This document shows positions 1 through 64,000 of a stretch of 64,000 nucleotides of DNA, piece by piece; the stretch's first letter is position 1, and each line of letters opens with the position of its first letter. Source of the DNA: Bacilli bacterium (lineage in GTDB: Bacteria; Bacillota_I; Bacilli_A; RFN20; CAG-288); assembly GCA_022652945.1 (NCBI GenBank), contig JALCRV010000008.1, forward strand, positions 1 through 64,000, in the 5' to 3' direction. Made by a program: the position numbers and the translations under genes. Below the pieces are notes generated by a model, which was not told the DNA's origin, made no database searches, and saw nothing but the letters and a program-made list of their open reading frames with translations.

Positions 1-3000
1 ACGGTAATTCACATTCTATCTTTATCTCAGGGTCCTTGCCATCCGGGGTAAGTGTGTCATACCTCAATAACGGTCAGATAGATTCGGGCACCTACAAAGT
101 CGTAGCCCATTTTTCCGATTCGACCGGGAATTATGTCTTACCTGAAGACATGACAGCCAACCTAGTAATTAACCAAGCCTCTTATTCGACTTCTGGCTTC
201 TCTTTCAACGATGCCTCGTACACTTATGACGGTACTGAAAAAGACCTCGTTATCTCTGGTGATCTGCCTGAGGGAGTTACGGTCTCTTATACAAGCAACA
301 AACTGACTGATGCAGGATCAATCAAGGTAACTGCTTCATTCATTGTCGATTCCAACCACGCCCCGATATCTCCGATGACTGCGACCCTCACTGTTTCTAA
401 GGCCAGTTTCACTGGTGTCTCTTTTTCGGGCTCCACTGTAACTTATGATGACAAGGCCCATTCGCTCTCCATCACAGGAACCCTTCCGGATGGTGTTACT
501 GTCTCCTATTCCAACAACGGCAAGACCGATTCCGGAGTCTATGATGTCGTCGCCCACTTCTCCGACTCTCAAGGGAACTACAACCTGCCAGACGACATGA
601 CAGCTAAGCTCACTATTTCCAAAGCCGACTACGATATGTCAGGCATATCGTTTGCTGATATCTCCTACACCTATGACGGAACGGAGAAGACGGTTGTTAT
701 TTCCGGTAATCTTCCCTCCGGTGTGTCAGTCACCTATAAGGACAACTCGTTGACTGCTGCCGGAAGCATTAAGGCTACGGCATCCTTTAAGGGTGATGCT
801 AACCACAATGCTATCGCTGATCTGAATGCCACGCTCACCATTGCTAAATCTACCATAGCCGGCATTTCGTTTACCGGCGCTTCATATGTCTATGACGGCA
901 GCGCTCATTCGCTTGCCATAACAGGCACATTGCCTTCCGGCGTGACCGTCTCCTACACAGACAACGGGCAGACCGACGCCGGCACTTATTCAGTTACGGC
1001 CCACTTCTCCGACTCCACCGGGAACTATGTGCTCCCGGCTGATATGACGGCGAAACTAGTCATCAACCAGGCCTCGTATGACGCCTCTGGCCTTTCCTTC
1101 AACGATGTCTCCTACACCTATGACGGAACTGAGAAGACAATTACAGTGAGCGGCACTCTTCCTGAAGGAGTGACCGTCTCTTATACAAACAACACGCTGA
1201 CGAACGTAGGGTCGGTGAACGCCACCGCGGCCTTTGCGGTGGATTCCAACCACAAGGCGATACCTTCGATGAATGCGACCCTCACGATATCCAAGGCCTC
1301 CATAGCTGCGATCTCGTTCTCCGGTGTGACGGTAACCTACGATGGCACTGCACATTCGCTTGCCATAACAGGCACATTGCCTTCCGGCGTGACCGTCTCC
1401 TACACAGACAACGGTCAGACCGATTCCGGAACCTATGAAGTTGTGGCTCATTTTACGGATTCTACAGGTAATTACAACGTTCCTTCCGATATGACAGCCA
1501 AACTGATCATTTTGAAAGCCTCTTATTCGATGCTGGGTGTTACCTTTGATGATGTCTCCTATACCTATGACGGAACTGAGAAGACAATTACAGTGACTGG
1601 CACTCTTCCTGAAGGAGTGACCGTAATCTATTCAAGCAACAAGCTCACTAATGCTGGTTCGATTTTAGCAACAGCGGCTTTCGTCGTTGATGCTAACCAT
1701 AATGCGATTGATTCCATGCAGGCCACTCTAACCATTGCCAAGGCCAGTATATCTGGCGTCTCATTCTCCGGCTCGACTGTTACTTATGATGGAAATGCGC
1801 ATTCTATTTATGTCGCTGGGACTCTGCCTTTTGGCGTTACAGCCTCCTATGTCAACAACGGAGATATAAACGCAGGGGAATACACTGTTACTGCCAGTTT
1901 TGCTGACTCAACCGGTAACTACATCGTCCCTTCGGATATGACGGCGAAGATCACCATTACGAAGGGAACATATGATATGTCCGGCGTCTCGTTTGATGAC
2001 GCCACTTATACTTATGATGGCACTGAAAAGACTCTTGTTATAACTGGCACCCTTCCTAGCGGAGTGACTGTTTCCTACACTTCTAACAAGATGATTAACG
2101 CTGGGACTCTTACTGTGACAGCCTCTTTTGAAGGTGACTCATCTAACTACAATGCGATAGACTCGATGACTGCTGTTCTTACCATCAACAAGAAATCTAT
2201 TGATGGAATCTCTTTGACTGGAGCCACTTATGTCTACGATGGCACGGCTAAGAGTGTCTTCATTTCAGGCACTTTGCCTACAGGTGTTAATGTCACTTAT
2301 ACCAATAACGGCAAGTCTGATGCTGGAAGTTACACTGTCACTGCCTGCTTCTCAGATACTACCGGCAACTATTCAGTGCCGAATGATATTTCAATTGTAA
2401 TGAATATCAGCAAAGCTACATATGACATGTCTGGAGTTACTTTTGATAATGTCTCATATGTATACGACGGAAACGAGAAGGCTATTACAGTAGCAGGTAC
2501 ACTGCCTGATGGCGTCACTGTTTCTTATACGGCTAATAAGCTTACCAATGTCGGCTTCGTTGAAGTAACAGCCTCATTTACGGTAGATGCTAACCACAAT
2601 GCAATATCTGAAATGAAAGCCACATTGACCATCACTAAGGCCAGTGTCACCGGGATTTCCTTTACTGGCAATACTGTGACTTACGATGGCAATTCTCATT
2701 CGCTTGCCATAGGCGGTGCTCTTCCTGCCGGAGTGACAGTGAGCTACACGAACAACGGCAAGACGAACGCTGGTGTATATACTGTCACGGCTCGCTTCGC
2801 CGACTCGACCGGGAACTACAAAGTCCCGGACGACATGACGGCGAAGCTTACGATCAGCAAGAAGTCATACGATATGACTGGCGTCTCTTTCGATGATGCA
2901 ACCTATACATATGATGGCACTGAAAAGACTATTGCTATAACTGGCACCCTTCCTAGCGGGGTGACTGTCTCCTACACGAATAATAGGCTGACGGACGCCG

Positions 3001-6000
3001 GCTCTGTCGAGGCCACGGCGACCTTCGTTGGAGACAGCGCCAACTACGAGGCCATCCCTAGCATTAAGGCTACTCTGACCATTGGCAAGAAGACAGTTAC
3101 TGGCATCTCTCTGTCTGGCAGCACCTTCACTTATGACGGGACCGCCAAGAGCATATCCATTACAGGTTCTCTTCCTAGCGGAGTCACTGTTACTTATACG
3201 AACAACGGTAAGACCAATGCTGGCACTTACTCCGTCACCGCTCATTTTGCTGACTCGACTGGTAATTACACGGTCCCGGACGAAATGACCGCGAGCCTTG
3301 TGATATCCAAGGCTACATACGATATGACCGGGGTATCATTCGACTCTGTCTCTTATATCTACGACGGAACGGAGAAGACGCTTGTGATAACCGGCACGCT
3401 TCCTGATGGGGTGGCTGTGTCTTATACATCCAACAAGTTGACAAATGCCGGATCTTTGAGTGTGACTGCTGCATTCACTGGTGATTCAGCCAACTACAAT
3501 GCGATTGACTCAATTACCGCTGTTCTCGCTATAACCAAGAAGAATGTGACAGGCATCTCGTTTAGCGGCCAGACATTCGGATACGACGGAACTTCTAAGT
3601 CAATATCTATCACTGGGACCCTGCCTTCCGGAGTGACTGTCTCCTATGCAAACAACGGGCAGAAGAATGTCGGCGAGTACACTGTGACCGCCTCGTTTGC
3701 TGATTCGACCGGCAACTACATCGTTCCTTCCGACATGACGGCGAAGATCACAATTACTAAGGGAACGTATGATATGTCCGGCGTCTCCTTCAATGACGCA
3801 TCCTATACCTATGACGGAACAGAGAAGACACTTACTATAACCGGTGCTTTGCCTGACGGCGTGACTGTCTCCTACACGGCCAACAAGATGACTAACGCTG
3901 GGACTCTGACGGTGACCGCTACATTCACTGGGGATTCCGCAAACTACAATGCGATTGACTCTATGACCGCTGTCCTCACCATCAGCGGGCAGAAGCTTTC
4001 GGCTCCCTCCATTGATTATGACGGCGAGTGGGTAGAGTGGTCCAAGGTCACTGGAGCTGATTACTATATAGTCACTATCAATGGCGTTGATACTAAGACT
4101 ACTGATCTGTATCTCTCTGTCCCGGCTGCTACTAGGACTATTGAGTTTGTGATCACCTGCAAGGCTTACGGGAATGACTCTGCCAATATCATTCCTTCCG
4201 ATGCCAGCAACACCCTCCACAGGTTCGGGGACATCACTAACATAAAGGTAGCAAACGGAGTCCTTACCTGGGATGCCATCGAAGGCGTTGAAGGATATAT
4301 GCTCACCATCAACAGCAACAATGTTCTTGTTACTACTAATTCTTATGCCTTTGCTGACGAGGCTGCCGGCGACATGACCGTCAAGGTCTATGCCAAGGGC
4401 AAGGATGACACCAAGTCCACCTTCGACGGGAATGCCTCGTCCGGGACGGCTGTGACTAAGCTCTCAAGCTCTTTCAACCTCAGGGAAGAGGACGACATCA
4501 TCAAGTGGGACAGCGTCGCTGGAGCCACCGGATATGTCCTCTCTTTGAATGGGATTGAGCAGACATTCGATTCGACAGTGACCTCTTATTACGTGACTGG
4601 CGGGTTCGTAGGATCCAATGCCATCAAGGTCTATGCCTTAGGTGATTCTACAAAGTACATCACTGGCTCTTATACCTCTTTGCTCAATGTCACTAAGTAT
4701 CCTGTTCCTTCCAACTACAAGGCCTCAGGGAGCAAGGTCTCCTGGGATGCCGTGAGCGGAGTCACCAAGTATATCGTGTATGTGAACGGGACTGAGGTGG
4801 ACAACGGAGGCAATGCTTATTTCGAACTGGGAGATTCCTATGCCGCCGGCTCGTATACTATCAAGGTAAAGGGTTACTCATCCAATGCCAACTCCGTGTA
4901 CTCTGACTATACGGCTGAGATTACCGTTACCAAGATCGGCAAGGTCAGCGGTGTAGCCGTCGTTGACGGTGTTATTACTTGGAATTCTGTTGAAAATGCG
5001 GCTTCATATCTGGTGACTGTCGGTTCTAACAAGTACAACGTCTGCTCTGACAAGACATCATATGTCGTCATAGACGCCTCCGGGACTTACGAAGTTACTA
5101 TCCAAGCCATAGCGGAAGGGACTCTTCTCTTCAGCGGCAGTCATTCTGATACTTTGAGCGTCACCAAGATCGCGACACCTGTCATTTCGTATGCCAACGG
5201 TACGATATCCTGGGCCGCGGTCGAGCATGCGACCGGGTACAACCTCTACATCAACGGAACAAGGGTGTCAAACGGCACCTCTACTTCTTACGTGCTTCCG
5301 ATTGACGGAAGCGCCTCGTATGCGATATCTGTCGAGGCTGTCGGAGACAACACGTACCTTAGTTCGATGAGCACGTACTCCGCTGTCGCCTCCATCGGCA
5401 TTCCTTCCCTTGCTGTGAGCAGCGACGGCGTGAGCTGGAAGGCTGTCTCGGATGCCACCGGCTACATCATCGTAGTCAACGGGACGAGCCATTATTTGGA
5501 TGCGGCAGTGACCAGCTATTCGCTTAGCGGGCAGGCGAGCGGGGACTATGAGTTCCAGTTCGTGGTCGTATCGAATAGGTCATCAAGCTTCTCATATTCT
5601 GCAGAAGGCAAGAAGACCATAACCAAACTGGCGACTGTAACTAATATAGCGGCTTCCAACGGTGCCCTTACCTGGGATGCCGTCGCAAATGCCACTTCTT
5701 ATCAGATTACTATAGGTACTGGCGTCTATACAGCATCGACAAATTCCCTTGATCTTGAGGGGATAGTGGAGACTGGTGCCAAAGACATCTCGGTAAAAGC
5801 CATCGAAGGCGCTTCGTACATCAATGCGGATGACTCGGTCAAGGTAAGTCTGGTTGTTTTGGGATCCGTCGCCAATGTTAGCATCTCTGAGGGGTACTTC
5901 ACCTGGGATGCTGTCGAAAACGCCTCCAGCTATGAATTAGAGATTAACGGCACTGTTTATGAAGCCTCGAGAAATCTCTACAAGATCACTGATGGAGGGA

Positions 6001-7808
6001 ACTATGCCTTCAGGGTGAGAGCGATTGGTTCAGGTACTTATCTGTCTTCTCCATATACTTCCCTTAAGACTTACACCAAGCTTTCTGTTCCTTCTAACAT
6101 CAAGATAAGCTCGGGCAAGCTTGTCTGGGATGCTGTCACCGGTGCCAAGTCCTATATAGTCAATATCAATGATGTTGATTATTCTTCAGCATCAACCACG
6201 TTCCTTGTCCTTTCAAGCGTCACCGCCACTCTTCTCAGCATTAAGGTGAAGGCTGTCGGAGACTATGTCCTTGTCATCAATTCCGAGTACTCTGCCGCTC
6301 AGTCATTAAAGAAGGTTGCTCAGTCTGTTATTTCAGTTACTTGTGGAAACACTGTCTCTTGGACCAACACTACTGAGTCGTCAGTTACTTCCTATACAGT
6401 ATCCATAGGAGGCACAGGTGGGTCGTCGACGAACGCTGGTAAGGTCAATACTTATGCTGTTCCTGATGAGGACATCCTTGCTCTGTCCAACGGAGAGCAC
6501 ACTATCACATTGATTGCCGTCGGCTCGGACGACAGGCTCTCTTCCCGCGCTGACATCACGGTCAATGTCATTGGCCAGGTATCTAATGTCGTTGCCTCGG
6601 ATTCCAACGTCATCACCTGGGAAAAGGTGGACGGTGCGACATCATATGATGTCACAGTCAATGGGACTGTGAACACTGTCGCCCAGTCCGATGCGCCTTC
6701 CTACGACCTGGGGAGCAACGCCCTGTCGGGCCTGACGAGCATAAGGGCTGTTGTAGGCAGCAGTTCTCTGTCTGTCACATGGACCCACTTCACGGTCAGC
6801 ATCTATAAGAGCGGGGCATTGTACGACACCGAGTCTGTAAATCCTGGAGACAAACTGCCTTCGATGATTTCTGACGCATACTCTAAAGAGATTCCTGTCG
6901 CATATTATACGGATTCAACATACAGCACAAGCTTCAGCTGGACATCAGACATCAGGAAGGACCTAAGCCTTTACTTCACGACAGACTATTTATATTACAA
7001 GACTGGGGAAAGCTATCTCTATTACGGCCTCTATCCTCAGACGTTAGTCACCGACTCTGCTCTTATTACCGCTTTGTCTGCTCTTACGACGACTGACTCC
7101 CAGGGCTACTACGAGTACCAGGGATACATGTACGCCAAGCTGTCTGCGGCTCCTTGTAACAGCGGCTATAAGTTCAGCGACAATGCTACAGTAATTACAT
7201 CAGGCACAACGTATTACTTCAAGGTTGAGCCCATCAAGTGGAGGATACTGAAGACCTCGGGCGGATCCTACACCCTCATGAGCGAGCAGGCCCTGGACAA
7301 TCATATATGGTATAAGGATACAAGCAATAGGACCATCAGCGGCAGCACTGTCTATCCGAACAACTATATGTACTCCGACATCCGCTCTTGGCTCAACGCC
7401 GACTTCCTGAACAAGGCTTTCTATCTGGACAGCAGCCTGATAGAGACTACGGCTGTGGACAACTCAGCCAGCTTTGGTAATTCGTCTAACTCATATGCCT
7501 GCGCTAACACAAGCGACAAGGTCTGGCTGCTGAGCTATGCGGAGGCCACCAGCTCTTCCTACGGGTTCAGCACTAGCGAAAGTTCTTCCAATACCAGGTG
7601 TTGCGTGACTACTGACTATGCGAGGGCCCACGGATGCTGGATGACCACGAATACATCCTATTACGGCAATTGCTTCTGGTGGCTGCGTTCGCCTTACATC
7701 GATAGCAGCTACGCGCGCTACGTGTACACCGAGGGCGACATCCACGGCAGCTACGTGTACACCTCTGACTACGGCGTCCGTCCGGCTTTGACGATAAGCC
7801 TCAGCTAG
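1..7808 (+). CDS. giant MBG/FN3-repeat surface protein, 5' end outside window
   Basis: The reading frame is already open at base 3 and no start codon is needed, so the N-terminus lies upstream; about 2,600 residues are visible. The first ~1,325 residues are about 18 MBG-like beta-sandwich repeats of ~74 residues, strictly alternating between a type with TYDG(T/N)AHS and a type with YTYDGTEK, both continuing to (G)TLPxGVTVSYT. Next come 12 FN3-like repeats of ~80 residues, each with a WDAV...A.SY core, then a short Listeria/Bacteroides-repeat-like segment (near FTVSIYKSG), and a C-terminal ~260 residues resembling DUF6273 (VEPIKWRIL, SDIRSWLN, WWLRSP, GVRPAL). No LPxTG or C-terminal membrane anchor is visible. 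It is probably an exported stalk-like adhesin or cell-wall protein. The domain calls are by eye; the substrate is unknown. Confidence 0.85.
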   Translation, partial: GNSHSIFISGSLPSGVSVSYLNNGQIDSGTYKVVAHFSDSTGNYVLPEDMTANLVINQASYSTSGFSFNDASYTYDGTEKDLVISGDLPEGVTVSYTSNKLTDAGSIKVTASFIVDSNHAPISPMTATLTVSKASFTGVSFSGSTVTYDDKAHSLSITGTLPDGVTVSYSNNGKTDSGVYDVVAHFSDSQGNYNLPDDMTAKLTISKADYDMSGISFADISYTYDGTEKTVVISGNLPSGVSVTYKDNSLTAAGSIKATASFKGDANHNAIADLNATLTIAKSTIAGISFTGASYVYDGSAHSLAITGTLPSGVTVSYTDNGQTDAGTYSVTAHFSDSTGNYVLPADMTAKLVINQASYDASGLSFNDVSYTYDGTEKTITVSGTLPEGVTVSYTNNTLTNVGSVNATAAFAVDSNHKAIPSMNATLTISKASIAAISFSGVTVTYDGTAHSLAITGTLPSGVTVSYTDNGQTDSGTYEVVAHFTDSTGNYNVPSDMTAKLIILKASYSMLGVTFDDVSYTYDGTEKTITVTGTLPEGVTVIYSSNKLTNAGSILATAAFVVDANHNAIDSMQATLTIAKASISGVSFSGSTVTYDGNAHSIYVAGTLPFGVTASYVNNGDINAGEYTVTASFADSTGNYIVPSDMTAKITITKGTYDMSGVSFDDATYTYDGTEKTLVITGTLPSGVTVSYTSNKMINAGTLTVTASFEGDSSNYNAIDSMTAVLTINKKSIDGISLTGATYVYDGTAKSVFISGTLPTGVNVTYTNNGKSDAGSYTVTACFSDTTGNYSVPNDISIVMNISKATYDMSGVTFDNVSYVYDGNEKAITVAGTLPDGVTVSYTANKLTNVGFVEVTASFTVDANHNAISEMKATLTITKASVTGISFTGNTVTYDGNSHSLAIGGALPAGVTVSYTNNGKTNAGVYTVTARFADSTGNYKVPDDMTAKLTISKKSYDMTGVSFDDATYTYDGTEKTIAITGTLPSGVTVSYTNNRLTDAGSVEATATFVGDSANYEAIPSIKATLTIGKKTVTGISLSGSTFTYDGTAKSISITGSLPSGVTVTYTNNGKTNAGTYSVTAHFADSTGNYTVPDEMTASLVISKATYDMTGVSFDSVSYIYDGTEKTLVITGTLPDGVAVSYTSNKLTNAGSLSVTAAFTGDSANYNAIDSITAVLAITKKNVTGISFSGQTFGYDGTSKSISITGTLPSGVTVSYANNGQKNVGEYTVTASFADSTGNYIVPSDMTAKITITKGTYDMSGVSFNDASYTYDGTEKTLTITGALPDGVTVSYTANKMTNAGTLTVTATFTGDSANYNAIDSMTAVLTISGQKLSAPSIDYDGEWVEWSKVTGADYYIVTINGVDTKTTDLYLSVPAATRTIEFVITCKAYGNDSANIIPSDASNTLHRFGDITNIKVANGVLTWDAIEGVEGYMLTINSNNVLVTTNSYAFADEAAGDMTVKVYAKGKDDTKSTFDGNASSGTAVTKLSSSFNLREEDDIIKWDSVAGATGYVLSLNGIEQTFDSTVTSYYVTGGFVGSNAIKVYALGDSTKYITGSYTSLLNVTKYPVPSNYKASGSKVSWDAVSGVTKYIVYVNGTEVDNGGNAYFELGDSYAAGSYTIKVKGYSSNANSVYSDYTAEITVTKIGKVSGVAVVDGVITWNSVENAASYLVTVGSNKYNVCSDKTSYVVIDASGTYEVTIQAIAEGTLLFSGSHSDTLSVTKIATPVISYANGTISWAAVEHATGYNLYINGTRVSNGTSTSYVLPIDGSASYAISVEAVGDNTYLSSMSTYSAVASIGIPSLAVSSDGVSWKAVSDATGYIIVVNGTSHYLDAAVTSYSLSGQASGDYEFQFVVVSNRSSSFSYSAEGKKTITKLATVTNIAASNGALTWDAVANATSYQITIGTGVYTASTNSLDLEGIVETGAKDISVKAIEGASYINADDSVKVSLVVLGSVANVSISEGYFTWDAVENASSYELEINGTVYEASRNLYKITDGGNYAFRVRAIGSGTYLSSPYTSLKTYTKLSVPSNIKISSGKLVWDAVTGAKSYIVNINDVDYSSASTTFLVLSSVTATLLSIKVKAVGDYVLVINSEYSAAQSLKKVAQSVISVTCGNTVSWTNTTESSVTSYTVSIGGTGGSSTNAGKVNTYAVPDEDILALSNGEHTITLIAVGSDDRLSSRADITVNVIGQVSNVVASDSNVITWEKVDGATSYDVTVNGTVNTVAQSDAPSYDLGSNALSGLTSIRAVVGSSSLSVTWTHFTVSIYKSGALYDTESVNPGDKLPSMISDAYSKEIPVAYYTDSTYSTSFSWTSDIRKDLSLYFTTDYLYYKTGESYLYYGLYPQTLVTDSALITALSALTTTDSQGYYEYQGYMYAKLSAAPCNSGYKFSDNATVITSGTTYYFKVEPIKWRILKTSGGSYTLMSEQALDNHIWYKDTSNRTISGSTVYPNNYMYSDIRSWLNADFLNKAFYLDSSLIETTAVDNSASFGNSSNSYACANTSDKVWLLSYAEATSSSYGFSTSESSSNTRCCVTTDYARAHGCWMTTNTSYYGNCFWWLRSPYIDSSYARYVYTEGDIHGSYVYTSDYGVRPALTISLS

Positions 7809-7832
7809 CCGGGAGGCTGGCAATCAGCCCGC

Positions 7833-7869
7833 CCCGCCAATCAGAAGCCTTAGGCTTCAGGCGGGGCGA
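7833..7869 (+). terminator. GC-rich hairpin after the giant surface gene
   Basis: GCCCCGCC at 7833-7840 pairs with GGCGGGGC at 7862-7869, and GAAGCC-TTA-GGCTTC forms the inner stem. It sits 25 bases after the stop codon. No T-run follows on the + strand, so termination is likely but not of the classical U-tract form. Confidence 0.55.
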
Positions 7870-8086
7870 AAGATACTGAGTTTGTCAATTGAAGATAGCA
7901 TGAATTAGTAAAGGGAAGGATATTTAAATGATTAAAAAAATTACATTCATCAATTAATTAGATGTACTCCAGTAGATATAAGATGAATTAAGTATCTCTG
8001 ATTATTTCTATATTCGAAAAATCGAAAAAATGCAGCCTATGGTTCTGAAAATAGAATAAAATCAGTTTAAAAAGGAAAAAATAAAA

Positions 8087-8857
8087 ATGAAAATTAATTA
8101 TTGCTTTGCTTATTCTAATGGATTAAAAACAACTGGTCAAATCACTTTAAATGGCAAATTGCTGCTATTTGCAAAGATTCAATTAATTTCGCCAAAAATT
8201 AGTTTGAAAAAGCCATGGAATAATGTGAAAAAATGTTTTCATCCGTTGAGAAATGGTATGTCGAATTTCGCAAATATGTCTTGGAGAACAAAGTCTGAAG
8301 TTGTTTCAATTCTTTATTTCTTGGCTTGCCATAAACAATATGGCTGCAACACTTATATAAGTTATTATCTAAAAAACTTTCATAACGCACACGTAGCAAT
8401 AAATAAGAGCAAAAACCAATACTATCAAACTGTTTTCAGACTTGGGAAAAACAATTCAAATATAAAGACGAGATTCATTAAATTGTTTCATCCACAAAAT
8501 GGCACAAGCTTTTTTTATTGCACATCTTTCGACTATGTTAATTCGTTAATCGAAATGGATGACCCGGAAATTAATAAACCCGAGACATTTGATCTTGCAG
8601 AAGAGAGTGAAAGGAATTATTGCTTGTTATGTGGCAAATTCCCCGTCAACAATTCCCATGATTTTTCTTACCTTGGTAAGGAATATAAAGTAATTGATGC
8701 TGAATGGGGTAATTTAAAAATTGGTCTTGATAAAAGACTGATTGAAGATAATTCTTTGAATACAATACATTTATTGGAAAAAGAAACTCTAATTAATAAT
8801 GAAAATGTAATAATTTGTAATGGGCTTATAGTTATCGGAAACGATGATAATATCTAA
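8087..8857 (+). CDS. AT-rich orphan protein, unknown function
   Basis: A 256-residue protein I do not recognise. It is much more AT-rich than the neighbouring surface gene and rich in Asn, Lys, Phe and Tyr. A CLLCG pair of cysteines sits near residue 185, with further Cys in the N-terminal half, so a metal site is possible but unproven. There is no signal peptide or membrane segment. An AAAAGGAAAA ribosome site precedes the ATG. Base composition unlike both neighbours suggests horizontal acquisition. It stands alone between two gene-free stretches. Confidence 0.6.
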   Translation: MKINYCFAYSNGLKTTGQITLNGKLLLFAKIQLISPKISLKKPWNNVKKCFHPLRNGMSNFANMSWRTKSEVVSILYFLACHKQYGCNTYISYYLKNFHNAHVAINKSKNQYYQTVFRLGKNNSNIKTRFIKLFHPQNGTSFFYCTSFDYVNSLIEMDDPEINKPETFDLAEESERNYCLLCGKFPVNNSHDFSYLGKEYKVIDAEWGNLKIGLDKRLIEDNSLNTIHLLEKETLINNENVIICNGLIVIGNDDNI

Positions 8858-9291
8858 TATCAAAAAAACGCTTGCCAACAAAAGTTGAACTTGTTTCTAT
8901 TTTATTGAGGTAAAAATTACTTATGCTTTTGCATACACTCATCACTCTTGTGAGTGTAGTGCCTATTGTTTTTTAACAGTCTAATTTTATTATATCTCTC
9001 AACCGGTTTTTGTTAATTAACATCTATTCAAATGTATTTATAGGCGTCCAAATCTCTTTTTTCTTCCAAACCATCTGGAATTAGAATGACTTGAGAAATC
9101 TGACTCTTTGGTTGCTTACGTCACTTTCGCTATAAAAATTGAAGCAGCTATTTTTTGCCACTACTTTAAAGCGGTTTTTAGGCATACCAGAAATTATTTC
9201 TTACAATATGAAATCCTCTTAACTGCTATTTTGTAAATATAAGCTTTTTTAATTATTTGTATGTTAAAATAAAAGAAATGAGGTATAACAT
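8858..9291. other. gene-free AT-rich stretch
   Basis: No convincing gene on either strand. A small inverted repeat, ACACTCA (8935-8941) with TGAGTGT (8951-8957), is followed by a short T-rich run and may end the upstream transcript. The last 60 bases are AT-rich and likely hold the promoter of the Sel1-repeat gene. Confidence 0.5.
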
Positions 9292-11115
9292 ATGGCTACC
9301 TTAAAATCAGATGCAGATGAAAAAAGCTTTGTTTTCGCTAGGCTGTATCCGGAAGGGAAGAACTTAAAGGCAGTTAAGACCTTGAAGAAATACATCTTCG
9401 ATCGCCAGGCGTTAAAAGAATTGGCGCGTGGTGAAATTAAGTTAGAGAATCTAGTTAAGGATGATAAAGAAGATGAAGCTACGGGCTTTGTAATTAAAGA
9501 TACCTATCATCTCGAGCCTGAGGATCTGCTCCAAGCGATGAAAAATGCTATCTTGGATGCTCAAGTTACGGATTCTGATGAGGATGAAGATGATTCCTCC
9601 CCGAAAGTCTTCATGTATGCTGAAGAAATTAACAATAAGACTTCACCGTTTTTTAATGCTTATTCTCCCCATATCACTGATGCAACATGGGAAAAGGATC
9701 CTTTTGAATTAAATCCTGACCGGTTGACCTGCCTCGGAATGCATCTGCTTATTCATCTTTTCGATGACCTCTCTAGACAAGAGAAAGTGGATGGTTATGA
9801 AGAACTGGTTCAGGCTAGTAAAGAAGGGAAAGTCTGCACATCATTAAAAGGCCTGAAATTAATCCTTTCTGATGCTTATCATAATATGCCTGAAGATACT
9901 GAAGAAACAGAATTCACGCCTTTCTATAGAGAAAACTTAAAGGCTTTAGCTGATTCTCATGATTACGATGCTCTTTATTACTTAGGATATGATTCCTACG
10001 AAGGAATCCATTCCTTCCCAGTGGATTATTTCCTTGCTGAGAAGTGTTTTAAAGAAGCCTTCCAGATTAAAGAAGACTACTCTATAGCCAATACGTTAGG
10101 ATATATCTATTATTATGGAAGATTGACTAACGGGGTGGTGGAAGGAGATAAGGCCTTCCAGTACTTTGCTATCTGCCATTTCTGCAATGGGAATCCGGAA
10201 GCGACTTATAAATTAGCGGACTGTTATGTCCACGGCTATGGGACTCCAGTCTGTAAAAAGGCTGCTTTCGAATTAGTCTCCAGCATGGAAAGGGATTGCT
10301 CGAGCATGCTCTTCCATGGCACCTATTATTGTAAAGCCGCTGATGTCTATTTACGGCTTGGTGCTTACTATCGGGATGGGACAGGGGTCTTAAAAGACCT
10401 TTCAAAGTCTTATCAGTACTTTCTTAAAGCCCGGGCGGCGATTCATTTCCGCTTAGAGAACATGGAGTATCTTGGAGACAGGGAAGTTGCTAATAGAATC
10501 CATCAATCCATTAGCGATTTTGAAAAAGCGGGGATTCAAAGAAAAATCGTCGATAAAGACTATTATGAAATCTCTTCCTCGGATAAATGCTTGGATAAAT
10601 GGCTGATGGGAGAGGATTATTCATTCACTTTACGAGGAAGTATTTTAACGATCAAAATCAAAGCTAAATACTCTTACCTCGATGTCTTTGAATCGATCGG
10701 ATACAGCAAGGTCCAGGATAGTTATCTGCTCAGGGCCCAACTTAAGATGGACAACTCTAAAATCCCTCAGTGGATAAAAAAGACCGATGAACTTTTCTTT
10801 GAGGAAGACGGAACTATAACCTTGCAGGATGAATACGATAATACCTTAGGCACTTTGCATTTTGACTCGCTGTCTTTTAAGCCGGAACTAAAGACCTTAA
10901 AGAAAGCCTATCAAGTGGTAAGAGTGGAATTCACTCCGAACGGAAGGACTTACGATTACCTTTATGAAGGCGAAACAGTTCCTTCGACTCTTCAGGTCAT
11001 GGTAAAAGGGGCTGCAAAAGCAGTCCATGTCCTCAGCCATGAATGGCTTTATGAAGATCAGTTAGCCTTACCTTTAGAAAAGATCGGGATAGCCACGGAT
11101 CTAAAGAAAGAATAA
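9292..11115 (+). CDS. Sel1-like repeat protein
   Basis: A 607-residue protein with Sel1-type TPR-like repeats around residues 230-390: LYYLGYDSYEG, ANTLGYIYYYG, YKLADCYVHGYG, YLRLGAYYRDGTG, each followed by a helix such as KAFQYF or KSYQYFLKA. An acidic N-terminal region (residues ~95-110) and a C-terminal ~200 residues of mixed alpha/beta character flank them. There is no signal peptide, so it is probably a cytosolic scaffold. Sel1 proteins generally mediate protein-protein contacts; the partner here is unknown. The start is supported by GAGGT shortly before the ATG. It stands alone, followed by an IS-end-like sequence. Confidence 0.75.
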   Translation: MATLKSDADEKSFVFARLYPEGKNLKAVKTLKKYIFDRQALKELARGEIKLENLVKDDKEDEATGFVIKDTYHLEPEDLLQAMKNAILDAQVTDSDEDEDDSSPKVFMYAEEINNKTSPFFNAYSPHITDATWEKDPFELNPDRLTCLGMHLLIHLFDDLSRQEKVDGYEELVQASKEGKVCTSLKGLKLILSDAYHNMPEDTEETEFTPFYRENLKALADSHDYDALYYLGYDSYEGIHSFPVDYFLAEKCFKEAFQIKEDYSIANTLGYIYYYGRLTNGVVEGDKAFQYFAICHFCNGNPEATYKLADCYVHGYGTPVCKKAAFELVSSMERDCSSMLFHGTYYCKAADVYLRLGAYYRDGTGVLKDLSKSYQYFLKARAAIHFRLENMEYLGDREVANRIHQSISDFEKAGIQRKIVDKDYYEISSSDKCLDKWLMGEDYSFTLRGSILTIKIKAKYSYLDVFESIGYSKVQDSYLLRAQLKMDNSKIPQWIKKTDELFFEEDGTITLQDEYDNTLGTLHFDSLSFKPELKTLKKAYQVVRVEFTPNGRTYDYLYEGETVPSTLQVMVKGAAKAVHVLSHEWLYEDQLALPLEKIGIATDLKKE

Positions 11116-11231
11116 TGATGTGTACCCCGAATCCTGTACACTATGAAGCAAAAGAGAGTGCGCGTTTCAGAAAAGATAGCTTTGCCAGGAAATACGTTCC
11201 ATCACTGCTTGCTACAGATTAGGTCGTAATT
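11116..11231 (+). mobile_element. IS-end-like sequence and possible transposase scrap
   Basis: TGATGTGTACCCCGAATCCT begins at 11116 and continues GTACAC; the reverse complement of the same 26-mer with one change lies at 29243-29268. Such a TGT-ACCCC end is typical in style of IS3/IS150-family termini. After it, an open stretch starting MKQKRVRVSEKIAL runs to a stop at about 11231 and may be the very start of a decayed orfA. No full transposase is present. Confidence 0.45.
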
Positions 11232-11387
11232 TGCTTTGTGCGCAAAAATCGACATTAAGTTTCTTATTTGACGTAAAACGCGACAAATAGGAGCAGAAAG
11301 ATGACAAAAACAGTCTTTTTTGACTCGGTAAGTGCTTTAATATGAGAATCTCATTAAAGATCTTTTGAGTCTGTTTATTTTAAATTT

Positions 11388-11465
11388 AAAAAGCGCTGCC
11401 CGATGTCGATTATCCTTAAGTCTTAATCTAAGGATTCTTAGATGACATCGTCTCAGCGCTTTTTA
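11388..11465. terminator. long bidirectional hairpin
   Basis: AAAAAGCGCTG at 11388 pairs with CAGCGCTTTTT ending at 11464. The inner arms GATGTC/GACATC and ATCCTTA/TAAGGAT lengthen the stem. A-run before and T-run after fit intrinsic termination on both strands, here closing the convergent lipoprotein gene (minus strand). Confidence 0.75.
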
Positions 11466-11550
11466 CTCGGTAAATTAAAGGCGGGAAGTATTTAGCGACA
11501 ACAACTGATTTCTTATAGATCTTTCACCAGGGTGACTTGTTAAACGAGTC

Positions 11551-12609
11551 TTATTTAACGTAAGGGACGTAAGAAACAACCGCTTTTCCATCGATTTCCT
11601 CGACAGTTCTCTGGAAAGTATATTCTTTCTTCGCTCCGGTAGCTTTGGTTTTCTCTTCAACTTCGATCAGATTCAAGCCGTCTTTGACATAAGAATCGAT
11701 CTCGTATTCGTAATCAAGAGTCTCAAGTTCCGTTTCTTCTTCCTGGTCTTCGTCATCGTTCTCGAAGGAGACTTCATAATAAGTCTCTTCCAACCCTCCG
11801 CTAACTTTGCGGTAGCTGAATTCCAACTCTTTTTCATTCTCTTCCAACTCCAGGGAATTCTTGACTTCGACAAAGTTGGTTTCATCCTGCTTCAGTCTGA
11901 AGGTGACTTCCGTTTCGTTTTCTTCTTTGGAAGTCTTGGTTTCACTCAGCAGATCGAAGGTATATTGGACATCATCCACCAGACTGATACCTTCAATCTT
12001 AATCTCGGTCTCTTTTTCATCTTCCGAGACTTCATTTTCCTGCTTGGCGGAATTATAGAACAGAGAATAAAGAGAAGTCTTTCCATCGAGCAAGGTGTAG
12101 CTGATATCGGTTTGGTAAGCATAATCAGCATTGGTAGACTTCACTTCCGCAATCGAGAAATTAAGATCCTTCGCATTGAATAGATCTAAGGAATTAAGCA
12201 TCGAAACGATCTTATCTTCGTCCTGATGGTCAGTAGGATCTGTTTGAGAAGTCGAAGCGGAAGCATTGATTACTTCCGAAGAAATTGTCTCGGAAGGAGC
12301 GGTTTGGGAAGTCGCTTCTGAGGTCAGGGAGTCATTAGAGGTCTCCCCAGAAGTTGACTCCGAGGTGGTAGAAGATGACATTTCGAATTTCGGGAGCAGT
12401 CTTAAACCGACCTTATTATTTCCCATCAGAGGCAGGGAACTAGCTAAGTCGACCGCTAATAAGGAATTCATCGACTTATTATCGGTGGCGACAGTAGCAA
12501 ACTCCTTTTCGGTCACGACAGTCTTCAGACCGACCGAAGCGGGGGAGGAAGAGCAGCCGGCTAAGAGGAAGGCAATAGAGGCAGCGACGGTGACGATTCT
12601 TTTTTTCAT
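11551..12609 (-). CDS. lipoprotein of the ECF sigma operon
   Basis: A 352-residue exported lipoprotein: basic N-terminus, hydrophobic core and lipobox LLAGC around residue 19. A Ser/Thr-rich linker (residues ~80-125) leads to an acidic beta-rich domain rich in Glu (about 130-350). No enzyme motif is seen. It is the third gene of the sigma / anti-sigma operon and has its own copy of the operon promoter motif immediately upstream (12632-12665), so it is probably a main target of that sigma factor. Its tail resembles the extracellular part of the adjacent anti-sigma-like protein in composition (short YEYE/EYSYEY strands), suggesting related folds. Function unknown. Confidence 0.75.
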   Translation of the reverse strand: MKKRIVTVAASIAFLLAGCSSSPASVGLKTVVTEKEFATVATDNKSMNSLLAVDLASSLPLMGNNKVGLRLLPKFEMSSSTTSESTSGETSNDSLTSEATSQTAPSETISSEVINASASTSQTDPTDHQDEDKIVSMLNSLDLFNAKDLNFSIAEVKSTNADYAYQTDISYTLLDGKTSLYSLFYNSAKQENEVSEDEKETEIKIEGISLVDDVQYTFDLLSETKTSKEENETEVTFRLKQDETNFVEVKNSLELEENEKELEFSYRKVSGGLEETYYEVSFENDDEDQEEETELETLDYEYEIDSYVKDGLNLIEVEEKTKATGAKKEYTFQRTVEEIDGKAVVSYVPYVK

Positions 12610-12631
12610 GGTTATTCTCCTTTCGTCACTT

Positions 12632-12665
12632 ATAAAGCGAACAAGGAGAATGTTTTATTGGGATT
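12632..12665 (-). promoter_or_regulatory. ECF-sigma promoter motif, copy 1
   Basis: Read on the minus strand: AATCCCAATAAAA, 11 bases, then TTCGCTTTAT. The same two blocks with the same 11-base gap lie upstream of the sigma gene itself (14131-14164), while the intervening bases differ. It overlaps the stop codon of the upstream gene and lies ~25 bases before the lipoprotein start, with AAAGGAG between. I infer it is the promoter recognised by the sigma factor encoded at 13592-14116. Confidence 0.6.
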
Positions 12666-13602
12666 ATTTGTAAATTTTTATTTGGGTCGCTTCATCGGTG
12701 TAGATTTTCTTCCCATCTTTTCTTTCTAAACTCATCTTTCCTTCATAATCTCCGCTCTCATAATTGATCTCCCAAATCGAAGTGGAATAATCCACTTCGA
12801 AGGCATAAGAGAGCGAATCAGCGGTAAAGGTAAGCTCCACATTCTCGCTTTTCTCATAGCTGAAGACATAACTCTCTTCGCCGTTTTTAATCACCGTATA
12901 TTCATAAGAATATTCATCGACTTCCTTTTCTTCTTCAATCTTAATGTAATTCTTTTCATCGATCGAAGCGGTGTATTCGTATTCCGTTTCCACCCCTTCG
13001 ACTTTATTCTTGCCTTCAATCCGGTAACAGACCTTCTCATAAGTCACTTCGCCGTTAAAAGAGACATCCTTATCATCTTTCGTATAATTGAAATAATACT
13101 CGATGGTTTGGTTGCCTTTAATGGTGATAAGGTAATTATAATGTCCGTACTGTCCTTTATAATCCACATCCTTCGCTTCCGCATAAGATTCGATCTTCTG
13201 ATCAAGCTGAACCTGGACCAAACTATCCGCTTTCTCATAGACATCCACGATTCGGCTGAAAGAGGACTGATCCACGTTCTGCTGACGGATAAGGCCTTTA
13301 AAAGGAGAGCCGGCTTGGTTATCAAGTAAGCAGAGGGAAGAGACAACCGCATTAGAAAGCCGGCTCCCTTCTTTAACATCAATTAAAGTGGAAACCGTCG
13401 GAACTTTGCCCGGTTTATTCAGGTAATAAACGCTAAGAGGAATGGCGATAGCTAAAGACAAAGCGACAGGAGCTGAGACGTAAAAGAACTTTTTCCAATT
13501 GAAAGGAGCTTTTTTGACTTGTTGTCTATTTTGATATTCTTTTAAGATCTTTTCAGAAGTCAATTGGATCTGATGATCTTTGATTTCTTTGTTAGTAAGC
13601 AT
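12664..13602 (-). CDS. single-pass membrane protein, likely anti-sigma factor
   Basis: A 312-residue protein with a ~45-residue basic cytosolic N-terminus, one membrane helix at about residues 42-62 (FFYVSAPVALSLAIAIPLSV), and an outer domain of ~240 residues built of charged beta strands. Its start overlaps the end of the sigma gene by 11 bases, so translation is coupled. Position and topology are those of the anti-sigma partner of an ECF sigma factor, but no ZAS-type HxxxCxxC motif is present, so this role is inferred from context. The outer domain resembles that of the downstream lipoprotein. Confidence 0.7.
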   Translation of the reverse strand: MLTNKEIKDHQIQLTSEKILKEYQNRQQVKKAPFNWKKFFYVSAPVALSLAIAIPLSVYYLNKPGKVPTVSTLIDVKEGSRLSNAVVSSLCLLDNQAGSPFKGLIRQQNVDQSSFSRIVDVYEKADSLVQVQLDQKIESYAEAKDVDYKGQYGHYNYLITIKGNQTIEYYFNYTKDDKDVSFNGEVTYEKVCYRIEGKNKVEGVETEYEYTASIDEKNYIKIEEEKEVDEYSYEYTVIKNGEESYVFSYEKSENVELTFTADSLSYAFEVDYSTSIWEINYESGDYEGKMSLERKDGKKIYTDEATQIKIYK

Positions 13603-14116
13603 CTTCTTTAATCTCCTTTCGTAACTTCTTCATCGCTTCGTTATATTTCAATTGGATCGTCCCGAGCGGTTTAGATAGGTATTCTCCGATCTGCTTGAAA
13701 GTCAGATCGTCTTCGACATGGAGGAGGACGATTTCCGCTTCCTCCTTACTTAAATACTTTTTGATATCCTTCAATAGTTCACTGGTTTTTTCCTCTTCCT
13801 CGTAGAAATCGTAGGTTATTTCTTCGAGGCTTGTTTCGCGGTTTCTTTTCCTTAGGTAATCGATACTTAGGTGTTTGCCGGTGATTAAGAGATAACCGAC
13901 CGGGCTTTCATCGGGATGAAGATTAGATAGATGATCGAGGAAGTAAAGATATGTATCTTGGAGGATATCTTCACCGATAGAGAAATCATCGACGATTTTC
14001 ACGATGCTGAAATAGATGAACTTTTTTGTCAGTTCATAAAACTCATCGAAGCAGGAAAGGTCGCCTTCCTGCATCTTTTTCGTCAGATCGATCAGATGTT
14101 GCAGTTTCTCTTCCAC
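13592..14116 (-). CDS. ECF-family RNA polymerase sigma factor
   Basis: A 174-residue sigma-70 family protein. Region 2 is seen at about residues 20-90 (GEDILQDTYLYFL, then YLLITGKHLSIDYLRKRNR) and region 4 at 125-170 (AEIVLLHVEDDLTFKQIGEYLSKPLGTIQLKYNEA). It starts at GTG with AAGAAGG in front. It redirects RNA polymerase to promoters that respond to envelope or other stress. First gene of a three-gene operon with the membrane protein and lipoprotein. A promoter motif shared with the lipoprotein gene lies just upstream, implying autoregulation. Confidence 0.88.
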   Translation of the reverse strand: MEEKLQHLIDLTKKMQEGDLSCFDEFYELTKKFIYFSIVKIVDDFSIGEDILQDTYLYFLDHLSNLHPDESPVGYLLITGKHLSIDYLRKRNRETSLEEITYDFYEEEEKTSELLKDIKKYLSKEEAEIVLLHVEDDLTFKQIGEYLSKPLGTIQLKYNEAMKKLRKEIKEDAY

Positions 14117-14130
14117 GCTTACCTTCTTAA

Positions 14131-14164
14131 ATAAAGCGAAGAAGCAGTCCTTTTTATTGGGATT
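14131..14164 (-). promoter_or_regulatory. ECF-sigma promoter motif, copy 2
   Basis: Minus strand: AATCCCAATAAAA, 11 bases, TTCGCTTTAT, located 14 bases before the GTG of the sigma gene. Matches copy 1 at 12632-12665 in both blocks and in the gap, so the sigma factor probably drives its own operon. The leader would be very short. Confidence 0.6.
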
Positions 14165-14357
14165 GTTTTTTGCTTTATTTCTTTCATTTAATTATAGCGG
14201 AAAAAAGGCGCATCTGTCGATTATCATAAGGTGCTTATTCTCAATAAACAAAAAACGGTTATCAATTTATTAATTATTTTTTATCTGGAAGAACAATATT
14301 TCTAAAGACAATCAAAAAAGATGCAAATCAGAAGCGGCCTAGAATTCATTCTGTTTT

Positions 14358-17120
14358 CTATTTATGTGAAAGAAACTTAGCCAAGCTCTCTTGAAGTCTA
14401 GCGACATCGAGAGGCTTAGTGATATAACCGTTCATCCCCGCCGCCTTGCTATGTTCAACCGCTGCGGAAAAGGCATCAGCGGTCATAGCGATAATCGGGA
14501 TAGTCTTGGCATCTTTTCTACTTAGCGCTCTGAGATTGCGTGTCGCATCGTAGCCATTCATCACAGGCATCTGGATATCCATCAGGATCAGATTGAATTC
14601 TTGAGGCTTAGAGGAAATAAACACTTCCAGAGCCTTTTTACCGTTTTCAACTAAGACCACTTTCAAACCGAGAGTCTCAAGAATACGCCGGCAGATTTCG
14701 CGGTTAATCTCATTATCTTCCGCGACTAGAACGCAGCCGGAGAGCTTTTTATCCGGAGTGAAACCGATATTCGTCTGTTCTCCTTCTTTGGCATTGGTGG
14801 CTTCCTGAGCTATAAAAGACACGGTGATTTTCGTTCCTTTTCCCAGAGCGCTTTTCACTTCGATGTTCCCCTTGATCAAATCGATGATCTTTTTAACTAA
14901 AGAAAGACCTAGCCCGGTCCCGGAGCTACTCTTCTCACGGAGGGGATTATCTTCCTGAGTAAAAGGCTCGAACATAATCTTCTGGAATTTCTCGCTCATG
15001 CCGATGCCGTTATCTTCGACGGAGAACTCGCAATAGCATTTACCTTCTCCTTTCGGCTCAGCCTTCAAACTGACGTGGACCTTTCCGCCTTTAGGGGTGT
15101 ACTTGATTGCATTTGAGATTAGATTCATCGCCACCTGGTTAAAGCGGACCTGATCGATATAAACGACGGGGCAGTCAGGCTTATCATCCAAGGAAAAATC
15201 AATGCCTTTAGCTTGGCATAACGGAACGAACATATTCAAAAGGTTAGAAGCAAAATCGACGAAAAGGCAAGGGGTAAGATGCAATTCCAGTCTTCCGCTA
15301 TCGATCTTGGAGATATCCAAGACATCATTGATCAAAGAAAGCAGGAAGGCATTAGAAGTCTGAATCTTCTTCAGATCTTCCTTCAAGGCTTCCGGCTTAT
15401 CGATATCTTCAAAAGCAAAAACGGTAAGGTTGGCAATCGCCCCGATTGGGGTGCGGATATCATGGCTGATTCGCGCGACAAAATCCGATTTAGCGGAGTT
15501 AGCTTTCTCAGCTTCTAAGAGCGCCGATTGGACCAAGGCAAACTGTTTCTGTTCTTCCGCCCAAGCCTGGGTGATATCGGTCTGGACAATCAAGATCTCG
15601 TTCTTTTGCTGGTTAAAATAACGGAAAAGGACCTGTTTCTTTTTAATCGAGCCATCCTTCTCTCTGAAGTCATAAGTCAAAGAATAGGAGGAGTTATCTT
15701 TCAACTTTTCTTCAATCTTTTCTAAGGAGGATTCACGCTTTAATGCTTCTGCACCCTCTTTTGAGGCGCAGTAAGCAGTTAACCGCTCCACGCCTGTTGC
15801 GTAGGGTAGACTCTGTCCTGGAAGGAACCCTTCACAGTTCCAATTGCCGCTATGCATCGCGAAAGTCTTAGAAAGGCAATCCACATAACCGACGTAATCG
15901 CTGCTTTCCCCGGACATCAATCTCAAAATCTCTTCTCCGCGCTTCTCTCGATCGATATCTACCGCATAAGTGACAGCTTCCACATCTCCGGTGCGGGGAT
16001 TGCGGTGCATGATAAGCAGGCCTTTACGGTAACGGAGGAAGTCGCTATAACGAATCGTATATTCAAAAGACAGGGTAGTCTCTCCGGAACTGAAACGCTT
16101 TAAAAGACTTTCCCGGGTGAACTCTTTCTTAAACCAAGCCAAGGTTTTTGGATCAGCGATCAATTTGCTGAACTCCATAAAATAACCATCGACCGTGCCG
16201 GACTCTTTTTGCTTTAGGACAAAAGCCAATGGGCTTTTACCATCGAGGCAGAGATTCTTTGTTAAATTCAGGTGGAAAGAACCGAGACTATTAGGATAGG
16301 CTTTATCTAGGGTACGGAAGAAATCAAGATAACGCTGCTGTTGGATTTTAGATTCCGTGATATCTTGGGAACAGCAGTAAATAGTTAAAAGATTACCGTC
16401 TTTATCAAAAAGAGGAACGGAAGTGACTAGCCACCAATGGGTTTGACCATTGATGGTAGTGCTGTATTCTAGGCTGCGGGTAGGGCTCTCTTTACTAAAA
16501 GGCACGAAAAGCGCAGCGAAAGCCTTGCGGAATGGTTCATCTACCATTCCTAAAAGAGAAGAGGGGACGTTTAAGACAACAGGAGGAATACCGGCCGCTT
16601 CACAGATGGTTCTTGTGTAGGCGCTATCCATTTGGAAAGTTACTTTTTTGTTTGGTTGGTCGTATTCAAAGATAATTTGCTTTGATTGGTTAGCAATCAA
16701 GTCGTACATACGCTTATTTTTTTCAGCGGTAAGTTCGGCTTCTTTTTCAGAGGTGATATCGGTAAAAACAGCAAAAGCGAGGATGCTACCATCATCTTGC
16801 GGCATGGGGTTAGCGCTCACGTGATACCAGCGATAATCTTCACCTGTGCCCCCTTGAGAACGATAAACGATCTCACCGGGCTGCAGGTTAGCAAAAAGCG
16901 AATGGAAAAAGATAAGGGCCGAATGACGATCATCAGGATGAATCAGTCCTAAAAGCCCCTCGCCATCTAACGTGAAAAGATTCCTCACCGATGTATTTTG
17001 CAGGGAACGATAATAAGCGTTCCCATAAATAACATGGACACTCCCTTTTTTTGATTCATAGACAAGAATCGCGGCGGGGAGTTTATCAGCGATTTGCTCC
17101 AACGTTTCAATAGAATCCAT
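14358..17120 (-). CDS. hybrid sensor histidine kinase with PAS domains and receiver
   Basis: A 920-residue soluble sensor kinase with no membrane segment. PAS domains lie at ~1-130 and ~140-265, each followed by a PAC-like strand (FAVFTDIT, IYCCSQDIT); one or two more PAS-like segments cover ~270-520. HisKA holds the phospho-accepting His in FVARISHDIRTP (~545). The HATPase domain has an N-box NLISNAIKYTP, G1 DNGIGM and G2 GTGLGLSLVKKI. A C-terminal receiver (~798-915) has the acidic pair AEDN, phospho-acceptor Asp in LILMDIQMPVMNG and conserved Lys in ITKPLD. It therefore runs an internal His-to-Asp relay; the output partner is not encoded beside it. Signal unknown, probably cytosolic. Confidence 0.92.
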   Translation of the reverse strand: MDSIETLEQIADKLPAAILVYESKKGSVHVIYGNAYYRSLQNTSVRNLFTLDGEGLLGLIHPDDRHSALIFFHSLFANLQPGEIVYRSQGGTGEDYRWYHVSANPMPQDDGSILAFAVFTDITSEKEAELTAEKNKRMYDLIANQSKQIIFEYDQPNKKVTFQMDSAYTRTICEAAGIPPVVLNVPSSLLGMVDEPFRKAFAALFVPFSKESPTRSLEYSTTINGQTHWWLVTSVPLFDKDGNLLTIYCCSQDITESKIQQQRYLDFFRTLDKAYPNSLGSFHLNLTKNLCLDGKSPLAFVLKQKESGTVDGYFMEFSKLIADPKTLAWFKKEFTRESLLKRFSSGETTLSFEYTIRYSDFLRYRKGLLIMHRNPRTGDVEAVTYAVDIDREKRGEEILRLMSGESSDYVGYVDCLSKTFAMHSGNWNCEGFLPGQSLPYATGVERLTAYCASKEGAEALKRESSLEKIEEKLKDNSSYSLTYDFREKDGSIKKKQVLFRYFNQQKNEILIVQTDITQAWAEEQKQFALVQSALLEAEKANSAKSDFVARISHDIRTPIGAIANLTVFAFEDIDKPEALKEDLKKIQTSNAFLLSLINDVLDISKIDSGRLELHLTPCLFVDFASNLLNMFVPLCQAKGIDFSLDDKPDCPVVYIDQVRFNQVAMNLISNAIKYTPKGGKVHVSLKAEPKGEGKCYCEFSVEDNGIGMSEKFQKIMFEPFTQEDNPLREKSSSGTGLGLSLVKKIIDLIKGNIEVKSALGKGTKITVSFIAQEATNAKEGEQTNIGFTPDKKLSGCVLVAEDNEINREICRRILETLGLKVVLVENGKKALEVFISSKPQEFNLILMDIQMPVMNGYDATRNLRALSRKDAKTIPIIAMTADAFSAAVEHSKAAGMNGYITKPLDVARLQESLAKFLSHK

Positions 17121-17460
17121 GTTTCTCAGGCGCTCCTTTTATCATTTCATCCAAGAGATGGATACTCTAGCTTTGAAAGGCTGATAACCAACTTAAGATA
17201 TTAATCTAGGAAAAGTGCAAATTTGCTGATGGTTTTAGAAGAAAATAAGCTAGGCGAACAAAAAACTGAGCTCTTTACATAATCAATTTATCTTGCAAAT
17301 TCATTCTAAATGAAAGCATCCTTTTTTTCAATCTGATGGAATTAAAAAAAATATGACATAACACAAAAGGATATTAAATAATACCCAAAATGGTTATAAA
17401 CAAGATATTGCCTAGTAAATCAAGGCTGAAGAGACATATAAAACCTTGGAAAATAGTACT
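17121..17460. other. gene-free stretch before the sensor kinase
   Basis: AT-rich, no reading frame of note. It holds the promoter region of the minus-strand kinase on its left side and the 3' end of the exporter operon on its right; I see no clear hairpin or operator. Confidence 0.4.
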
Positions 17461-19215
17461 TTATTTTTCTTTAGCTAAAGCCTGATAATACGGATTTCTC
17501 TTTAATAACTCCTCAGGACTCCCATAATCCACAGCTTTACCGTGATCCATCACAATCACACAATCCGCTTTTTTCACTAAAGAGTAATGATGAGCCACCA
17601 TAATCACTGTTCGTCCCTTCATTAAATTCATCAGGCCTTTTTCAATCTCACTTTCTGTCTTGGTATCTAGATTAGCTGTCGCTTCATCGAGAAGCAAGAA
17701 ACGAGGATTCTTCATCATCGCTCTAGCGATCGCCACCCTTTCCTGTTCACCCCCGGACAGACGTGAACCTTTAACTCCCACATCGTAAGCTAATCCGCCT
17801 TCATGAGAAGCGATAACGGAATCGAGACAGGATAAAGATACTACCCGTTTTAAATCGGCATCTGACGGTTCTTTTATAAGCCCGTAAGTGATATTGTCCT
17901 TGATGCTTCCTGAGAAAAGGGAAGCATTCTGACTAACGATGCCAAACTGCTCCCGCCACGACTGCAGGGAAATGTCTTTATCTTTAATATCACCTAATTG
18001 GAAGCCTCCATTCAGAGGAGGATAAAGCCGATCGACAAGTTTAAGCAAAGTCGATTTGCCCGAACCATTGCTTCCGATGATGGCTGTGACTTTACCTGCT
18101 GGGAATTTAAAATCTACATGCTCGACCACGGATTTCTCGTTATAAGCGAAAGAGACATCGTTCGCTTTTAACTCATCCTTTTCCTCCTTTAAGGCGGAGC
18201 CCGCGACGATATTCTCTTCCTGGCGGCGGAATACTGAAACCAGTTCCTTGCTACCGCCAAAGGCGGCAGCGAAATAGCTCGGCAGAGTCATGATTGCGAC
18301 TAAGGTCATCTCCAAAGCCATCCCGAAAACGTAGATGGCATTAATCGGCTGCATATCGGTGATGCTCTTGACTTCAATCGCCCAGATACCACCTAAGCAG
18401 ACACAGCAATAAATGATGATTTCTGTGAAATTGTTCGCTAATGTCTGAATCGCTGTGGCGAAAGCGTTATATAAGGAAGCCTGATAACGATTATCGATCA
18501 GTTCCAGGCTCTTCTTGATGGCTTTCTCTTCAGCTGAAGAGGCTTTGATGAATTTAAAATTAGCCAACTGCTCCGTATAATAATCGGTCTCCAAGGAAAT
18601 GCTGTTCTGAACTAAAGTGGTCGCCTTCGAGCAAAGCTTGACGCTGAAGAAGACTGCTAAAAGCGCTAAAGCAAAGGTGATCCCAAAGATAATCAAGCCT
18701 TGATAGAGCTCTTTAGGCGCAGCGACGGAAATCGAAATGATATAGGTCACAATCTGCAGAAGAGCGATGATGGCGTAGAAAGGCTTAGAAGCATATTCGG
18801 CATCCGAGGTGATACGGGAGAGCATCCCGTTAGGGGCTGAAGTATCAAAGTCTCTTAAGGGCAGATTCATCATCTTCTTCCACATCTTCTTCCTGACTCC
18901 GGTGACGATGGTGACAAAACCTAAATCACAAAGCACGCCGGCAAAGATTAAAATATATTGGACAAAGCTAGCTAAAAGGTACATCCATAAAGGTGTCAGA
19001 TCTTTCATTGTCCCGTTGAAAATCGCCTGGTAATTATCGTATTGCGTAAGCAACACGAGAGCATTAAAGACTGCAAAGAATGCTCCAAGACAGATGGAGA
19101 ACCAAGGGATATGCACTCCTTTATAAAGAGTTGAGAAAATATGGCCTTTGACCGATAGTTCCTTTACTTCTGTCGCTGTCTTATTCGGCTTAAACAGTTG
19201 AGATAGTCCGCTCAT
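17461..19215 (-). CDS. ABC exporter half-transporter, subunit B
   Basis: A 584-residue fused permease-ATPase. About six membrane helices occupy residues 35-310. The nucleotide-binding domain has Walker A GSNGSGKST, signature RLSGGEQERVAIARA, Walker B FLLLDEAT and the H-loop His in VAHHYSLV. The partner gene ends one base upstream, so the two half-transporters are co-translated and probably form a heterodimer of the multidrug or lipid/peptide exporter type. Last gene of a hydrolase - ABC - ABC operon, with a divergent TetR regulator at the other end. Confidence 0.9.
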   Translation of the reverse strand: MSGLSQLFKPNKTATEVKELSVKGHIFSTLYKGVHIPWFSICLGAFFAVFNALVLLTQYDNYQAIFNGTMKDLTPLWMYLLASFVQYILIFAGVLCDLGFVTIVTGVRKKMWKKMMNLPLRDFDTSAPNGMLSRITSDAEYASKPFYAIIALLQIVTYIISISVAAPKELYQGLIIFGITFALALLAVFFSVKLCSKATTLVQNSISLETDYYTEQLANFKFIKASSAEEKAIKKSLELIDNRYQASLYNAFATAIQTLANNFTEIIIYCCVCLGGIWAIEVKSITDMQPINAIYVFGMALEMTLVAIMTLPSYFAAAFGGSKELVSVFRRQEENIVAGSALKEEKDELKANDVSFAYNEKSVVEHVDFKFPAGKVTAIIGSNGSGKSTLLKLVDRLYPPLNGGFQLGDIKDKDISLQSWREQFGIVSQNASLFSGSIKDNITYGLIKEPSDADLKRVVSLSCLDSVIASHEGGLAYDVGVKGSRLSGGEQERVAIARAMMKNPRFLLLDEATANLDTKTESEIEKGLMNLMKGRTVIMVAHHYSLVKKADCVIVMDHGKAVDYGSPEELLKRNPYYQALAKEK

Positions 19216-19216
19216 A

Positions 19217-20953
19217 TTATGCCCCCTCCTTTACTAACTCTTGATAATCAGGACAGCTAAGTAAAAGTTCCTGATGTGTTCCGTTTCCAATAAGCTCTCC
19301 ATGACGGAAAACAAGGATTCGATCAGCGTTAACGACCGTCATGAGATTATGGGCTACGCTAAGCTGAGTTCTGCCTAAGCACGACTCATCGACCAGCTTT
19401 TGGATATTTAAGGAAGCCTGAGCATCTAAAGCGCTCGTGGCTTCATCAAGCAAAACATAAGGCGAATGGCTAAGAATCAGGCGGGCGATACCCATCTTCT
19501 GTCTTTGACCACCGGAGAGTCTTTCTCCGCTATAACCTACTTGATAATCCAATAGACCTAAGGAAGATAAGTCATCATAAAGGCCGACTTTTTTAAGGAC
19601 TTCTAAGAGCACGGAATCCGGATAAGGAGTCTGCGAGGCATAATTAAGCATTTCACGTAAAGTCCCTGAAAAGCCTGGAGCGTTCTGTGGAAGATAGGTA
19701 AATAGACTGCGATAGCCTTCATAATCACACTTAGAGATATCCTGTCCCCCGATAGTAATCTGACCTTTCGAAGGCTGGTAGAATTTTTCGATTAGATTAA
19801 GGATGGTCGATTTACCGGAGCCGCTTAAGCCGACCAGAGCGGTCTTCTTTCCTTGCTCAATCGTGAAAGAAACATCCTTCAGGACTTCTTCCTGTCCGTA
19901 GGAGAAATAGACGTGATGGAAGACTAAATCTCCCGCTTTGGGGGCAACTTCTTTAATTGTTTGCTTCTCGCTAGGAGAAGAAAGGATTGAAGCTAGGCGT
20001 AAAGTGGCGCCTTGGGCATCTTCTAGATAGATCCATAAATCCAGATGTTCAGCGGTATAGGTTCTAAACGAAGTGGCTAAGAGAATATAGGCGTAAAATT
20101 CCGCTTGGCTCATCACCCCTTCAAAAAGATAAATAGCCGGCGGGATGATAATCAGCAAAAGAGGCAGGAACCACATCATATTTTTAATAAAGGCATTGAT
20201 TTGATCGACGATGGCTCCTTGTCTTTTGACCTTATCCAGCTGAAGGATGACCTCGTTACCGGAGCCGATCTCCTTTTCCTGATTGTTATATGACTTAATG
20301 ATTTCGACGTTATCGATCTTTTCGGCAAGCCGAGCGGTCAGTAAAGCGATTTTCTCTTGAATCTTATTGCGGTTCTTAAAAGTAATCTTTCCGGAAACCC
20401 AGGCTCCGAGGAAAATAACGGGGATGACACAGATAAGCGTCAGAGTCAGGGCCCAGGAATGCAAAGCTATGACCTTAATGATCGCCATAATCATAAAGTA
20501 AAGCCGAGGTAACTCATTTGCCGACAGATCGACGATGAAATTAGCGCTTTTAGCGGTATCTTCAGTTAAACGTGTGACGATTTCTCTCGGGTCGTCTTTT
20601 TCTACATCCGCTACTTTCAGGTAGAAGACCTGCTTGACGGCATATCTTTGGATATTGCGTTCTAGCTGGGCGGTTAGGATTCCTTCCAGATGGGAAACGA
20701 GGACTTTAGAGATAACGATAGAAAGACCGAGGGCTAGAAGGATCAGCAGGGGAACGATAGCTTCATTTAAGTCCGCGTATTTGCCTTTAAGGACGACACC
20801 GATCTTATCGGTCAGGAGCAAGGTCAGCTCCGCTCTTCCAAAACTGATAAGCAAGCAAATCACCATCAAAACCCAAGGTAATCCTGCCTTCCATAGCATG
20901 CCAAAGTAGTTCTTCCAGACTCCTGGCTTTGCTCTTTTTTGGTCTTTCTCCAT
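19217..20953 (-). CDS. ABC exporter half-transporter, subunit A
   Basis: A 578-residue fused permease-ATPase: membrane domain residues ~15-310, Walker A GLSGSGKST, signature RLSGGQRQKMGIARL, Walker B YVLLDEATSALD and H-loop in SVAHNLMTV. It starts 20 bases after the hydrolase gene and ends one base before subunit B. Substrate cannot be told; the neighbouring TetR-type gene suggests an inducible exporter. Confidence 0.9.
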   Translation of the reverse strand: MEKDQKRAKPGVWKNYFGMLWKAGLPWVLMVICLLISFGRAELTLLLTDKIGVVLKGKYADLNEAIVPLLILLALGLSIVISKVLVSHLEGILTAQLERNIQRYAVKQVFYLKVADVEKDDPREIVTRLTEDTAKSANFIVDLSANELPRLYFMIMAIIKVIALHSWALTLTLICVIPVIFLGAWVSGKITFKNRNKIQEKIALLTARLAEKIDNVEIIKSYNNQEKEIGSGNEVILQLDKVKRQGAIVDQINAFIKNMMWFLPLLLIIIPPAIYLFEGVMSQAEFYAYILLATSFRTYTAEHLDLWIYLEDAQGATLRLASILSSPSEKQTIKEVAPKAGDLVFHHVYFSYGQEEVLKDVSFTIEQGKKTALVGLSGSGKSTILNLIEKFYQPSKGQITIGGQDISKCDYEGYRSLFTYLPQNAPGFSGTLREMLNYASQTPYPDSVLLEVLKKVGLYDDLSSLGLLDYQVGYSGERLSGGQRQKMGIARLILSHSPYVLLDEATSALDAQASLNIQKLVDESCLGRTQLSVAHNLMTVVNADRILVFRHGELIGNGTHQELLLSCPDYQELVKEGA

Positions 20954-20973
20954 ACCTTTTTCCTCCTTCTAGG

Positions 20974-21903
20974 TTACTGAAGATTAGTCATTAAGAATCT
21001 TTCAAAATCCGGATAGGCTTCTTTAAGAATCTTCTTATTCTGCGGAGACATAATAAAAGCATGCCAAAGACCGGGATAAGTAAGTAAAGTCCCCTCATTT
21101 CCTGCTGCTTTCAGTTTTCCATATAACATAATTGAATCATCGAGGAGACATTCGCATTGGCTAGCGCTTAAAGTAATCGGAGGCAAGTCTTTTAAGTCGC
21201 CATAAAGCGGGGAAACATAAGGATCTTTGATTTCTTCTTTTTTAAAGTAGATACCTTCGATATTCGGAATTATAGTTGTCGTAGCGACAAAATCTGTCTT
21301 TAAGGAAAAAAGTTTATAACTTTCCGTAATCTCTGAAAATTGTGTCGGAGCGGAATTCGCATAGACCGCTTTAGGTAAGGGGAGTTTATGATCGCGGAGA
21401 TACATCGAAAGGACAATAGAAAGATTACCCCCCGCTGATTCTCCGACGATAACGATATCTTCGGGCTTATAACTCCTCAGCAGGTAGTTATAGCCGTCTA
21501 CGCAATCTAATAAGGCGCTGGGCTGAGTAAACTCCGGAGCTAAACGATAATCAATCGAGAAGACATTGAAATGGAGGTCTTTAACCATCTTCTGGATAAA
21601 GCGCATCCTTTCTTTCGTGGAGGAGGAGGTAAACCCACCGCCATGGATGTAATAGATGATTTTCGACTGAGGATTATTTGGGCTGCTGATCAGCCAGCCT
21701 CCGGAATTAGCAAGGTCCTTTTTTTGAATAGTCAGGCCAGTCAAGAACTTACTTTCCGAATGAAGGACATTTAAATCGGCTTTTCTATTGGCTTCAATCA
21801 TTTGCGGAATGATAGTCTTTTCCTTTTCTTCGGAAGTGAAAACCTTCGGCTTATAGTGGCTTAAGACGATATATGAGCGGAGAAGCAGGTCTTTAATGCT
21901 CAT
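20974..21903 (-). CDS. alpha/beta hydrolase, HSL/esterase type
   Basis: A 309-residue enzyme of the hormone-sensitive-lipase esterase group: oxyanion motif YIHGGGFTSS near residue 83, nucleophile elbow GESAGGN near 153, acidic residue in CLLDDS (~252) and catalytic His in LWHAF (~282). It probably cleaves small acyl esters in the cytosol. First gene of the operon with the two exporter subunits and divergent from the TetR-type regulator, so it may modify the compound the exporter handles. Confidence 0.85.
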   Translation of the reverse strand: MSIKDLLLRSYIVLSHYKPKVFTSEEKEKTIIPQMIEANRKADLNVLHSESKFLTGLTIQKKDLANSGGWLISSPNNPQSKIIYYIHGGGFTSSSTKERMRFIQKMVKDLHFNVFSIDYRLAPEFTQPSALLDCVDGYNYLLRSYKPEDIVIVGESAGGNLSIVLSMYLRDHKLPLPKAVYANSAPTQFSEITESYKLFSLKTDFVATTTIIPNIEGIYFKKEEIKDPYVSPLYGDLKDLPPITLSASQCECLLDDSIMLYGKLKAAGNEGTLLTYPGLWHAFIMSPQNKKILKEAYPDFERFLMTNLQ

Positions 21904-21982
21904 AAAGATTCTCCTTTCTTAGGGCTTAATTAAAATGAGCGTGCAGTCCCTTCATTGAAAAAAAGACGGGCTTATTTTAAAA

Positions 21983-21999
21983 TGTAACAAGTTGTTCCA
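21983..21999. promoter_or_regulatory. candidate TetR-type operator
   Basis: TGTAACAAGTTGTTCCA is a 17-base near-palindrome (one mismatch) between the divergent hydrolase and regulator genes, where a TetR-family repressor would be expected to bind. Inferred from symmetry and position only. Confidence 0.45.
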
Positions 22000-22073
22000 A
22001 CACCTTGAATTATAGATAACCAATTTTATTTACTCAAGATTTCTAAATCATTTGGAACGAAAGGAATGATTTT

Positions 22074-22595
22074 ATGCCACAGAAAAAAAGAACGGAAAAG
22101 GTAACGAGTCTGATCCTAAAGGCCTTATGTCAATTGATCAAAGAAAAAAGACCTTACGACAGCATCTCCTTGCAGGAAATTGTCGATAAAGCCGGAGTCT
22201 GCCGTAATTCTTTTTACCGTAACTATCATTCCAAAGAAGAAATCTTTCAGAGGAGGTTTCAAGAAATCAATGCTACAGTCAACACTTCTTTTCAACCTGG
22301 CTATGAAATGACTAGAAGGGATATCATCAAGGCCATCGCTAAAACCATGGAACAGAATAGGGAATTCCTGCTTTGCTTCTACCAAGCTAACCCTAAGCTA
22401 TATTTCGATACCTTAATCTGTCAGGTTGAATCATCTAACACTTCAAAACCTATCGCTTCCGTTTCCCCCGAGGAATATTACATCTACGCGGCCCGAGCAT
22501 GGCTTATCATCGGAGTTCTTACTGAATGGCTTCAACGAGAAGAGGAACTGCCTTCTGATAAGATCGTTGATATCATTGACTCTTTAAATATCTGA
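22074..22595 (+). CDS. TetR/AcrR-family transcriptional regulator
   Basis: A 173-residue protein with the TetR DNA-binding domain at residues 8-55: YDSISLQEIVDKAGVCRNSFYRNYHSKEEIF. The C-terminal ~115 residues form the ligand/dimer domain and resemble the TetR_C group seen in Firmicutes (...AARAWLIIGVLTEWL). It is transcribed away from the hydrolase/ABC operon and most likely represses it; the ligand is unknown. Confidence 0.88.
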   Translation: MPQKKRTEKVTSLILKALCQLIKEKRPYDSISLQEIVDKAGVCRNSFYRNYHSKEEIFQRRFQEINATVNTSFQPGYEMTRRDIIKAIAKTMEQNREFLLCFYQANPKLYFDTLICQVESSNTSKPIASVSPEEYYIYAARAWLIIGVLTEWLQREEELPSDKIVDIIDSLNI

Positions 22596-22700
22596 TGGTT
22601 TAGATTTGAAAAATCAGAAATTAAGGCTCATTAAATCTTTACTTTGTCGAGACTTTATTTTGTTATCGTTTTTCTTTCTTGTTAGGTTTTTTAATAACAA

Positions 22701-23253
22701 TTATTTCTCTTTCTTATAAAGATCATCCAAAGTAAAACATAAGCAGTTCTTGGACCAATCTCCTCTTTCAAAGCCTTCCTTAGAGAAAAAGCCAAGCTTG
22801 TAATAATCAAGCTTCAAGTCCTTAAGTTGCCTTTCTTCTTTAAAGACATTTAGACCTACTTTCTCATTTGTGAATTTGTATTCGTAGAAAATATGCCCGA
22901 GTTTATCATTTGAAACAAGGTCAAACTGACCCTTCATCTTCCTTTTAGCATCGTTATATGTATATGAACCGATTGAAAGAAAAGGAGGATTCCACCTTCC
23001 TTCTTTATTTTTCCTTATGAGATATTCTCTACAGATATTTTCGAAGCTATGAGGAATGAAGGAATTATACAATTTATCTTTGATGAAATTATCAAAGAAC
23101 ACTTGGTCCGACAGAATGTTCTTCTGAGCTAGAAAAGGATAAACAAGACCGAAATAAAAGGCGAACGGATTTTCTGAGATGGAGTAGTAGGCCTTTTTCC
23201 TCATAAAGGCTTTTTAAAGTGTTCAGTTCTTCTTTTCTTCCGATAAATTCCAT
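22701..23253 (-). pseudogene. DUF234-type ATPase with internal deletion
   Basis: From 23253 a start reads MEFIGRKEELNTLKSLYEEK, the usual first residues of this ATPase family, then the frame is lost after about 20 codons. In the next frame the C-terminal DUF234 domain continues from ISENPFAFYFGLVYPFL to the stop at 22701 (IFYEYKFTNEKVG being the PD-(D/E)XK-like strand). The Walker A and B portions are absent. A deletion of roughly 250 codons with a frameshift at the joint explains this. The 167-residue C-terminal frame could still be translated from an internal ATG. Confidence 0.7.
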
Positions 23254-23438
23254 ATGACTACCCCTGTACATAATTTACTAGAATTGATTCTACTAGAATC
23301 CATTCCACCAAATTATTAACCATCTGTCATCTCTGAGATAGAATTTGGAATTAATCGTTACACGAAGCTTATAATATCTGCGAATTGCCGGTATTTTTAA
23401 CTTTGCCTCCGGTTTGGTTTTCTCCCTTAGGCAAAATA

Positions 23439-23482
23439 AAACCCCTTCTCTTAGGCATTCTGCAATGCCCAAAATAAGGGGT
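23439..23482 (-). terminator. intrinsic terminator of the peptidase C26 gene
   Basis: On the minus strand ATACCCCTTA..GGGCATT-gcag-AATGCC..AAGGGGTTTTATTTTG: a two-part stem followed by a T-rich run, 57 bases after the stop codon of the C26 gene. Confidence 0.7.
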
Positions 23483-23538
23483 ATATCAATTAAGTTTATA
23501 AATATTAGGTCTATTTAAGACGGCGGCAAGACAGTTAT

Positions 23539-24567
23539 TTAGCTAATGATTGCTTTAATAAACTTCTCGGCTTCCTCATAACTCATATACTTATCCTTGT
23601 TCGCTGCTTTATCCAGATTCTTAGCGATCGCAGCTTCCGGATGGAACTGGAAACCGACTTCGTATGTCTTATCTCTTCTTTCGATGCATTCGATCATATT
23701 TAGACCCGAAGTCGGAGTATATCCGGTGACTTCAAGTTCAGTATTCTCAACGCTGAGCAGCGCCTGATGATGCCAAGACGGCACATTTTCAATCACTGTT
23801 TCAGAAGATAAAGCACTTAGTCTAGAGTTGGCCTTCACATTTACATTATGAGGAGCGTAGTCGCGGTATTCGTTACCGTTTTTTACGTTGCGGTGCTCGT
23901 TATTATATTCCAAGCCTTGCGCCTTAAAATATGTCGGGATATCCTGGATGACACTCGCTCCCGATAAGACACCTAGCATCTGCATTCCTCGGCAGAACCC
24001 CATCAGTTTGATATCGTTAGCGACACAATAGGCCATCGTTAGATAGTCGGAGACATCTCTGGTGGCGTTATAATCTTTTTCCGCTTCAATTCCATGCCAT
24101 TCCTCAGGAATCTTATATAAGCTAGGTGAGATATCCTCCCCACCGGTAAAGATGACAGTCTTGATGTCACCTATAACACTTTTGGCATTGGAATTAAGGT
24201 AGTTATTGCTCCTGATTTTCTTAGCGTAATCTAACTTCAAGATGCCGTTAACATCTACGCAATCACCGCTAATCTTATTATCCGATCCGTAAATGACATC
24301 TCTCGAGATCGCTTGAGGAAGAAGAACGGGGTTACCTCCCCCGTCCTTAATAGCTCTAACCATATTAGTGTAGAACTCAGAATCTAAATCAGCTCGCCAA
24401 GCAATACCGATATTCTTGGTGGCCTTTTGACAAGAACTTAAAGAAAAGGCGGAAAAGAACGACAGGGAAAGGACAAGTAAACATAAGACTTTTCTGCTTA
24501 TGCTCTTCTTACTTGAACCTGCCTTTACAGAATTATCGGAATCCATAGTGAATTGGTTTTTATCCAT
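23539..24567 (-). CDS. gamma-glutamyl-GABA hydrolase family lipoprotein (peptidase C26)
   Basis: A 342-residue class I glutamine-amidotransferase-like hydrolase. The N-terminus has ~25 polar residues, a hydrophobic stretch (~28-44) and a lipobox-like SLSSC, so it is probably anchored outside the membrane, unlike the usual cytosolic PuuD. Catalytic Cys lies in GFCRGMQ (~175) and the His/Glu pair in FQFHPEA (~306). TGGEDISP is the usual glycine-rich loop. GAGGTT precedes the ATG. It may cleave gamma-glutamyl amides outside the cell. The next gene upstream encodes another lipoprotein. Confidence 0.88.
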   Translation of the reverse strand: MDKNQFTMDSDNSVKAGSSKKSISRKVLCLLVLSLSFFSAFSLSSCQKATKNIGIAWRADLDSEFYTNMVRAIKDGGGNPVLLPQAISRDVIYGSDNKISGDCVDVNGILKLDYAKKIRSNNYLNSNAKSVIGDIKTVIFTGGEDISPSLYKIPEEWHGIEAEKDYNATRDVSDYLTMAYCVANDIKLMGFCRGMQMLGVLSGASVIQDIPTYFKAQGLEYNNEHRNVKNGNEYRDYAPHNVNVKANSRLSALSSETVIENVPSWHHQALLSVENTELEVTGYTPTSGLNMIECIERRDKTYEVGFQFHPEAAIAKNLDKAANKDKYMSYEEAEKFIKAIIS

Positions 24568-24602
24568 GTTTTTAACCTCTCAGTTCTCTTTCGCTGATTA
24601 GC

Positions 24603-26000
24603 TTATAAGGTCACAGTGCCATCCGTGCAGGTGATTTCCGTGACGGCGGATTCAAGATGCCAGTTCGTACCTAAAGTCACCTTAGCCCAGTCATCTTTCG
24701 TGCCTTCGTAATTGATAGTTGTAAGTCTACTGGTGGAATCAAAGCAGCTATCTCCGAGCGAGACTAGACTCTTCGGCAGGGTAATCGTCTTTAAAGAAGA
24801 AGCGCTACGGAAGGCGCAATTTCCAATCGTCTTAATCCCTTCGCCTAAATGGATGTTAGCGATGTAACTGTTAGAGAAAGCGAATTGTTTGATTTCAGTG
24901 ACGGTATCAGGAAGATTCAAAGTCTTAAGGTAGTGATTCCAATAGAAAACCGAATCACCGATGGAAGTGACACCCTCGGGAAGCGTATAGGTGTTGCAGA
25001 CAACCGGGATGCCCATACTCGCAAAGAAAACGACTTCGTTGTCTTTATAAAGGACATGATGGTCATCGCTGGTATGGAAGATAGATCCCTCCTCGAGTCC
25101 AATCTTGCTGAACCAAGCAGCAAAGAAGGCTTTCGACTCGATGGTGGTGACGTTCTTGCCGAGTTTTAAAAGAGTCACCTCATTAGCGATGTTGCTAAAA
25201 GCCTCGGAGGCTATCGTGGTCACCGGGTGTTCACCGTTGGTGCCATCGTCATAGGTGTCCGGCACAAAGTACCCCGTAGCGGTCGTGGTGCTCTCACCAG
25301 TCACAATATAATGATCGGTGTCGAACTTGTAGGTAAGAGAATAATCCGTCTCATCATAAGTGGCGATATAATTCTGATCAGCATCCTTGACAGGAGTGAT
25401 ATCGTGATCCCAACCTTTGAAGGTGTAATACTTCGTGGCGCTGGCATGCATATAAGGAGTATCGAATTCATCAGGATAGAAAACTGGAGTATCGCCGATC
25501 TTCACATACTTCTGGTAAAGGATTTCGCCATCCGGGTTCTCCCAGGTGACTTGATAGGCGTAGGTCGTCTGAACGAACACAGCGTGGAAATCGGTGTCGG
25601 CCTGAATATTCGTAAGCTCTTTATCCCAGCCGTTGAACTTATAAGTGAAACGTTCGTCACCATCCTTTTTAGGAGTGTTTCCTTTATAAACGGCGGTGCC
25701 GCCTTTCTTAACAGTCGTTTCTTCTAATAAAGCATCTTGGTCACCAAAGAAACGGACCGCATAAGTCGTGGTGTCTTCACTTATGGACGATATGGACGAA
25801 GCGGAAGAAAGACTGATGGAAGACGAGATGCTTGATGAAGTAATGGTGCTTGAGGAAGAGGAGGACGAAGACGAGACGTTATTTGAACTTACTAAGGAAG
25901 TTAAAGAAGCGGAGCTAGATTCTAATGACGAAGTATTCGTGCCACACCCTCCTAGAAGAGCGGTGGACATAACTAAGAAAAGACAAATGGCTTTTTTCAT
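24603..26000 (-). CDS. BspA-type leucine-rich-repeat lipoprotein
   Basis: A 465-residue surface lipoprotein. Signal peptide and lipobox LLGGC end near residue 19; a Ser-rich linker with a run of about ten serines follows (~25-75). Residues ~80-215 hold two InlB-like/Listeria-Bacteroides repeats (FNGWDKELT, FKGWDHDIT). From ~250 to the end LRR_5 repeats appear (VTTIESKAFF, VTSIGDSVF, VTEIKQFAF, IKTIGNCAF, LVSLGDSCF). Such proteins bind host or food polymers or matrix. Ends 36 bases before the C26 gene in the same direction. Confidence 0.88.
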   Translation of the reverse strand: MKKAICLFLVMSTALLGGCGTNTSSLESSSASLTSLVSSNNVSSSSSSSSSTITSSSISSSISLSSASSISSISEDTTTYAVRFFGDQDALLEETTVKKGGTAVYKGNTPKKDGDERFTYKFNGWDKELTNIQADTDFHAVFVQTTYAYQVTWENPDGEILYQKYVKIGDTPVFYPDEFDTPYMHASATKYYTFKGWDHDITPVKDADQNYIATYDETDYSLTYKFDTDHYIVTGESTTTATGYFVPDTYDDGTNGEHPVTTIASEAFSNIANEVTLLKLGKNVTTIESKAFFAAWFSKIGLEEGSIFHTSDDHHVLYKDNEVVFFASMGIPVVCNTYTLPEGVTSIGDSVFYWNHYLKTLNLPDTVTEIKQFAFSNSYIANIHLGEGIKTIGNCAFRSASSLKTITLPKSLVSLGDSCFDSTSRLTTINYEGTKDDWAKVTLGTNWHLESAVTEITCTDGTVTL

Positions 26001-26609
26001 TTTGTAAGTCTCCTTTTTTGAACATATCTAGTCTAGGCTTTTTTTCAAAAAGGTGTCATAAAAAAGTCATTAAAACTTGACATATTTGTTGTCTTGAAAG
26101 AAAACAATCCGCCGCTTAAGAATCACTTTCGACCTGAAGAAAATATGTCTTGGAGATCCTCAGACTAGTTTATAAAGAAATGCAATTTAGTTTTTGATTT
26201 TAATGTGATTAATCATTAAGCCCGTTCTTTAGGCATGAGTTGTTCATTGAGAATAACTGTAATGTGGCATAAGGCATTTAGTTCTCTTTGAGCCCGAAAC
26301 GAAAAGATGAATGTATTAAAGACAACAGAACGAGAAAACTATCTTAACGTGTATTAATTTAATATATCAGGCATCTTGTAAGATAAAAATTAAAGGTCTT
26401 ACCTGCTTTTTGTAGGCGTCTGTACTCGTAATATTCATTGCAAGTTAATTTTCACTATTTATGATGTTTTTCTTCTTATCGCTTTGTGGGATAATTAGAC
26501 CTGTTTCTTTTAGATATATGAAGAGACTATGAAATATGGATGCCACTAAACTAAAGGCTAGTCCAGGCTCCCTAGCGCATCACTTCCGGATTATGAAAAG
26601 ATTTAATGA
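26001..26609. other. gene-free stretch
   Basis: About 600 AT-rich bases without a supportable gene. A TTGACA lies near 26077 but no good -10 follows at the right distance. The left part must hold the promoter of the minus-strand LRR lipoprotein; the right part probably includes the lost 3' end of the broken ATPase gene that stops at 26610. Confidence 0.4.
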
Positions 26610-27444
26610 TTAAAAGCTATTGGATTTTTCCTTTTGGAAGTTTGTCTTATGAACATTTAGGTGGCTGGTGATAAAGCCCTTTGAAATCGAAGAAAGAATC
26701 GAGTTATAGAAGGCGCTTTCGCGAATTGAGGTGGTTAAGACATCATTGGGGGCATCGAGAAGCGGTCCTTCTTTTGCATAAACCAGTTCTAGTAGATTTT
26801 CTTCGAAAGAAGCCTTTTTGTTGATAAGCGAAAGGCAATAAGGATGGCAGCCGAAAAGAGAAAGATATTTGGCTTTCTCCTCAAGGTTAGTCCCATTAAG
26901 AAAAGCCAACGCATTCTTAAAAACAAGAGGCTTAATCTTCATGGAAAATGTTTTCCTCTTGTAGAGTGGAGATGTTCGAGTCTTCATTTCCTTTTCCATA
27001 AACGAAAAGCTGCTGATGGAAAGAAGGATCATCAGTTGTGTATCTTTGGCGTGGTTATCGATGAAGTCTTGCAAATAGGATGAGAAGCCGCTCCCGTGTG
27101 TTGCGATATACGGATATTCATCAATCACGAGAATGCCACGTTTTCCTTTATAAAAAGATAGAATCGCAGCAAAAATTGCTTTCCAGTCTGGATAAACATA
27201 ATCGAACGGTAAAGACATTTTGGGGGTTATGGCTCTAGAAAAAGCCTGACGGTTGTCCTTAACAGCCACTTCCTTAGCTTGAAAATATAAGGCATCAAAT
27301 ATAAGGCATCTTTGTTTTTATGGATTCATTAATCAAAGAGGTTTTTCCGATCCTTCTGGTCCCGTAGATGATTCCAAACGCAAAATGTCCGCTCTGAAAC
27401 TTTTTATTCAATAGCGCTAATTCTTCTTCTCTTCCGATAAACAT
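26610..27444 (-). pseudogene. DUF234-type AAA ATPase, frameshifted and truncated
   Basis: The start at 27444 reads MFIGREEELALLNKKF, then Walker A as GTRRIGKTSLI. The frame stops after MPYI because a 14-base unit (AAATATAAGGCATC on the + strand) is duplicated in tandem at 27283-27310. In another frame the gene resumes KDALYFQAKEVAVKD and continues through Walker B GILVIDEYPYI to 26610. The last part of the family (DUF234 nuclease-like domain) is missing. Both a frameshift and a 3' truncation point to a dead gene. Confidence 0.75.
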
Positions 27445-27634
27445 TGATTGCCTTCAGAATTAATTAACTCATAAGTTTTATACTCTAGAGTATTTAAAAA
27501 AACACGCCGAAGTGAAAAGGAATAAAGCTTTGGTTGATATCGGTTCAACTATCGCGACACCATTTAATTTTTAAACAAGATTAGAAAGTATACCAAGAGA
27601 GCAGTGAATTCCTTTTATTGTGGATAAGATATTT

Positions 27635-28987
27635 CTAAAGCCCACGTTTAATCAGGTCAGCCATATAGATGGGCAGATAGATCTTGTTTTCTTTCATCTT
27701 CACATTTCCATTATTGAAAATGAAAGCTGTCGGAATGGAATAGCCTTTGTTGGATAAAAGGTTATCCAAGGCAGAGTGTTTTTCAAAATCCTTTCCAGAT
27801 TTGACTTCGATGGGTAAAACATCCCCCTGCCATTCGACAAGAAAATCAACTTCGCCATTTTTTTTATTGTTGTAGTAATAAAGGTAATCGAATCCATGCG
27901 TCTTAAGCAAGTCAGCAACCACGTTCTCATAGATGGCTCCGAAATTGATGTTTTTCTCGTCGTTCAGGATTTTATTCTTTACCAATGGATCCATATAAAG
28001 GTAGGTCAAGAGACCGGAGTCCTCGTGAAATAGTTTCAAAAGGCGACGGTTAATCCCGATTTTCAAGGGTATGGTTGGTTCATCTGTGGTATAGGCAGGG
28101 ATTGCCACCCCTGCGTTAACGAGCCAAAGGAAAGAGTCTTCGACGATATCATGATTGTTTTTGTTCTCAAGGGGTCCAAGAGTAAAGCGTTTGTTCTTTT
28201 TGTCGAGTTCCTCAGGGATAGCATCATATATTTGAAGGATATAGAGCTTTTTGTCTTTGGGGGCATATTTGCTGATGTCACGCCGGTTGTACATCTCGAT
28301 GTTCTGATGTTCCAGAGCAACCATGTTAAGGTCGTTGTGGTCGACGTAGCTTTGCACGGCGGCGGGCATTCCACCAATCAGGACATATTTTCGGAAAAGA
28401 TCCATGAATTTTGCATGAATGAACTCATCAACGGTAGTTTTCTTAAAAAAGCAGTTCTTCACATGGTCAATGACATCATCATTGACGCCGTTTGCCCAAA
28501 GGAATTCTTCAAAATCTAACGGGTACATCGTAAAAGAGGTCATATAACCCGTGGGCCAGGAAAGAATATCCGTGAGGGCAACACCCAATAAGGATCCGGA
28601 AAGAATAAAGCGATAGGAACCATCCATAACCAAAAACTTCATCAAGGTGACAAGGTCAAACTCACTCCGAGGAATTTTATGCTCGTCCATATAGATATAA
28701 ATAGATTGAATTTCATCCAAGAAAATAATTGTTTCGCCTTTGATAAGAGGGTGATCAATAATAGAAGAGAGATTAAAAAGAAAGGATTTAGCATCCTTGC
28801 TTCTGATAATTTGGGGGATGGCATCGGCCCTTTCGACAAAGTTCACATAGACATAACTGTTGCTTTTGCTTTTGGCGAAAGTCTCTAAAGTATAAGTCTT
28901 GCCAACCTGCCTGGCTCCATCCACAAAGAGGGCTGTTTTCCCCTTCCACCAAAGCTCAAGCTTCTCCACAATTTTTCTTTTAAGCAT
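27635..28987 (-). CDS. AAA_14 / DUF4143 ATPase
   Basis: A 450-residue protein of the widespread AAA_14-DUF4143 family: Walker A GARQVGKT near residue 25, Walker B TIIFLDEIQSI (~87), sensor SGSLLGV (~140), and a C-terminal DUF4143 domain with PD-(D/E)XK-like residues EVDFLVEW...PIEVKSG (~393-412). Cellular role of the family is not established. Palindromic repeats upstream (29020-29069) suggest autoregulation. It lies left of the cassette array and has no rlmCD-end repeat beside it, but is related to the array's ATPases. Confidence 0.85.
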   Translation of the reverse strand: MLKRKIVEKLELWWKGKTALFVDGARQVGKTYTLETFAKSKSNSYVYVNFVERADAIPQIIRSKDAKSFLFNLSSIIDHPLIKGETIIFLDEIQSIYIYMDEHKIPRSEFDLVTLMKFLVMDGSYRFILSGSLLGVALTDILSWPTGYMTSFTMYPLDFEEFLWANGVNDDVIDHVKNCFFKKTTVDEFIHAKFMDLFRKYVLIGGMPAAVQSYVDHNDLNMVALEHQNIEMYNRRDISKYAPKDKKLYILQIYDAIPEELDKKNKRFTLGPLENKNNHDIVEDSFLWLVNAGVAIPAYTTDEPTIPLKIGINRRLLKLFHEDSGLLTYLYMDPLVKNKILNDEKNINFGAIYENVVADLLKTHGFDYLYYYNNKKNGEVDFLVEWQGDVLPIEVKSGKDFEKHSALDNLLSNKGYSIPTAFIFNNGNVKMKENKIYLPIYMADLIKRGL

Positions 28988-29019
28988 GATGAATCCTCCA
29001 AAGGTATTTTACCATATTT

Positions 29020-29069
29020 AGGAAATTTTCCAATACATATTTTGCCGTTCCAAGGAAATTATCCAACAT
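29020..29069. promoter_or_regulatory. paired palindromes upstream of ATPase gene
   Basis: TAGGAAATTTTCCAATAC (from 29019) and AAGGAAATTATCCAACAT (from 29052) are two near-identical boxes around GGAAATTTTCC, 33 bases apart, within 80 bases upstream of the ATPase start. They look like an operator pair; the regulator is unknown. Confidence 0.45.
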
Positions 29070-29242
29070 TTTTGTTTCTTAAGAATCGCTTTTTACTTTG
29101 ATACAAGAGTTTCATATTTTGCCCCTAGGTGTAAATAGAGCGTTAATTAAACGCTAAAATAAAGTTGATCAGGTTAAAGAATATCCCAAAGTAGACTTTA
29201 TCAAACCATGCTTTGATGTGTCCCCCTCTCGGGCACTTAACG

Positions 29243-29268
29243 GTGTCCAGGATTCGGGGTACACATCA
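29243..29268 (-). mobile_element. IS-end-like sequence, inverted partner of 11116
   Basis: On the minus strand TGATGTGTACCCCGAATCCT then GGACAC, differing at one base from 11116-11141 and pointing toward it. No transposase is next to it, so it is a remnant or a target-end scar. Confidence 0.5.
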
Positions 29269-29340
29269 GAGTCTCCTTTTTTATCAGTACTGAGTATTTT
29301 GTCAAGCCTAATATTCTATAGAGGAAAAATTATGAAAGGG

Positions 29341-29445
29341 AAAAAACGGCTTATTAAGGTGTGAGCCTAAACAAGCCATTTAATTAGTATTTATCGGCTC
29401 TTTTCAGTTTTTCCTCAGCGACAGTGCAATCACCGTCTCCACATG
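29341..29445 (-). repeat. att-like rlmCD-end repeat R1 (outermost)
   Basis: Minus strand, 29445 to 29404: in-frame HVETVIALSLRKN-stop. It is followed by a ggctt/aagcc hairpin shared with R3 (29347-29380), probably the original terminator of the donor rlmCD gene. The bases to the right of the core resemble the type-B cassette end (GATGAGAGGAAACA). Confidence 0.75.
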
Positions 29446-29733
29446 TGTAGAAACGATATATTAGGGTGAGGCTGATACAAGAAAACTGATGAGAGGAAAC
29501 ACTTCTTACTTAAATAGTGCTTCATTAGCGAGGCAATCATATGGAAATATCGTATCTTCTTCCTCAGATCATCGAATCCAACAACATGGGCCTATGCACC
29601 AATTCATGCAGGATCTAACGATAAGGAATCAAAACTATTTGAAACGCATTAAAAAATATACTTCTCTGGCAATCCTTAGACTTTTTAAGATACGAAAATA
29701 AAAGATTATAGGTTACTGATTTTCCTTTTCCTG

Positions 29734-30780
29734 TTATTTCTTCAAATATCTTGTAGAATGGCCTTCACCGATTTTAATGATTTTTCCGAGTCTGACCATT
29801 TCTCCGAGAACGGCTTCGATGGTCGTGACGGAAACATCAGGAACAAGCGTCTGGAGGTCTTTCTTGGAAACGGGTATGAACGATGAGAGGACTGCCGCCT
29901 CAATTCTTTGCTTCTTGCTGGCTTTTTGAGTGTTGAAGATAACGAATCTTTTATCCAGTTCCTTATAACATAATAATAATGTGAACATAAAATCCTTCAT
30001 ATATGGAACGTAGTCGTTTTGATTCTCGTGCCAGCCAACAGATGATTGCCTGAGGGCTTCGTAATATTCTCCTTTTCGGAGGTTTATCTGCTCTTCAAAG
30101 GAAATATATCTTCCAATGTCAAATCCGTGCTGATAGAGAAGCAGAAGGCTTAATAATCTGGACATCCTTCCGTTCCCATCACTAAATGGATGGATGCAGA
30201 GAAAATCTAGAATGACACATGGAATAAGAAGCAGAGGATTGATGGAATAATCGTTGGAGGCAGCTAGATAAGAAAGACAAAGCTGGTCCATGGCTTTGGG
30301 TGTATCTAAGGCATTTGTTGGCTGCCATCTCAGTCTTTGGGTTCCGTCAGCCAATTTTTCTATTATCGCGTTGTCTCTGTCCTTGAACTGCCCTTTGTTT
30401 GGGATGCTCGTCAAATGCAGCATGATTCCATGTAACCTTTTTATCTCATTGATGGAGAAGGCTATGTTTTTACCATTCCGGTGGATTTCATCGAGTGCAT
30501 CCTTATATCCGGCAATTTCCTGTTCGTTATGGTTGAGAGGGCTGCTCCCATGGCTGACTATGGCATTGATTCTTTCATCAGTGGCGACAATGCCTTCGAT
30601 AGCATTGCTGCCTTTAACCGATTGCACGATAGCTAACTCATGAAGCTTTGTGAAAACATCTGGGTACTGTTTCTTCTGCCAATCTTCGTGAGATTTGAGC
30701 TCCATTAGAGCTCCGCTTATAGTGATGAATTCAGCAGGAAGGCTTACATTTTTTAAAAACAGGTAATCAAATCTTTTCAT
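29734..30780 (-). CDS. Fic-family protein with inhibitory helix and winged-helix tail
   Basis: A 348-residue protein; I place the start at 30780 because AGGAGAAAGAATTT precedes that ATG, which gives MKRFDYLFLKN. The active loop is HPFSDGNGRMSRL (~200), complete with catalytic His. An N-terminal inhibitory-type motif SNAIEG lies near residue 67, and the C-terminus (~290-348) looks like a winged helix. Fic enzymes with an inhibitory Glu transfer AMP to Ser/Thr/Tyr hydroxyls when released; targets vary. It is the only gene of the cassette between repeats R1 and R2. It may act as a toxin or a regulator. Confidence 0.88.
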   Translation of the reverse strand: MKRFDYLFLKNVSLPAEFITISGALMELKSHEDWQKKQYPDVFTKLHELAIVQSVKGSNAIEGIVATDERINAIVSHGSSPLNHNEQEIAGYKDALDEIHRNGKNIAFSINEIKRLHGIMLHLTSIPNKGQFKDRDNAIIEKLADGTQRLRWQPTNALDTPKAMDQLCLSYLAASNDYSINPLLLIPCVILDFLCIHPFSDGNGRMSRLLSLLLLYQHGFDIGRYISFEEQINLRKGEYYEALRQSSVGWHENQNDYVPYMKDFMFTLLLCYKELDKRFVIFNTQKASKKQRIEAAVLSSFIPVSKKDLQTLVPDVSVTTIEAVLGEMVRLGKIIKIGEGHSTRYLKK

Positions 30781-30898
30781 AAATTCTTTCTCCTGCATAT
30801 ATTGTAGCAAAAAATATGCAGAAGGAAATGCGAAATTATTGATCTTATGCATAATATTTTACGTTTGGTATGTACAAGACATTATCTTTTTCAATTCT

Positions 30899-30981
30899 CT
30901 ATTTTTGCCTCAGCGACAGTGCAGCCACCGTCTCAACATGGGTTGAGACGATGAAATGCATGTATGCCCCTGATCTAGAGG
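30899..30981 (-). repeat. att-like rlmCD-end repeat R2 plus type-C cassette end
   Basis: Minus strand, 30940 to 30899: HVETVAALSLRQK-stop. To the right, 30941-30981 is the cassette end containing CTAGAGGCT, similar to R8 (45361-45401) and more distantly to the type-A ends. Confidence 0.75.
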
Positions 30982-31051
30982 CTATGAAGGTGGATATTTC
31001 CCCTATAGCGTCTACTCAAAAGTTTTTTGGATTATTAAAATTGAAAAATGA

Positions 31052-31080
31052 CTGCAAAAAATCGATTAGAATGCTATAAT
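31052..31080 (+). promoter_or_regulatory. likely promoter of the duplicated ATPase gene
   Basis: A perfect TATAAT at 31075-31080 with a weak CTGCAA 17 bases upstream; the start codon is 45 bases downstream with CGGAGG before it. The same sequence is present at 45472-45500. Confidence 0.5.
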
Positions 31081-31124
31081 AACGATGAAAACGGAATACA
31101 ATTCAGCTTTAATCGGAGGCCAAT

Positions 31125-32384
31125 ATGATCTACATCCACAGGGCTATTGAAGACTTTATTCTGAAAAACGCCGGCTCTTTCCCGTGCATCACCCTGTACG
31201 GGCCGCGCCAAGTCGGAAAGTCGACCACCGCCGACGTCCTTTTCGGCAACCGCTTCAAAGAGGTGAACCTGGACGGTTTAGTCGACCGCGCGTTGGCCAA
31301 TCAGAACCCCGCCCTGTTCCTCGACACCTATGGCTGGCCCCTCATTATCGATGAGGTTCAGAAAGCCACGCCCCTCCTTTCCGAGATCAAGAAAAAGATC
31401 GATTCACAGCGCAAACTTTGGCGAGAAGAGGGAAAGAAGCAGGAGCTGATGTACGTCCTTACGGGGTCTTCCCGTTTCGAGCTCGTCAAAGCGGTCACCG
31501 AATCCCTCGCCGGCCGCTCGGCCATGCTCGAGATGACCTACCTCGACCAAAGCGAGGTCGCCTCGCTTAAGGAAAAACCTTTCACCACGGACATCAAAGA
31601 ACTCCTCAAGCGAGAGGCGAATGCCCAGGCCCCGAAACGGACGAGGAACGAGATCTTCGACGATATTTGGGGTGGCTTCATGCCCGATGTCATCGCCGGC
31701 AACAGCGACCGCTCCGTCTACTACCCGTCCTACATCGATTCCTATATCCAGAAGGACATCCAGAGCATCCTGAGGCCGGAGAACGAAATCCGCTTCCGGG
31801 ACTTTATGAGGATCATGGCCTTCCGCACGGCCCAGCAAGTCGTCTATTCCGACATCGGAAATCTCATCGGAATCGATGCCAACACCGCCAAGAGTTGGAT
31901 TTCTTTATTGGTGAGTTCCGGCATGGCGATCCTGCTCGAGCCTTACCTCCCCAAGATAAGCAAGCGTATCGTCAAAGCGCCGAAGTTTTATTTTCTTGAC
32001 ACTGGCTTGGTCGCCGATCTTTGTGGCTGGCCTAGTGGCAAGATGATTGAGTTTGGGGCGATGTCCGGAGCCTTCTTCGAGACCTTCGTCGTGGCGGAGA
32101 TTGTCAAGAACCTTCGCAACCACGGTATCAAGACCGAGGACCATCTCTTCTACTACCGCGACATCGACCAGAAAGAAGTCGATCTCCTCTATGTTGACCG
32201 CGGCGAGATCTTCCCGATGGAGATCAAAAAATCGCCTAATCCTTCTAAGCCGACGAAGAACTGGAGAGTGCTCGAGAAATACAATCAGCTGATTCTTCCA
32301 GGGCTTGTCATCGACACCACAGACAAGATCACGCCGATTAACGCTATGGCCTACACATACCCGGTTTCGTTACTAGGTCTATAA
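31125..32384 (+). CDS. AAA_14 / DUF4143 ATPase, cassette copy 1
   Basis: A 419-residue ATPase: Walker A GPRQVGKST (~residue 26), Walker B PLIIDEVQKA (~73), sensor VLTGSSRFELV (~113), a helical arm, and a DUF4143 domain with nuclease-like residues EVDLLYVDRGEIFPMEIKKS (~358-377). GC content is clearly higher than the surrounding chromosome. CGGAGG ribosome site. Identical to the protein at 45545-46804. Cassette between R2 and the decayed border near 32567. The family's role is unresolved; its spread on cassettes suggests a selfish or defence-linked function. Confidence 0.88.
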   Translation: MIYIHRAIEDFILKNAGSFPCITLYGPRQVGKSTTADVLFGNRFKEVNLDGLVDRALANQNPALFLDTYGWPLIIDEVQKATPLLSEIKKKIDSQRKLWREEGKKQELMYVLTGSSRFELVKAVTESLAGRSAMLEMTYLDQSEVASLKEKPFTTDIKELLKREANAQAPKRTRNEIFDDIWGGFMPDVIAGNSDRSVYYPSYIDSYIQKDIQSILRPENEIRFRDFMRIMAFRTAQQVVYSDIGNLIGIDANTAKSWISLLVSSGMAILLEPYLPKISKRIVKAPKFYFLDTGLVADLCGWPSGKMIEFGAMSGAFFETFVVAEIVKNLRNHGIKTEDHLFYYRDIDQKEVDLLYVDRGEIFPMEIKKSPNPSKPTKNWRVLEKYNQLILPGLVIDTTDKITPINAMAYTYPVSLLGL

Positions 32385-32540
32385 CAAGAGAAAAAGTCCT
32401 TGATAAACTCAGTATCTAGGACCAAAAACCATTGAGATTGCATTAAGTTTTTCAACGTTTGACGATAGAAAAGCTTAATGTCTGCAGATTCAGTTCTTTA
32501 ATGTTTGTGGATTTTGAATAAGAAAACTTTCCATAGAATC

Positions 32541-32633
32541 TTTCAGTGACAACTCACATACATCGTGATTCTTATATTAAAGTCCTTATTGAGAAAATTT
32601 GGTGGCGTCCTAGGAAGTTGACGAGAGGAACAT
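32541..32633 (-). repeat. decayed rlmCD-end repeat with type-B end (R2b)
   Basis: Minus strand around 32567-32541 reads ..DVCELSLK.., matching the VCELSLR tip of R9, but the HVET core is damaged. It is followed to the right by GGAAGTTGACGAGAGGAACA, the type-B cassette end also seen beside R3, R7 and R9. I read this as an old, mutated border. Confidence 0.5.
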
Positions 32634-32641
32634 TTGGACTT

Positions 32642-32690
32642 AAAGTCTACTTTTAAAGTCTACTCAAAGTCTACTTTTAAAGTCTACTTA
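32642..32690 (+). repeat. short direct repeats AAAGTCTACT
   Basis: Four copies of AAAGTCTAC start at 32642, 32655, 32666 and 32679 (steps of 13, 11, 13). Another AAAGTCTACTC lies at ~38315. They sit in the small cassette between R2b and R3 that carries no gene. Confidence 0.6.
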
Positions 32691-32847
32691 TGAGTTGCAA
32701 AAAAAGTTTCCTTTATATGTTATAGGAAAATTTGGAATTATCCTCCTTTCTAATAATGCCGAAATTTGATTTCATCTCAAACAGTTCACCCGTGTCTACT
32801 TGGCTTTCGGCTCTTTCCGAGGAAATAGTAAAAAGACCATTTTGGCA

Positions 32848-33018
32848 CAAAAAACGGCTTACTCAGGTCTAAGCCTAAGCAAGCCATTAAGTTTGTATTT
32901 ATCGGCTCTTTTCAGTTTTTCCTCAGCGACAGTGCAGCCACCGTCTCAAGATGGGTTGAAGCGTTGGAGCGAATGGTATTGGGGGATGTCGGCACGAGGA
33001 AGTTGACGGGAGGAACAT
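32848..33018 (-). repeat. att-like rlmCD-end repeat R3 plus type-B cassette end
   Basis: Minus strand, 32953 to 32912: HLETVAALSLRKN-stop, with the ggctt/aagcc hairpin shared with R1 after it (32854-32885). The right side (32954-33018) is the type-B end with GGCACGAGGAAGTTGACGGG. Confidence 0.75.
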
Positions 33019-33025
33019 TTTGGGT

Positions 33026-33496
33026 TTAAAGACCCATATCATTGGCGATTGCTTTCCTATGGAAGTCGAGTATCTTCTCTCTAAGATCATCCGGCTCTAT
33101 AATCGTCATCATTTCGCCGAACTGAGTGAAATATATCATTGAAGCGAAATCATTGGTCCGGAAGGTGACGATGCTTCCTTCCTCCTTCATTATGAGAGGC
33201 CTGTTCTTGTAGGCCAGATGGAGCTTTACCAGGCCCTCTTTAGTGAATTTTGCTTTCATTTCATATGTTCCGTACTCGGAGAACTGCGCTCCGAGGCGGA
33301 TCATCTCCTCAAGCTTTTCCGTCTCTTCTTTTGAGAATGAGAACCTGTCGCTTGCAAATGAGACCCCAATGATCTTGCTGAGCCTCAGCGTCACTAGATT
33401 TCCGCTGTTATCCCTGTACATCTTTCCGAGCACCTAGTTGAAGATCCTGTCGCTGGTCTGGCAGACCTTATACGGATCGAAATAGTATTGAAACAT
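33026..33496 (-). pseudogene. WYL-type regulator remnant
   Basis: The 135-residue open part (33433-33026) resembles the end of a WYL domain plus the following WCX-like region (LVTLRLSKIIGVSF, then FAKFTKEGLVKLHL-like strands, FGEMMTIIEPDDL). Extending upstream in frame to 33496 gives MFQYYFDPYKVCQTSDRIFN, one TAG stop, then VLGKMYRDN. So the WYL domain is cut by a nonsense codon and the N-terminal DNA-binding part is gone. It resembles the C-terminal half of the family represented by 47528-48307. Confidence 0.55.
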
Positions 33497-33529
33497 TTGT
33501 TCTTATAGCGGTCATAGGTCCTTATATAT

Positions 33530-33736
33530 ATTGGGTATGCCCCTAAAATCGTTCAGTCTGAGGTTAATAATATTAAACGAGACGGTATAAAGGTTTTCCG
33601 CTGCGACGATTGTCCGATAAACTATTTAGGATGGAAGAAGAGACATCCTTTCTGTCACAGAAAATCCTATCGTGATGTCGACTGCAGGAAAGGGAAGACT
33701 TTTAGTAACTGCTATCGCAAGAAAGGAAGGGAATAA
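33530..33736 (+). pseudogene. 3' remnant of the orphan nuclease-tip gene
   Basis: The frame IGYAPKIVQSEVNNIKRDGI... to KKGRE-stop aligns along its whole length with the last ~70 residues of the protein at 38695-39174 (shared FRCDDC, YLGW, HPFCH, SYRDVDCRKGKTFSNCY). The N-terminal nuclease-like half and start are missing. An immunity-like gene follows two bases later, as in the intact pair. Confidence 0.75.
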
Positions 33737-33738
33737 CC

Positions 33739-34113
33739 ATGTACGATCGCTTGATCTATTCGGAACGGGAAATCAAGGCGGAGGAAATCGTTGCTGCCTT
33801 AAAGAAAGCCTATCCAGAAGTAAAAACTTCGAAAGTGGATGAATTAAATACGTTTTCATTTGAAACCAAAAACAACTATGGCTATTTTTTCCTTCAGGTC
33901 CGCGAAAAGAATGGAAGCTTAAAGGATTATGATGTCACGGAAGAAAACCTCGGTGACAAGATTTCGTATTTCAAAGATAAGGAACATGTCTTTTGCTTTG
34001 AGATTGATGGTTCCGATCCCGATTTCATCGATCACGTCACGGACGATATCCTTTCGACGATTCCAGGCGCGGTGATTGAAGGAAAAAACGGGAAACTGTA
34101 CGAAAAGAAATAG
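33739..34113 (+). CDS. small immunity-like protein, paralogue of 39177
   Basis: A 124-residue acidic protein, near-identical at both ends to the one at 39177-39551 (start MYDRLIYSEREIKAEEI; end GSDPDFIDHVTDDILSTIPGAV) but divergent in the middle (residues ~28-70). It follows a broken nuclease-tip gene. Conserved ends with a changed middle are typical of immunity proteins that track toxin variants. No known domain is recognised. Its stop codon touches repeat R4, so it is the last gene of its cassette. Confidence 0.7.
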   Translation: MYDRLIYSEREIKAEEIVAALKKAYPEVKTSKVDELNTFSFETKNNYGYFFLQVREKNGSLKDYDVTEENLGDKISYFKDKEHVFCFEIDGSDPDFIDHVTDDILSTIPGAVIEGKNGKLYEKK

Positions 34114-34223
34114 TCTAAGCCTACCTGGATTGGTGGTTATAGACCTTCTGACGAGAATAACTGCTTGAAGTTATTTTGTTATCGTGTTTTACCGTAGTTT
34201 TAAACTGGACCCGTCTCCACATG
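34114..34223 (-). repeat. att-like rlmCD-end repeat R4 (decayed tip)
   Basis: Minus strand, 34223 to 34200: HVETGPV-stop; small deletions have shifted the tip compared with HVETVVSLKLR. The left part TCTAAGCCTACCTGGATTGG starts directly after the preceding stop codon and matches R5, R6, R8 and R11. The right side is a type-A end (ATACCTAGAGGCTGGGCGGG). Confidence 0.7.
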
Positions 34224-34391
34224 TGTTGTGTGCTCTCGGGGTAACTGTGGCCCATACCTAGAGGCTGGGCGGGAGATATTTTTAACATTGGGGGGAGCGC
34301 AAATGGCAAGCCCCTTGAGAGTGCTTTGCTCGTAGATCGGATTAACGAGGTTTCGCCTCGTAAAATAGAAACTGAAAACGACTTTTGAACT

Positions 34392-34628
34392 CTATTTTCT
34401 CCTCAAAGGGAGAATAGCGTCAAACGATATTGAAAGATTTTCGTTACCAGACCTCCTTTGAAAATCACTTAACAAACATCGCACTATCATCTCCTGAACG
34501 TCCAATGGAATCCAGCAGACCCCGTCCCATTTTTCTTTAAAAAGCTCTTCGGAAAGCAAATGACTTTTTCCGACTTTTTCCATTCCGAAAACAGGCTGTA
34601 GTTTTTTCAACCTGTACTCAAAAAGCAC
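34392..34628 (-). pseudogene. possible ATPase remnant
   Basis: A 78-residue frame containing a P-loop-like GMEKVGKSHLL followed by SEELFKEKWDGVCWI, recalling the start of an AAA_14 ATPase. Nothing resembling the rest of the family follows. A similar P-loop scrap (CATGATGGAAAAAG on the minus strand) lies near 51850. Low confidence. Confidence 0.35.
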
Positions 34629-34712
34629 ATGCTTTTTGCGATATGAGACATTAGATTATGGAAAACGTGATGTGCCAATATGAAGATAACGCTTCAAAGA
34701 CGCGAAGGGTTT

Positions 34713-36089
34713 TTATTTTCCGCTTTTTTTGGCTAATAGGCTCAAATCTGGGAATATATCCTCTTTTAACTGAAAACAATTTTCCTTTAAAAATGGCATA
34801 AGGTAAATCGGATAATACGTTACCCGGTCTTTTTTCTCAACATTGTGTTCGGAGAAAACGATGGCCTTTTTTAGGCCATAGCGTGGATTGTCGAGCACAT
34901 AATCAAGCGAAGCGTGTGTTTTATATGACGATCCGCTTTTGACTTCAATCGGGAGAACTGCGTTGGCTGTTTCTATGAGGAATTCGATTTCACCATGGTG
35001 ACGCTGCGAGAAATAGAAAAGAGGGTAGCCCAATAAAGCTAGCTCCTGGGCTACTGCGTTTTCAAAAAGAGCGCCGCGGTTGAAAGAACTATCATGGTCG
35101 ATGATGGCGTTTCTGGCAGGTGTGCCATAGCGATAACAAAGAAGCCCGACATCAGAGAGATAGAGCTTTTTAAAAGTTTCGTCAATGTTGGCTAACAGAG
35201 GGATGAGGGGCTCAGAAACTCTGGTGCATTCAAGTGCTACACCGGATTTGCTCAGCCAAAGAAAATCATCTTCCAGAGAAGCAAAGCTCTTCGCTCTGCC
35301 GAGAAAATTGCCTGGAAACCGCTTGTTTTCTTGGCCTAAGTAAGCGGGTAGAGCATCATAAATTCTTGTTAGATGTAGTTTCTTACTCAGCTCGTACTGG
35401 GAAAAATCTTCAGTGTAGTTTTTCAATATTTTATCGAAGATTGCATCTTGGGCACTTGTTTGATGGCTCTGAGCGTAACTGGCGACAACTTCAGGCATCC
35501 CTCCTACAATAAGGTAGCGGTGAAAGAGTTCAATCAAGGTCTCGTGAATCCCATCATCGATTTTTTCTTCCGCTATATAAGCGTGTCTTAGTTTGTCGAT
35601 GATGCTCTCGTCGATTGATGTCAGGGCTCGTGCAAATTCGTAAAAGCCCATTGGATATACATGGATTTCGTTGAGCGAGCCAACCGGCCAATCGTCAATG
35701 GAATTTATTTCAACACCTAGCAAAGAACCTGACATAGCATAAAGATAATCCGTTTTATTGACGAGATCCTTAATGAAAGTGATGGTGTTTGGCGCTTTCT
35801 CAATTTCATCTAGAAAAATCACCGTTTTTCCTGGAATAAAGCTCACGCCCCCTGAATTAAAACGAATAATGTCAATTACCTCTTCTGGACTATTGGCTTT
35901 TTCTAGACGCGATGCGATATCTGGATGCATCTTTAGATTGATTTCGACTAGATTCAAGCCTGCACGTGGGACCAAGGTCTCGATAAGCGTACTTTTTCCT
36001 GATTGGCGAACGCCATAAAGCAAGAGGGCGGATTTGCCCGGATGTCTAAGCCAACTATTAATCTGATCTTCATAAATTCGCCAGAGCAT
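34713..36089 (-). CDS. AAA_14 / DUF4143 ATPase
   Basis: A 458-residue ATPase: Walker A GVRQSGKST (~25), Walker B VIFLDEIEKA (~90), sensor AMSGSLLGV (~117), and DUF4143 with HGEIEFLIE...PIEVKSGSS (~365-388). Related to the gene at 27635 (shared SGSLLGVE, HIYPMxFYEF-type strand) more than to the duplicated ATPase. It is the gene of the cassette between R4 and R5. Three evenly spaced TGTCA boxes lie upstream. Confidence 0.87.
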   Translation of the reverse strand: MLWRIYEDQINSWLRHPGKSALLLYGVRQSGKSTLIETLVPRAGLNLVEINLKMHPDIASRLEKANSPEEVIDIIRFNSGGVSFIPGKTVIFLDEIEKAPNTITFIKDLVNKTDYLYAMSGSLLGVEINSIDDWPVGSLNEIHVYPMGFYEFARALTSIDESIIDKLRHAYIAEEKIDDGIHETLIELFHRYLIVGGMPEVVASYAQSHQTSAQDAIFDKILKNYTEDFSQYELSKKLHLTRIYDALPAYLGQENKRFPGNFLGRAKSFASLEDDFLWLSKSGVALECTRVSEPLIPLLANIDETFKKLYLSDVGLLCYRYGTPARNAIIDHDSSFNRGALFENAVAQELALLGYPLFYFSQRHHGEIEFLIETANAVLPIEVKSGSSYKTHASLDYVLDNPRYGLKKAIVFSEHNVEKKDRVTYYPIYLMPFLKENCFQLKEDIFPDLSLLAKKSGK

Positions 36090-36125
36090 GACTGAATTAT
36101 AGCACTTCTCCAGTTAATACACAAA

Positions 36126-36203
36126 ATGTCACAAATTTAAAATGGCGCAAAAGCAATAATGTCATAATTTTAAGTATGTCTGGAATCCGGAAATGTCATA
36201 AAT
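36126..36203. promoter_or_regulatory. three phased ATGTCA boxes upstream of ATPase gene
   Basis: ATGTCAcAA, ATGTCATAA and ATGTCATAA start at 36126, 36159 and 36193, spaced 33 and 34 bases (about three DNA turns), directly upstream of the minus-strand ATPase start at 36089. The spacing equals that of the paired palindromes upstream of the ATPase at 27635. Likely binding sites on one face of the helix. Confidence 0.5.
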
Positions 36204-36303
36204 GTTTAGCTTGCCTTAGGCGCCGGCTTCTCTGGTGGTTTTGCTTTCGGTGCTCTTTGGTGCGACTATTGGTGCTATGAATGAGAATCATATTAAAAGA
36301 ATT

Positions 36304-36605
36304 AGTCTCAACCTACCTGGCTTAAAGTTATAGACATGTCACTTAGTAGAACTGTTTAAAGGCCCACTGTTATCGGGTATTTATCGTAATTTTAGGCTGA
36401 CCACCGTCTCAACATGTGTAGAGTGCAGTCAGGGTAACTGTTGCTCATACCTAGAGGCTGGACGGGGGGATATGTTGACCATTGGGTGGGGATATGTGGC
36501 GAACCATCGTTTTTTTCGGTTTTTGGCCGAAAAACGACGTTTTCGATTCGGCAGTGTTCCCGGAAGGAAGGAAAGGATATTTTCCCGGGTACGTTGAGAC
36601 TGTGA
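36304..36605 (-). repeat. att-like rlmCD-end repeat R5 plus long type-A cassette end
   Basis: Minus strand, 36416 to 36381: HVETVVSLKLR-stop, identical in protein to the true gene end. The left part starts GTCTCAACCTACCTGG and holds TAGACATGTCACTTAGTAG. The right part (36417-36605) aligns for almost 190 bases with 39663-39860, including CCTAGAGGCTGGACGGGGGG and a CGAAAA..CG..TTTTCG inverted repeat. Confidence 0.8.
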
Positions 36606-36675
36606 GGGGGACATATCAAAGCGGGGGTGGATCGAAGCCTTCCAAAGCGCTGCATTGCCCTATTCGTCCTTTAAA

Positions 36676-36847
36676 CTATCATTTAACCTATCATTTATCC
36701 TATCATCCCGACGCGACTTACCATGTCACTTACCATGCTCCCATTAAAAGAAGGCATGGACGTTTTAAAGTTACTAAGTAAAAGCAAGGATTGATCGTGT
36801 TTTCCTTCAAAACTTACTATGTTAGTTACTAAGTAAGTTACTAAGTT
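36676..36847 (+). repeat. three clusters of 12-bp-period repeats (iteron-like)
   Basis: CTATCATTTA at 36676, 36688 and 36700; ACTTACCATG at 36716 and 36728; AGTTACTAAGTA at 36769, 36824 and 36836. Within each cluster the step is 12 bases. Such phased direct repeats are typical of binding arrays or origin iterons; no Rep gene is present. This lies in the ~580-base gene-free stretch at the start of the R5-R6 cassette. Confidence 0.6.
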
Positions 36848-37070
36848 GTTTTTCTCCCCGTCTCTCCGTCGGCCAGCTTTTTATAACTTTTGACGAGGGC
36901 GTGTGGTGATTCGTCCAGCAGCAAGTTCTTTATTTCAATTTTAAAATGCGCTCTTTCAAAGAAAGTCCGTTTAAATTCCGCCTCCTCAAAAAACGGTTTT
37001 TTAAGGACGTTTGTGTATTTTTAAAGATGAAAAACAGTGTTTTTATTCGATGATTACTGAAAATAGTTCC

Positions 37071-37100
37071 GGACAGTTGTTGGACAGTTTTCGGACAGTT
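37071..37100 (+). repeat. three GGACAGTT repeats at 11-bp steps
   Basis: GGACAGTT begins at 37071, 37082 and 37093, exactly 11 bases apart, just beyond the stop codon of the Fic-like gene. Another phased protein-binding-like array within the same cassette. Confidence 0.55.
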
Positions 37101-37183
37101 AGGCTCATTGGAGGGCAACCGCGACCGCCACGTCGAAAAGGTCGGTCTGCACTTTCATCGGCTCCCTATCGTCCCTTTCTCAC

Positions 37184-38119
37184 TTAGAAGGTTCGCAAAG
37201 CTTTGTCACGAAGTAACGTCCGAACCGGCTCTTCGTCTTTCCCTTCGTAATAAGCGACGAGGTCCTTCTTGAATTCCGGGACGTCGCTGTCCTTGACCGC
37301 CATGATGCCAAGCCCGTGGGCGATCAGGTAATGATTGGCCAGGATGACGGAGGCCCGTTTGTTCCCGTCATCAAAAATCTGTGTCTTCATGCAGTAAAGG
37401 CAAAGGTCGATGGCAATGCTGACACCGTCTTTCTTCGAATCAAGGATCGAGCGGATTTTCTCTTTGACATCGAATTCCATCGGCATCGGCGGAACGTAGG
37501 TCGACCCCCCGATACTCACGGGCACCGAGCGGATCCGCCCTCCGTCGTAAATGAAATCCTCGTTCACGAGTTTGGCGATATAGGAAAGCAGGTTGTAATC
37601 GCTGGGCGCGGAAAGAACGCCTTCGTCCAAGATGAACTCCCAGGCGTGCTTAAGGTTGATGACTTTCTGGATGTCCCGGACCGTCATCCCGCTGACCATC
37701 CCGCCCTCGATGATGTCCTCGGTCAAGGTGAAGGTCGTGGCGACGCCCTCCAAGATCGCCTGGTCATAAATCAGGGATTTGACGTTCGCACGGGCGAAAT
37801 CGATGTTGAGTTTCACCCGCGGAGAAAGCTCCGCCTCGCTGTAACCAAACTGTGCGAGTTTCTTAGCGATCAAGCGAAGCTGCTTGTTGATCGATCTCCG
37901 TTCGACGTTATTGCGGACGAGCATCTGATAAAGCTCGTCGGTATAAGGGCCGACGTAGGTGGAGGTGTTGCGATCAAGCTCGCGTTTCCGAACATAAAGA
38001 TAGCGTTTCCCCTCGATCTCCTTGATTTCCGGAGACCCGTTATAGGGAAGGAGACGGAGCCGGGCTTCGCTCGATGCCTTTTCGTTAAGCAGTTCTCTGA
38101 TCTCTTCGGGTTTGTCCAT
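37184..38119 (-). CDS. Fic-like protein lacking the catalytic histidine
   Basis: A 311-residue protein with a Fic/Doc core at about residues 170-295. The loop reads TQIFDDGNKRAS, so the usual catalytic His of HxFx(D/E)GN is a Gln. The N-terminal ~110 residues are helical and hold a YLYVRKRELDRNTSTYVG segment. Without the His, adenylyl transfer is not expected; subfamilies with Q in this place exist in Firmicutes, so it may be a different activity or a regulatory protein. Four TAGGGTGCAT/ATGTACCCTA boxes directly upstream point to tight, probably self, regulation as in toxin-antitoxin genes. GC content is high. Confidence 0.8.
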   Translation of the reverse strand: MDKPEEIRELLNEKASSEARLRLLPYNGSPEIKEIEGKRYLYVRKRELDRNTSTYVGPYTDELYQMLVRNNVERRSINKQLRLIAKKLAQFGYSEAELSPRVKLNIDFARANVKSLIYDQAILEGVATTFTLTEDIIEGGMVSGMTVRDIQKVINLKHAWEFILDEGVLSAPSDYNLLSYIAKLVNEDFIYDGGRIRSVPVSIGGSTYVPPMPMEFDVKEKIRSILDSKKDGVSIAIDLCLYCMKTQIFDDGNKRASVILANHYLIAHGLGIMAVKDSDVPEFKKDLVAYYEGKDEEPVRTLLRDKALRTF

Positions 38120-38120
38120 T

Positions 38121-38240
38121 AGGGTGCATCTCCTCTAAACATTCTTTTTTATGTACCCTAATTATAGGGTTTTGTTTCGCATAACACAATAAGAAATTAG
38201 GGTGCATTTAAACATTATAAAAATTTGATTTGTACCCTAT
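38121..38240. promoter_or_regulatory. four AGGGTGCAT/ATGTACCCT operator boxes
   Basis: AGGGTGCAT at 38121 and 38199, and the complementary-type (A)TGTACCCTA at 38151 and 38231, alternate in orientation over 120 bases directly upstream of the Fic-like gene. The first box touches the start codon. This is a strong candidate operator array. Confidence 0.65.
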
Positions 38241-38322
38241 GTGAAACGTTTTATCGATTTTTGTTTCAAAGATAATTATTGCCGATTATTCCTAATAAAA
38301 CGTCTCAAACTTACTTCAAAGT

Positions 38323-38520
38323 CTACTCAGAGTCAACTTTCTTAGAGACTTTTCCATCTCTGAGGTAAGGCCAGAAGGAAGAGACCAATGAGGAGACGTA
38401 TCCGCTTCGGTTAGGAGTCCCGTCTCTCTTCATGAAGCTTAGCCTTATGCATTCGTCATCCATCTCGTTGTAAGTCTTATCCGACAGATTCAGCTTTATC
38501 TTCCTCACGCTCTCATCCAT
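38323..38520 (-). CDS. small ribbon-helix-helix-like protein
   Basis: A 65-residue basic/acidic protein: a strand VRKIKLNLSD, then a helix DKTYNEMDDECIRLSF and a second helix SGYVSSLVSSFWPYL, the arrangement of a ribbon-helix-helix DNA-binding protein. The N-terminus of the 259-residue protein at 47528-48307 has the same plan (…VGGYINELVPNL), so this may be a stand-alone repressor or the truncated start of that family. It could bind the operator boxes nearby, but that is a guess. Confidence 0.5.
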   Translation of the reverse strand: MDESVRKIKLNLSDKTYNEMDDECIRLSFMKRDGTPNRSGYVSSLVSSFWPYLRDGKVSKKVDSE

Positions 38521-38694
38521 TTAGGAATCCTCCCCATTACCAATTTATGCCACCTTTTTAATATATAACATATAAATAAACGGCTTATTACTAAATATAT
38601 ATTACCACCTTCGGAGAATTGCATCTGACGGGTACAAACTCCAGGACCTTCCTTTTATCATGGAGATGTGCCTATAAGAAAGGAGACAAGAACT

Positions 38695-39174
38695 ATGTTC
38701 GACTGGGTTAAGAAGTTTATTAGGAAAAAGGAGGGCAGGACCTTCGTGTCAAAGGATCCTTTCGTAGGGGAACTGGCTACGAAGATCGACAGGAGGTATC
38801 CGGGGATGGTAGAAGGGGTGAATATTCAATTGTATAAAGAAGGTGGCAAAAAAGACACCGACATCGATGTTGCAACGAAAAACAGCAACATCGAAGTGAA
38901 ATCTGATGGTACAAGACATTTGCATCTTCAGTTATGCCATCTGAAGAGAATATCTCGCAAGGAACCAATAGGTTATGCCCCACAGATTACAGAGGATGAA
39001 AAAGAAAAGATTAAAAAAGATGGTATAAAGGTTTTCCGTTGCGACGATTGTTTGGTAGACTATTTAGGATGGCAGAAAAGACACCCGTTTTGTCATAAGA
39101 AATCCTATCGGGATGTCGACTGCCGTAAAGGCAAGACATTTAGTAACTGCTATCACAAGAAAGGAAGAAAATAG
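38695..39174 (+). CDS. orphan PD-(D/E)XK nuclease-like toxin tip
   Basis: A 159-residue basic protein; I choose the ATG at 38695 because AGGAGACAAGAACT precedes it. A restriction-endonuclease-like core is suggested by DTDIDVATKNSNIEVKSDG (~residues 53-72) followed by KRISRKEPIGYAP. The C-terminal 50 residues are Cys/His-rich (FRCDDC, HPFCHKKSYRDVDCRKG, NCYHKK) and may bind zinc. It has no secretion signal, so it resembles the toxic tip of a polymorphic toxin without its carrier. A small acidic gene follows two bases later, as expected for its immunity protein. A 3' remnant paralogue is at 33530-33736, and 48474-48860 shares the core. Confidence 0.65.
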   Translation: MFDWVKKFIRKKEGRTFVSKDPFVGELATKIDRRYPGMVEGVNIQLYKEGGKKDTDIDVATKNSNIEVKSDGTRHLHLQLCHLKRISRKEPIGYAPQITEDEKEKIKKDGIKVFRCDDCLVDYLGWQKRHPFCHKKSYRDVDCRKGKTFSNCYHKKGRK

Positions 39175-39176
39175 CC

Positions 39177-39551
39177 ATGTACGATCGCTTGATCTATTCT
39201 GAACGGGAAATCAAGGCGGAGGAAATCGTAGCTGCCTTAAAGAAGGCCTATCCCAATATTGAAATTGGTGATATCGAAGATGGCTATTTTTGTTTCGAAA
39301 CTGTCGATAATCATGGCTATGTTTACCTTGAGGAATATGAGAAGGATGGGATAACGCCCAAAGACTACGGCATAACTTTGGAGAACCTCGGTGACCAGAT
39401 CTCCTATTTCAAGGACAAGGGGCATGTTTCCTGTATAGAAATTGATGGTTCCGATCCGGAATTCATCGACCACGTCACCGATGACATCCTCTCGACAATC
39501 CCCGGTGCGGTGATTGCGGACAGGGACGGAAAGTTGTTAATAAAGAAGTAG
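39177..39551 (+). CDS. small immunity-like protein
   Basis: A 124-residue acidic protein encoded two bases after the nuclease-like gene. Unrecognised fold. Its first ~27 and last ~40 residues are almost the same as in the paralogue at 33739-34113 while the middle differs. Its stop codon is directly followed by repeat R6. I infer an immunity or antitoxin role from position, size and charge. Confidence 0.68.
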   Translation: MYDRLIYSEREIKAEEIVAALKKAYPNIEIGDIEDGYFCFETVDNHGYVYLEEYEKDGITPKDYGITLENLGDQISYFKDKGHVSCIEIDGSDPEFIDHVTDDILSTIPGAVIADRDGKLLIKK

Positions 39552-39860
39552 CATCACCTACCTTGACTGGTGGTTGTAGACATTTCACTTTGTAGAACTG
39601 TTCAAAATCCTTTTACTAAAGGATATTTATCGTAGTTTTAGGCTGACCACAGTCCCAACATGTGTAGAGTACTGTCGGGGTAACTGTGGCTCATACCTAG
39701 AGGCTGGACGGGGGGATATGTTGACCATTGGGTGGGGACATATGGCGACCCCTCGCTTTTCGCGGTTTTCGGTCGAAAATCGGCGTTTTCGATTTGGCGG
39801 TGTTTCCGGCAGAAAGGAAAGGACATTTTTCCGGGTACGCTGAGACCGGGAGGGGAATAT
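39552..39860 (-). repeat. att-like rlmCD-end repeat R6 plus long type-A cassette end
   Basis: Minus strand, 39662 to 39627: HVGTVVSLKLR-stop. The left part CATCACCTACCTTGACTGG matches the other repeats. The right part (39663-39860) matches 36417-36605. Confidence 0.8.
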
Positions 39861-39887
39861 GTACCGTGACGAATAGGGATTCTGCTC

Positions 39888-41192
39888 TTAATGGCTCACT
39901 ACTTGCTCGGGATTGAGCAAAAGAGACAGCAAACTGAGGTGGTAAATGCCATCCTCATCGTAACCGTCCGGCGTGGAAGTGTCCTCAACGATGATCTTCT
40001 TAAAAGCATCGCCCGTTTTGAGGAGAGGCTTTTTCTCACTCTCCTCTTTTTCTCTGCCATCCACAAAAACCTGCAAATAGACCTTGCGGTCCATCAAATT
40101 GAGAACGAAATCGATCTCGGAAGCCTTGTCGACCCGTCTCCCCTCTTTGTTCGTCTCGGTGAAAACGACCCGCCCGACATCGACGGAATAGCCTTCAGCG
40201 ATCAAAGCGTTATAAACGATGGTCTCGGTGGTGAACCCACGGTCCCTTTCCCGATAATTGAGCTTGGCGTTCCTCAACCCGACATCGACGGAATAGTATT
40301 TGTTGAGGGAGTCGAAATATGCCTTGCCCTTCACGTCGTAGGTCTTGACCTCGGAAAAGAGATAGACATCCAAGAGGTAGCCGATGTAATCCTTGACGGT
40401 GTTGTACGACATTTTCGCTCTTAGCTTGCTATTGATTGTGTCCGTCAGCCTATGGACGTTGCTGGTATGGCCGCTCGTGGAATAAAGCTCATCGATGAGG
40501 TCGTCCAAGACGTCTTGGCGCTCGATTTTGTTCCGCTCGAGGATGTCCTTGAGGTAGGTCGTCCTGAACAAACCGTTAAGATAAGCGGCTCTGTCTTCAT
40601 CCTTGCTAAAAATGTAGGTCCTTGGCAGCCCCCCGAAGCGGAGGTATTCCTCCAAAGCCTCATGCTTGTCGCCCCCGCGCCCGAGATAGAATTCCTTGAA
40701 CGTCAGGGGATTAACGTGAATCTCGATGGCCCGGTCGCGGAAGCGGGTGGCGATGTCCTTGGAAAGGAGCTTGGAATTTGAACCGGTGAGGTAGAGATCG
40801 ACGTTCTTGAGGCTCGAAAGGGAAATCACCGCCTCGTAAAACGTGATTTGGTTCTCTTTGGTCTGGCTCTCCTTGGGCAAGGCGGGGTTCGGAACGGCGT
40901 CGACCAAGGTGATCTCATCGATGAAAACGTAGTTCATCCCGTCTTCTTTTAGGCGTTTCTTCACTTCTTTCTCAAGTTCAATAGGGTTGCGGAGTGCGAT
41001 ACTCTCCATCGAGGACAGATCCAACGAAATGATGTGATCCGCCTTCACTCCTTGTTCCAGAAGATAAGGGCGGTAAATATCAAAAAGAAGATAGGTCTTC
41101 CCGCTGCGGCGGACCCCGGTGATGACTTTCGGGATTCCGTTATCGCGAAGTTCAATTAATTTTGCAAGATATGTCGGTCTTTTAAAAATCAT
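39888..41192 (-). CDS. AAA_14 / DUF4143 ATPase
   Basis: A 434-residue ATPase. The start at 41192 (MIFKRPTYLAKLIEL) has GGAGG seven bases upstream and fits the family better than an in-frame ATG 30 bases earlier. Walker A GVRRSGKTYLL (~25), Walker B NYVFIDEITLV (~90), sensor DLYLTGSNSKLLSKD (~130), DUF4143 (~200-434) with SEIDFVLNLMDRKVYLQVFV as the nuclease-like strand pair. High GC. Gene of the R6-R7 cassette. The remnant at 41860-42089 belongs to the same subfamily. Confidence 0.87.
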   Translation of the reverse strand: MIFKRPTYLAKLIELRDNGIPKVITGVRRSGKTYLLFDIYRPYLLEQGVKADHIISLDLSSMESIALRNPIELEKEVKKRLKEDGMNYVFIDEITLVDAVPNPALPKESQTKENQITFYEAVISLSSLKNVDLYLTGSNSKLLSKDIATRFRDRAIEIHVNPLTFKEFYLGRGGDKHEALEEYLRFGGLPRTYIFSKDEDRAAYLNGLFRTTYLKDILERNKIERQDVLDDLIDELYSTSGHTSNVHRLTDTINSKLRAKMSYNTVKDYIGYLLDVYLFSEVKTYDVKGKAYFDSLNKYYSVDVGLRNAKLNYRERDRGFTTETIVYNALIAEGYSVDVGRVVFTETNKEGRRVDKASEIDFVLNLMDRKVYLQVFVDGREKEESEKKPLLKTGDAFKKIIVEDTSTPDGYDEDGIYHLSLLSLLLNPEQVVSH

Positions 41193-41322
41193 AAGGATGC
41201 CTCCAGTGAAAACTTTATCCACATGTGTATATTTTTTTCACTATGAATATTATAGGCAGTCATTTGTCCAAAAGAAAGCCTTCTCCGATGAAACTTTGGA
41301 AAGCGAGGTTATTTTCCCTATA

Positions 41323-41500
41323 GCCTCAACCAAAATAGAGTGTGATTATCAGCGGAACAGCAAGTAGAACTGTCAAAGAATCAGTCATAATCGAACATTT
41401 ATCGAATTTTGAGGCTTGCCACAGTCTCAACATGCATAGATACGATGGAGTTGATGGTATTGGGGCATGTCGGCACGAGGAAGTTGAACTGAGGAAAGAC
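41323..41500 (-). repeat. att-like rlmCD-end repeat R7 plus type-B cassette end
   Basis: Minus strand, 41434 to 41399: HVETVASLKIR-stop. The left part has AAGTAGAACTGTC like R5, R8 and R11. The right side is type B (GATGGAGTTGATGGTATTGG, GCACGAGGAAGTTGAACTGA). Confidence 0.75.
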
Positions 41501-41507
41501 TGTGTTT

Positions 41508-41583
41508 ATAAAAGGAAAAAGTTCTTCTCGCCAAATGGGTCAAAGATATCGGATACCTTGAAACCATGATAGGTGGAATCTTC
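41508..41583 (-). pseudogene. 3' remnant of the 81-residue immunity-like gene
   Basis: STYHGFKVSDIFDPFGEK-type frame ending in a stop at 41508, matching the last ~24 residues of the protein at 47143-47388 (STYHGIKVSDIFESLGDN). Both sit at the same place just inside a type-B cassette end, so the two cassettes share ancestry. Confidence 0.7.
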
Positions 41584-41859
41584 TCACTATATTTTCCAAT
41601 GGTTTGCCTTTACTGCATTGCTATGACAATTGATCCATAGCATAAGATCTTCAAAAAGAGATTTTATGAAATTGTAAGTTTTACCATGAGATAGGCGACG
41701 AAAGGATACCATTTGAAAAGCCGTTTTGGCAAAATTTGCCAGTGGGAAATTATTTGTAACCAATCTCCTTTAGGCTTACCTATGCGGCGTTTTCAAACTA
41801 AGGAAAAATATTTATTTAGCATTTGAACTTTAACAAATATTCTAAAATTCAAACCAAAA
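41584..41859. other. gene-free stretch between two gene remnants
   Basis: AT-rich sequence with no supportable gene between the 81-residue-gene remnant and the ATPase remnant; probably decayed cassette DNA. Confidence 0.4.
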
Positions 41860-42089
41860 TCACAAAATAACGATATCAGTTTTACCTAAAAGGAAGTCAA
41901 CGATATTCAAATGCGTGATTCCGTTATTTGAGGTGTCCTTTTCATCAAGTGAAAGGACGTATTTTGGCGAACCGTCTTGAATGTTTTTAAAAGCACCGTA
42001 TTCTCTATCAAAAACGGTCTGATTCGTTATTCTGTCGGTCACTTGGATTAGGCACTTCTTTTTTCCTTTGAAAGCAACAAAATCTATTC
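41860..42089 (-). pseudogene. C-terminal remnant of an AAA_14/DUF4143 ATPase
   Basis: The frame (R)IDFVAFKGKKKCLIQV, then REYGAFKNIQDGSPKYVLSL and NGITHLNIVDFLLG to the stop at 41860 is the typical end of this ATPase family. Its 5' side is cut exactly where the LysR gene ends (stop codon TAG lies in the joint), so an insertion or deletion fused the two. Confidence 0.75.
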
Positions 42090-42950
42090 TTTTCGAAGGC
42101 TCTCAAGCAAAAGTCTTGCTGCTTTAGACAGATCAGCGTTCTTTTTCCAAATCAAATTCGCTTCCACTTCGACGAGAGGTTTGAAGGGGCGGAAAGTAAG
42201 CTCCGTCCCCTCAACGTTGATGAGATTATCGAAAGAGGGACAATATCCCATTCCTTCGGAAACGAGCAGCGCGGCATTGTTGAGCAAGTTAAAACGGGCG
42301 GCGATATGCAGAGCGGAAATCTTTGTTTGCAGAATGTTTTCGATGATGCCCGAATCGATTTGCTGACGCGAGAGGATGAGCGGCTGATCCACCAAATCCT
42401 TGGCTTCCACGAATTCCTTCCGGGCCAAATGGTCGTCCTTGCGCATCAAGACCGAAATGATGTCTTTGTGGGGCAGGCGAAGATAACCATAATGCTTAGA
42501 GTCCGCCGGTCCGCAGATCAACGCGAAATCATAAATGCCAGAATCCAGTTTATCCAGGATGTCTTCAACGTCCCCGCTGACGAGAGATAAGGAAAGGCCA
42601 GGATGCTCTTTTTCCAGCTTCAGCATCGCCTTCCCAATCTGGCGGACGGCATCGGTCTCGGCCGCCCCAATCGTGATATTGCCCACCAACGCCTCGTCCT
42701 TGCTTTTAACTTCGTCTTCCGTCTTCTTTTCTAGGAAGAGCATTTCTTCCGCCCGCTTGCGGAGGATTTTGCCCTCCGGGGTGAGAACGATCTTTTTGCC
42801 TCGGACGAACAAGAGGCTTCCCAATTCTTTTTCAAGATCATGGATCTGGCGGGAGAGGGTGGGCTCCGTCAAATAAAGACGAGCGGCCGCTTTCGAAAGG
42901 TTTTCTTCTTCGCAAACCGCTAAGAAATACCGCAAAGTCCTTAATTCCAT
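42084..42950 (-). CDS. LysR-family transcriptional regulator
   Basis: A 288-residue LysR protein: winged helix at residues 1-60 (LRTLRYFLAVCEEENLSKAAARL, then TEPTLSRQIHDLE) and a ligand-binding domain from ~88. It is divergent from the lipoprotein-flavodoxin-hydrolase operon and very likely controls it. Its last codons run into the remnant of an ATPase gene, so the terminus may have been changed by the joint; length is near normal (about 290-300). Confidence 0.9.
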   Translation of the reverse strand: MELRTLRYFLAVCEEENLSKAAARLYLTEPTLSRQIHDLEKELGSLLFVRGKKIVLTPEGKILRKRAEEMLFLEKKTEDEVKSKDEALVGNITIGAAETDAVRQIGKAMLKLEKEHPGLSLSLVSGDVEDILDKLDSGIYDFALICGPADSKHYGYLRLPHKDIISVLMRKDDHLARKEFVEAKDLVDQPLILSRQQIDSGIIENILQTKISALHIAARFNLLNNAALLVSEGMGYCPSFDNLINVEGTELTFRPFKPLVEVEANLIWKKNADLSKAARLLLESLRKE

Positions 42951-43054
42951 GAGGGCTCCATTCTTTTGTGCTCAAAAGGCACAGCTTAATATTGATTATA
43001 GGTAATTTTTATATTATATGTACAGCAGTATCCTAAAGTTAAGAAAGGAACTTC

Positions 43055-43585
43055 ATGAAGAAAACCCTCATCTGTCTCGTGTCGCTTGCCTTGCTCAGCG
43101 CCTGCGGGAAGAACGAAATACCTGCGAATCACGCCTCAGTTCAGACTGAACCATCGTCTTCCGCCCTCGAAAGCCAAAGCGAATTCCCCACGGTTTCGTC
43201 CAGCTTTTCTTCAGAAAGGTCTTCAAACATGACTCAGCGTTACATTGCAACGATCGGTGAAAAGTCCTATGTCCTTGATCTCGAAGACTCCGACACGGGG
43301 AAGGCATTCAAAGCCCTTCTGCCTCTTAATCTCGAGATGACTGAGCTTAACGGAAACGAGAAGTACCATTACCTCGACACCGCGATCCGCCAGGATAACC
43401 CCAGCGTCCCCGCAGGCATCCATTCTGGCGATTTGATGCTTTTCGGGAACAGCTGCATCGTCCTCTTCTATCGGGACTTCCAAACCTCCTACAGCTACGT
43501 TCGGCTCGGAAAATTAGAGAATCCCAAGGAGCTTTCTGAAAACGTTGGTCCTTCATCCGTCAATGTCACGTTCGCTATTCAATAA
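43055..43585 (+). CDS. cyclophilin-like lipoprotein
   Basis: A 176-residue lipoprotein: lipobox LLSAC ending near residue 17, Ser-rich linker to ~60, then a ~115-residue beta-barrel with features of the cyclophilin-like family (NLEMTELNGNEKYHYL, PAGIHSGDLMLFGNSCIVLFY, SYVRLGKL). Homologues are often next to flavodoxin-like and hydrolase genes, as here. AAAGGAA precedes the ATG. First gene of a three-gene operon divergent from LysR. Confidence 0.82.
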   Translation: MKKTLICLVSLALLSACGKNEIPANHASVQTEPSSSALESQSEFPTVSSSFSSERSSNMTQRYIATIGEKSYVLDLEDSDTGKAFKALLPLNLEMTELNGNEKYHYLDTAIRQDNPSVPAGIHSGDLMLFGNSCIVLFYRDFQTSYSYVRLGKLENPKELSENVGPSSVNVTFAIQ

Positions 43586-43600
43586 AAAGGAAACAAACCC

Positions 43601-44143
43601 ATGAACAAGAAAATCGTCATCGTCTCCGCCAGCCTCCGCTCCGGCAGCAATTCCGAAACCCTCGCCCAAGAAGTGGCTCGTGGGGCTTCCGAAAACGGAA
43701 ATAGCGTCGTTTTTCTATCGCTGAAAGACAAAGACATCCGTTTCTGCCGAGGCTGCTTGGCTTGCCAAAAAACGGGGAAATGCGCCATCAAAGATGACGT
43801 GGCCTCACTACTGCCTCTCATCTCTTCCGCGGATGTCCTCGTCTTCGCCACTCCGATTTACTATTACGAGATGAGCGGCCAATTGAAGACCTTCCTCGAT
43901 CGCCTCAACCCACTTTACGGAACGGACTATCGGTTCCGCGACGTTTACTTCTTGAGCGTGTCGGCGGACGAAAGCGATGAGGCAGCGGAACGGGCCATCC
44001 ATGGCCTCCAAGGCTGGATCGACTGCTTCCCGAACTGCTCGCTCAAAGCCACGATCCATTTCGGTGGGATCAACGATCCCCTCGCTGCGAAAAAGAACCA
44101 ATCTGATCTGAAAAAAGCCTACGATTTCGGCAAAGCCATATAG
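43601..44143 (+). CDS. flavodoxin-like NAD(P)H-dependent oxidoreductase
   Basis: A 180-residue FMN-binding reductase: phosphate loop SASLRSGSNSETLA (~residues 9-22), the C-G-C-x-x-C-type motif FCRGCLACQKTGKC (~48-61) and flavin-contact loop ATPIYYYEMSGQLKTFLDR (~88-106). Such enzymes reduce quinones, nitro or other electrophiles in the cytosol. Second gene of the LysR-linked operon, 15 bases after the lipoprotein gene. Confidence 0.9.
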   Translation: MNKKIVIVSASLRSGSNSETLAQEVARGASENGNSVVFLSLKDKDIRFCRGCLACQKTGKCAIKDDVASLLPLISSADVLVFATPIYYYEMSGQLKTFLDRLNPLYGTDYRFRDVYFLSVSADESDEAAERAIHGLQGWIDCFPNCSLKATIHFGGINDPLAAKKNQSDLKKAYDFGKAI

Positions 44144-44154
44144 GAGAAAAAATC

Positions 44155-45132
44155 ATGGAAAAAGAAAAACTCAATCTGACGGAAGAATGGGATAAGGTGT
44201 TTCCCGAAAGCCCATTGGTCAACCACCACAAAGTTACTTTCCTCAACCGCTACGGCATCACGCTGGCCGCTGATGTCTATACGCCCAAAAAGATCATAGG
44301 CAGGCTTCCCGCCATTGCTGTGGCTGGGCCTTTCGGAGCAGTCAAAGAACAATCCTCAGGACTTTATGCCCAAATCATGGCCGAGCGCGGCTTTTACGCG
44401 CTCGCCTTTGATCCCTCCTTCACTGGCGAAAGCGGGGGTCTTCCCCGCGACATCGCCTCGCCCGACATCAACACCGAAGACTTTTCCGCTGCGGTCGATT
44501 TCCTCGCGACGGAGCCCGAAGTGGACACCGAGAGAATCGGTATCATCGGCATCTGCGGTTGGGGCGGAATGGCCCTTAATGCGGCGGCGATCGACACTCG
44601 CATCAAGGCGACGGTGACCTCCACCATGTATGACATGTCGCGCCAAATCTCTCATGGTTATTTCGATTCCTTGGACGAAAACGGCCGTTATGCTGCTCGG
44701 AAGACCTTGGCAGAACAGCGGACTTCTGATGCCCAACATGGGACGCTCAAGCGGATGGGCGGGGTTCCCGATGTCATCCCGGAGGACGCGCCACAGTTCC
44801 TGAAGGACTACCACACCTATTACAAGACGAAGCGCGGCTACCACAAACGCTCGGCAAACTCCAATCAGGGCTGGGCGATAACCTCGGCGTGGTCTTTCAT
44901 GAACATGCCCTTGCTTTCCTATAGTCCCGAAATCCGCAACGCCGTGCTGATGATCCACGGAGAAAAAGCCCATTCGCTCTATTTCTCGAAAGATGCCTTC
45001 GCCAGACTTAAAGGGGCCAACAAGGAGCTTCTCATTGTCCCGGGGGCCAGTCACATTGATCTCTATGATAACCTTAAGCTGATCCCCTTTGACAAAATCG
45101 AGGCTTTCTTTGCGAAATACTTGAATAAATAA
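44155..45132 (+). CDS. alpha/beta hydrolase with Cys nucleophile
   Basis: A 325-residue hydrolase of the group with a dienelactone-hydrolase-like elbow: GICGWGGMAL (~residue 128), so the nucleophile position holds Cys rather than Ser. The N-terminus has VTFLNRYGITLAADVYTP, and a late His in PGASHIDLYD (~300) completes the triad. Third gene of the operon, 11 bases after the flavodoxin. The operon's pairing of reductase and hydrolase suggests detoxification of a small reactive compound. GC-rich, unlike the neighbouring cassettes. Confidence 0.85.
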   Translation: MEKEKLNLTEEWDKVFPESPLVNHHKVTFLNRYGITLAADVYTPKKIIGRLPAIAVAGPFGAVKEQSSGLYAQIMAERGFYALAFDPSFTGESGGLPRDIASPDINTEDFSAAVDFLATEPEVDTERIGIIGICGWGGMALNAAAIDTRIKATVTSTMYDMSRQISHGYFDSLDENGRYAARKTLAEQRTSDAQHGTLKRMGGVPDVIPEDAPQFLKDYHTYYKTKRGYHKRSANSNQGWAITSAWSFMNMPLLSYSPEIRNAVLMIHGEKAHSLYFSKDAFARLKGANKELLIVPGASHIDLYDNLKLIPFDKIEAFFAKYLNK

Positions 45133-45248
45133 CCAAGACGAGACGCTATACAAAGGATAGCGAAGCCAAAGACGACGATGCTTTCCCGAGTTTGCCCTAT
45201 TCTGCAAACGGCCTTTGCTATTTTAGTCCACACCGAAAGAAGGCCAGA

Positions 45249-45401
45249 TCTCAACCTACCTAGACAGGTGCTCATAGACATGCCGATGAGTAGAACTGTC
45301 TGAAGCCCTCTTGCTGTCGAATGTTTATCGAAGTTTCAAGCTAACCACCGTCTCAACATGTGTAGAAGCTACGAAATGTAAGTATGCCCCTGCCCTAGAG
45401 A
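45249..45401 (-). repeat. att-like rlmCD-end repeat R8 plus type-C cassette end
   Basis: Minus strand, 45360 to 45325: HVETVVSLKLR-stop. The left part TCTCAACCTACCTAGACAGG, then ATAGACATG and GAGTAGAACTGTC. The right part (45361-45401) parallels R2 with CCCTAGAGACTATGAAGG. Confidence 0.8.
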
Positions 45402-46938
45402 CTATGAAGGTGGATATTTCCCCTATAGCGTCTACTCAAAAGTTTTTTGGATTATTAAAATTGAAAAATGACTGCAAAAAATCGATTAGAATGCTATAAT
45501 AACGATGAAAACGGAATACAATTCAGCTTTAATCGGAGGCCAATATGATCTACATCCACAGGGCTATTGAAGACTTTATTCTGAAAAACGCCGGCTCTTT
45601 CCCGTGCATCACCCTGTACGGGCCGCGCCAAGTCGGAAAGTCGACCACCGCCGACGTCCTTTTCGGCAACCGCTTCAAAGAGGTGAACCTGGACGGTTTA
45701 GTCGACCGCGCGTTGGCCAATCAGAACCCCGCCCTGTTCCTCGACACCTATGGCTGGCCCCTCATTATCGATGAGGTTCAGAAAGCCACGCCCCTCCTTT
45801 CCGAGATCAAGAAAAAGATCGATTCACAGCGCAAACTTTGGCGAGAAGAGGGAAAGAAGCAGGAGCTGATGTACGTCCTTACGGGGTCTTCCCGTTTCGA
45901 GCTCGTCAAAGCGGTCACCGAATCCCTCGCCGGCCGCTCGGCCATGCTCGAGATGACCTACCTCGACCAAAGCGAGGTCGCCTCGCTTAAGGAAAAACCT
46001 TTCACCACGGACATCAAAGAACTCCTCAAGCGAGAGGCGAATGCCCAGGCCCCGAAACGGACGAGGAACGAGATCTTCGACGATATTTGGGGTGGCTTCA
46101 TGCCCGATGTCATCGCCGGCAACAGCGACCGCTCCGTCTACTACCCGTCCTACATCGATTCCTATATCCAGAAGGACATCCAGAGCATCCTGAGGCCGGA
46201 GAACGAAATCCGCTTCCGGGACTTTATGAGGATCATGGCCTTCCGCACGGCCCAGCAAGTCGTCTATTCCGACATCGGAAATCTCATCGGAATCGATGCC
46301 AACACCGCCAAGAGTTGGATTTCTTTATTGGTGAGTTCCGGCATGGCGATCCTGCTCGAGCCTTACCTCCCCAAGATAAGCAAGCGTATCGTCAAAGCGC
46401 CGAAGTTTTATTTTCTTGACACTGGCTTGGTCGCCGATCTTTGTGGCTGGCCTAGTGGCAAGATGATTGAGTTTGGGGCGATGTCCGGAGCCTTCTTCGA
46501 GACCTTCGTCGTGGCGGAGATTGTCAAGAACCTTCGCAACCACGGTATCAAGACCGAGGACCATCTCTTCTACTACCGCGACATCGACCAGAAAGAAGTC
46601 GATCTCCTCTATGTTGACCGCGGCGAGATCTTCCCGATGGAGATCAAAAAATCGCCTAATCCTTCTAAGCCGACGAAGAACTGGAGAGTGCTCGAGAAAT
46701 ACAATCAGCTGATTCTTCCAGGGCTTGTCATCGACACCACAGACAAGATCACGCCGATTAACGCTATGGCCTACACATACCCGGTTTCGTTACTAGGTCT
46801 ATAACAAGAGAAAAAGTCCTTGATAAACTCAGTATCTAGGACCAAAAACCATTGAGATTGCATTAAGTTTTTCAACGTTTGACGATAGAAAAGCTTAATG
46901 TCTGCAGATTCAGTTCTTTAATGTTTGTGGATTTTGAA
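45402..46938 (+). repeat. 1,537-bp duplication, copy 2
   Basis: Reads identical to 30982-32518. Flanks differ at both ends, including the rlmCD-end tips (R8 and R9 versus R2 and R2b), so only the cassette interior is duplicated. Confidence 0.9.
45545..46804 (+). CDS. AAA_14 / DUF4143 ATPase, cassette copy 2
   Basis: The 419-residue protein is identical to that at 31125-32384, including the promoter TATAAT (45495-45500) and CGGAGG site. Two identical copies 14.4 kb apart with diverged surroundings mean a very recent duplication or gene conversion. See copy 1 for motifs. Confidence 0.88.
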   Translation: MIYIHRAIEDFILKNAGSFPCITLYGPRQVGKSTTADVLFGNRFKEVNLDGLVDRALANQNPALFLDTYGWPLIIDEVQKATPLLSEIKKKIDSQRKLWREEGKKQELMYVLTGSSRFELVKAVTESLAGRSAMLEMTYLDQSEVASLKEKPFTTDIKELLKREANAQAPKRTRNEIFDDIWGGFMPDVIAGNSDRSVYYPSYIDSYIQKDIQSILRPENEIRFRDFMRIMAFRTAQQVVYSDIGNLIGIDANTAKSWISLLVSSGMAILLEPYLPKISKRIVKAPKFYFLDTGLVADLCGWPSGKMIEFGAMSGAFFETFVVAEIVKNLRNHGIKTEDHLFYYRDIDQKEVDLLYVDRGEIFPMEIKKSPNPSKPTKNWRVLEKYNQLILPGLVIDTTDKITPINAMAYTYPVSLLGL

Positions 46939-47014
46939 CAAGAGAGATAATTATCGACATTGTATCTACAGGTAAAAATACGGTTTTCCGTTTTCGCAAT
47001 ATTTTTCTAAATGA

Positions 47015-47126
47015 TTAGTGTTTGTCGGCACCTCTTAACGACAATTCGCATACAGTCTCAACATGCATGGATACGATGGAGTGAATGGTGTTGGGGGTAT
47101 GTCGGCACGAGGAAGTTGATCTGAGG
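47015..47126 (-). repeat. att-like rlmCD-end repeat R9 plus type-B cassette end
   Basis: Minus strand, 47065 to 47015: HVETVCELSLRGADKH-stop, a longer and different tip from the others. The right side is type B (GATGGAGTGAATGGTGTTGG, GGCACGAGGAAGTTGATCTG). Confidence 0.75.
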
Positions 47127-47142
47127 AAATGGAAAACCAAAC

Positions 47143-47388
47143 TTAGAAAAGGGAATAATCGTTGTCTCCCAGAGACTCAAAGATATCGGATACCTTGATG
47201 CCATGATAAGTGGAACCCCATAAGGTTTCTACATCCGGGACATCTAAAGTATCCTGATAGAATTCGCAGAAGGAAATATAGTCTTTTCTTTTGTCATTAT
47301 AGTAGGTTACAGAATACTTCTTACCTTGATAGGTAAGTTCGATTTCGAAACTGTCTTTAACAAGACCTTTTAATTTTTCAATGTTCAT
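47143..47388 (-). CDS. 81-residue immunity-like protein
   Basis: A small acidic protein (KLKGLVKDSFEIELTYQGKK, then YISFCEFYQDTLDVPDVETL and TYHGIKVSDIFESLGD). No known domain is recognised. Its start overlaps the stop of a 51-residue basic gene (ATGA), so the pair is translated together. A remnant of the same gene is at 41508-41583. Confidence 0.65.
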   Translation of the reverse strand: MNIEKLKGLVKDSFEIELTYQGKKYSVTYYNDKRKDYISFCEFYQDTLDVPDVETLWGSTYHGIKVSDIFESLGDNDYSLF

Positions 47389-47540
47389 TTCTTGTGCCGT
47401 TTTCTATACGAAGACTCATTCCTTGAAGAAGCGTATCCTTTTCCGTTGTAGCTTCCCCAGCCTCGATAATCATTCCTTTCCTTTCTTTTCTTTTCATACC
47501 AGGAAGACTTGGCTTTTCTGAACTTTCTCAGTCCGAACAT
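47385..47540 (-). CDS. 51-residue very basic protein, possible toxin partner
   Basis: Starts at 47540 (MFGLRKFRKAKSSWYEKKRK) and ends HKK at 47385. About one third Lys/Arg. It overlaps the 259-residue gene upstream by 13 bases and the 81-residue gene downstream by ATGA, which supports real translation despite its small size. Strong opposite charge to its downstream neighbour suggests a toxin-antidote or nucleic-acid-binding pair. No known family recognised. Confidence 0.5.
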   Translation of the reverse strand: MFGLRKFRKAKSSWYEKKRKERNDYRGWGSYNGKGYASSRNESSYRKRHKK

Positions 47541-48307
47541 GGCTTACCCTCCTCTTTGTCTTCTTTAGACGTTTCTTTGTCGATGAAGTCCATGACGGAC
47601 TCCATATCATCATCAGTCACTTTAATTTTTTTGCTTGTCTTGCTGACTCGGCTGACCTGCCCTAAATTTACTAGGTATACTTCCTTCTTGTCTTCTGATA
47701 TTGCTGGTATCTGGTTTCCTCCTTCTTCAAGAATAGGCTCGATGCTTAACGGGACAGCGTTGATTATTTCTTTTGTGTCCATATAGAAAGAAGCAACTTC
47801 ACTGAGCTTTATGCATTCCTCTATGCTGCTGATAATCTTATAAGACTTCAGCATCTCTCTCTGGAAGAAAGGCTTAGAGGCGTATTCGTTAAGCAGGGAC
47901 TTGATATAGGCTGTGAATCCCATATCTACTTTCCGCAAGACGGAATCGTGGATATAGATAAAATCATTTTTGTGTTCCTTGTTTATTCGGAAAGAAAGGT
48001 TGGTGGAGGCATCAGTAGAGAAGTCGAAAGAATCGAGATAGATGCCGTAAAGGCTGTTTTCAATCGCGCTTACAAGCTTCTCATCACCTTTGTTCGCCTT
48101 CAGAAGCCTCTCATGAAGATCTTCTCTGTACGAATTGAGGTTTGGCACAAGTTCGTTGATATAGCCTCCGACGTTGGGCTTCTTGTCTTTTATGAACTTG
48201 AAACGATAGGCATCGAAGCAAAGGATGTCATAGATTCCTGTCGAGATGTCGAAGTTTGTCGTTTCTTTGAACAGATATCTTTCGTATTCCACAAATAAAT
48301 TATACAA
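47528..48307 (-). CDS. RHH/WYL-type regulator, possibly shortened
   Basis: A 259-residue protein. The N-terminal ~70 residues have a ribbon-helix-helix-like plan (GIYDILCFDAYRFKF, then VGGYINELVPNLNSYREDL). The middle holds MGFTAYIKSLLNEYASKPFFQRE, typical of the region before a WYL domain, and residues ~185-245 look like a small WYL-type barrel (KKEVYLVNLGQVSRVSK). The longer C-terminal part seen in the remnant at 33026-33496 is absent. First gene of a coupled operon with the 51- and 81-residue genes; divergent from the nuclease-tip pair. Family assignment is by similarity of layout. Confidence 0.55.
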   Translation of the reverse strand: MYNLFVEYERYLFKETTNFDISTGIYDILCFDAYRFKFIKDKKPNVGGYINELVPNLNSYREDLHERLLKANKGDEKLVSAIENSLYGIYLDSFDFSTDASTNLSFRINKEHKNDFIYIHDSVLRKVDMGFTAYIKSLLNEYASKPFFQREMLKSYKIISSIEECIKLSEVASFYMDTKEIINAVPLSIEPILEEGGNQIPAISEDKKEVYLVNLGQVSRVSKTSKKIKVTDDDMESVMDFIDKETSKEDKEEGKPCSD

Positions 48308-48473
48308 CTTGTATAGATAATATTTAACATTTGCATTTCATTATATTATAAAAAAGGCTATTTTAAGCAAAAGTTGTGCATAATTTTGCTCAATCAAAAT
48401 AGACACAATCTATTTATTTAATGGACTTATTATATTCTTGTAGGCAGAAAAATTATAAAGGAGAAGCAATTTG

Positions 48474-48860
48474 ATGAATCGATATAAAAGAGTCCCTTCC
48501 CATGAAAGCAAGGATTTTGGGAAAAAGTACGAGGATGAGGTTGCTAGAATAATAGGTAAGTTAATTAAGATAACATCAAGAGGTAAGGTGTATTATAAAA
48601 ACGGGAGGCGTTTTTGCGAGACTGATATTGAAACAAAAAGCAGCGCAATCGAGGTTAAGAGTGGCCGCGGGAATGACATGCTCAGTCAATTGAACAGGTA
48701 TTCTCAAGTGACAAAAAAAGAGCCGATTGGATTTGGAAAAAAGCTCAGATTACCTAACAAAAGAGAAATAAGAAAAAGATTTAAGTTATTTGAAGACGAA
48801 GATTCTTTAACAGATTATTTAGTTTCAAAAGGCGACGGAAAAAGATGGAGGAAAAAATAA
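48474..48860 (+). CDS. orphan PD-(D/E)XK nuclease-like toxin tip
   Basis: A 128-residue basic protein starting at the ATG at 48474 (GGAGAAGCAATTTG before it). A nuclease core is seen as KKYEDEVARIIGKL, then FCETDIETKSSAIEVKSGRG and LNRYSQVTKKEPIGFGKK; ExxK-type acidic and Lys residues are present. It shares this core with 38695-39174 but has a different tail (LFEDEDSLTDYLVSKGDGK). No export signal. One base separates it from the next gene. It resembles the toxin tip of a polymorphic or contact-dependent toxin with its immunity gene. Confidence 0.68.
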   Translation: MNRYKRVPSHESKDFGKKYEDEVARIIGKLIKITSRGKVYYKNGRRFCETDIETKSSAIEVKSGRGNDMLSQLNRYSQVTKKEPIGFGKKLRLPNKREIRKRFKLFEDEDSLTDYLVSKGDGKRWRKK

Positions 48861-48861
48861 T

Positions 48862-49245
48862 ATGAATGACATTACATATTTAACGAAATCAATTATCAGC
48901 AAGGAAGAATATAGTTCAATAATTTCTGGCATCGATGGCGCCCATCTTGAAGATAACGGAAACGGTCAGCTTTGGATTGATCTCGATGGTAAGAAAGGAA
49001 CTCAGATGATCATTACATTGGTCACCATTAAGGATGGCATCATTGATTTTGGATTTAATCCTAAGCTGTCTTATAGAGCATCTGAATTGCCATTCGAAAA
49101 GCCGGTATTTAATATAGCTCAGTACAGAAATTCCGCTCTAGCTTCAATAGTCATTCGTGCCTTGGGAGAAAAGCACCCGGAATTGAAGTATATGTCGGAC
49201 TATATGGAAAAATTCGAGCCAGTATCCAAGAAACTAAAATTATAA
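48862..49245 (+). CDS. immunity-like protein
   Basis: A 127-residue protein following the nuclease tip after one base (TAA t ATG). Mixed alpha/beta, acidic in the first half (GIDGAHLEDNGNGQLWIDLDG). No recognised domain. Position suggests it neutralises the nuclease-like product. Confidence 0.65.
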   Translation: MNDITYLTKSIISKEEYSSIISGIDGAHLEDNGNGQLWIDLDGKKGTQMIITLVTIKDGIIDFGFNPKLSYRASELPFEKPVFNIAQYRNSALASIVIRALGEKHPELKYMSDYMEKFEPVSKKLKL

Positions 49246-49261
49246 TGTAATAAGCTTTCAC

Positions 49262-49372
49262 GCGCTAAATAATGTTCTCGGATTATTTGATGAGACTGGA
49301 TTTTACCTTCTATCAAAAGGGGATGAAAAACCTCGAATGTATTCCAGAATAAAATATTGTAGGAAAAAATAA
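49262..49372 (+). pseudogene. 3' remnant of a second nuclease-tip gene
   Basis: The frame ..NNVLGLFDETGFYLLSKGDEK.. to CRKK-stop resembles the C-terminus of the 48474 protein (LFEDEDSLTDYLVSKGDGK ... RKK-stop). Like it, it ends AGGAAAAAATAATATG at the start of an immunity-like gene. Only ~36 codons remain. Confidence 0.6.
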
Positions 49373-49373
49373 T

Positions 49374-49799
49374 ATGAAAGATGCTGAATTTATAGTTGAT
49401 GGGACGCTAACTGAAGAATACCTCATTGGAATCATCAAAGAGTTGAAATGGAATTTTGCGACTAAAGAAGAGTCAGATGGCAAGAATATAAATGTATTAG
49501 ATCACAATGGTAATTTCTTGGGAACTATTTACTTAACGAGAATCAAGCAAAATGGTGAAGTCTCTTATGGCGAAGACTCATTGCAAATCGAAAAATATTT
49601 TGAAGATTGTCAATTTAAAATGGCTCAGCCTATTATATATTTTATTGACTTCACTTCGGAGACACGCCATTTTCCCAAGAATCTTATTAAGCGGATGGCC
49701 AAGGATCATCATGAGATTTGGTTTTGGATTGAAGGTTCGGATTATCTTAGACCTTATTGCGGTTTCGCAAGATTGTTCAAGAAAAAACTGCCCATATAA
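49374..49799 (+). CDS. immunity-like protein of a lost toxin tip
   Basis: A 141-residue protein of unknown family (LTEEYLIGIIKELKWNF at the start; aromatic-rich end DHHEIWFWIEGSDYLRPY). It directly follows the remnant of a nuclease-tip gene with the same junction sequence as the intact pair, so it is probably the orphan immunity gene of that lost partner. Confidence 0.6.
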   Translation: MKDAEFIVDGTLTEEYLIGIIKELKWNFATKEESDGKNINVLDHNGNFLGTIYLTRIKQNGEVSYGEDSLQIEKYFEDCQFKMAQPIIYFIDFTSETRHFPKNLIKRMAKDHHEIWFWIEGSDYLRPYCGFARLFKKKLPI

Positions 49800-49827
49800 T
49801 AACATTAGGCTAAAAATAATGTGTTTA

Positions 49828-49892
49828 TAGTGAATCCCTAATGCTGGACTTTAAATAGTATTGTAGCCCAGGTCCAACTATTGGGTTCACTA
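49828..49892. repeat. 21-base imperfect inverted repeat
   Basis: TAGTGAATCCCTAATGCTGG at 49828 pairs with GTCCAACTATTGGGTTCACTA ending at 49892, leaving a ~22-base loop. It lies 28 bases after the immunity-like gene. It could be a terminator (TTTTCTTTT follows) or the end of a small mobile element. Confidence 0.5.
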
Positions 49893-50056
49893 CAGTTTTC
49901 TTTTCTGCCATTTTTATACACATCTTAATATGTTCCAAATGTCGCACTTTTGGCGAAATTCACTGAAAAAGTATTTATTAGCCTTAATTTTACTGCAAAA
50001 GCCCGTTACCCACAAAATATCCAATGTCGCCAACATGCCACCAACAGGACAATGGA
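49893..50056. other. gene-free stretch before R10
   Basis: No gene supported; it forms the end of the R9-R10 cassette, leading into the rlmCD-end copy R10. Confidence 0.4.
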
Positions 50057-50155
50057 CTACTTCTTTAACACTAAAGCAACGACCGTCTCTAAAGGGGTTG
50101 AAGCGTTGAAGTGAATGGTATTGGGACGAGGTTGACCAAAGGAAGTGGATTTGTT
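50057..50155 (-). repeat. att-like rlmCD-end repeat R10 plus type-B cassette end
   Basis: Minus strand, 50095 to 50057: PLETVVALVLKK-stop, a fourth tip version. The core has lost the HV residues (AAAGGGG instead of ACATGTG). The right side is type B (GTTGAAGTGAATGGTATTGG). Confidence 0.7.
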
Positions 50156-50232
50156 GAGATTGCAAATAATAATCAATTCTTAGAGATTTTTCTATTTTTG
50201 ATGCCAAGTCTTTCCGAATAAGGTACTTTCTC

Positions 50233-50454
50233 TTAGCCCAGCCTCAGAACTATATTGGCATTAATAATGTTCTGAGCTTCCTTTGGAAGATGTGAGATTT
50301 CATCAATCGAGATGAACTTCTGCTTCTCCGAGCTTTCGTAAATTTTAAGCAGCTGAGCGATTGACTGTGTTTGTATCTGCTTGAAGAAGAAAGAGTCATG
50401 GCAGACAATTGGCAGTTTTGTCAGGTTAATCATTGCGAGGTCGAAAACTATACG
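50233..50454 (-). pseudogene. C-terminal remnant of a DUF2326-type ATPase partner
   Basis: The frame RIVFDLAMINLTKLPIVCHD to the end ..NIINANIVLRLG-stop resembles the last ~70 residues of DUF2326 proteins (RecN/SMC-like ATPases found in some defence operons): FDLAL..L.KLP...HDS, then FISIDEISHLPKEAQ. It is cut off upstream by a TAA at about 50452, where the toxin-tip gene on the other strand begins. Confidence 0.6.
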
Positions 50455-50717
50455 TTAGGGAAATCTTCTCTGATGATCCGGACAAAGCCGCAAAGGACTT
50501 CTATGATAAAATAGGATTAGGCAGAGAATATTTGAAATTTGATTCGAATGATCTAGAGATTGTAAAAATGATGGACGGATCATTAATTGTTTACCGCCCT
50601 ATTACATCTTCTCCTAACAGTCCGGCGATTGAAATTAACATTAAGTATAGTTCAGATAACTGTGGCTTAAAAAGCCAGAAAATACATTTTGTTAAAATAA
50701 AGAAAGGAAACAAATGA
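50433..50717 (+). CDS. orphan polymorphic-toxin C-terminal tip
   Basis: A 94-residue frame from a TTG; recognisable sequence starts SDDPDKAAKDFYDKIGLG and continues DGSLIVYRPITSSPNSPAIE to QKIHFVKI. This pattern (DDPxKAAxDFYDKI ... MxDGxxxxYRxxxSSxxSPAxxIN ... QKIHFVK) is that of toxin tips at the end of large LXG/Rhs-type proteins in Firmicutes. Here it has no carrier and overlaps a foreign gene remnant, so the 5' end has been cut and expression is uncertain. Its product would need its own start. An immunity-like gene follows. Confidence 0.65.
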   Translation: MRGRKLYVREIFSDDPDKAAKDFYDKIGLGREYLKFDSNDLEIVKMMDGSLIVYRPITSSPNSPAIEINIKYSSDNCGLKSQKIHFVKIKKGNK

Positions 50718-50718
50718 A

Positions 50719-51336
50719 ATGAGCGACACAAGAATAAGAAAAAACGAAATAGCTCTTCTGAAAAGCACTATTGGACAGAAATTGATCAAATACAGGCACG
50801 ATCCTTTTTGCCACACGCCAACATTTTCGATTCAGGGTGAAGTCTTTTTCTCTAACGTAATTGTACAAATCAAATGTGATGAATACCCATTTGATTTCTT
50901 TGAGGCTGGAACGGAAGATATTTCAGCCTTGTCATTTAGAACTATTAAAGAAGGTGAAGCGGTCTCTGCGGCCATAGGAATAAAGCAAATAGATTTTCCA
51001 GTAAATGAAGAAGTACACGACATTTGGATAGTCGAGGATGACATTCAGGAATTTGTCAAAGGAAAACCAGGTAAGACCTATCAGTTGACGAGAGGAATCG
51101 TATTTGTTCTCGAGGACTGTCAGTTAGCATTTGAGAAAGATGTTTGGCTATCTGTGGAAATCATCCCTCACAAGGGAAAAGATGTCCTCTCGAAATTCGA
51201 TCCTCTCGGCAACGACCTTGGTGGTTGGCCTAAAGGCTGTATGTCGAAGAACAAGAGAACTGTCTACAGTCTTCTTGATGGTCGAATCGTCTCAGAAGAG
51301 GAAAATGAGTCGCATGAGGATCCTGACGCTGATTAA
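50719..51336 (+). CDS. immunity-like protein for the toxin tip
   Basis: A 205-residue acidic protein that starts one base after the toxin-tip stop, with AAAGGAAACAAATGA before the ATG. Unrecognised family; beta-rich middle and an acidic end (EEENESHEDPDAD). Order, spacing and charge fit the cognate immunity protein. Confidence 0.65.
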   Translation: MSDTRIRKNEIALLKSTIGQKLIKYRHDPFCHTPTFSIQGEVFFSNVIVQIKCDEYPFDFFEAGTEDISALSFRTIKEGEAVSAAIGIKQIDFPVNEEVHDIWIVEDDIQEFVKGKPGKTYQLTRGIVFVLEDCQLAFEKDVWLSVEIIPHKGKDVLSKFDPLGNDLGGWPKGCMSKNKRTVYSLLDGRIVSEEENESHEDPDAD

Positions 51337-51339
51337 TTA

Positions 51340-51484
51340 GGACTCTAAATAAAAATATCTGAAGGAAAATTCGTTTCCTTAATGGACTGCTTTCTCAAAC
51401 GAAAACTACACCTATTATCGCCGTTTATCAGATTGATAAGGGACAAACGTTTCCAATAATGATTACTAATGATGTGAAAGGAAA
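51340..51484 (+). pseudogene. possible toxin-tip remnant before DUF4926 gene
   Basis: The frame KTTPIIAVYQIDKGQTFPIM then ITNDVKGK-stop ends at 51488, just before the DUF4926 gene, in the position held by toxin tips elsewhere in the array. No start and no recognised domain. Confidence 0.3.
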
Positions 51485-51490
51485 ATAGTT

Positions 51491-51688
51491 ATGCAATTAA
51501 AAGAGAACGATCGCGTTAGAACCTTAGTTGAAAAAGAGGGACATCCTGTGGGAACTCTCGGCGTTTTAGTTAGCATTTACGCGGATGGAAAGGCAGGAGA
51601 GGTGGAGGTCTGGGACAAGACGGGTTACCCCATCGATGTTGTGACCTATGAGCTTTCCGAGCTTTCCATTGTCCCTTTAGATAAGTAA
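51491..51688 (+). CDS. DUF4926-like small protein
   Basis: A 65-residue protein with the pattern of DUF4926: LKENDRVRTLVEKEG, GTLGVLVSIYADGKAGEVEV, then VVTYELSELSIVPLD. Members often lie directly after toxin-tip genes and are thought of as immunity or antitoxin partners. GAAAGGAAAATAGTT precedes the ATG. Last gene of the cassette next to rlmCD. Confidence 0.72.
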   Translation: MQLKENDRVRTLVEKEGHPVGTLGVLVSIYADGKAGEVEVWDKTGYPIDVVTYELSELSIVPLDK

Positions 51689-51896
51689 AAGAAAGAAGGT
51701 TTAGAGGTTTTTAAGATTGCTTGACAAATGTTAAAAAATACTGCGTACAAACGATGGTAAATAATTCCTTAATTTTCAAAGCAGTAAACTTAAAAGAATC
51801 TTATCAAAACCGATGATACTTTTCCCGACTTTTTCGAACTTTTTCCATCATGAAAACGAACCTTTGTTATTTGCGGCTTACACCCCTGAAACCCAG

Positions 51897-52007
51897 TCTC
51901 AACCTACCTAGACTGGAGTCGTAGACATGTCAATTGGTAGAACTGTTTAAAGTACCCTTTTTATCGGATAATTATCGTAATTTTAGGCTGACCACCGTCT
52001 CAACATG
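51897..52007 (-). repeat. rlmCD 3' end and right border R11 of the array
   Basis: This is the repeat at the true gene: minus strand 52007 to 51972 encodes HVETVVSLKLR-stop of rlmCD. Downstream of the stop it continues to TCTCAACCTACC with the shared GTAGACATGTCAATTGGTAG block. To the right of 52007 the methyltransferase body begins instead of a cassette end. Confidence 0.85.
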
Positions 52008-53330
52008 TGAAGTCTGGGGAAACATATCAACCGGTGTAACGGAGACTAAATCATAAGTATCCTTTAAGTCCGCTAAGTCTCTAGCTAACGTGACCGGGTT
52101 ACAAGAAATATAGATGATCTTTTTAGGCTTAATCTCTTTTAAGGCTAGGAGGAATTCCGGAGTGGAGCCTTTGCGCGGAGGATCCATAAAGACCACATCG
52201 AAATGGGCCTTCTCTTTATTCTCAAGCAGGTAGGTAGTACAGTCGGCCTGGATAAATTCGGCGTTAGGGATCTTATTCATCTTTGCATTCAGTCTGGCAT
52301 CTCTGACCGCTGAGGGCTCAATCTCTACTCCGAGGACTTTTTTAGCTTTAATCGAAGCGCATAATCCGATAGTCCCCGTCCCGGAATAGGCATCCAAGAC
52401 TTCCTCTTGACCCGTTAAGCCCGCTTGATCTAAAGCGGTCTTATATAGCACTTCGGTCTGCAGAGGATTAGTCTGGTAAAACGAGCGAGAGGAAATCAAA
52501 AAGGAAAGATTAAAGATCGAATCTTTGATCTTCCCAGAGCCGAATAAAACATCTTCCTGCTCTCCGAGAATGACATTAGTATGTCTTGTATTGATATTCT
52601 GGACAACGGTTGTGACCTCAGGGAACATCTTGACGATCTCTTTAGCGAGATTGACTTTCCCGTAGAAATCCCTATTGGAAGTCACCAGGACGACCATCGT
52701 TTCTTTAAAATGTAAAGACTCCTTAATCAGGATATGCCTGATTAACCCTCTTCCTTTATCTTCATCGTAAGGCGGGATATGGTATTTAGTCAGCAGTTTC
52801 TTAATCCCTTTAAGGATCTTTTCCGCTTCCTCTGTTTCGATTAAGCAGTCCTCAAGGGGAACGATCTGATGGGTATTCTCTTTAAAAAAGCCGGAGACAA
52901 CTTGGCCTTTAACTAACCTTATCGGAACTTGGACCTTATTGCGGAAACGATAAGGGGAAGCCATCCCTAAAGTAGGGCTAGGCTCAAAATCGATCTTTGC
53001 GAACTTATGGAGAAGATTTTTTACTTTGTCTCTTTTATATTCCAACTGTCCTTGGTAGGAAAGGTGCATCAAAGAGCAGCCACCGCATTCCTGATAGTAA
53101 GGACAAAGAGGCTTAACTCTTAAAGGGGAATCATTAAATCTTCTTTTTACTTTAATAGCGGAGATCTCGTCTTTATATGTCTCGACTTCTAATTCAGCCT
53201 TTTCTGAAGGCAGCAGATTATCGACAAAAAGGGTCTGTCCGTTTAAACGGACGATCCCTTTGCCGTTATCATCGATAGCGACACATTCGCCTTCTAAAGT
53301 CTTGTTTCCTTCTCTTTTAGGGTATTCCAT
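51972..53330 (-). CDS. rlmCD: 23S rRNA (uracil-C5)-methyltransferase, RlmCD/RumA type
   Basis: A 452-residue TrmA-family enzyme; I place the start at 53330 (MEYPKREGNKTLEGECVAIDD) because the longer frame adds unrelated residues, although no strong ribosome site is seen. N-terminal TRAM domain (~1-60), iron-sulphur Cys cluster CPYYQECGGC (~80-89), SAM motif DAYSGTGTIGL (~313), MDPPRKG (~381), catalytic Cys in YISCNPVTLARD (~407), and the end DMFPQTSHVETVV typical of the family. It makes m5U in 23S rRNA. The 3' end is the target of the cassette array; the last codons are supplied by the border repeat. Confidence 0.9.
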   Translation of the reverse strand: MEYPKREGNKTLEGECVAIDDNGKGIVRLNGQTLFVDNLLPSEKAELEVETYKDEISAIKVKRRFNDSPLRVKPLCPYYQECGGCSLMHLSYQGQLEYKRDKVKNLLHKFAKIDFEPSPTLGMASPYRFRNKVQVPIRLVKGQVVSGFFKENTHQIVPLEDCLIETEEAEKILKGIKKLLTKYHIPPYDEDKGRGLIRHILIKESLHFKETMVVLVTSNRDFYGKVNLAKEIVKMFPEVTTVVQNINTRHTNVILGEQEDVLFGSGKIKDSIFNLSFLISSRSFYQTNPLQTEVLYKTALDQAGLTGQEEVLDAYSGTGTIGLCASIKAKKVLGVEIEPSAVRDARLNAKMNKIPNAEFIQADCTTYLLENKEKAHFDVVFMDPPRKGSTPEFLLALKEIKPKKIIYISCNPVTLARDLADLKDTYDLVSVTPVDMFPQTSHVETVVSLKLR

Positions 53331-53605
53331 ACGTGTTAATTGTAGCCTAGTAAGCCTTTTATTTCCATCTTCCCGCCTTCTGGTAAGCAGAAAATATCTT
53401 CCTTTTCCTTTACCTAAGGAAGAAGAGATATCGAAAAAGAATCTAAATAGATTAAAAGAGAAAAAACTTTTTTGAAGCAACTTAACCACCCGCGATACTA
53501 GTTTTCTCCTAATGTCCCGAGAGTAAAAGATATTTACGTCCTTAAAGTTTTTTTAATGGACTTTAATTTCTTTTGTTTAAAGCCCAAGCAAAGGACTTGC
53601 AACCT

Positions 53606-53633
53606 TTGACAGAACTATCTTGTAGACTATAAT
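53606..53633 (+). promoter_or_regulatory. promoter of the aldolase gene
   Basis: TTGACA (53606-53611), 16 bases, TATAAT (53628-53633): near-consensus housekeeping promoter about 30 bases before the AAAGGAG ribosome site and ATG at 53666. Confidence 0.8.
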
Positions 53634-53665
53634 AAAGGAGACTAGAGAACTCAAAGGAGCAATGT

Positions 53666-54556
53666 ATGAATACAGAGCAGCTTAGCATTATGCAAAACCG
53701 CAAAGGGTTTATCGCCGCCTTGGATCAATCCGGCGGTTCGACTCCGAAAGCCTTGGCGGCTTACGGTGTCCCGGAAGGGAGCTATCCGAAAGAAGAGATG
53801 TTTAACGTGATGCATCAGATGCGTTCCAGAGTCATGACCGCACCGACCTTTACTTCGGAAAAGATCCTCGCTGCCATCCTTTTTGAAATGACCATGGATG
53901 CTAAGGTTGAAGAGAAATACACCGCTGATTATCTGTGGGAAGAGAAGAAAATTGTCCCGTTCCTCAAGATCGATAAAGGCTTGATGGATGAAAAAGACGG
54001 TGTCAGATTGATGAAGGAGATCCCGGGGCTAGATAATTTATTGACCCGCGCGGTCGATCGTCATATCTTCGGCACCAAGGAACGCTCCGTCATCAATAAA
54101 GCTGATGAGAAGGGGATTGAAGCAATCGTCAAACAGCAGTTTGAGATCGCGCGAAAAGTCATCTCCTTCGGCTTAGTCCCGATCATCGAACCGGAAGTCA
54201 CCATCTCCATCCCCGATAAAGCGGAAGCGGAGAAGATCCTTCTAACTAAATTGCTGGATGCGATGAAGACCTTAAAAGAAGAAGATAAGGTGATCCTTAA
54301 GCTCTCCTTACCGTCCGTTCCTGGTTTTTATGATCATCTGGCCTTAGATCGTCACGTGGTCAGAATCGTCGCCCTCTCCGGCGGCTACTCCTTAGAGGAA
54401 GCTGATAACCAACTGAAGAAGAATAAGATGATGATCGCTTCCTTCTCCAGAGCTTTGCTCCAGAATTTAAGAGCCCAGCAGTCGGATGAACAGTTCGATA
54501 TGGAACTGAAGCTGGCGATCGATCAGATTTACGACGCTTCCGTCAACAAAGAGTAA
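53666..54556 (+). CDS. fda: class I fructose-bisphosphate aldolase
   Basis: A 296-residue class I (Schiff-base) aldolase of the bacterial type: GFIAALDQSGGSTPKAL (~residues 10-26), VPFLKIDKGL (~95), FGLVPIIEPEVTI (~170) and a Lys-bearing VILKLSLPSVPG strand (~210). It splits fructose-1,6-bisphosphate in glycolysis and needs no metal. Strong promoter and a terminator downstream indicate a single highly expressed gene. Confidence 0.93.
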   Translation: MNTEQLSIMQNRKGFIAALDQSGGSTPKALAAYGVPEGSYPKEEMFNVMHQMRSRVMTAPTFTSEKILAAILFEMTMDAKVEEKYTADYLWEEKKIVPFLKIDKGLMDEKDGVRLMKEIPGLDNLLTRAVDRHIFGTKERSVINKADEKGIEAIVKQQFEIARKVISFGLVPIIEPEVTISIPDKAEAEKILLTKLLDAMKTLKEEDKVILKLSLPSVPGFYDHLALDRHVVRIVALSGGYSLEEADNQLKKNKMMIASFSRALLQNLRAQQSDEQFDMELKLAIDQIYDASVNKE

Positions 54557-54566
54557 AAGGATACTT

Positions 54567-54604
54567 AAAAAGCCAAGGAATTGAGTGATTCTTCCTTGGC
54601 TTTT
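54567..54604. terminator. bidirectional intrinsic terminator
   Basis: AAAAAGCCAAGGAA and TTCCTTGGCTTTT form a perfect stem with a 10-base loop between the convergent aldolase and cysE genes. Confidence 0.88.
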
Positions 54605-54615
54605 CTGATGGTTAA

Positions 54616-55395
54616 TTATTCTTTCTTCTCGTCATCGTGGCTTTTCGCAGGAAGCATAATAAGCTGCGGAGCAGCCATGATGACCTTAGTATTGGAAGGG
54701 ACGGAATCAACCAGGTAAACATTTGAGCCGATCACCACATTATCTCCGATCACCGACTGGCCTCCGAGGATAGAGGCCCCGGAATAGATGGTCACGTGGT
54801 TACCGATCGTCGGATGTCTTTTCTGGCCTTTCAGTTGTTGGCCTTTGGCTAAAGAAAGCCCGCCTAAAGTCACCCCTTGATAGATCTTTACGTAATCTCC
54901 GATGATCGTCGTCTCTCCGATGACGATCCCCGTCCCGTGATCGATAAAAAACGGGGAGCCGATCTGCGCGCCCGGATGGATATCGATCCCGGTGAGCACG
55001 TGAGCTTGTTCAGCGATTAAACGCGCGACTAATTTGAGATTCTGCTGATAAAGGATATGGGCAATCCGGTGGTAAAAAGTTGCAGTGAAGCCCGGATAAG
55101 CCGAGATGATCTCTTCATAAGAGTCGCAGGCGGGATCGGAATCGAAAGTGAAGACCAAATCTTTCTGGTACTTCTCCTTCAGCTCTGGGATGTGAGCGAA
55201 GAATTCATCCTCTTTCGCCTTTTGGCAGCAGATATAGGTATGATAAAGCTCTTTAGCTTCCTGATAGGCGCTTTCATCCCCGGGGTATTTACCAAAAAAG
55301 CCGGGGTAGAAAATACTCCTTAAAGCCTTGATAAAACGAAGAACGCCATTCTTATTAGGTAAGGAATGGCAGTCTAAGCATTCTTCTGTTACCAT
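54616..55395 (-). CDS. cysE: serine O-acetyltransferase
   Basis: A 259-residue serine acetyltransferase: helical N-terminal domain (~1-150) and a left-handed beta-helix of hexapeptide repeats ([56 protein letters not shown]). [10 protein letters not shown] bears the catalytic His/Asp. It makes O-acetylserine from serine and acetyl-CoA. Its start overlaps the cysK stop by 7 bases (ATGGTAA), so the two steps of cysteine synthesis are translationally coupled. Confidence 0.93.
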
Positions 55396-56288
55396 GAGTA
55401 CCTCTCACCGGAATCGGGGAAGATAACGACTATCTTCTTTTTCTCCAGTTTTCTTTCCTTAATAAGATTGATGGCTCCCGCTAAACTAGCTCCGGAAGAA
55501 ATCCCGACAAAAAGGCCTTCCTCTTTCACTAAATCCTTCGCGGTCTGGATGGCTTGGTCGTCATCGACCGTTTGGACTTCATCGACGTATTCTTTTAAGA
55601 AGTTATCCGGGATAAAACCCGCTCCGATCCCTTGGATCTTATGTTTCCCGGCGATGCCTTTAGTGATAAATGGGGAAGAGGACGGCTCTAAGCCGATGAT
55701 CTTCGTCTTCATTCCTTTTTTCTTCAGCGCTTCACCGATTCCGGAGATCGTCCCGCCCGTCCCGATTCCAGCCAGGACGTAATCGACATCCGGCAGATCG
55801 GCGATTATTTCCTCACCGGTGGTGAGGAAATGGGCCTTGGGGTTAGAAGGATTGCTGAACTGGAAAAGCATCACCGCTCCTTTGATCGACGCGACGATTT
55901 CCTTAGCCTTATTGATGGCCGCTGTCATATTGCCATCGACTAGGACTAGTTCCGCCTGGTAGTCCTTCATCAGGGCTTTCCGTTGCTCGGACATCGAAGA
56001 AGGCATGACGATGATAGCGTGGTAGGAGAAATAACAAGCGAGACAAGCCAAAGCGATCCCGGTATTCCCGGAAGTCGGCTCGACGATAGTGGAGCCTTCA
56101 TGTAAAAGGCCTTGAGCCTGCATGTCTTTTAAAATCTGGAAGACCGCGCGGTCTTTAGCGGAACCCGCGGGGTTCTGCTTCTCTAATTTGCCGTAGATCT
56201 GACAGTTAGTGTTCAAGCTTTTTTCAATCTTCTGGAGCCTGACTAACGGGGTATTGCCGATCAACTCAAGGATGGAATTATATATCAT
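55389..56288 (-). CDS. cysK: cysteine synthase A
   Basis: A 299-residue PLP enzyme; start at 56288 ([16 protein letters not shown]) since GGAGGAAAAG precedes it. PLP-binding Lys in [10 protein letters not shown] (~40), [10 protein letters not shown] loop (~68) and glycine loop [11 protein letters not shown] (~172). It joins O-acetylserine and sulphide to cysteine. The C-terminus (DSGERYSW) overlaps cysE. First gene of the operon; a palindrome upstream may be its operator. Confidence 0.93.
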
Positions 56289-56331
56289 CTTTTCCTCCTC
56301 CATTTCACTCTTTTATCCTAGCGCGAAGATT

Positions 56332-56357
56332 TCACTTATTCCACTTAAGTGATAAGA
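56332..56357. promoter_or_regulatory. palindromic element upstream of cysK
   Basis: CACTTAAGTG (56342-56351) is a perfect palindrome inside TCACTTATTCCACTTAAGTG, also giving a direct repeat of CACTTA; it lies ~45 bases upstream of the cysK ribosome site. It is a plausible operator for sulphur control; no riboswitch is seen. Confidence 0.4.
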
Positions 56358-56411
56358 AGAAAAGAGTAAGGAAGATATTATAGGAGGATTAAAGGGCCTT
56401 TAATTACGTGT

Positions 56412-56417
56412 TATAAT
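56412..56417 (+). promoter_or_regulatory. -10 element eight bases before a start codon
   Basis: Perfect TATAAT with only CCTAATTA between it and the ATG at 56426 and no ribosome site, so the mRNA probably begins at or next to the start codon (leaderless). Confidence 0.5.
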
Positions 56418-56425
56418 CCTAATTA

Positions 56426-56998
56426 ATGGCAAAGCAAGATCGTTTAGCTGTCTTATCTCCGACTAAGCCTCATGAGGCCCAATCGACCTCTAGATTGATG
56501 CTTTCTTTAGGAAGCCAGCTTTTCACTGCCTTTAGCGCAGCTTTAACTTATATCTTTATGGCCTTCGATATCCTTAAATTCACTTATAAGACCCGTCCGG
56601 GGACGAGCCAGGAGATCTATTTTACAGGCTACGATGTCTTCTCCAAGTACAACACTCCCGTCTACGGGAGTTTCCAGATGTATTTCATCTTGTTTTCTTT
56701 GTTGCTTTCAGGTCTGATCATTATCTTTTTCCTTCTAGAGATCTTTACCTTATCCGATATCCACGGAGCGAATATCATCCTTCTCGGGCTTCATGTCTTA
56801 TGTCTGGAGTTTCTGCTTTCTTCCTTCTCCGTAGGAGGGTTCCTTTTCTTCGCTTTATCTTTCCTTTCTTGGATTCAGTATTTCTTCTGTCTAAGTAAGC
56901 ATAGGGAAATCGACTGGTGGGTCTTTATCGGCATGCTTTTATTGGATTTCGCTTTGCTTCCTTCCGCTTTGGCGGCTTCTTCTTTGTTCGCTTCTTAA
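56426..56998 (+). CDS. four-helix membrane protein, unknown function
   Basis: A 190-residue protein with about four membrane helices (around residues 27-50, 82-104, 112-145 and 160-185) and a short loop with RPGTSQEIYFTGYDVFSKY. No family is recognised. It is divergent from cysK and is followed by a hairpin. Probably leaderless (see the -10 element). Confidence 0.7.
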   Translation: MAKQDRLAVLSPTKPHEAQSTSRLMLSLGSQLFTAFSAALTYIFMAFDILKFTYKTRPGTSQEIYFTGYDVFSKYNTPVYGSFQMYFILFSLLLSGLIIIFFLLEIFTLSDIHGANIILLGLHVLCLEFLLSSFSVGGFLFFALSFLSWIQYFFCLSKHREIDWWVFIGMLLLDFALLPSALAASSLFAS

Positions 56999-57032
56999 AC
57001 CTGATCTTTCAATCTTTTTTTATTTTCTTATA

Positions 57033-57067
57033 ACAGATAAGGCCTTTTAGGCCCTTCTCTTATCTGT
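57033..57067 (+). terminator. hairpin after the membrane protein gene
   Basis: ACAGATAAG pairs with CTTATCTGT, with GGCC/GGCC inside the loop; a T-run follows a few bases later (GACTTTTTTAAT). The T-run is not immediately adjacent, so efficiency is uncertain. Confidence 0.5.
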
Positions 57068-57328
57068 CTAAAGAGACTTTTTTAATAATTTAAGACTAGG
57101 ATAATCACCTCCACGGGGATAATTAAGAGCGGTGGCTCTTAATACTATTTTAATAATCCATTTTCTTCTCCGGCCTTAACTTGCTTAAAGAATAGTATTT
57201 AATTAATATATTCTTAGTCTCTTATCGCTAAAGAGGGATTCTTTTATAGAGTCAGATAAAAGCCAAGGAAGCTGATAAAAGTTCCTTTAAAGCAGAAACT
57301 TAGAAAAAATAGGAAGGGAAGAGAAAGC
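57068..57328. other. intergenic stretch before the EAL protein
   Basis: AT-rich with several short TTAAGAG/CTCTTAA-type repeats (AATTAAGAGC, GGCTCTTAATA near 57119-57143). A ribosome site AGGAAGGGAAGAG lies just before the ATG at 57329. Confidence 0.4.
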
Positions 57329-60300
57329 ATGGCAAGAAAAGAAGACCGTCGTCTGGTTCAGGAAGTAAACCGTTCCTTATTATGGGTTTACGTGGTCTTA
57401 GGTACCTTAGCCGCTGCCTTGTTGGCTTTCATTTTCCTTTATATCTTTTTAGACCGGACCGTGTATTTTTACGTCATGATGGCTATCGCCATCCTGATCG
57501 CTGTTTTAGCTTCTGTCGTGCTGTCCTCGATTCCTAAGAAGATGGCGGATCTGATCTCGAAAGGGCTGACCTCGGAGATCATGATGACTTTGAATTCCTT
57601 GACCGTCCAGAAAGAACCGGTTTATATGGCGCGGACCGGAGTCATCGAATTCGATGATCTGAAGCAGCGTCTAGCCGATGTCATCAACTCGATGCGAGAC
57701 GTGATGATCGTCGATCGGAAGATCGATGATTCGTATCTGAAATTCGGCCATGAGACCGGATATAAGGATCTGATCTCTCACGATTCCTTCCTTTATAACC
57801 TGCCTTTTATCCTTAAGCTTAACGCCTATTCTCGAGGCGGTCTGCTCTTAGTCAATATCCTCGGTAACGAAACCCCTCCTAAAGATGCGATTCAGACCCT
57901 GGTCGATGATATCGAAAAGATCTTCACCACCAAAGTCTATATCGGTCTTTATTCGGATGATACCTTGATTGTTTATGTGACCGATATCGAATCCCTTTCG
58001 ATCTTCCGTTCCCTCTGCTTACGCCTTTATGCCGCATTCTCTTATCTGCAGACGGGTCTTACGGTTTCCTCCGTTCTCACCTGTAAGATCGGAGCTGCGG
58101 TCTTCCCTTATTCCTTAAAGGATTCTTTAGTCCCGGATGCCCAGGAAGCCTTGGAGAGATCCAAGGATGTGGAGATTTTCATCCCGAAAGCCTTCACTTC
58201 CGTGAAAGACTCACTGTCGATCGATGATATCAGAAGAAAGGATATCCTGATCCTCGATGAACTGATCGGCTACCTCTACCAATACAAGACCGCTTCTTCC
58301 GCTAAAGCGGAATTAGCGAATAAGATCCTGCCTTTAGCTCAATCCGCCGGATTTGAGACCCTCGGGGTCTTGGTCAGACCGGAGATCAGCGGTGCCAATG
58401 ACTTTTTCTCCTGTTCCTTAGAGATCGGCTCTCCGACTTTAAGAGTCTTTGCGAACAGAGCTGATATTTCCTTCGAGGAATTGAAGGATCTATATGAAGC
58501 GAGGGATTCTTCCGATAGCTTCTACTCCACTAGAAGAGAAGACCTCTCTCCGGAATTAGCTCGTTTCTTTGATAAGTATCGTCTTCAGGGTCTTTACTGC
58601 TCCTTCTTTGGTGAAGGAGGGAATATCCTCGGTATGACTTACTTCCTTACCGATAAGAAGATCAGACCGTTAGTGAGTGTGGATTCCCATGTGATCCTGA
58701 TGGAGATGATGGTCCTTAACCTTATCTGGATGTCCTCTTTGACCGCCAATTCCCAAAAGCTGGTAAAGGATGATTTAGAGTCCGTCTTGAAACTCGACGG
58801 ACGCTTAAGATACATCCTTAATCCGGAGTCTTATGTCCTCCTTGGCTTATCCGATGGTTTAATCGATCTTTACGGGAAGGAAGCAATCGGGAAGAAATGC
58901 TACGAACTGTTCTTTAAAGGGGAAAGACCCTGCGCCGATTGCCCGTTGACTAATGGTAAGTTAGCGGATAACCCAGTGATGATTCAAGGTCAGAAGTACT
59001 TAAGAAGAAAGCTTTCTTTCTCCACTCCTGATAACTCCTGCTCAATCCTCCTTGATCCGGTGATTCCGGGAGTTAAAGAAAAGCTGCCTTCGCGTTTCGA
59101 TCCGCAGACTTTCTTGTCCTCCAGAGTGGCCTTTAATGAAGAAATCGATAATCTGGTCTTAGCGAAAGCGAAGGGCAGCTTAGTCTTGATCTCCTTAGAA
59201 GGCGTCAATAAGATCCTGACCACTTACGGCGAAGTCAACCTTTCCAATATTCTCCTCGAAATGAAAAAGCGTATCGAGGATCTGGAAATCGAAGAGAAAG
59301 CTTACCGTTACGATGATGGGGTCGTCGGAATCTATTTCTCCGAGACAACCCGTGTCCAGACTTACGATCTGATCGAAAAGATCCACGAAGCGCTTAAGTT
59401 ACCTTATGACTTAGAGGGCAGCGGAGTAAAGTGCCACTTCCGCTATATCGAAGTTAACTTTAACGGAGCCTTCTCCTCGACGGCTGAAGTGTTCTCCTTG
59501 ATTTCTAAAGGCATGATTCAGGCCCGAAAGCTGCCGGATGATTATATGTGTATCTCTTCCGAGCCGATTTCCCGTATGGCTGATAAGAAGGATTATGTCT
59601 TGTATCTGATGGAAGAGAACTACCTTAATAAAGCGGTCGAGTTCCGTATCCAGCCGATCACTTCCGCTAAGGATGGCTCCATCCGTTACGGTGAAATCCT
59701 CCTCCGTCTATATGATATGCTGCGTGAAAAGATGCTTTCGCCTCTGGAGGTGGTCAATATCGCTTCCGATGCGAAGAAGATGGGTAAGTTCGACTCTTTG
59801 AACTACGAGACCGCAGTCGGCTTATATAATAAGTACGGCTCTGGTATTTTCCGTCTGTATTCTTACGGCGGAGTTTCTATCAATATCTCCGCGGATTCCT
59901 TGGAGTCCAACGATTGGCTTTCTAAGTTAAAGAAGTACATCGAGAACAACATGGTCCCTGAGCGCTTCTTAGGACTGGAAATCCCGGAGCATGATTTCAC
60001 TCCGGAGATGGGACGTATCAAGATTTGGCTTAACGAGTTAAGATCTTACCATCTCTCCTGGGCAATCGATAACTACGCGGATGAGCACATCTCACCCCGC
60101 GAGCTCTCCGAGCTCGGGTTTGATACGGCGAAGTTCTCCCGTAAGTTCCTGCTTGATGCGGTCGCTGATCCGGTCACCAAAGGCTTATTTGAGTCGGTGA
60201 TCAGGGAATGCCACTATAACCATCTGACAGTTGTGGTCCAAGGTGTGGAAACTAAGGAACAGTACGAATTCGCTAAAAAAGCCGGAGCGGACTATATCCA

Positions 60301-60619
60301 AGGCTTCTATCTATATGAGCCGTTAAAGATCGAAGAGTTTGTCACCGCTGTCCAGGAACACCCGGATATCCAAAAGATCCAGCAATCCAGAGCGGAAGGC
60401 AAAGAGACGGCTAATGTGCCGGGAGCTGAGGCTAAAAAGAAACCTAGCTTCTTCGAGAGGCTGAAGGCTCGTTCCAATACTCGTAAGTTGCTGAAGGCTC
60501 AAAAGAAAGCTCAACGTCAACAGAGGATGCTAGAGACGAGCGCGATTATCGAAGGCAACGATAATTCGCCTTCTCTTACCCCTAGCGAAGAGCCTAACCA
60601 AGGAGAAAATAAAGCGTAA
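57329..60619 (+). CDS. membrane protein with PAS, degenerate GGDEF and EAL domains
   Basis: A 1,096-residue protein. Two membrane helices at ~15-38 and ~43-66. A GGDEF-like fold at ~110-300, a GAF-like segment ~310-470, a PAS-like domain ~490-580 with RPCADCPLTNGK, a second GGDEF fold ~600-760 whose signature is RYDDGVVGI, and an EAL domain ~775-1010. EAL is changed to GEILLR, LELTE to LGLEIPEHDF, the DDFG region to AIDNYADEH, and AEGVE to VQGVET, so several metal ligands are missing. It probably binds or senses a nucleotide or acts as a scaffold and is not a working c-di-GMP phosphodiesterase. The last ~80 residues are basic and then acidic. Confidence 0.82.
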   Translation: MARKEDRRLVQEVNRSLLWVYVVLGTLAAALLAFIFLYIFLDRTVYFYVMMAIAILIAVLASVVLSSIPKKMADLISKGLTSEIMMTLNSLTVQKEPVYMARTGVIEFDDLKQRLADVINSMRDVMIVDRKIDDSYLKFGHETGYKDLISHDSFLYNLPFILKLNAYSRGGLLLVNILGNETPPKDAIQTLVDDIEKIFTTKVYIGLYSDDTLIVYVTDIESLSIFRSLCLRLYAAFSYLQTGLTVSSVLTCKIGAAVFPYSLKDSLVPDAQEALERSKDVEIFIPKAFTSVKDSLSIDDIRRKDILILDELIGYLYQYKTASSAKAELANKILPLAQSAGFETLGVLVRPEISGANDFFSCSLEIGSPTLRVFANRADISFEELKDLYEARDSSDSFYSTRREDLSPELARFFDKYRLQGLYCSFFGEGGNILGMTYFLTDKKIRPLVSVDSHVILMEMMVLNLIWMSSLTANSQKLVKDDLESVLKLDGRLRYILNPESYVLLGLSDGLIDLYGKEAIGKKCYELFFKGERPCADCPLTNGKLADNPVMIQGQKYLRRKLSFSTPDNSCSILLDPVIPGVKEKLPSRFDPQTFLSSRVAFNEEIDNLVLAKAKGSLVLISLEGVNKILTTYGEVNLSNILLEMKKRIEDLEIEEKAYRYDDGVVGIYFSETTRVQTYDLIEKIHEALKLPYDLEGSGVKCHFRYIEVNFNGAFSSTAEVFSLISKGMIQARKLPDDYMCISSEPISRMADKKDYVLYLMEENYLNKAVEFRIQPITSAKDGSIRYGEILLRLYDMLREKMLSPLEVVNIASDAKKMGKFDSLNYETAVGLYNKYGSGIFRLYSYGGVSINISADSLESNDWLSKLKKYIENNMVPERFLGLEIPEHDFTPEMGRIKIWLNELRSYHLSWAIDNYADEHISPRELSELGFDTAKFSRKFLLDAVADPVTKGLFESVIRECHYNHLTVVVQGVETKEQYEFAKKAGADYIQGFYLYEPLKIEEFVTAVQEHPDIQKIQQSRAEGKETANVPGAEAKKKPSFFERLKARSNTRKLLKAQKKAQRQQRMLETSAIIEGNDNSPSLTPSEEPNQGENKA

Positions 60620-60810
60620 AGATCATTTAACTACGCTTATTGTCCTTTTAAAGCCCTAGTTAAAGACTTGTTGCCTTACTTTACAAGGAAGTGTTATATT
60701 ATAGATAGCTGATTTAGCGCCTGTTTTAAATGAATTAGTTTAAAAGGACGTCTTACTCTAAAGAAAGGCTGGCTCATAATCTAAGAGCTAGTTAAGCACG
60801 AGGTGCATTT

Positions 60811-61266
60811 ATGGCAGAAGAGAAAACAAATCCTGCATCCGCTCCGAAATTCACGAAGAAACAGATTTGGCAAATCGTCGGGATCGGAGCTGATGTGGTC
60901 GTCACGATCTTCCTTCTCGTTCTTTCAATCATCCTGCTGGCGAACATTAAGACTAACTTAACTAATGCGACCGGCTTCATGGGGATGATCAATTACTTCA
61001 AGACCACCCAGAACGGACCGACTGTCTTTTTATGCGCTGTCGTGGTTCCGCTATTTATCCTCTTAGTCTTGAATATCATCATCACCGTCACTTACTATCA
61101 GAAGGAAGCTGCGAAAGAAAAGCTCGAAGCTGAAAAAGCCAAAGCCGGTGCTGCTTCTTTAGATAATCTGTCCGATGCCCAGAAGGAAGCTCTTCGCCAG
61201 GAACTCTTAAAAGAGATGAAGGGCGAAGTTAAGCCGGAAGAAGCTAAGCCTGAAGAAAAGAAGTAA
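60811..61266 (+). CDS. small two-helix membrane protein
   Basis: A 151-residue protein: Lys-rich N-terminus, membrane helices at ~22-48 and ~72-95, then a charged coiled-coil tail ending in repeated KPEE motifs. No family recognised. An AT-rich promoter (TTATATTATAG near 60693-60706) precedes it, and a terminator follows. It may assist the large membrane protein upstream, but nothing proves it. Confidence 0.72.
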   Translation: MAEEKTNPASAPKFTKKQIWQIVGIGADVVVTIFLLVLSIILLANIKTNLTNATGFMGMINYFKTTQNGPTVFLCAVVVPLFILLVLNIIITVTYYQKEAAKEKLEAEKAKAGAASLDNLSDAQKEALRQELLKEMKGEVKPEEAKPEEKK

Positions 61267-61287
61267 CTTACTCTTAATTGAAAGCCT

Positions 61288-61312
61288 AAGGCGCCTAACT
61301 AGGCGCCTTTTT
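61288..61312 (+). terminator. intrinsic terminator
   Basis: AAGGCGCC-TAACTA-GGCGCCTTTTT: strong stem and T-run, 22 bases after the small membrane protein gene. Confidence 0.9.
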
Positions 61313-61572
61313 CAATGCCTAAAAGGGAAAGACGGACCGTTTTTTTAAAAAGGCCTTTTAGATTAGAAACTGACTTTAAGTACTAACTCAGTTGAGAGCT
61401 TTTTTTAATCCTATATACATAAAGGATGCAGGGGAGAGTTAAAGAAGAATAAATCAGGAAAAATACGACTTTCGACACAACGGTTTTCAACGCGGCTTTT
61501 TGTTGTTTTTTCAAGGATGGCGATCGGGCTGGCGTTAGTCGTGTTAAAATAAAAATGCAAGAGAAGCAAGCC

Positions 61573-63009
61573 ATGACAGAACACACGATTAAATGGATGC
61601 AAACTACGAAGGAATTCGAACATTTTGACCGGAAATCTCCGCGGATCAAGGCCAGGGATTTTTCAGCCACGATTGTTGCCTTCGCCAACGCCCATGGCGG
61701 TGATATCGCGATTGGCATCGAAGACGATGGGAAAATCACGGGGACTGATGGCTTTATCTCCAATGTCAATGAACTACAAAAGGCCCCCTTTGATTTCGTT
61801 TATCCGTCCGTCCTCGTGTCTTTCGACCAGCTCGACTGTGTGGATTCGGAAAACCATCCGAATCATATCCTCATTATGCATGTCCCAGAAACGGGGAGAC
61901 TTCATTCCAATCAGGCAGATGAATGCTATTACCGGACCGGGGATGGATCGAAGAAGATGAACTTCCAGCAAAGGCTTTCCCTGATGTACGCCAAGGGGAT
62001 TCGTTATTTTGAGGATGAGCCCGTCGACAAAGCGACCATGGATGACATAGATTTGCCTTTCGTCGAGAATTGGATCAAGAAAATCCATTACGCAAAAAGC
62101 GTATGGGAATACCTGAGGGAAAATGGGAGTTTTGTCCGCGAAGAAAACGGCAAGACGATTCTTTCGGGGGCCGCGGTGCTTCTCTTCGGAAAATTCCCGC
62201 AGAAATTCTTTCCACGGGCTCGGATCCGCTTTGTCCGTTATGAAGGCATCGAGGAAAAGACCGGCGCGGAGATGAACGTGGTGAAGGACGTTCCCTTCCA
62301 AGGAAAACTCATTGAACAGACTCAAGCGGCCATCACCTTTATCAAATCACAAATCAAAGAACACACCTATTTGGGCGAGGACGGCCATTTTGTTACTGTC
62401 CCCGAATATCCTGAATTCTGCTGGATGGAGCTTGTCATCAATGCCGTTGCCCACCGGGATTACGGGATCCTTGGAACGGATATCCAAGTCAAAATGTTTG
62501 ACGATCATTTCACGGTTGAAAGCCCGGGTATTTTACCTGGCCTTGTCACCGAGAAGAATATTCGCCATACCCATTTCTCTCGTAATCCTAAAATCGCTCA
62601 GTTCCTCAAAGAATATCAGCTTGTTCGCGAGTTCGGTGAGGGTATTGATCGCATTTACCGCGATATGGAAGAAGCCAAACTTCCGGATCCTCTTGTGAAG
62701 GCAAGAGATTTTATGGTCTATGCGACCATCAGAAATTCCGAATGCACCAACTTTACCCCCAAAGTCACCCCCAAAGTTACCCCCAAAGCCACCCCCAAAG
62801 ATGAGAGTAACCGAAAGAAACAGATTTTGGACTATTGCCAAACCCCTCGGAGTGGAAGGGAAATCATGCAGATGCTCGGCCTCTCCGACATTAAATCTTT
62901 CAGGAACCTTTACTTGCTTCCGATGTTGGATTCGGGCGAGTTGGAAATGACCATTCCTTCTCAATCCACATCGCCAAAACAGCGATATCGTGCAAAGAGA
63001 AATGATTAG
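61573..63009 (+). CDS. AlbA-domain ATP-binding protein (Schlafen-like) with winged-helix tail
   Basis: A 478-residue protein; the ATG at 61573 is preferred to one 18 bases upstream, because the likely -10 (TAAAAT) sits only four bases before the latter. Residues ~12-130 are the AlbA_2/Schlafen-type domain (EFKs-like FDRKSPRIKARDFSATIVAFANAHGGDIAIGIEDDG). Residues ~250-370 match the HATPase_c_4 region (ELVINAVAHRDYG, NPKIAQFLKEYQLVREFGEGIDRIY). A linker with four TPK(V/A/D) units at ~395-410 leads to a winged helix (ILDYCQTPRSGREIMQMLGL). Members are probable transcription or defence regulators. The next gene encodes a TIR protein. Confidence 0.83.
   Translation: MTEHTIKWMQTTKEFEHFDRKSPRIKARDFSATIVAFANAHGGDIAIGIEDDGKITGTDGFISNVNELQKAPFDFVYPSVLVSFDQLDCVDSENHPNHILIMHVPETGRLHSNQADECYYRTGDGSKKMNFQQRLSLMYAKGIRYFEDEPVDKATMDDIDLPFVENWIKKIHYAKSVWEYLRENGSFVREENGKTILSGAAVLLFGKFPQKFFPRARIRFVRYEGIEEKTGAEMNVVKDVPFQGKLIEQTQAAITFIKSQIKEHTYLGEDGHFVTVPEYPEFCWMELVINAVAHRDYGILGTDIQVKMFDDHFTVESPGILPGLVTEKNIRHTHFSRNPKIAQFLKEYQLVREFGEGIDRIYRDMEEAKLPDPLVKARDFMVYATIRNSECTNFTPKVTPKVTPKATPKDESNRKKQILDYCQTPRSGREIMQMLGLSDIKSFRNLYLLPMLDSGELEMTIPSQSTSPKQRYRAKRND
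62755..62802 (+). repeat. four 12-base coding repeats
   Basis: ACCCCCAAAGTC and three close variants in tandem encode TPKV-TPKV-TPKA-TPKD in the linker of the AlbA-domain protein. They are prone to slippage, so the linker length may vary between strains. Confidence 0.85.
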
Positions 63010-63087
63010 TTTCCATGACATTTTTCTAAGTCACATAAAAATCTTGTCTTATCAACAAAAGAACTTTGAAAGGATGGCAATCGTCAA

Positions 63088-63933
63088 ATGGAAGAATCTA
63101 AAAAAACAATTTTTATAAGCCATTCAACAGAAGATTCGGCAATTGCAAAAGAACTGATCGGCTTATTGGAACATTTAGGCGTACCGACTGACCAAATTTT
63201 TTGCTCATCTGTTGAAGGTCAAGGTGTTAGAAGCGGAAAGAGATTTCCGGATATTATTGCTCAGCGACTCGATAGCTCTTCTTTAATCATCTATCTAATC
63301 ACAAAATCTTTTTTGGCTAGTACGTATTGCACACAAGAAATGGGCTATCCTTGGACTTCAAAAAAAGACAATTTCATCATATTTAAATCGGATGCTGTTA
63401 AAAACGAGGATATTACAGGTTTTATTGATGGCACATATAAATATCTTTGTTTATCTAAGGATGGGATAGGAGAAGCTTGCGACACAATCATCTCTATACT
63501 TGAATTAGGGCGGTTAGAATATTCAACTTTGAATAGGTATATAGATGATTTTTTGAAACACATTCAGCTTCCGATCGCTGAAGAGAAAGAAAGAGAGCAA
63601 AAGACAGTCAAACAAATTGAAGAAGCAAGATTGAAGGCTTTAGAAAAGCAGTTTGACACACTCTCAATCGGCGAAAAACAGGTGATTGCCTCTCTGTATT
63701 TTTCCAATGATAGAACTAAGTATTTTCCTCTTTCTAGTGCCGTTATTAACCTGCTTTGTATAAAAAGAATAGCCATCCGAGTAACATCTCAATCATCAGG
63801 CTTTGGCTTTCAGTTTGGCTTTTCTCTAGATAACTGGGCAGTCAACTTCATCTCCGCAAGCCCTTCTCTTCAGAAAGAACTAAAAGATCTTTCGAATCAG
63901 CAGAAATTATTTAACGATCCCCCTAAGATGTAG
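63088..63933 (+). CDS. TIR-domain protein
   Basis: A 281-residue protein. The TIR domain covers ~6-130: KTIFISHSTEDSAIAKEL at the start, DQIFCSSVEGQGV (BB loop region), SSLIIYLITKSFLASTYCTQEMGY with the presumed catalytic Glu in QEMG. A linker helix rich in Glu/Lys (~170-195) leads to a ~85-residue C-terminal domain (IGEKQVIASLYFSND...LCIKRIAIRV), which resembles the winged-helix end of superinfection-exclusion-type proteins. TIR enzymes of this kind often degrade NAD+ in antiphage defence. It follows the AlbA-domain gene after ~80 bases. Confidence 0.83.
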   Translation: MEESKKTIFISHSTEDSAIAKELIGLLEHLGVPTDQIFCSSVEGQGVRSGKRFPDIIAQRLDSSSLIIYLITKSFLASTYCTQEMGYPWTSKKDNFIIFKSDAVKNEDITGFIDGTYKYLCLSKDGIGEACDTIISILELGRLEYSTLNRYIDDFLKHIQLPIAEEKEREQKTVKQIEEARLKALEKQFDTLSIGEKQVIASLYFSNDRTKYFPLSSAVINLLCIKRIAIRVTSQSSGFGFQFGFSLDNWAVNFISASPSLQKELKDLSNQQKLFNDPPKM

Positions 63934-64000
63934 TTTTCGGGTGCGTTGATTTTGGTAAATATGTCTTCCTCAGTTGTCTTTTTTAAGATGAAGACAAGGT

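Follow-up and report, generated by a model that had tools for sequence, protein, structure and literature searches.

The described systems closest to the locus analysed here include SigW, SigX and SigM of B. subtilis, ECF sigma factors with regions 2 and 4 that are accompanied by a downstream membrane anti-sigma factor and preceded by a promoter before their own gene, with the usual spacing between its two boxes; the −10 of SigW is of the CGTA type. In E. coli, the sigma factor RpoE, the membrane anti-sigma factor RseA and the extracytoplasmic protein RseB are encoded together. A further precedent is RpoE1-TolB of T. tengcongensis, in which a one-pass anti-sigma factor adjoins the ECF sigma factor and binds it through a short N-terminus, and which is autoregulated in vitro (PMC3397946).

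The locus in the window (the whole 64,000-nucleotide stretch of DNA that was analysed) resembles these systems in its general plan. On the minus strand, a SigA-type promoter and a first copy of a bipartite motif, read here as a promoter, precede the sigma and anti-sigma genes, and a second copy of the motif precedes a lipoprotein gene:

14191..14220, minus strand, probable SigA-type promoter TCGACA-N18-TATAAT (11/12 consensus matches)
14131..14164, minus strand, predicted ECF-type promoter 1, autoregulatory: −35 CCAATAAAA, N13, −10 CGCTTTAT; exact twin of promoter 2, with its core found before orthologous sigma genes
13592..14116, minus strand, ECF sigma factor of 174 aa with a GTG start and Shine-Dalgarno-like AAGAAGG (Pfam and NCBIfam matches)
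12664..13602, minus strand, putative anti-sigma factor of 312 aa (gene order kept in relatives, N-terminal motif, hydropathy)
12632..12665, minus strand, predicted ECF-type promoter 2, internal: −35 CCAATAAAA, N13, −10 CGCTTTAT; exact twin of promoter 1, with a second copy in about 30 relatives
11551..12609, minus strand, lipoprotein, 352 aa, lipobox LLAGC with Cys19 (invariant in 21 homologues)

The sigma factor has sigma regions 2 and 4 only (Sigma70_r2 at 30–93 and Sigma70_r4 at 122–167, both above the Pfam gathering cut-off), the feature that is kept as defining for ECF (group IV) sigma factors in the current classification (PMC8103513), and it scores above the cut-off of the NCBIfam sigma70-ECF model. 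None of the named NCBIfam ECF equivalogs (SigY, SigW, SigM, SigV and others) rose above its cut-off, the best being SigY with 56.9 bits versus 194, while among solved structures SigW is the best sequence match. The anti-sigma gene begins within the end of the sigma gene, an order that is kept in relatives, and its product is predicted to have a cytosolic N-terminus of ~40 aa, in which the family motif [TS]SxxILxxY occurs, a single membrane helix at ~40–60 (hydropathy) and then a beta-strand ectodomain; searches of Pfam and NCBIfam gave it no match and no known anti-sigma domain. Among ECF sigma factors in general, an adjacent, co-transcribed membrane anti-sigma factor and positive autoregulation are frequent without being required. 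SigA-type sites are not enriched across the region (7 found versus 5.6 expected), so the one upstream of the sigma gene is to be taken as a consensus match only. The upstream neighbour on the same strand (17120..14358) encodes a hybrid histidine kinase of 920 aa that contains PAS domains as well as a receiver domain; Pfam found no DNA-binding domain in it.

Set beside SigW, SigX and SigM, the locus differs in that its anti-sigma factor lacks a Pfam domain, a second predicted promoter stands before a lipoprotein gene and no regulon was found outside the operon. The −35 also departs from that of SigW, being CCAAT(AA) here rather than GAAAC-type (ATTGAAACCTTT; PMC8103513), as does the region 4.2 helix (GT[IV]xWxYNxA here, GTVKTRIHRG in SigW). 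Unlike the third protein of the RpoE-RseA-RseB set, the one here is a lipoprotein that would be transcribed from a sigma promoter of its own and, by the profile comparison given below, is a homologue of the anti-sigma ectodomain. RpoE1-TolB shares the pairing of an ECF sigma factor with an adjacent one-pass anti-sigma factor of short N-terminus, predicted here from sequence, but has a TolB-type ectodomain, two further downstream genes on the opposite strand and no second promoter described (PMC3397946).

A preliminary description had reported the bipartite motif as occurring twice with an identical gap and different filler, and both copies are exact: AATCCCAATAAAA-N11-TTCGCTTTAT lies on the minus strand at 14164..14131 before the sigma gene and at 12665..12632 before the lipoprotein gene, the 11-base fillers being unlike (AGGACTGCTTC and CATTCTCCTTG) and the flanks also different, where 100 dinucleotide shuffles of the window gave an expectation of 0. 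The genome scan that it had proposed returned these two sites, both in the same operon, as the sole matches in the 2.09 Mb assembly (pattern search, ≤3 mismatches over 23 fixed bases), with 0 matches for a reversed-pattern control. The first copy ends 14 nt ahead of the sigma GTG (14116), and with transcription predicted to start at ~14125, a leader of only ~9 nt would remain, in which the Shine-Dalgarno sequence is cut short. The second shares two bases with the anti-sigma gene, the final two of its stop codon, and stops 22 nt ahead of the lipoprotein ATG (12609), with a predicted start at ~12626 and a leader of ~17 nt that would keep AAAGGAG whole. The core that is kept in relatives is CCAATAA(A)(A)-N13-YGTATTAAT, whereas the AATC at the front and the precise TTCGCTTTAT are specific to the window locus, and two positions of the window −10 CGCTTTAT depart from CGTATTAAT, the family consensus.

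Relatives of the sigma factor were sought in the genus, family, order and class, and in named genomes, where a Mycoplasmatota bacterium gave the one match; the sigma group is present in 165 of 279 sampled genomes of the order and 189 of 395 sampled of the class. Conservation was assessed in 54 loci from the same class in which the sigma match was strong, a set that includes four near-identical relatives (L029–L031 and L034), so that the independent loci are fewer than those counted. The DNA upstream of the related sigma genes carries CCAATAA(AA), 13 bases and [CT]GTATTAAT or variants; CCAATAA(AA)-N13-YGTA stands before the sigma gene in ~45–48 of the 54 loci, and an element score of ≥9/11 was reached in 42 of them versus 1.1 expected from dinucleotide shuffles. 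Further loci have the element with N14 spacing (L046, L048, L049), closer to the start (L042) or ~130–165 nt ahead of the start codon (L058, L060, L063), and in a few relatives it is absent near the sigma gene. A second copy precedes the lipoprotein gene downstream of the anti-sigma gene in ~30 of the 54 loci (~1 per set in shuffles), the median distance to the start codon being 22 nt for the sigma copies and 37 nt for the lipoprotein copies. The preliminary description had made its reading depend on the presence of the motif before orthologous operons, and the motif is kept there before both the sigma and the lipoprotein genes.

The position of the element varies among these loci. In L030 and L039–L042, the ECF −10 lies just 10 nt ahead of an in-frame sigma ATG (CGTATTNATTATG-like); an autoregulated sigma mRNA would there be leaderless, or a later start codon would be used. 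A related group (L055, L057, L058, L060, L063, L068 and L070) shares a promoter-like CTTTACT... and a TATAAT-like box right before the sigma gene, and in this group the CCAAT element, where found, lies well over 100 bp upstream of that gene.

A comparison of 70 sites shows hardly any variation in the −35 bases C, C, A, A, T, A, A or in the G and T of the −10. The preliminary description had called the motif unlike the common AAC/CGT promoter of ECF sigma factors, which holds for the −35, where CCAAT replaces AAC (T at the deciding position in 97% of the 70 sites and C in 3%). It does not hold for the family −10, which is CGTA or TGTA ([CT]GTA, with G in 100% and T in 94% of sites; the window copies themselves read CGCT), nor for the spacing, which is usual. 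Since AAT takes the place of AAC at the normal distance to CG, we infer that the CCAAT-type promoter belongs with the standard ECF promoter as one of its variants rather than being unrelated to it.

The gene behind the second copy of the motif has its own relation to the anti-sigma factor. A direct BLASTP comparison of the anti-sigma factor and the lipoprotein gave no match, while hhalign of their profiles (21–24 homologues) gave a probability of 99% over 213 columns and a score of 136, versus 24 for reversed and ~9 for column-shuffled profiles; judged from these profiles, the lipoprotein and the ectodomain of the anti-sigma factor are homologues. Both are predicted to form a helix followed by ~15 antiparallel strands, and the AlphaFold2 model of the lipoprotein has 15 strands, mostly with pLDDT > 90. 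Foldseek found no significant or confident match of either model to any solved structure, RseB/LolA-like folds included in the case of the lipoprotein, and VIA-align returned outer-membrane barrels only (barrel-like sheets, Z ~8), from which no function is drawn because barrels at this Z may mean only a long beta-meander. Pfam searches with the lipoprotein and anti-sigma sets returned isolated weak matches and otherwise no family. Among relatives, RsgI_M (Pfam PF23750) occurs in the gene behind the second promoter (L095:1989-2936 and L096:1787-2827) and in the anti-sigma factor itself in the Mycoplasmatota relative (L011:5486-7981), so sensor domains occur in either role. This recalls SigI-RsgI, from which the system differs in that Pfam finds no RsgI_M in the window proteins and the sigma factor has ECF regions.

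These likenesses suggest that the lipoprotein may be induced together with the sensor and serve as its decoy or partner, sharing its signal or contacting the anti-sigma factor. A lipid-anchored copy of the sensor domain, acting as decoy or feedback form, is the role that we favour, tentatively and at somewhat less than even chances. About as likely, and itself not far short of even, is that the promoters are real and the lipoprotein is a plain effector, a ligand carrier or envelope protein whose likeness to the sensor reflects use of the same binding domain. As would suit an output, a second promoter is dedicated to the lipoprotein gene and to no other, and two proteins that are both predicted to be many-stranded sheets could bind the same ligand; the homology to the sensor ectodomain and the occurrence of RsgI_M in either role point to a sensory role as well, which is compatible with an effector.

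The reading of the twin motifs themselves as a pair of promoters recognised by the ECF sigma factor whose gene lies at 14116..13592 is very probably right, a confidence that covers the promoters and leaves the role of the lipoprotein aside. After near duplicates had been removed, the paired −10 9-mers agreed at 7.8 of 9 positions within a locus versus 5.6 of 9 between loci, a level reached in 0 of 20,000 permutations; part of this likeness reflects composition or shared ancestry, because the spacers also show an excess within loci (5.5 versus 4.2 of 13, permutation test). In the sigma alignment, residue 86 in region 2.4 (Asp86 in the window sigma factor) is the best tracker of the first −10 base, with Asp and C in 20 loci, Asn and T in 23, and neither Asp with T nor Asn with C in any (0 each); the A, G and Ser cases are few and fall apart from this pattern. 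On a sigma tree built without the residue-86 column, the residue changes ~8 times and the base ~7 times, and the best tree yields 7 independent Asp/Asn pairs, 2 of the 7 on well-supported branches, related loci not being independent samples. Because the first base of the −10 follows the sigma residue, the motif is tied to this sigma factor. SigW of B. subtilis has Asp at the aligned place, which fits its −10, and the altered region 4.2 helix of the family (GT[IV]xWxYNxA[MI]KK versus GTVKTRIHRGREAL in SigW; recognition helix KPLGTIQLKYNEAMKK in the window) fits the changed −35. The proposal that the motif is the recognition sequence of the sigma factor thus draws support from conservation, from −10 covariation within loci and from the tracking by residue 86.

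The same comparison bears on the view that a separate DNA-binding regulator of the sigma and lipoprotein genes uses the motifs as its operators, the sigma factor reading something else. A bipartite motif would suit such a regulator, and with a SigA-like promoter just upstream of the sigma gene it could be a downstream operator; but the element is asymmetric and always promoter-oriented, with a fixed N13 between −35-like and CGTA-like −10 boxes, its −10 base tracks the region 2.4 residue and no conserved regulator gene accompanies the operon, and we consider this very improbable. Still harder to credit is a recent duplication or a conserved RNA leader common to both genes, for although both copies lie near a start codon and spacers are slightly more alike within loci, the flanks and 11-base filler differ, only the −35 and −10 blocks are kept (spacer information is near zero across the 70 sites) and the predicted transcripts would start after the motif.

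Relaxed patterns gave 22 further sites in the genome at ≤3 mismatches versus 16 in the control. Apart from the twin sites and those of a paralogous system, the best relaxed matches, among those inspected, lie inside open reading frames, as does a GGAAATAT-type match on contig C1 that was considered as a further target. As there is no other convincing site in the genome, the regulon looks closed, and the sigma factor appears, on this pattern search, to control its own three-gene operon only. In 273 genomes of the order, the exact 15-base form CCAATAAAA-N13-CGTATT occurs 28 times versus 2 for the reversed control, by position nearly always at sigma or lipoprotein genes; one site, in G005, lies before a lipoprotein gene, and the sole site inside an unrelated gene is in G083.

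The genome also has two paralogous sigma/anti-sigma operons, L006 (G000:C4:155181) and L008 (G000:C2:214096), with the common −35 CCAATAAA and other −10s: TGTATATA precedes one sigma gene, and GGAAATAT and AGAAGATAG are the pair of the other operon. It is as if the paralogous systems were insulated by the −10. Elsewhere in the same genome (L009, minus strand near 1358), CCAATAATC-N13-TGTATATTA stands before a lipoprotein gene that is divergent from a more distant ECF sigma gene.

A mechanism may be proposed in which the upstream SigA-type promoter probably supplies basal sigma factor and membrane anti-sigma factor, and a surface signal would cause the anti-sigma factor to release the sigma factor. 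Bound to RNA polymerase, the sigma factor would recognise CCAATAA as −35 through the altered helix of region 4.2, and in region 2.4 residue 86 would read the first base of the YGTA-like −10, as Asp for C and as Asn for T. It would then transcribe its own operon from the predicted starts, in positive autoregulation, and the second promoter would yield extra lipoprotein, raised over the anti-sigma factor. By binding the same signal or the anti-sigma factor, the lipoprotein might tune or end the response. It is possible, though on balance doubtful, that the system represents a class-wide ECF family with CCAAT promoters, in which each sigma factor serves its own operon only, the lipoprotein is a detached copy of the sensor (a co-induced decoy or partner), the loop is self-limiting and paralogues are kept apart by the −10 that region 2.4 reads.

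Autoregulation itself is ordinary, about 55% of ECF sigma factors being predicted to be autoregulated (PMC8103513), and it is the class-wide dual-promoter system of CCAAT type that would be a new variant. Four features lie above routine: a dual promoter that is conserved, a regulon that appears closed, the correlation at residue 86 and a lipoprotein resembling the sensor. A literature search found no paper joining this motif to an ECF sigma factor, which is weak evidence as the main classification and promoter-code papers fell outside that search.

The analysis provides a predicted promoter, backed by covariation with the sigma factor, for a widespread sigma group whose member in the window matches no named curated sigma model. 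The CCAAT −35, paired with a changed recognition helix, and the correlation of Asp and Asn with C and T are directly testable and could yield orthogonal parts; if residue 86 reads the first base of the −10, D86N would shift preference from CG- to TG-type −10s (CGCTTTAT versus TGCTTTAT promoters). The pairing of an anti-sigma factor with a lipoprotein that would be induced alongside it, both from one ectodomain family, offers a hypothesis for how closed loops may sense and limit themselves.

Follow-up and report, generated by a model that had tools for sequence, protein, structure and literature searches.

How the 3' end of one housekeeping gene came to recur along a string of mostly unrelated gene cassettes is the question raised by a locus of an uncultured Bacilli bacterium. 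The window, that is the whole stretch of 64,000 nt that was analyzed (contig JALCRV010000008.1, assembly GCA_022652945.1), contains an array within positions 29341-53336. The target gene, rlmCD (51972-53336, minus strand), matches TIGR00479 (rumA, 23S rRNA m5U methyltransferase), and its 3' end, which encodes HVETVVSLKLR-stop, is the current attachment site. It had been predicted that these last codons recur at about ten places over 22.7 kb, always on the minus strand. By pattern and profile searches, exactly ten orphan copies were found in addition to rlmCD itself and all 11 lay on the minus strand; the span was corrected to 22.6 kb. The copies delimit ten cassettes of 1.3-3.9 kb and contain a 16-nt core, CATGTTGAGACGGT (consensus CATGT-NGANACN-GTGG). 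A profile of the 58-nt region gave exactly 11 matches in the window (E 1.7e-14 to 9e-9), the next match having an E value of 0.16. With at most two mismatches, a degenerate core pattern was matched 25 times against 10.4 expected, a count reached in none of 100 shuffles. In the rest of the genome, the near-core pattern returned only three isolated matches, each with a single mismatch, and no further border copies.

According to the same original prediction, most copies still read in frame from HVET to a stop, and an RlmCD-like C-terminus with its stop was indeed kept in eight of the ten orphan copies. The orphan C-termini include VVSLKLR-stop, VASLKIR-stop, VAALSLRQK-stop, VIALSLRKN-stop and VVALVLKK-stop. 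The copy at 34223 is frameshifted (HVETGPV-stop), and at 47065 the reading frame continues to ...LRGADKH-stop. Alignment related the repeats to rlmCD ends, which disposed of the concern that they might have nothing to do with this gene. However, four right-arm types were distinguished at the DNA level, so that not all of the repeats are copies of the present end of this rlmCD, as had been supposed.

The arms were compared border by border (core starts are given on the minus strand). In rlmCD itself (border 1, 51895-52012), the core (51992-52007, start 52007) is joined to right arm X. Left arm A is paired with X at border 4 (45244-45420, core 45360, a variant of A), border 6 (39550-39752, core 39662), border 7 (36304-36506, core 36416, with CCTCTAGG at the spacing of the LSR elements described below) and border 8 (34103-34313, frameshifted core at 34223, with CCTCTAGG), and with a partial Y at border 10 (30840-31000, core 30940, again a variant of A). 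Left arm B is found with X at border 5 (41322-41497, core 41434), with Y at border 9 (32849-33031, core CATCTTGAGACGGT at 32953), with Z at border 3 (46944-47130, core 47065) and with W (PLETVVALVLKK-stop) at border 2 (50079-50157, degenerate core CCTTTAGAGACGGT at 50095). The outermost copy, border 11 (29341-29457, core 29445), bears right arm Y (HVETVIALSLRKN-stop) with a terminator-like hairpin; an intrinsic-terminator-like hairpin is also present at 32888-32853 in border 9, and another hairpin, ACGGAAAACCGTATTTTT, was read by eye in arm Z of border 3. Since left arms are paired with right arms independently across the 16-nt core, the junctions correspond to recombination points and not to tandem duplication.

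This result bears on a scheme without site-specific recombination, in which the rlmCD 3' region would have been duplicated in tandem and diverged, or the repeats would have recombined by homology. Some cassettes are indeed homologous across a border (36296-36609 and 39542-39855 at 83%; 33569-34313 and 39007-39752 at 75%), and one cassette pair, 30925-32523 and 45345-46943, looks gene-converted: the two are 99.25% identical, with 11 of the 12 differences inside 41 nt adjoining the core. A recent re-insertion was considered for this pair and rejected because the position of the differences fits gene conversion better, which, judged from the alignment, is the more likely origin. However, the cargo between borders is mostly unrelated, the arms change partners at the core, and orphan copies of the same type flank LSR genes in other genera; duplication or homologous recombination by itself is thus regarded as very unlikely.

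The cargo is mixed in orientation. Cassettes 3, 5, 7 and 9 encode AAA_14/DUF4143 proteins: 45545-46804 (plus strand) in cassette 3 (45361-47049), near-identical to the PADLOC PDC-S01 match at 31125-32384; 39888-41222 (minus strand; PDC-S01, E 2e-98) in cassette 5 (39663-41418); 34713-36089 (minus strand; PDC-S01, E 8e-139) in cassette 7 (34224-36400); and the PDC-S01-like 31125-32384 (plus strand) in cassette 9 (30941-32937), which also contains a remnant half-border (left arm B of a deleted border, ~32612-32645). Fic proteins are encoded in cassette 10 (29446-30924; 29734-30852, minus strand; PADLOC SoFic, E 2e-31) and, beside two small hypothetical proteins, in cassette 6 (36417-39646; Fic domain, 37184-38119, minus strand). 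Cassette 8 (32954-34207) has a WYL/WCX fragment (33026-33433, minus strand) and a 124-aa hypothetical protein in common with cassette 6. A LysR regulator, a cyclophilin-like protein, an FMN reductase and an alpha/beta hydrolase occupy cassette 4 (41435-45344). Hypothetical proteins make up cassette 2 (47066-50079; 36.8% GC), at 47528-48307 (minus strand), 48471-48860, 48862-49245 and 49374-49799 (plus strand), and small ones cassette 1 (50096-51991), where 50719-51336 (plus strand) had no family match. An intact PADLOC-matched anti-phage candidate is present in five of the ten cassettes, and anti-phage selection may maintain the cargo; the hypothetical cargo proteins gave a single weak match to PHROGs. 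Homologs of the cassette 10 Fic protein (37-51%) were located downstream of or near rlmCD or an LSR in relatives, in one of which (G002) the homolog adjoins an orphan copy. Similarly, a 33% homolog of the cassette 5 DUF4143 ATPase adjoins an orphan att copy in another relative, G039.

A candidate for the enzyme was provided by relatives. In G020, a large serine recombinase (LSR) with Resolvase, Recombinase and Zn-ribbon domains sits between rlmCD and an orphan copy; its best NCBIfam match is CcrB (E 1.6e-42), at 146 bits against the 900-bit cut-off of the CcrB equivalog. Thirteen further stretches contained an LSR homolog (43-98% identity) or an LSR fragment. Ten of them bear rlmCD, with the LSR always at most ~6 kb from its 3' end, and no rlmCD was found within the DNA examined for the remaining three. 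Downstream of rlmCD, nine distinct orphan copies in the same orientation and none in the opposite one were counted over 761 kb of relatives' DNA. It had been asked whether relatives lacking the array would carry the same repeats; a survey of 75 relatives detected no orphan copy downstream of rlmCD in most of them. When an empty site was searched for, the array flank genes were seldom matched close to rlmCD in relatives and did not fix the native downstream neighbor.

The left arm linked the array more directly to LSR elements. The combination of CCTCTAGG, 33-34 nt and the core occurred four times in the 279 genomes of the order, confined to three genomes: at two window borders, at the orphan end of an LSR element in G001, which belongs to the same genus as the window genome, and in an LSR-remnant element of G039. 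The reversed control pattern had no match in the 279 genomes. This left arm, with CCTCTAGG 41-42 nt from the core, is exact in two window borders, present as variants in others, lacking in the group B borders and absent from the other 276 genomes; in G001 it forms the left end of the element, at the window-border spacing. Furthermore, the elements of G001 and G039, which come from different families, have ~3.3 kb in common at 91-95% identity. This identity begins at GTGG, following the rlmCD core, and stops at CATGT of the orphan copy, which indicates a crossover inside the core and places it within about 7 nt of this sequence. Among phage and plasmid records, all LSR homologs were below 60% identity (34-37% for the best among the matches listed), as were those in viral contigs, in which no LSR-type left arm was found.

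It is considered highly probable that the array consists of stacked cassettes without recombinase (cis-mobilizable elements) at the rlmCD 3' end, laid down by an rlmCD-specific CcrB-like LSR that acted in trans or has since been lost. A circular cassette would bear an attP composed of left arm, core and a right arm encoding a replacement RlmCD C-terminus with its stop, sometimes with a terminator-like hairpin. By recombination at the core of rlmCD, or of any border of the existing stack, it would insert and supply rlmCD or the neighboring cassette with a new end, while the old one moves outward and becomes an orphan. The copy farthest out (29341-29457) would then be an old native end, presumably an original chromosomal end of rlmCD. 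The make-up of the locus is that of cis-mobilizable elements (CIMEs) at an LSR attachment site, with eleven att-like borders and ten units without recombinase or transfer genes. The prediction of successive insertions by elements that restore the end of their target is supported by the orientation of the orphan copies, the position of the LSR and the matching left arm. The class of enzyme, the lack of it in this genome and the defence-type cargo were not part of that prediction. At the level of sequence comparison, support extends to the junction positions, the arm shuffling, the linkage of LSR to rlmCD in relatives, the shared attP arm and the crossover interval. The relatives' LSR, or a close relative of it, may have made this particular array, and the cassettes may still move. 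A single integrase specificity is presumably common to all borders, left arm B included; as left arm B had no match in the other 22 of the 23 family genomes, the B cassettes may nevertheless use another recombinase.

Many small cassettes, often of one or two genes, in an array without internal recombinase would also fit an integron-like system, in which a tyrosine integrase captures cassettes via folded single-stranded attC sites. However, the two full-length tyrosine recombinases of the genome score as XerC/XerD and reached 133 and 138 bits with the integron-integrase model, far below its cut-off of 265; two further matches are fragments. No conserved fold was detected among the 11 borders (z-scores from -3.2 to +1.1, with differing structures), cargo orientation is mixed, and the att arm matches LSR elements. 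An integron was rejected, as neither IntI nor a common attC fold was found, and an integron-like origin is judged extremely improbable.

No serine recombinase or Resolvase-domain protein was found in the window genome (92.7% complete), and the relatives' LSR as query had no match in it, array included. This tells against the preferred explanation, whose candidate enzyme comes from relatives, as does the cassette pair that fits gene conversion better than a recent re-insertion. LSR, relaxase and conjugation families had no match among the array proteins scanned either. The latter result would also fit a fossil stack of successive ordinary LSR elements or ICEs decayed by deletion to stubs, a variant of the preferred explanation that does not exclude it. 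The broken LSR of G001, the deleted border at 32612-32645 and the frameshifted core at 34223 point the same way. However, most cores, arms and defence-type genes are intact and compact, and trans-mobilized cassettes are expected to be just such small units with both arms and no recombinase; we regard such decay as possible but less likely than not.

The proposed trans-mobilized stack can be compared with known systems. The resistance cassette of MRSA is moved by the kind of site-specific cut-and-join enzyme proposed here. Staphylococcal and Enterococcus cassette chromosomes (SCC/ECC) at rlmH can have several att sites and form composite islands (PMC6222049). Here too, an LSR would insert at the 3' end of a conserved gene for an rRNA methyltransferase, att sites are direct repeats and the related LSR has CcrB as best match, but the target is rlmCD, the array lacks ccr genes, the relatives' LSR is far below the equivalog cut-off, and there are ten small cassettes where SCC/ECC form a few islands, tens of kb in size. 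In Dehalococcoides, more than a dozen direct repeats of the ssrA 3' end lie downstream of this gene, with a CcrB-like LSR and many islands without integration module, read as possible cis-mobilizable elements (PMC3146451). Repeated conserved-gene ends, a CcrB-like LSR (here in relatives) and recombinase-less units are thus common to both, whereas the Dehalococcoides target is a tmRNA gene and its islands carry dehalogenase cargo; the rlmCD cassettes are smaller and all lack a recombinase, and the end they replace encodes protein. In streptococci, ICEs at rumA exchange the 3' end of the same target gene family through a single serine integrase; their att site falls within the integrase gene, and the reading frame of rumA is altered (PMC4701971). 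Those are full ICEs without a many-cassette stack; at rlmCD, the C-terminus is restored in frame and attP lies apart from the LSR gene. Prophages of Listeria likewise integrate adjoining rlmCD, between this gene and fosX (PMC8386393), but they are prophages and not small recombinase-less cassettes. Insertion of LSR elements at rumA/rlmCD is already known, as are stacked LSR islands (Dehalococcoides ssrA), and what is new is their combination; a literature search limited to open-licence papers returned no published rlmCD cassette stack.

A bolder and rather unlikely proposal is that of a serine-recombinase counterpart of the integron, in which rlmCD would serve as a chromosomal platform for cassettes of one to four genes, with a high share of anti-phage candidates. 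The LSR of passing elements would act in trans to insert, remove and rearrange these cassettes, and every insertion would renew the C-terminus of the rRNA methyltransferase. SCC-like stacking extends beyond rlmH or ssrA, and the ten junctions offer a dense natural series from which to learn which arms an rlmCD-directed LSR accepts and where its crossover lies. Were the cassettes still mobile, families of Bacilli could exchange small defence genes that have no recombinase of their own, and the C-terminus of a housekeeping enzyme of ribosome modification would be replaced time and again.

The rlmCD gene (minus strand, 51972-53336; TIGR00479; open frame extending to 53489) ends in HVETVVSLKLR-stop. 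The core of this end, CATGTTGAGACGGT, and its close variants were found at ten extra minus-strand sites, from 29445 to 50095, and a profile of the 58-nt repeat gave exactly eleven matches in the window, these ten sites and the rlmCD end itself (weakest E 9e-9, next candidate 0.16). An RlmCD-like C-terminus with its stop was still readable in eight of the ten orphan copies. The original prediction of about ten minus-strand copies, most of them in frame to a stop, was thus borne out. No second array was detected in the whole genome (2.09 Mb, 20 contigs).

The sequences upstream (left arm) and downstream (right arm) of the 16-nt core CATGT-NGANACN-GTGG were compared between borders, named by their core start. 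Left arm A occurs at 34223, 36416 and 39662, and as a variant at 30940 and 45360; left arm B, found in the family in this genome only, occurs at 32953, 41434, 47065 and 50095; that of 29445 stands apart. Right arm X is present at 34223, 36416, 39662, 41434, 45360 and 52007, Y at 29445, 32953 and in part 30940, Z at 47065 and W at 50095. Identities inside groups were mostly 70-93%, against a 99th percentile of 67% (mean 58%) for shuffled sequences; weaker pairs (the 34223 right arm, A versus its variant, and left arm 50095 versus 41434 and 47065) were, over 60 nt, close to the shuffled values, some being significant in longer alignments. With the pairings A-X, A-Y, B-X, B-Y, B-Z, B-W and rlmCD-X, the arms assort independently on both sides of a short core, which is the hallmark of site-specific recombination.

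The right arms encode one hydrophobic pattern, V-x-x-L-x-L/I-R/K, from DNA that is largely dissimilar, which would be expected of replacement C-termini. Since a terminator-like hairpin is present in right arm Y, and a short one, recognised by eye, in Z, the outermost copy (29341-29457) is probably an original gene end.

In relatives, rlmCD was present in 25 of the 29 genomes searched, and orphan ends in its orientation lay downstream of it in G001, G002 and G003 (same genus), G011, G016, G020, G039 and the Clostridiales record L117. A search of 75 loci, covering 761 kb downstream, for the strict motif H[VI]ET[VI] gave nine distinct places in the same orientation and none in the opposite one. 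In L117 (RUG055; positions of interest 11324, 12535 and 18406), two orphan ends downstream of rlmCD have a longer upstream stretch in common, and this record is possibly a second, independent stack. In G011, a longer rlmCD C-terminal piece (L050:3124-3200) precedes the orphan copy and is closer to the rlmCD of another family (G142-like, L180) than to that of its host, which suggests transfer of a foreign end.

In G020, the genes between rlmCD and its orphan code for a 578-aa large serine recombinase (LSR), McrBC, a D5-type primase and a methyltransferase. G001 has an LSR as well, a broken one, together with GmrSD-type genes. For the G020 LSR, the closest NCBIfam model is CcrB, with a score far under the equivalog cut-off, and among solved structures it resembles a conjugative-transposon recombinase and LSR integrases. 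Homologs or fragments (43-98% identity) were found in 13 further stretches, with rlmCD at most ~6 kb away in ten; in L177, L184 and L185 no rlmCD was seen within the fetched DNA.

CCTCTAGG with the core 31-35 nt further on was found in three of the 279 genomes of the order: G001, G039 and the window genome, whose array has it at two borders. The reversed control matched none. Although from different families, the elements of G001 and G039 have two stretches in common, one of 2.05 kb (94.7% identity) and one of 1.28 kb (90.7%). This identity starts at GTGG just within the rlmCD core and stops at CATGT of the orphan copy, which places the crossover within roughly NGANACN; the outer halves of the junctions differ, as expected of host sequence.

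In the proposed mechanism, a cassette circle carrying left arm, core and right arm would be recombined with the rlmCD end or any resident core by an LSR, which may be of the G020 type or a relative of it. The incoming right arm would become the new RlmCD C-terminus, the previous end being displaced outward. Because a search of this genome (92.7% complete) gave no Resolvase domain, the recombinase would have acted in trans or have since been lost. With substantial probability, the stack can no longer move. A 1.6-kb direct repeat (30925-32523 and 45345-46943) is 99.25% identical, with 12 of 1599 positions differing. As 11 of these 12 lie within the 41 nt adjoining the core (att arm), gene conversion between older copies would explain this pair better than a fresh jump.

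Among the genes of the ten cassettes (1.3-3.9 kb, GC 36.8-48.8%, mixed orientation) are four for AAA_14/DUF4143 ATPases. PADLOC PDC-S01 is matched by three of these proteins (1.6e-82, 2e-98 and 8e-139), PDC names denoting candidate defence functions by association; the fourth is a near-identical counterpart of the first. The rest of the cargo comprises two Fic proteins, of which one matches SoFic (2e-31) and the other gives a weak match, a LysR/cyclophilin-like/FMN-reductase/hydrolase group, a WYL-type fragment and several proteins that match no family. Short repeats AAAGTAGACTTT/AAAGTCTACTT (32640-32713, 38303-38339, ~29190), within the array and just beyond its edge, lie near several AAA_14/DUF4143 or Fic genes and are possibly their operator. 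Directly outside the outermost border, further ATPase-type genes (AAA_14/DUF4143, ATPase_2, DUF234; 27635-28987, 26610-27269, 22701-23204) lack the rlmCD repeat and are perhaps an older, eroded stretch of the stack. A 2590-aa open frame (36-7808) opens the window.

Streptococcal ICEs with single serine integrases occupy rumA (PMC4701971), Listeria prophages adjoin rlmCD (PMC8386393), LSR islands, many without integrase, are stacked at Dehalococcoides ssrA (PMC3146451), and SCC/ECC elements at rlmH have multiple att sites (PMC6222049). LSR insertion and stacking being known, the novelty is limited to a variant: a defence-leaning, recombinase-less stack of many cassettes at rlmCD.
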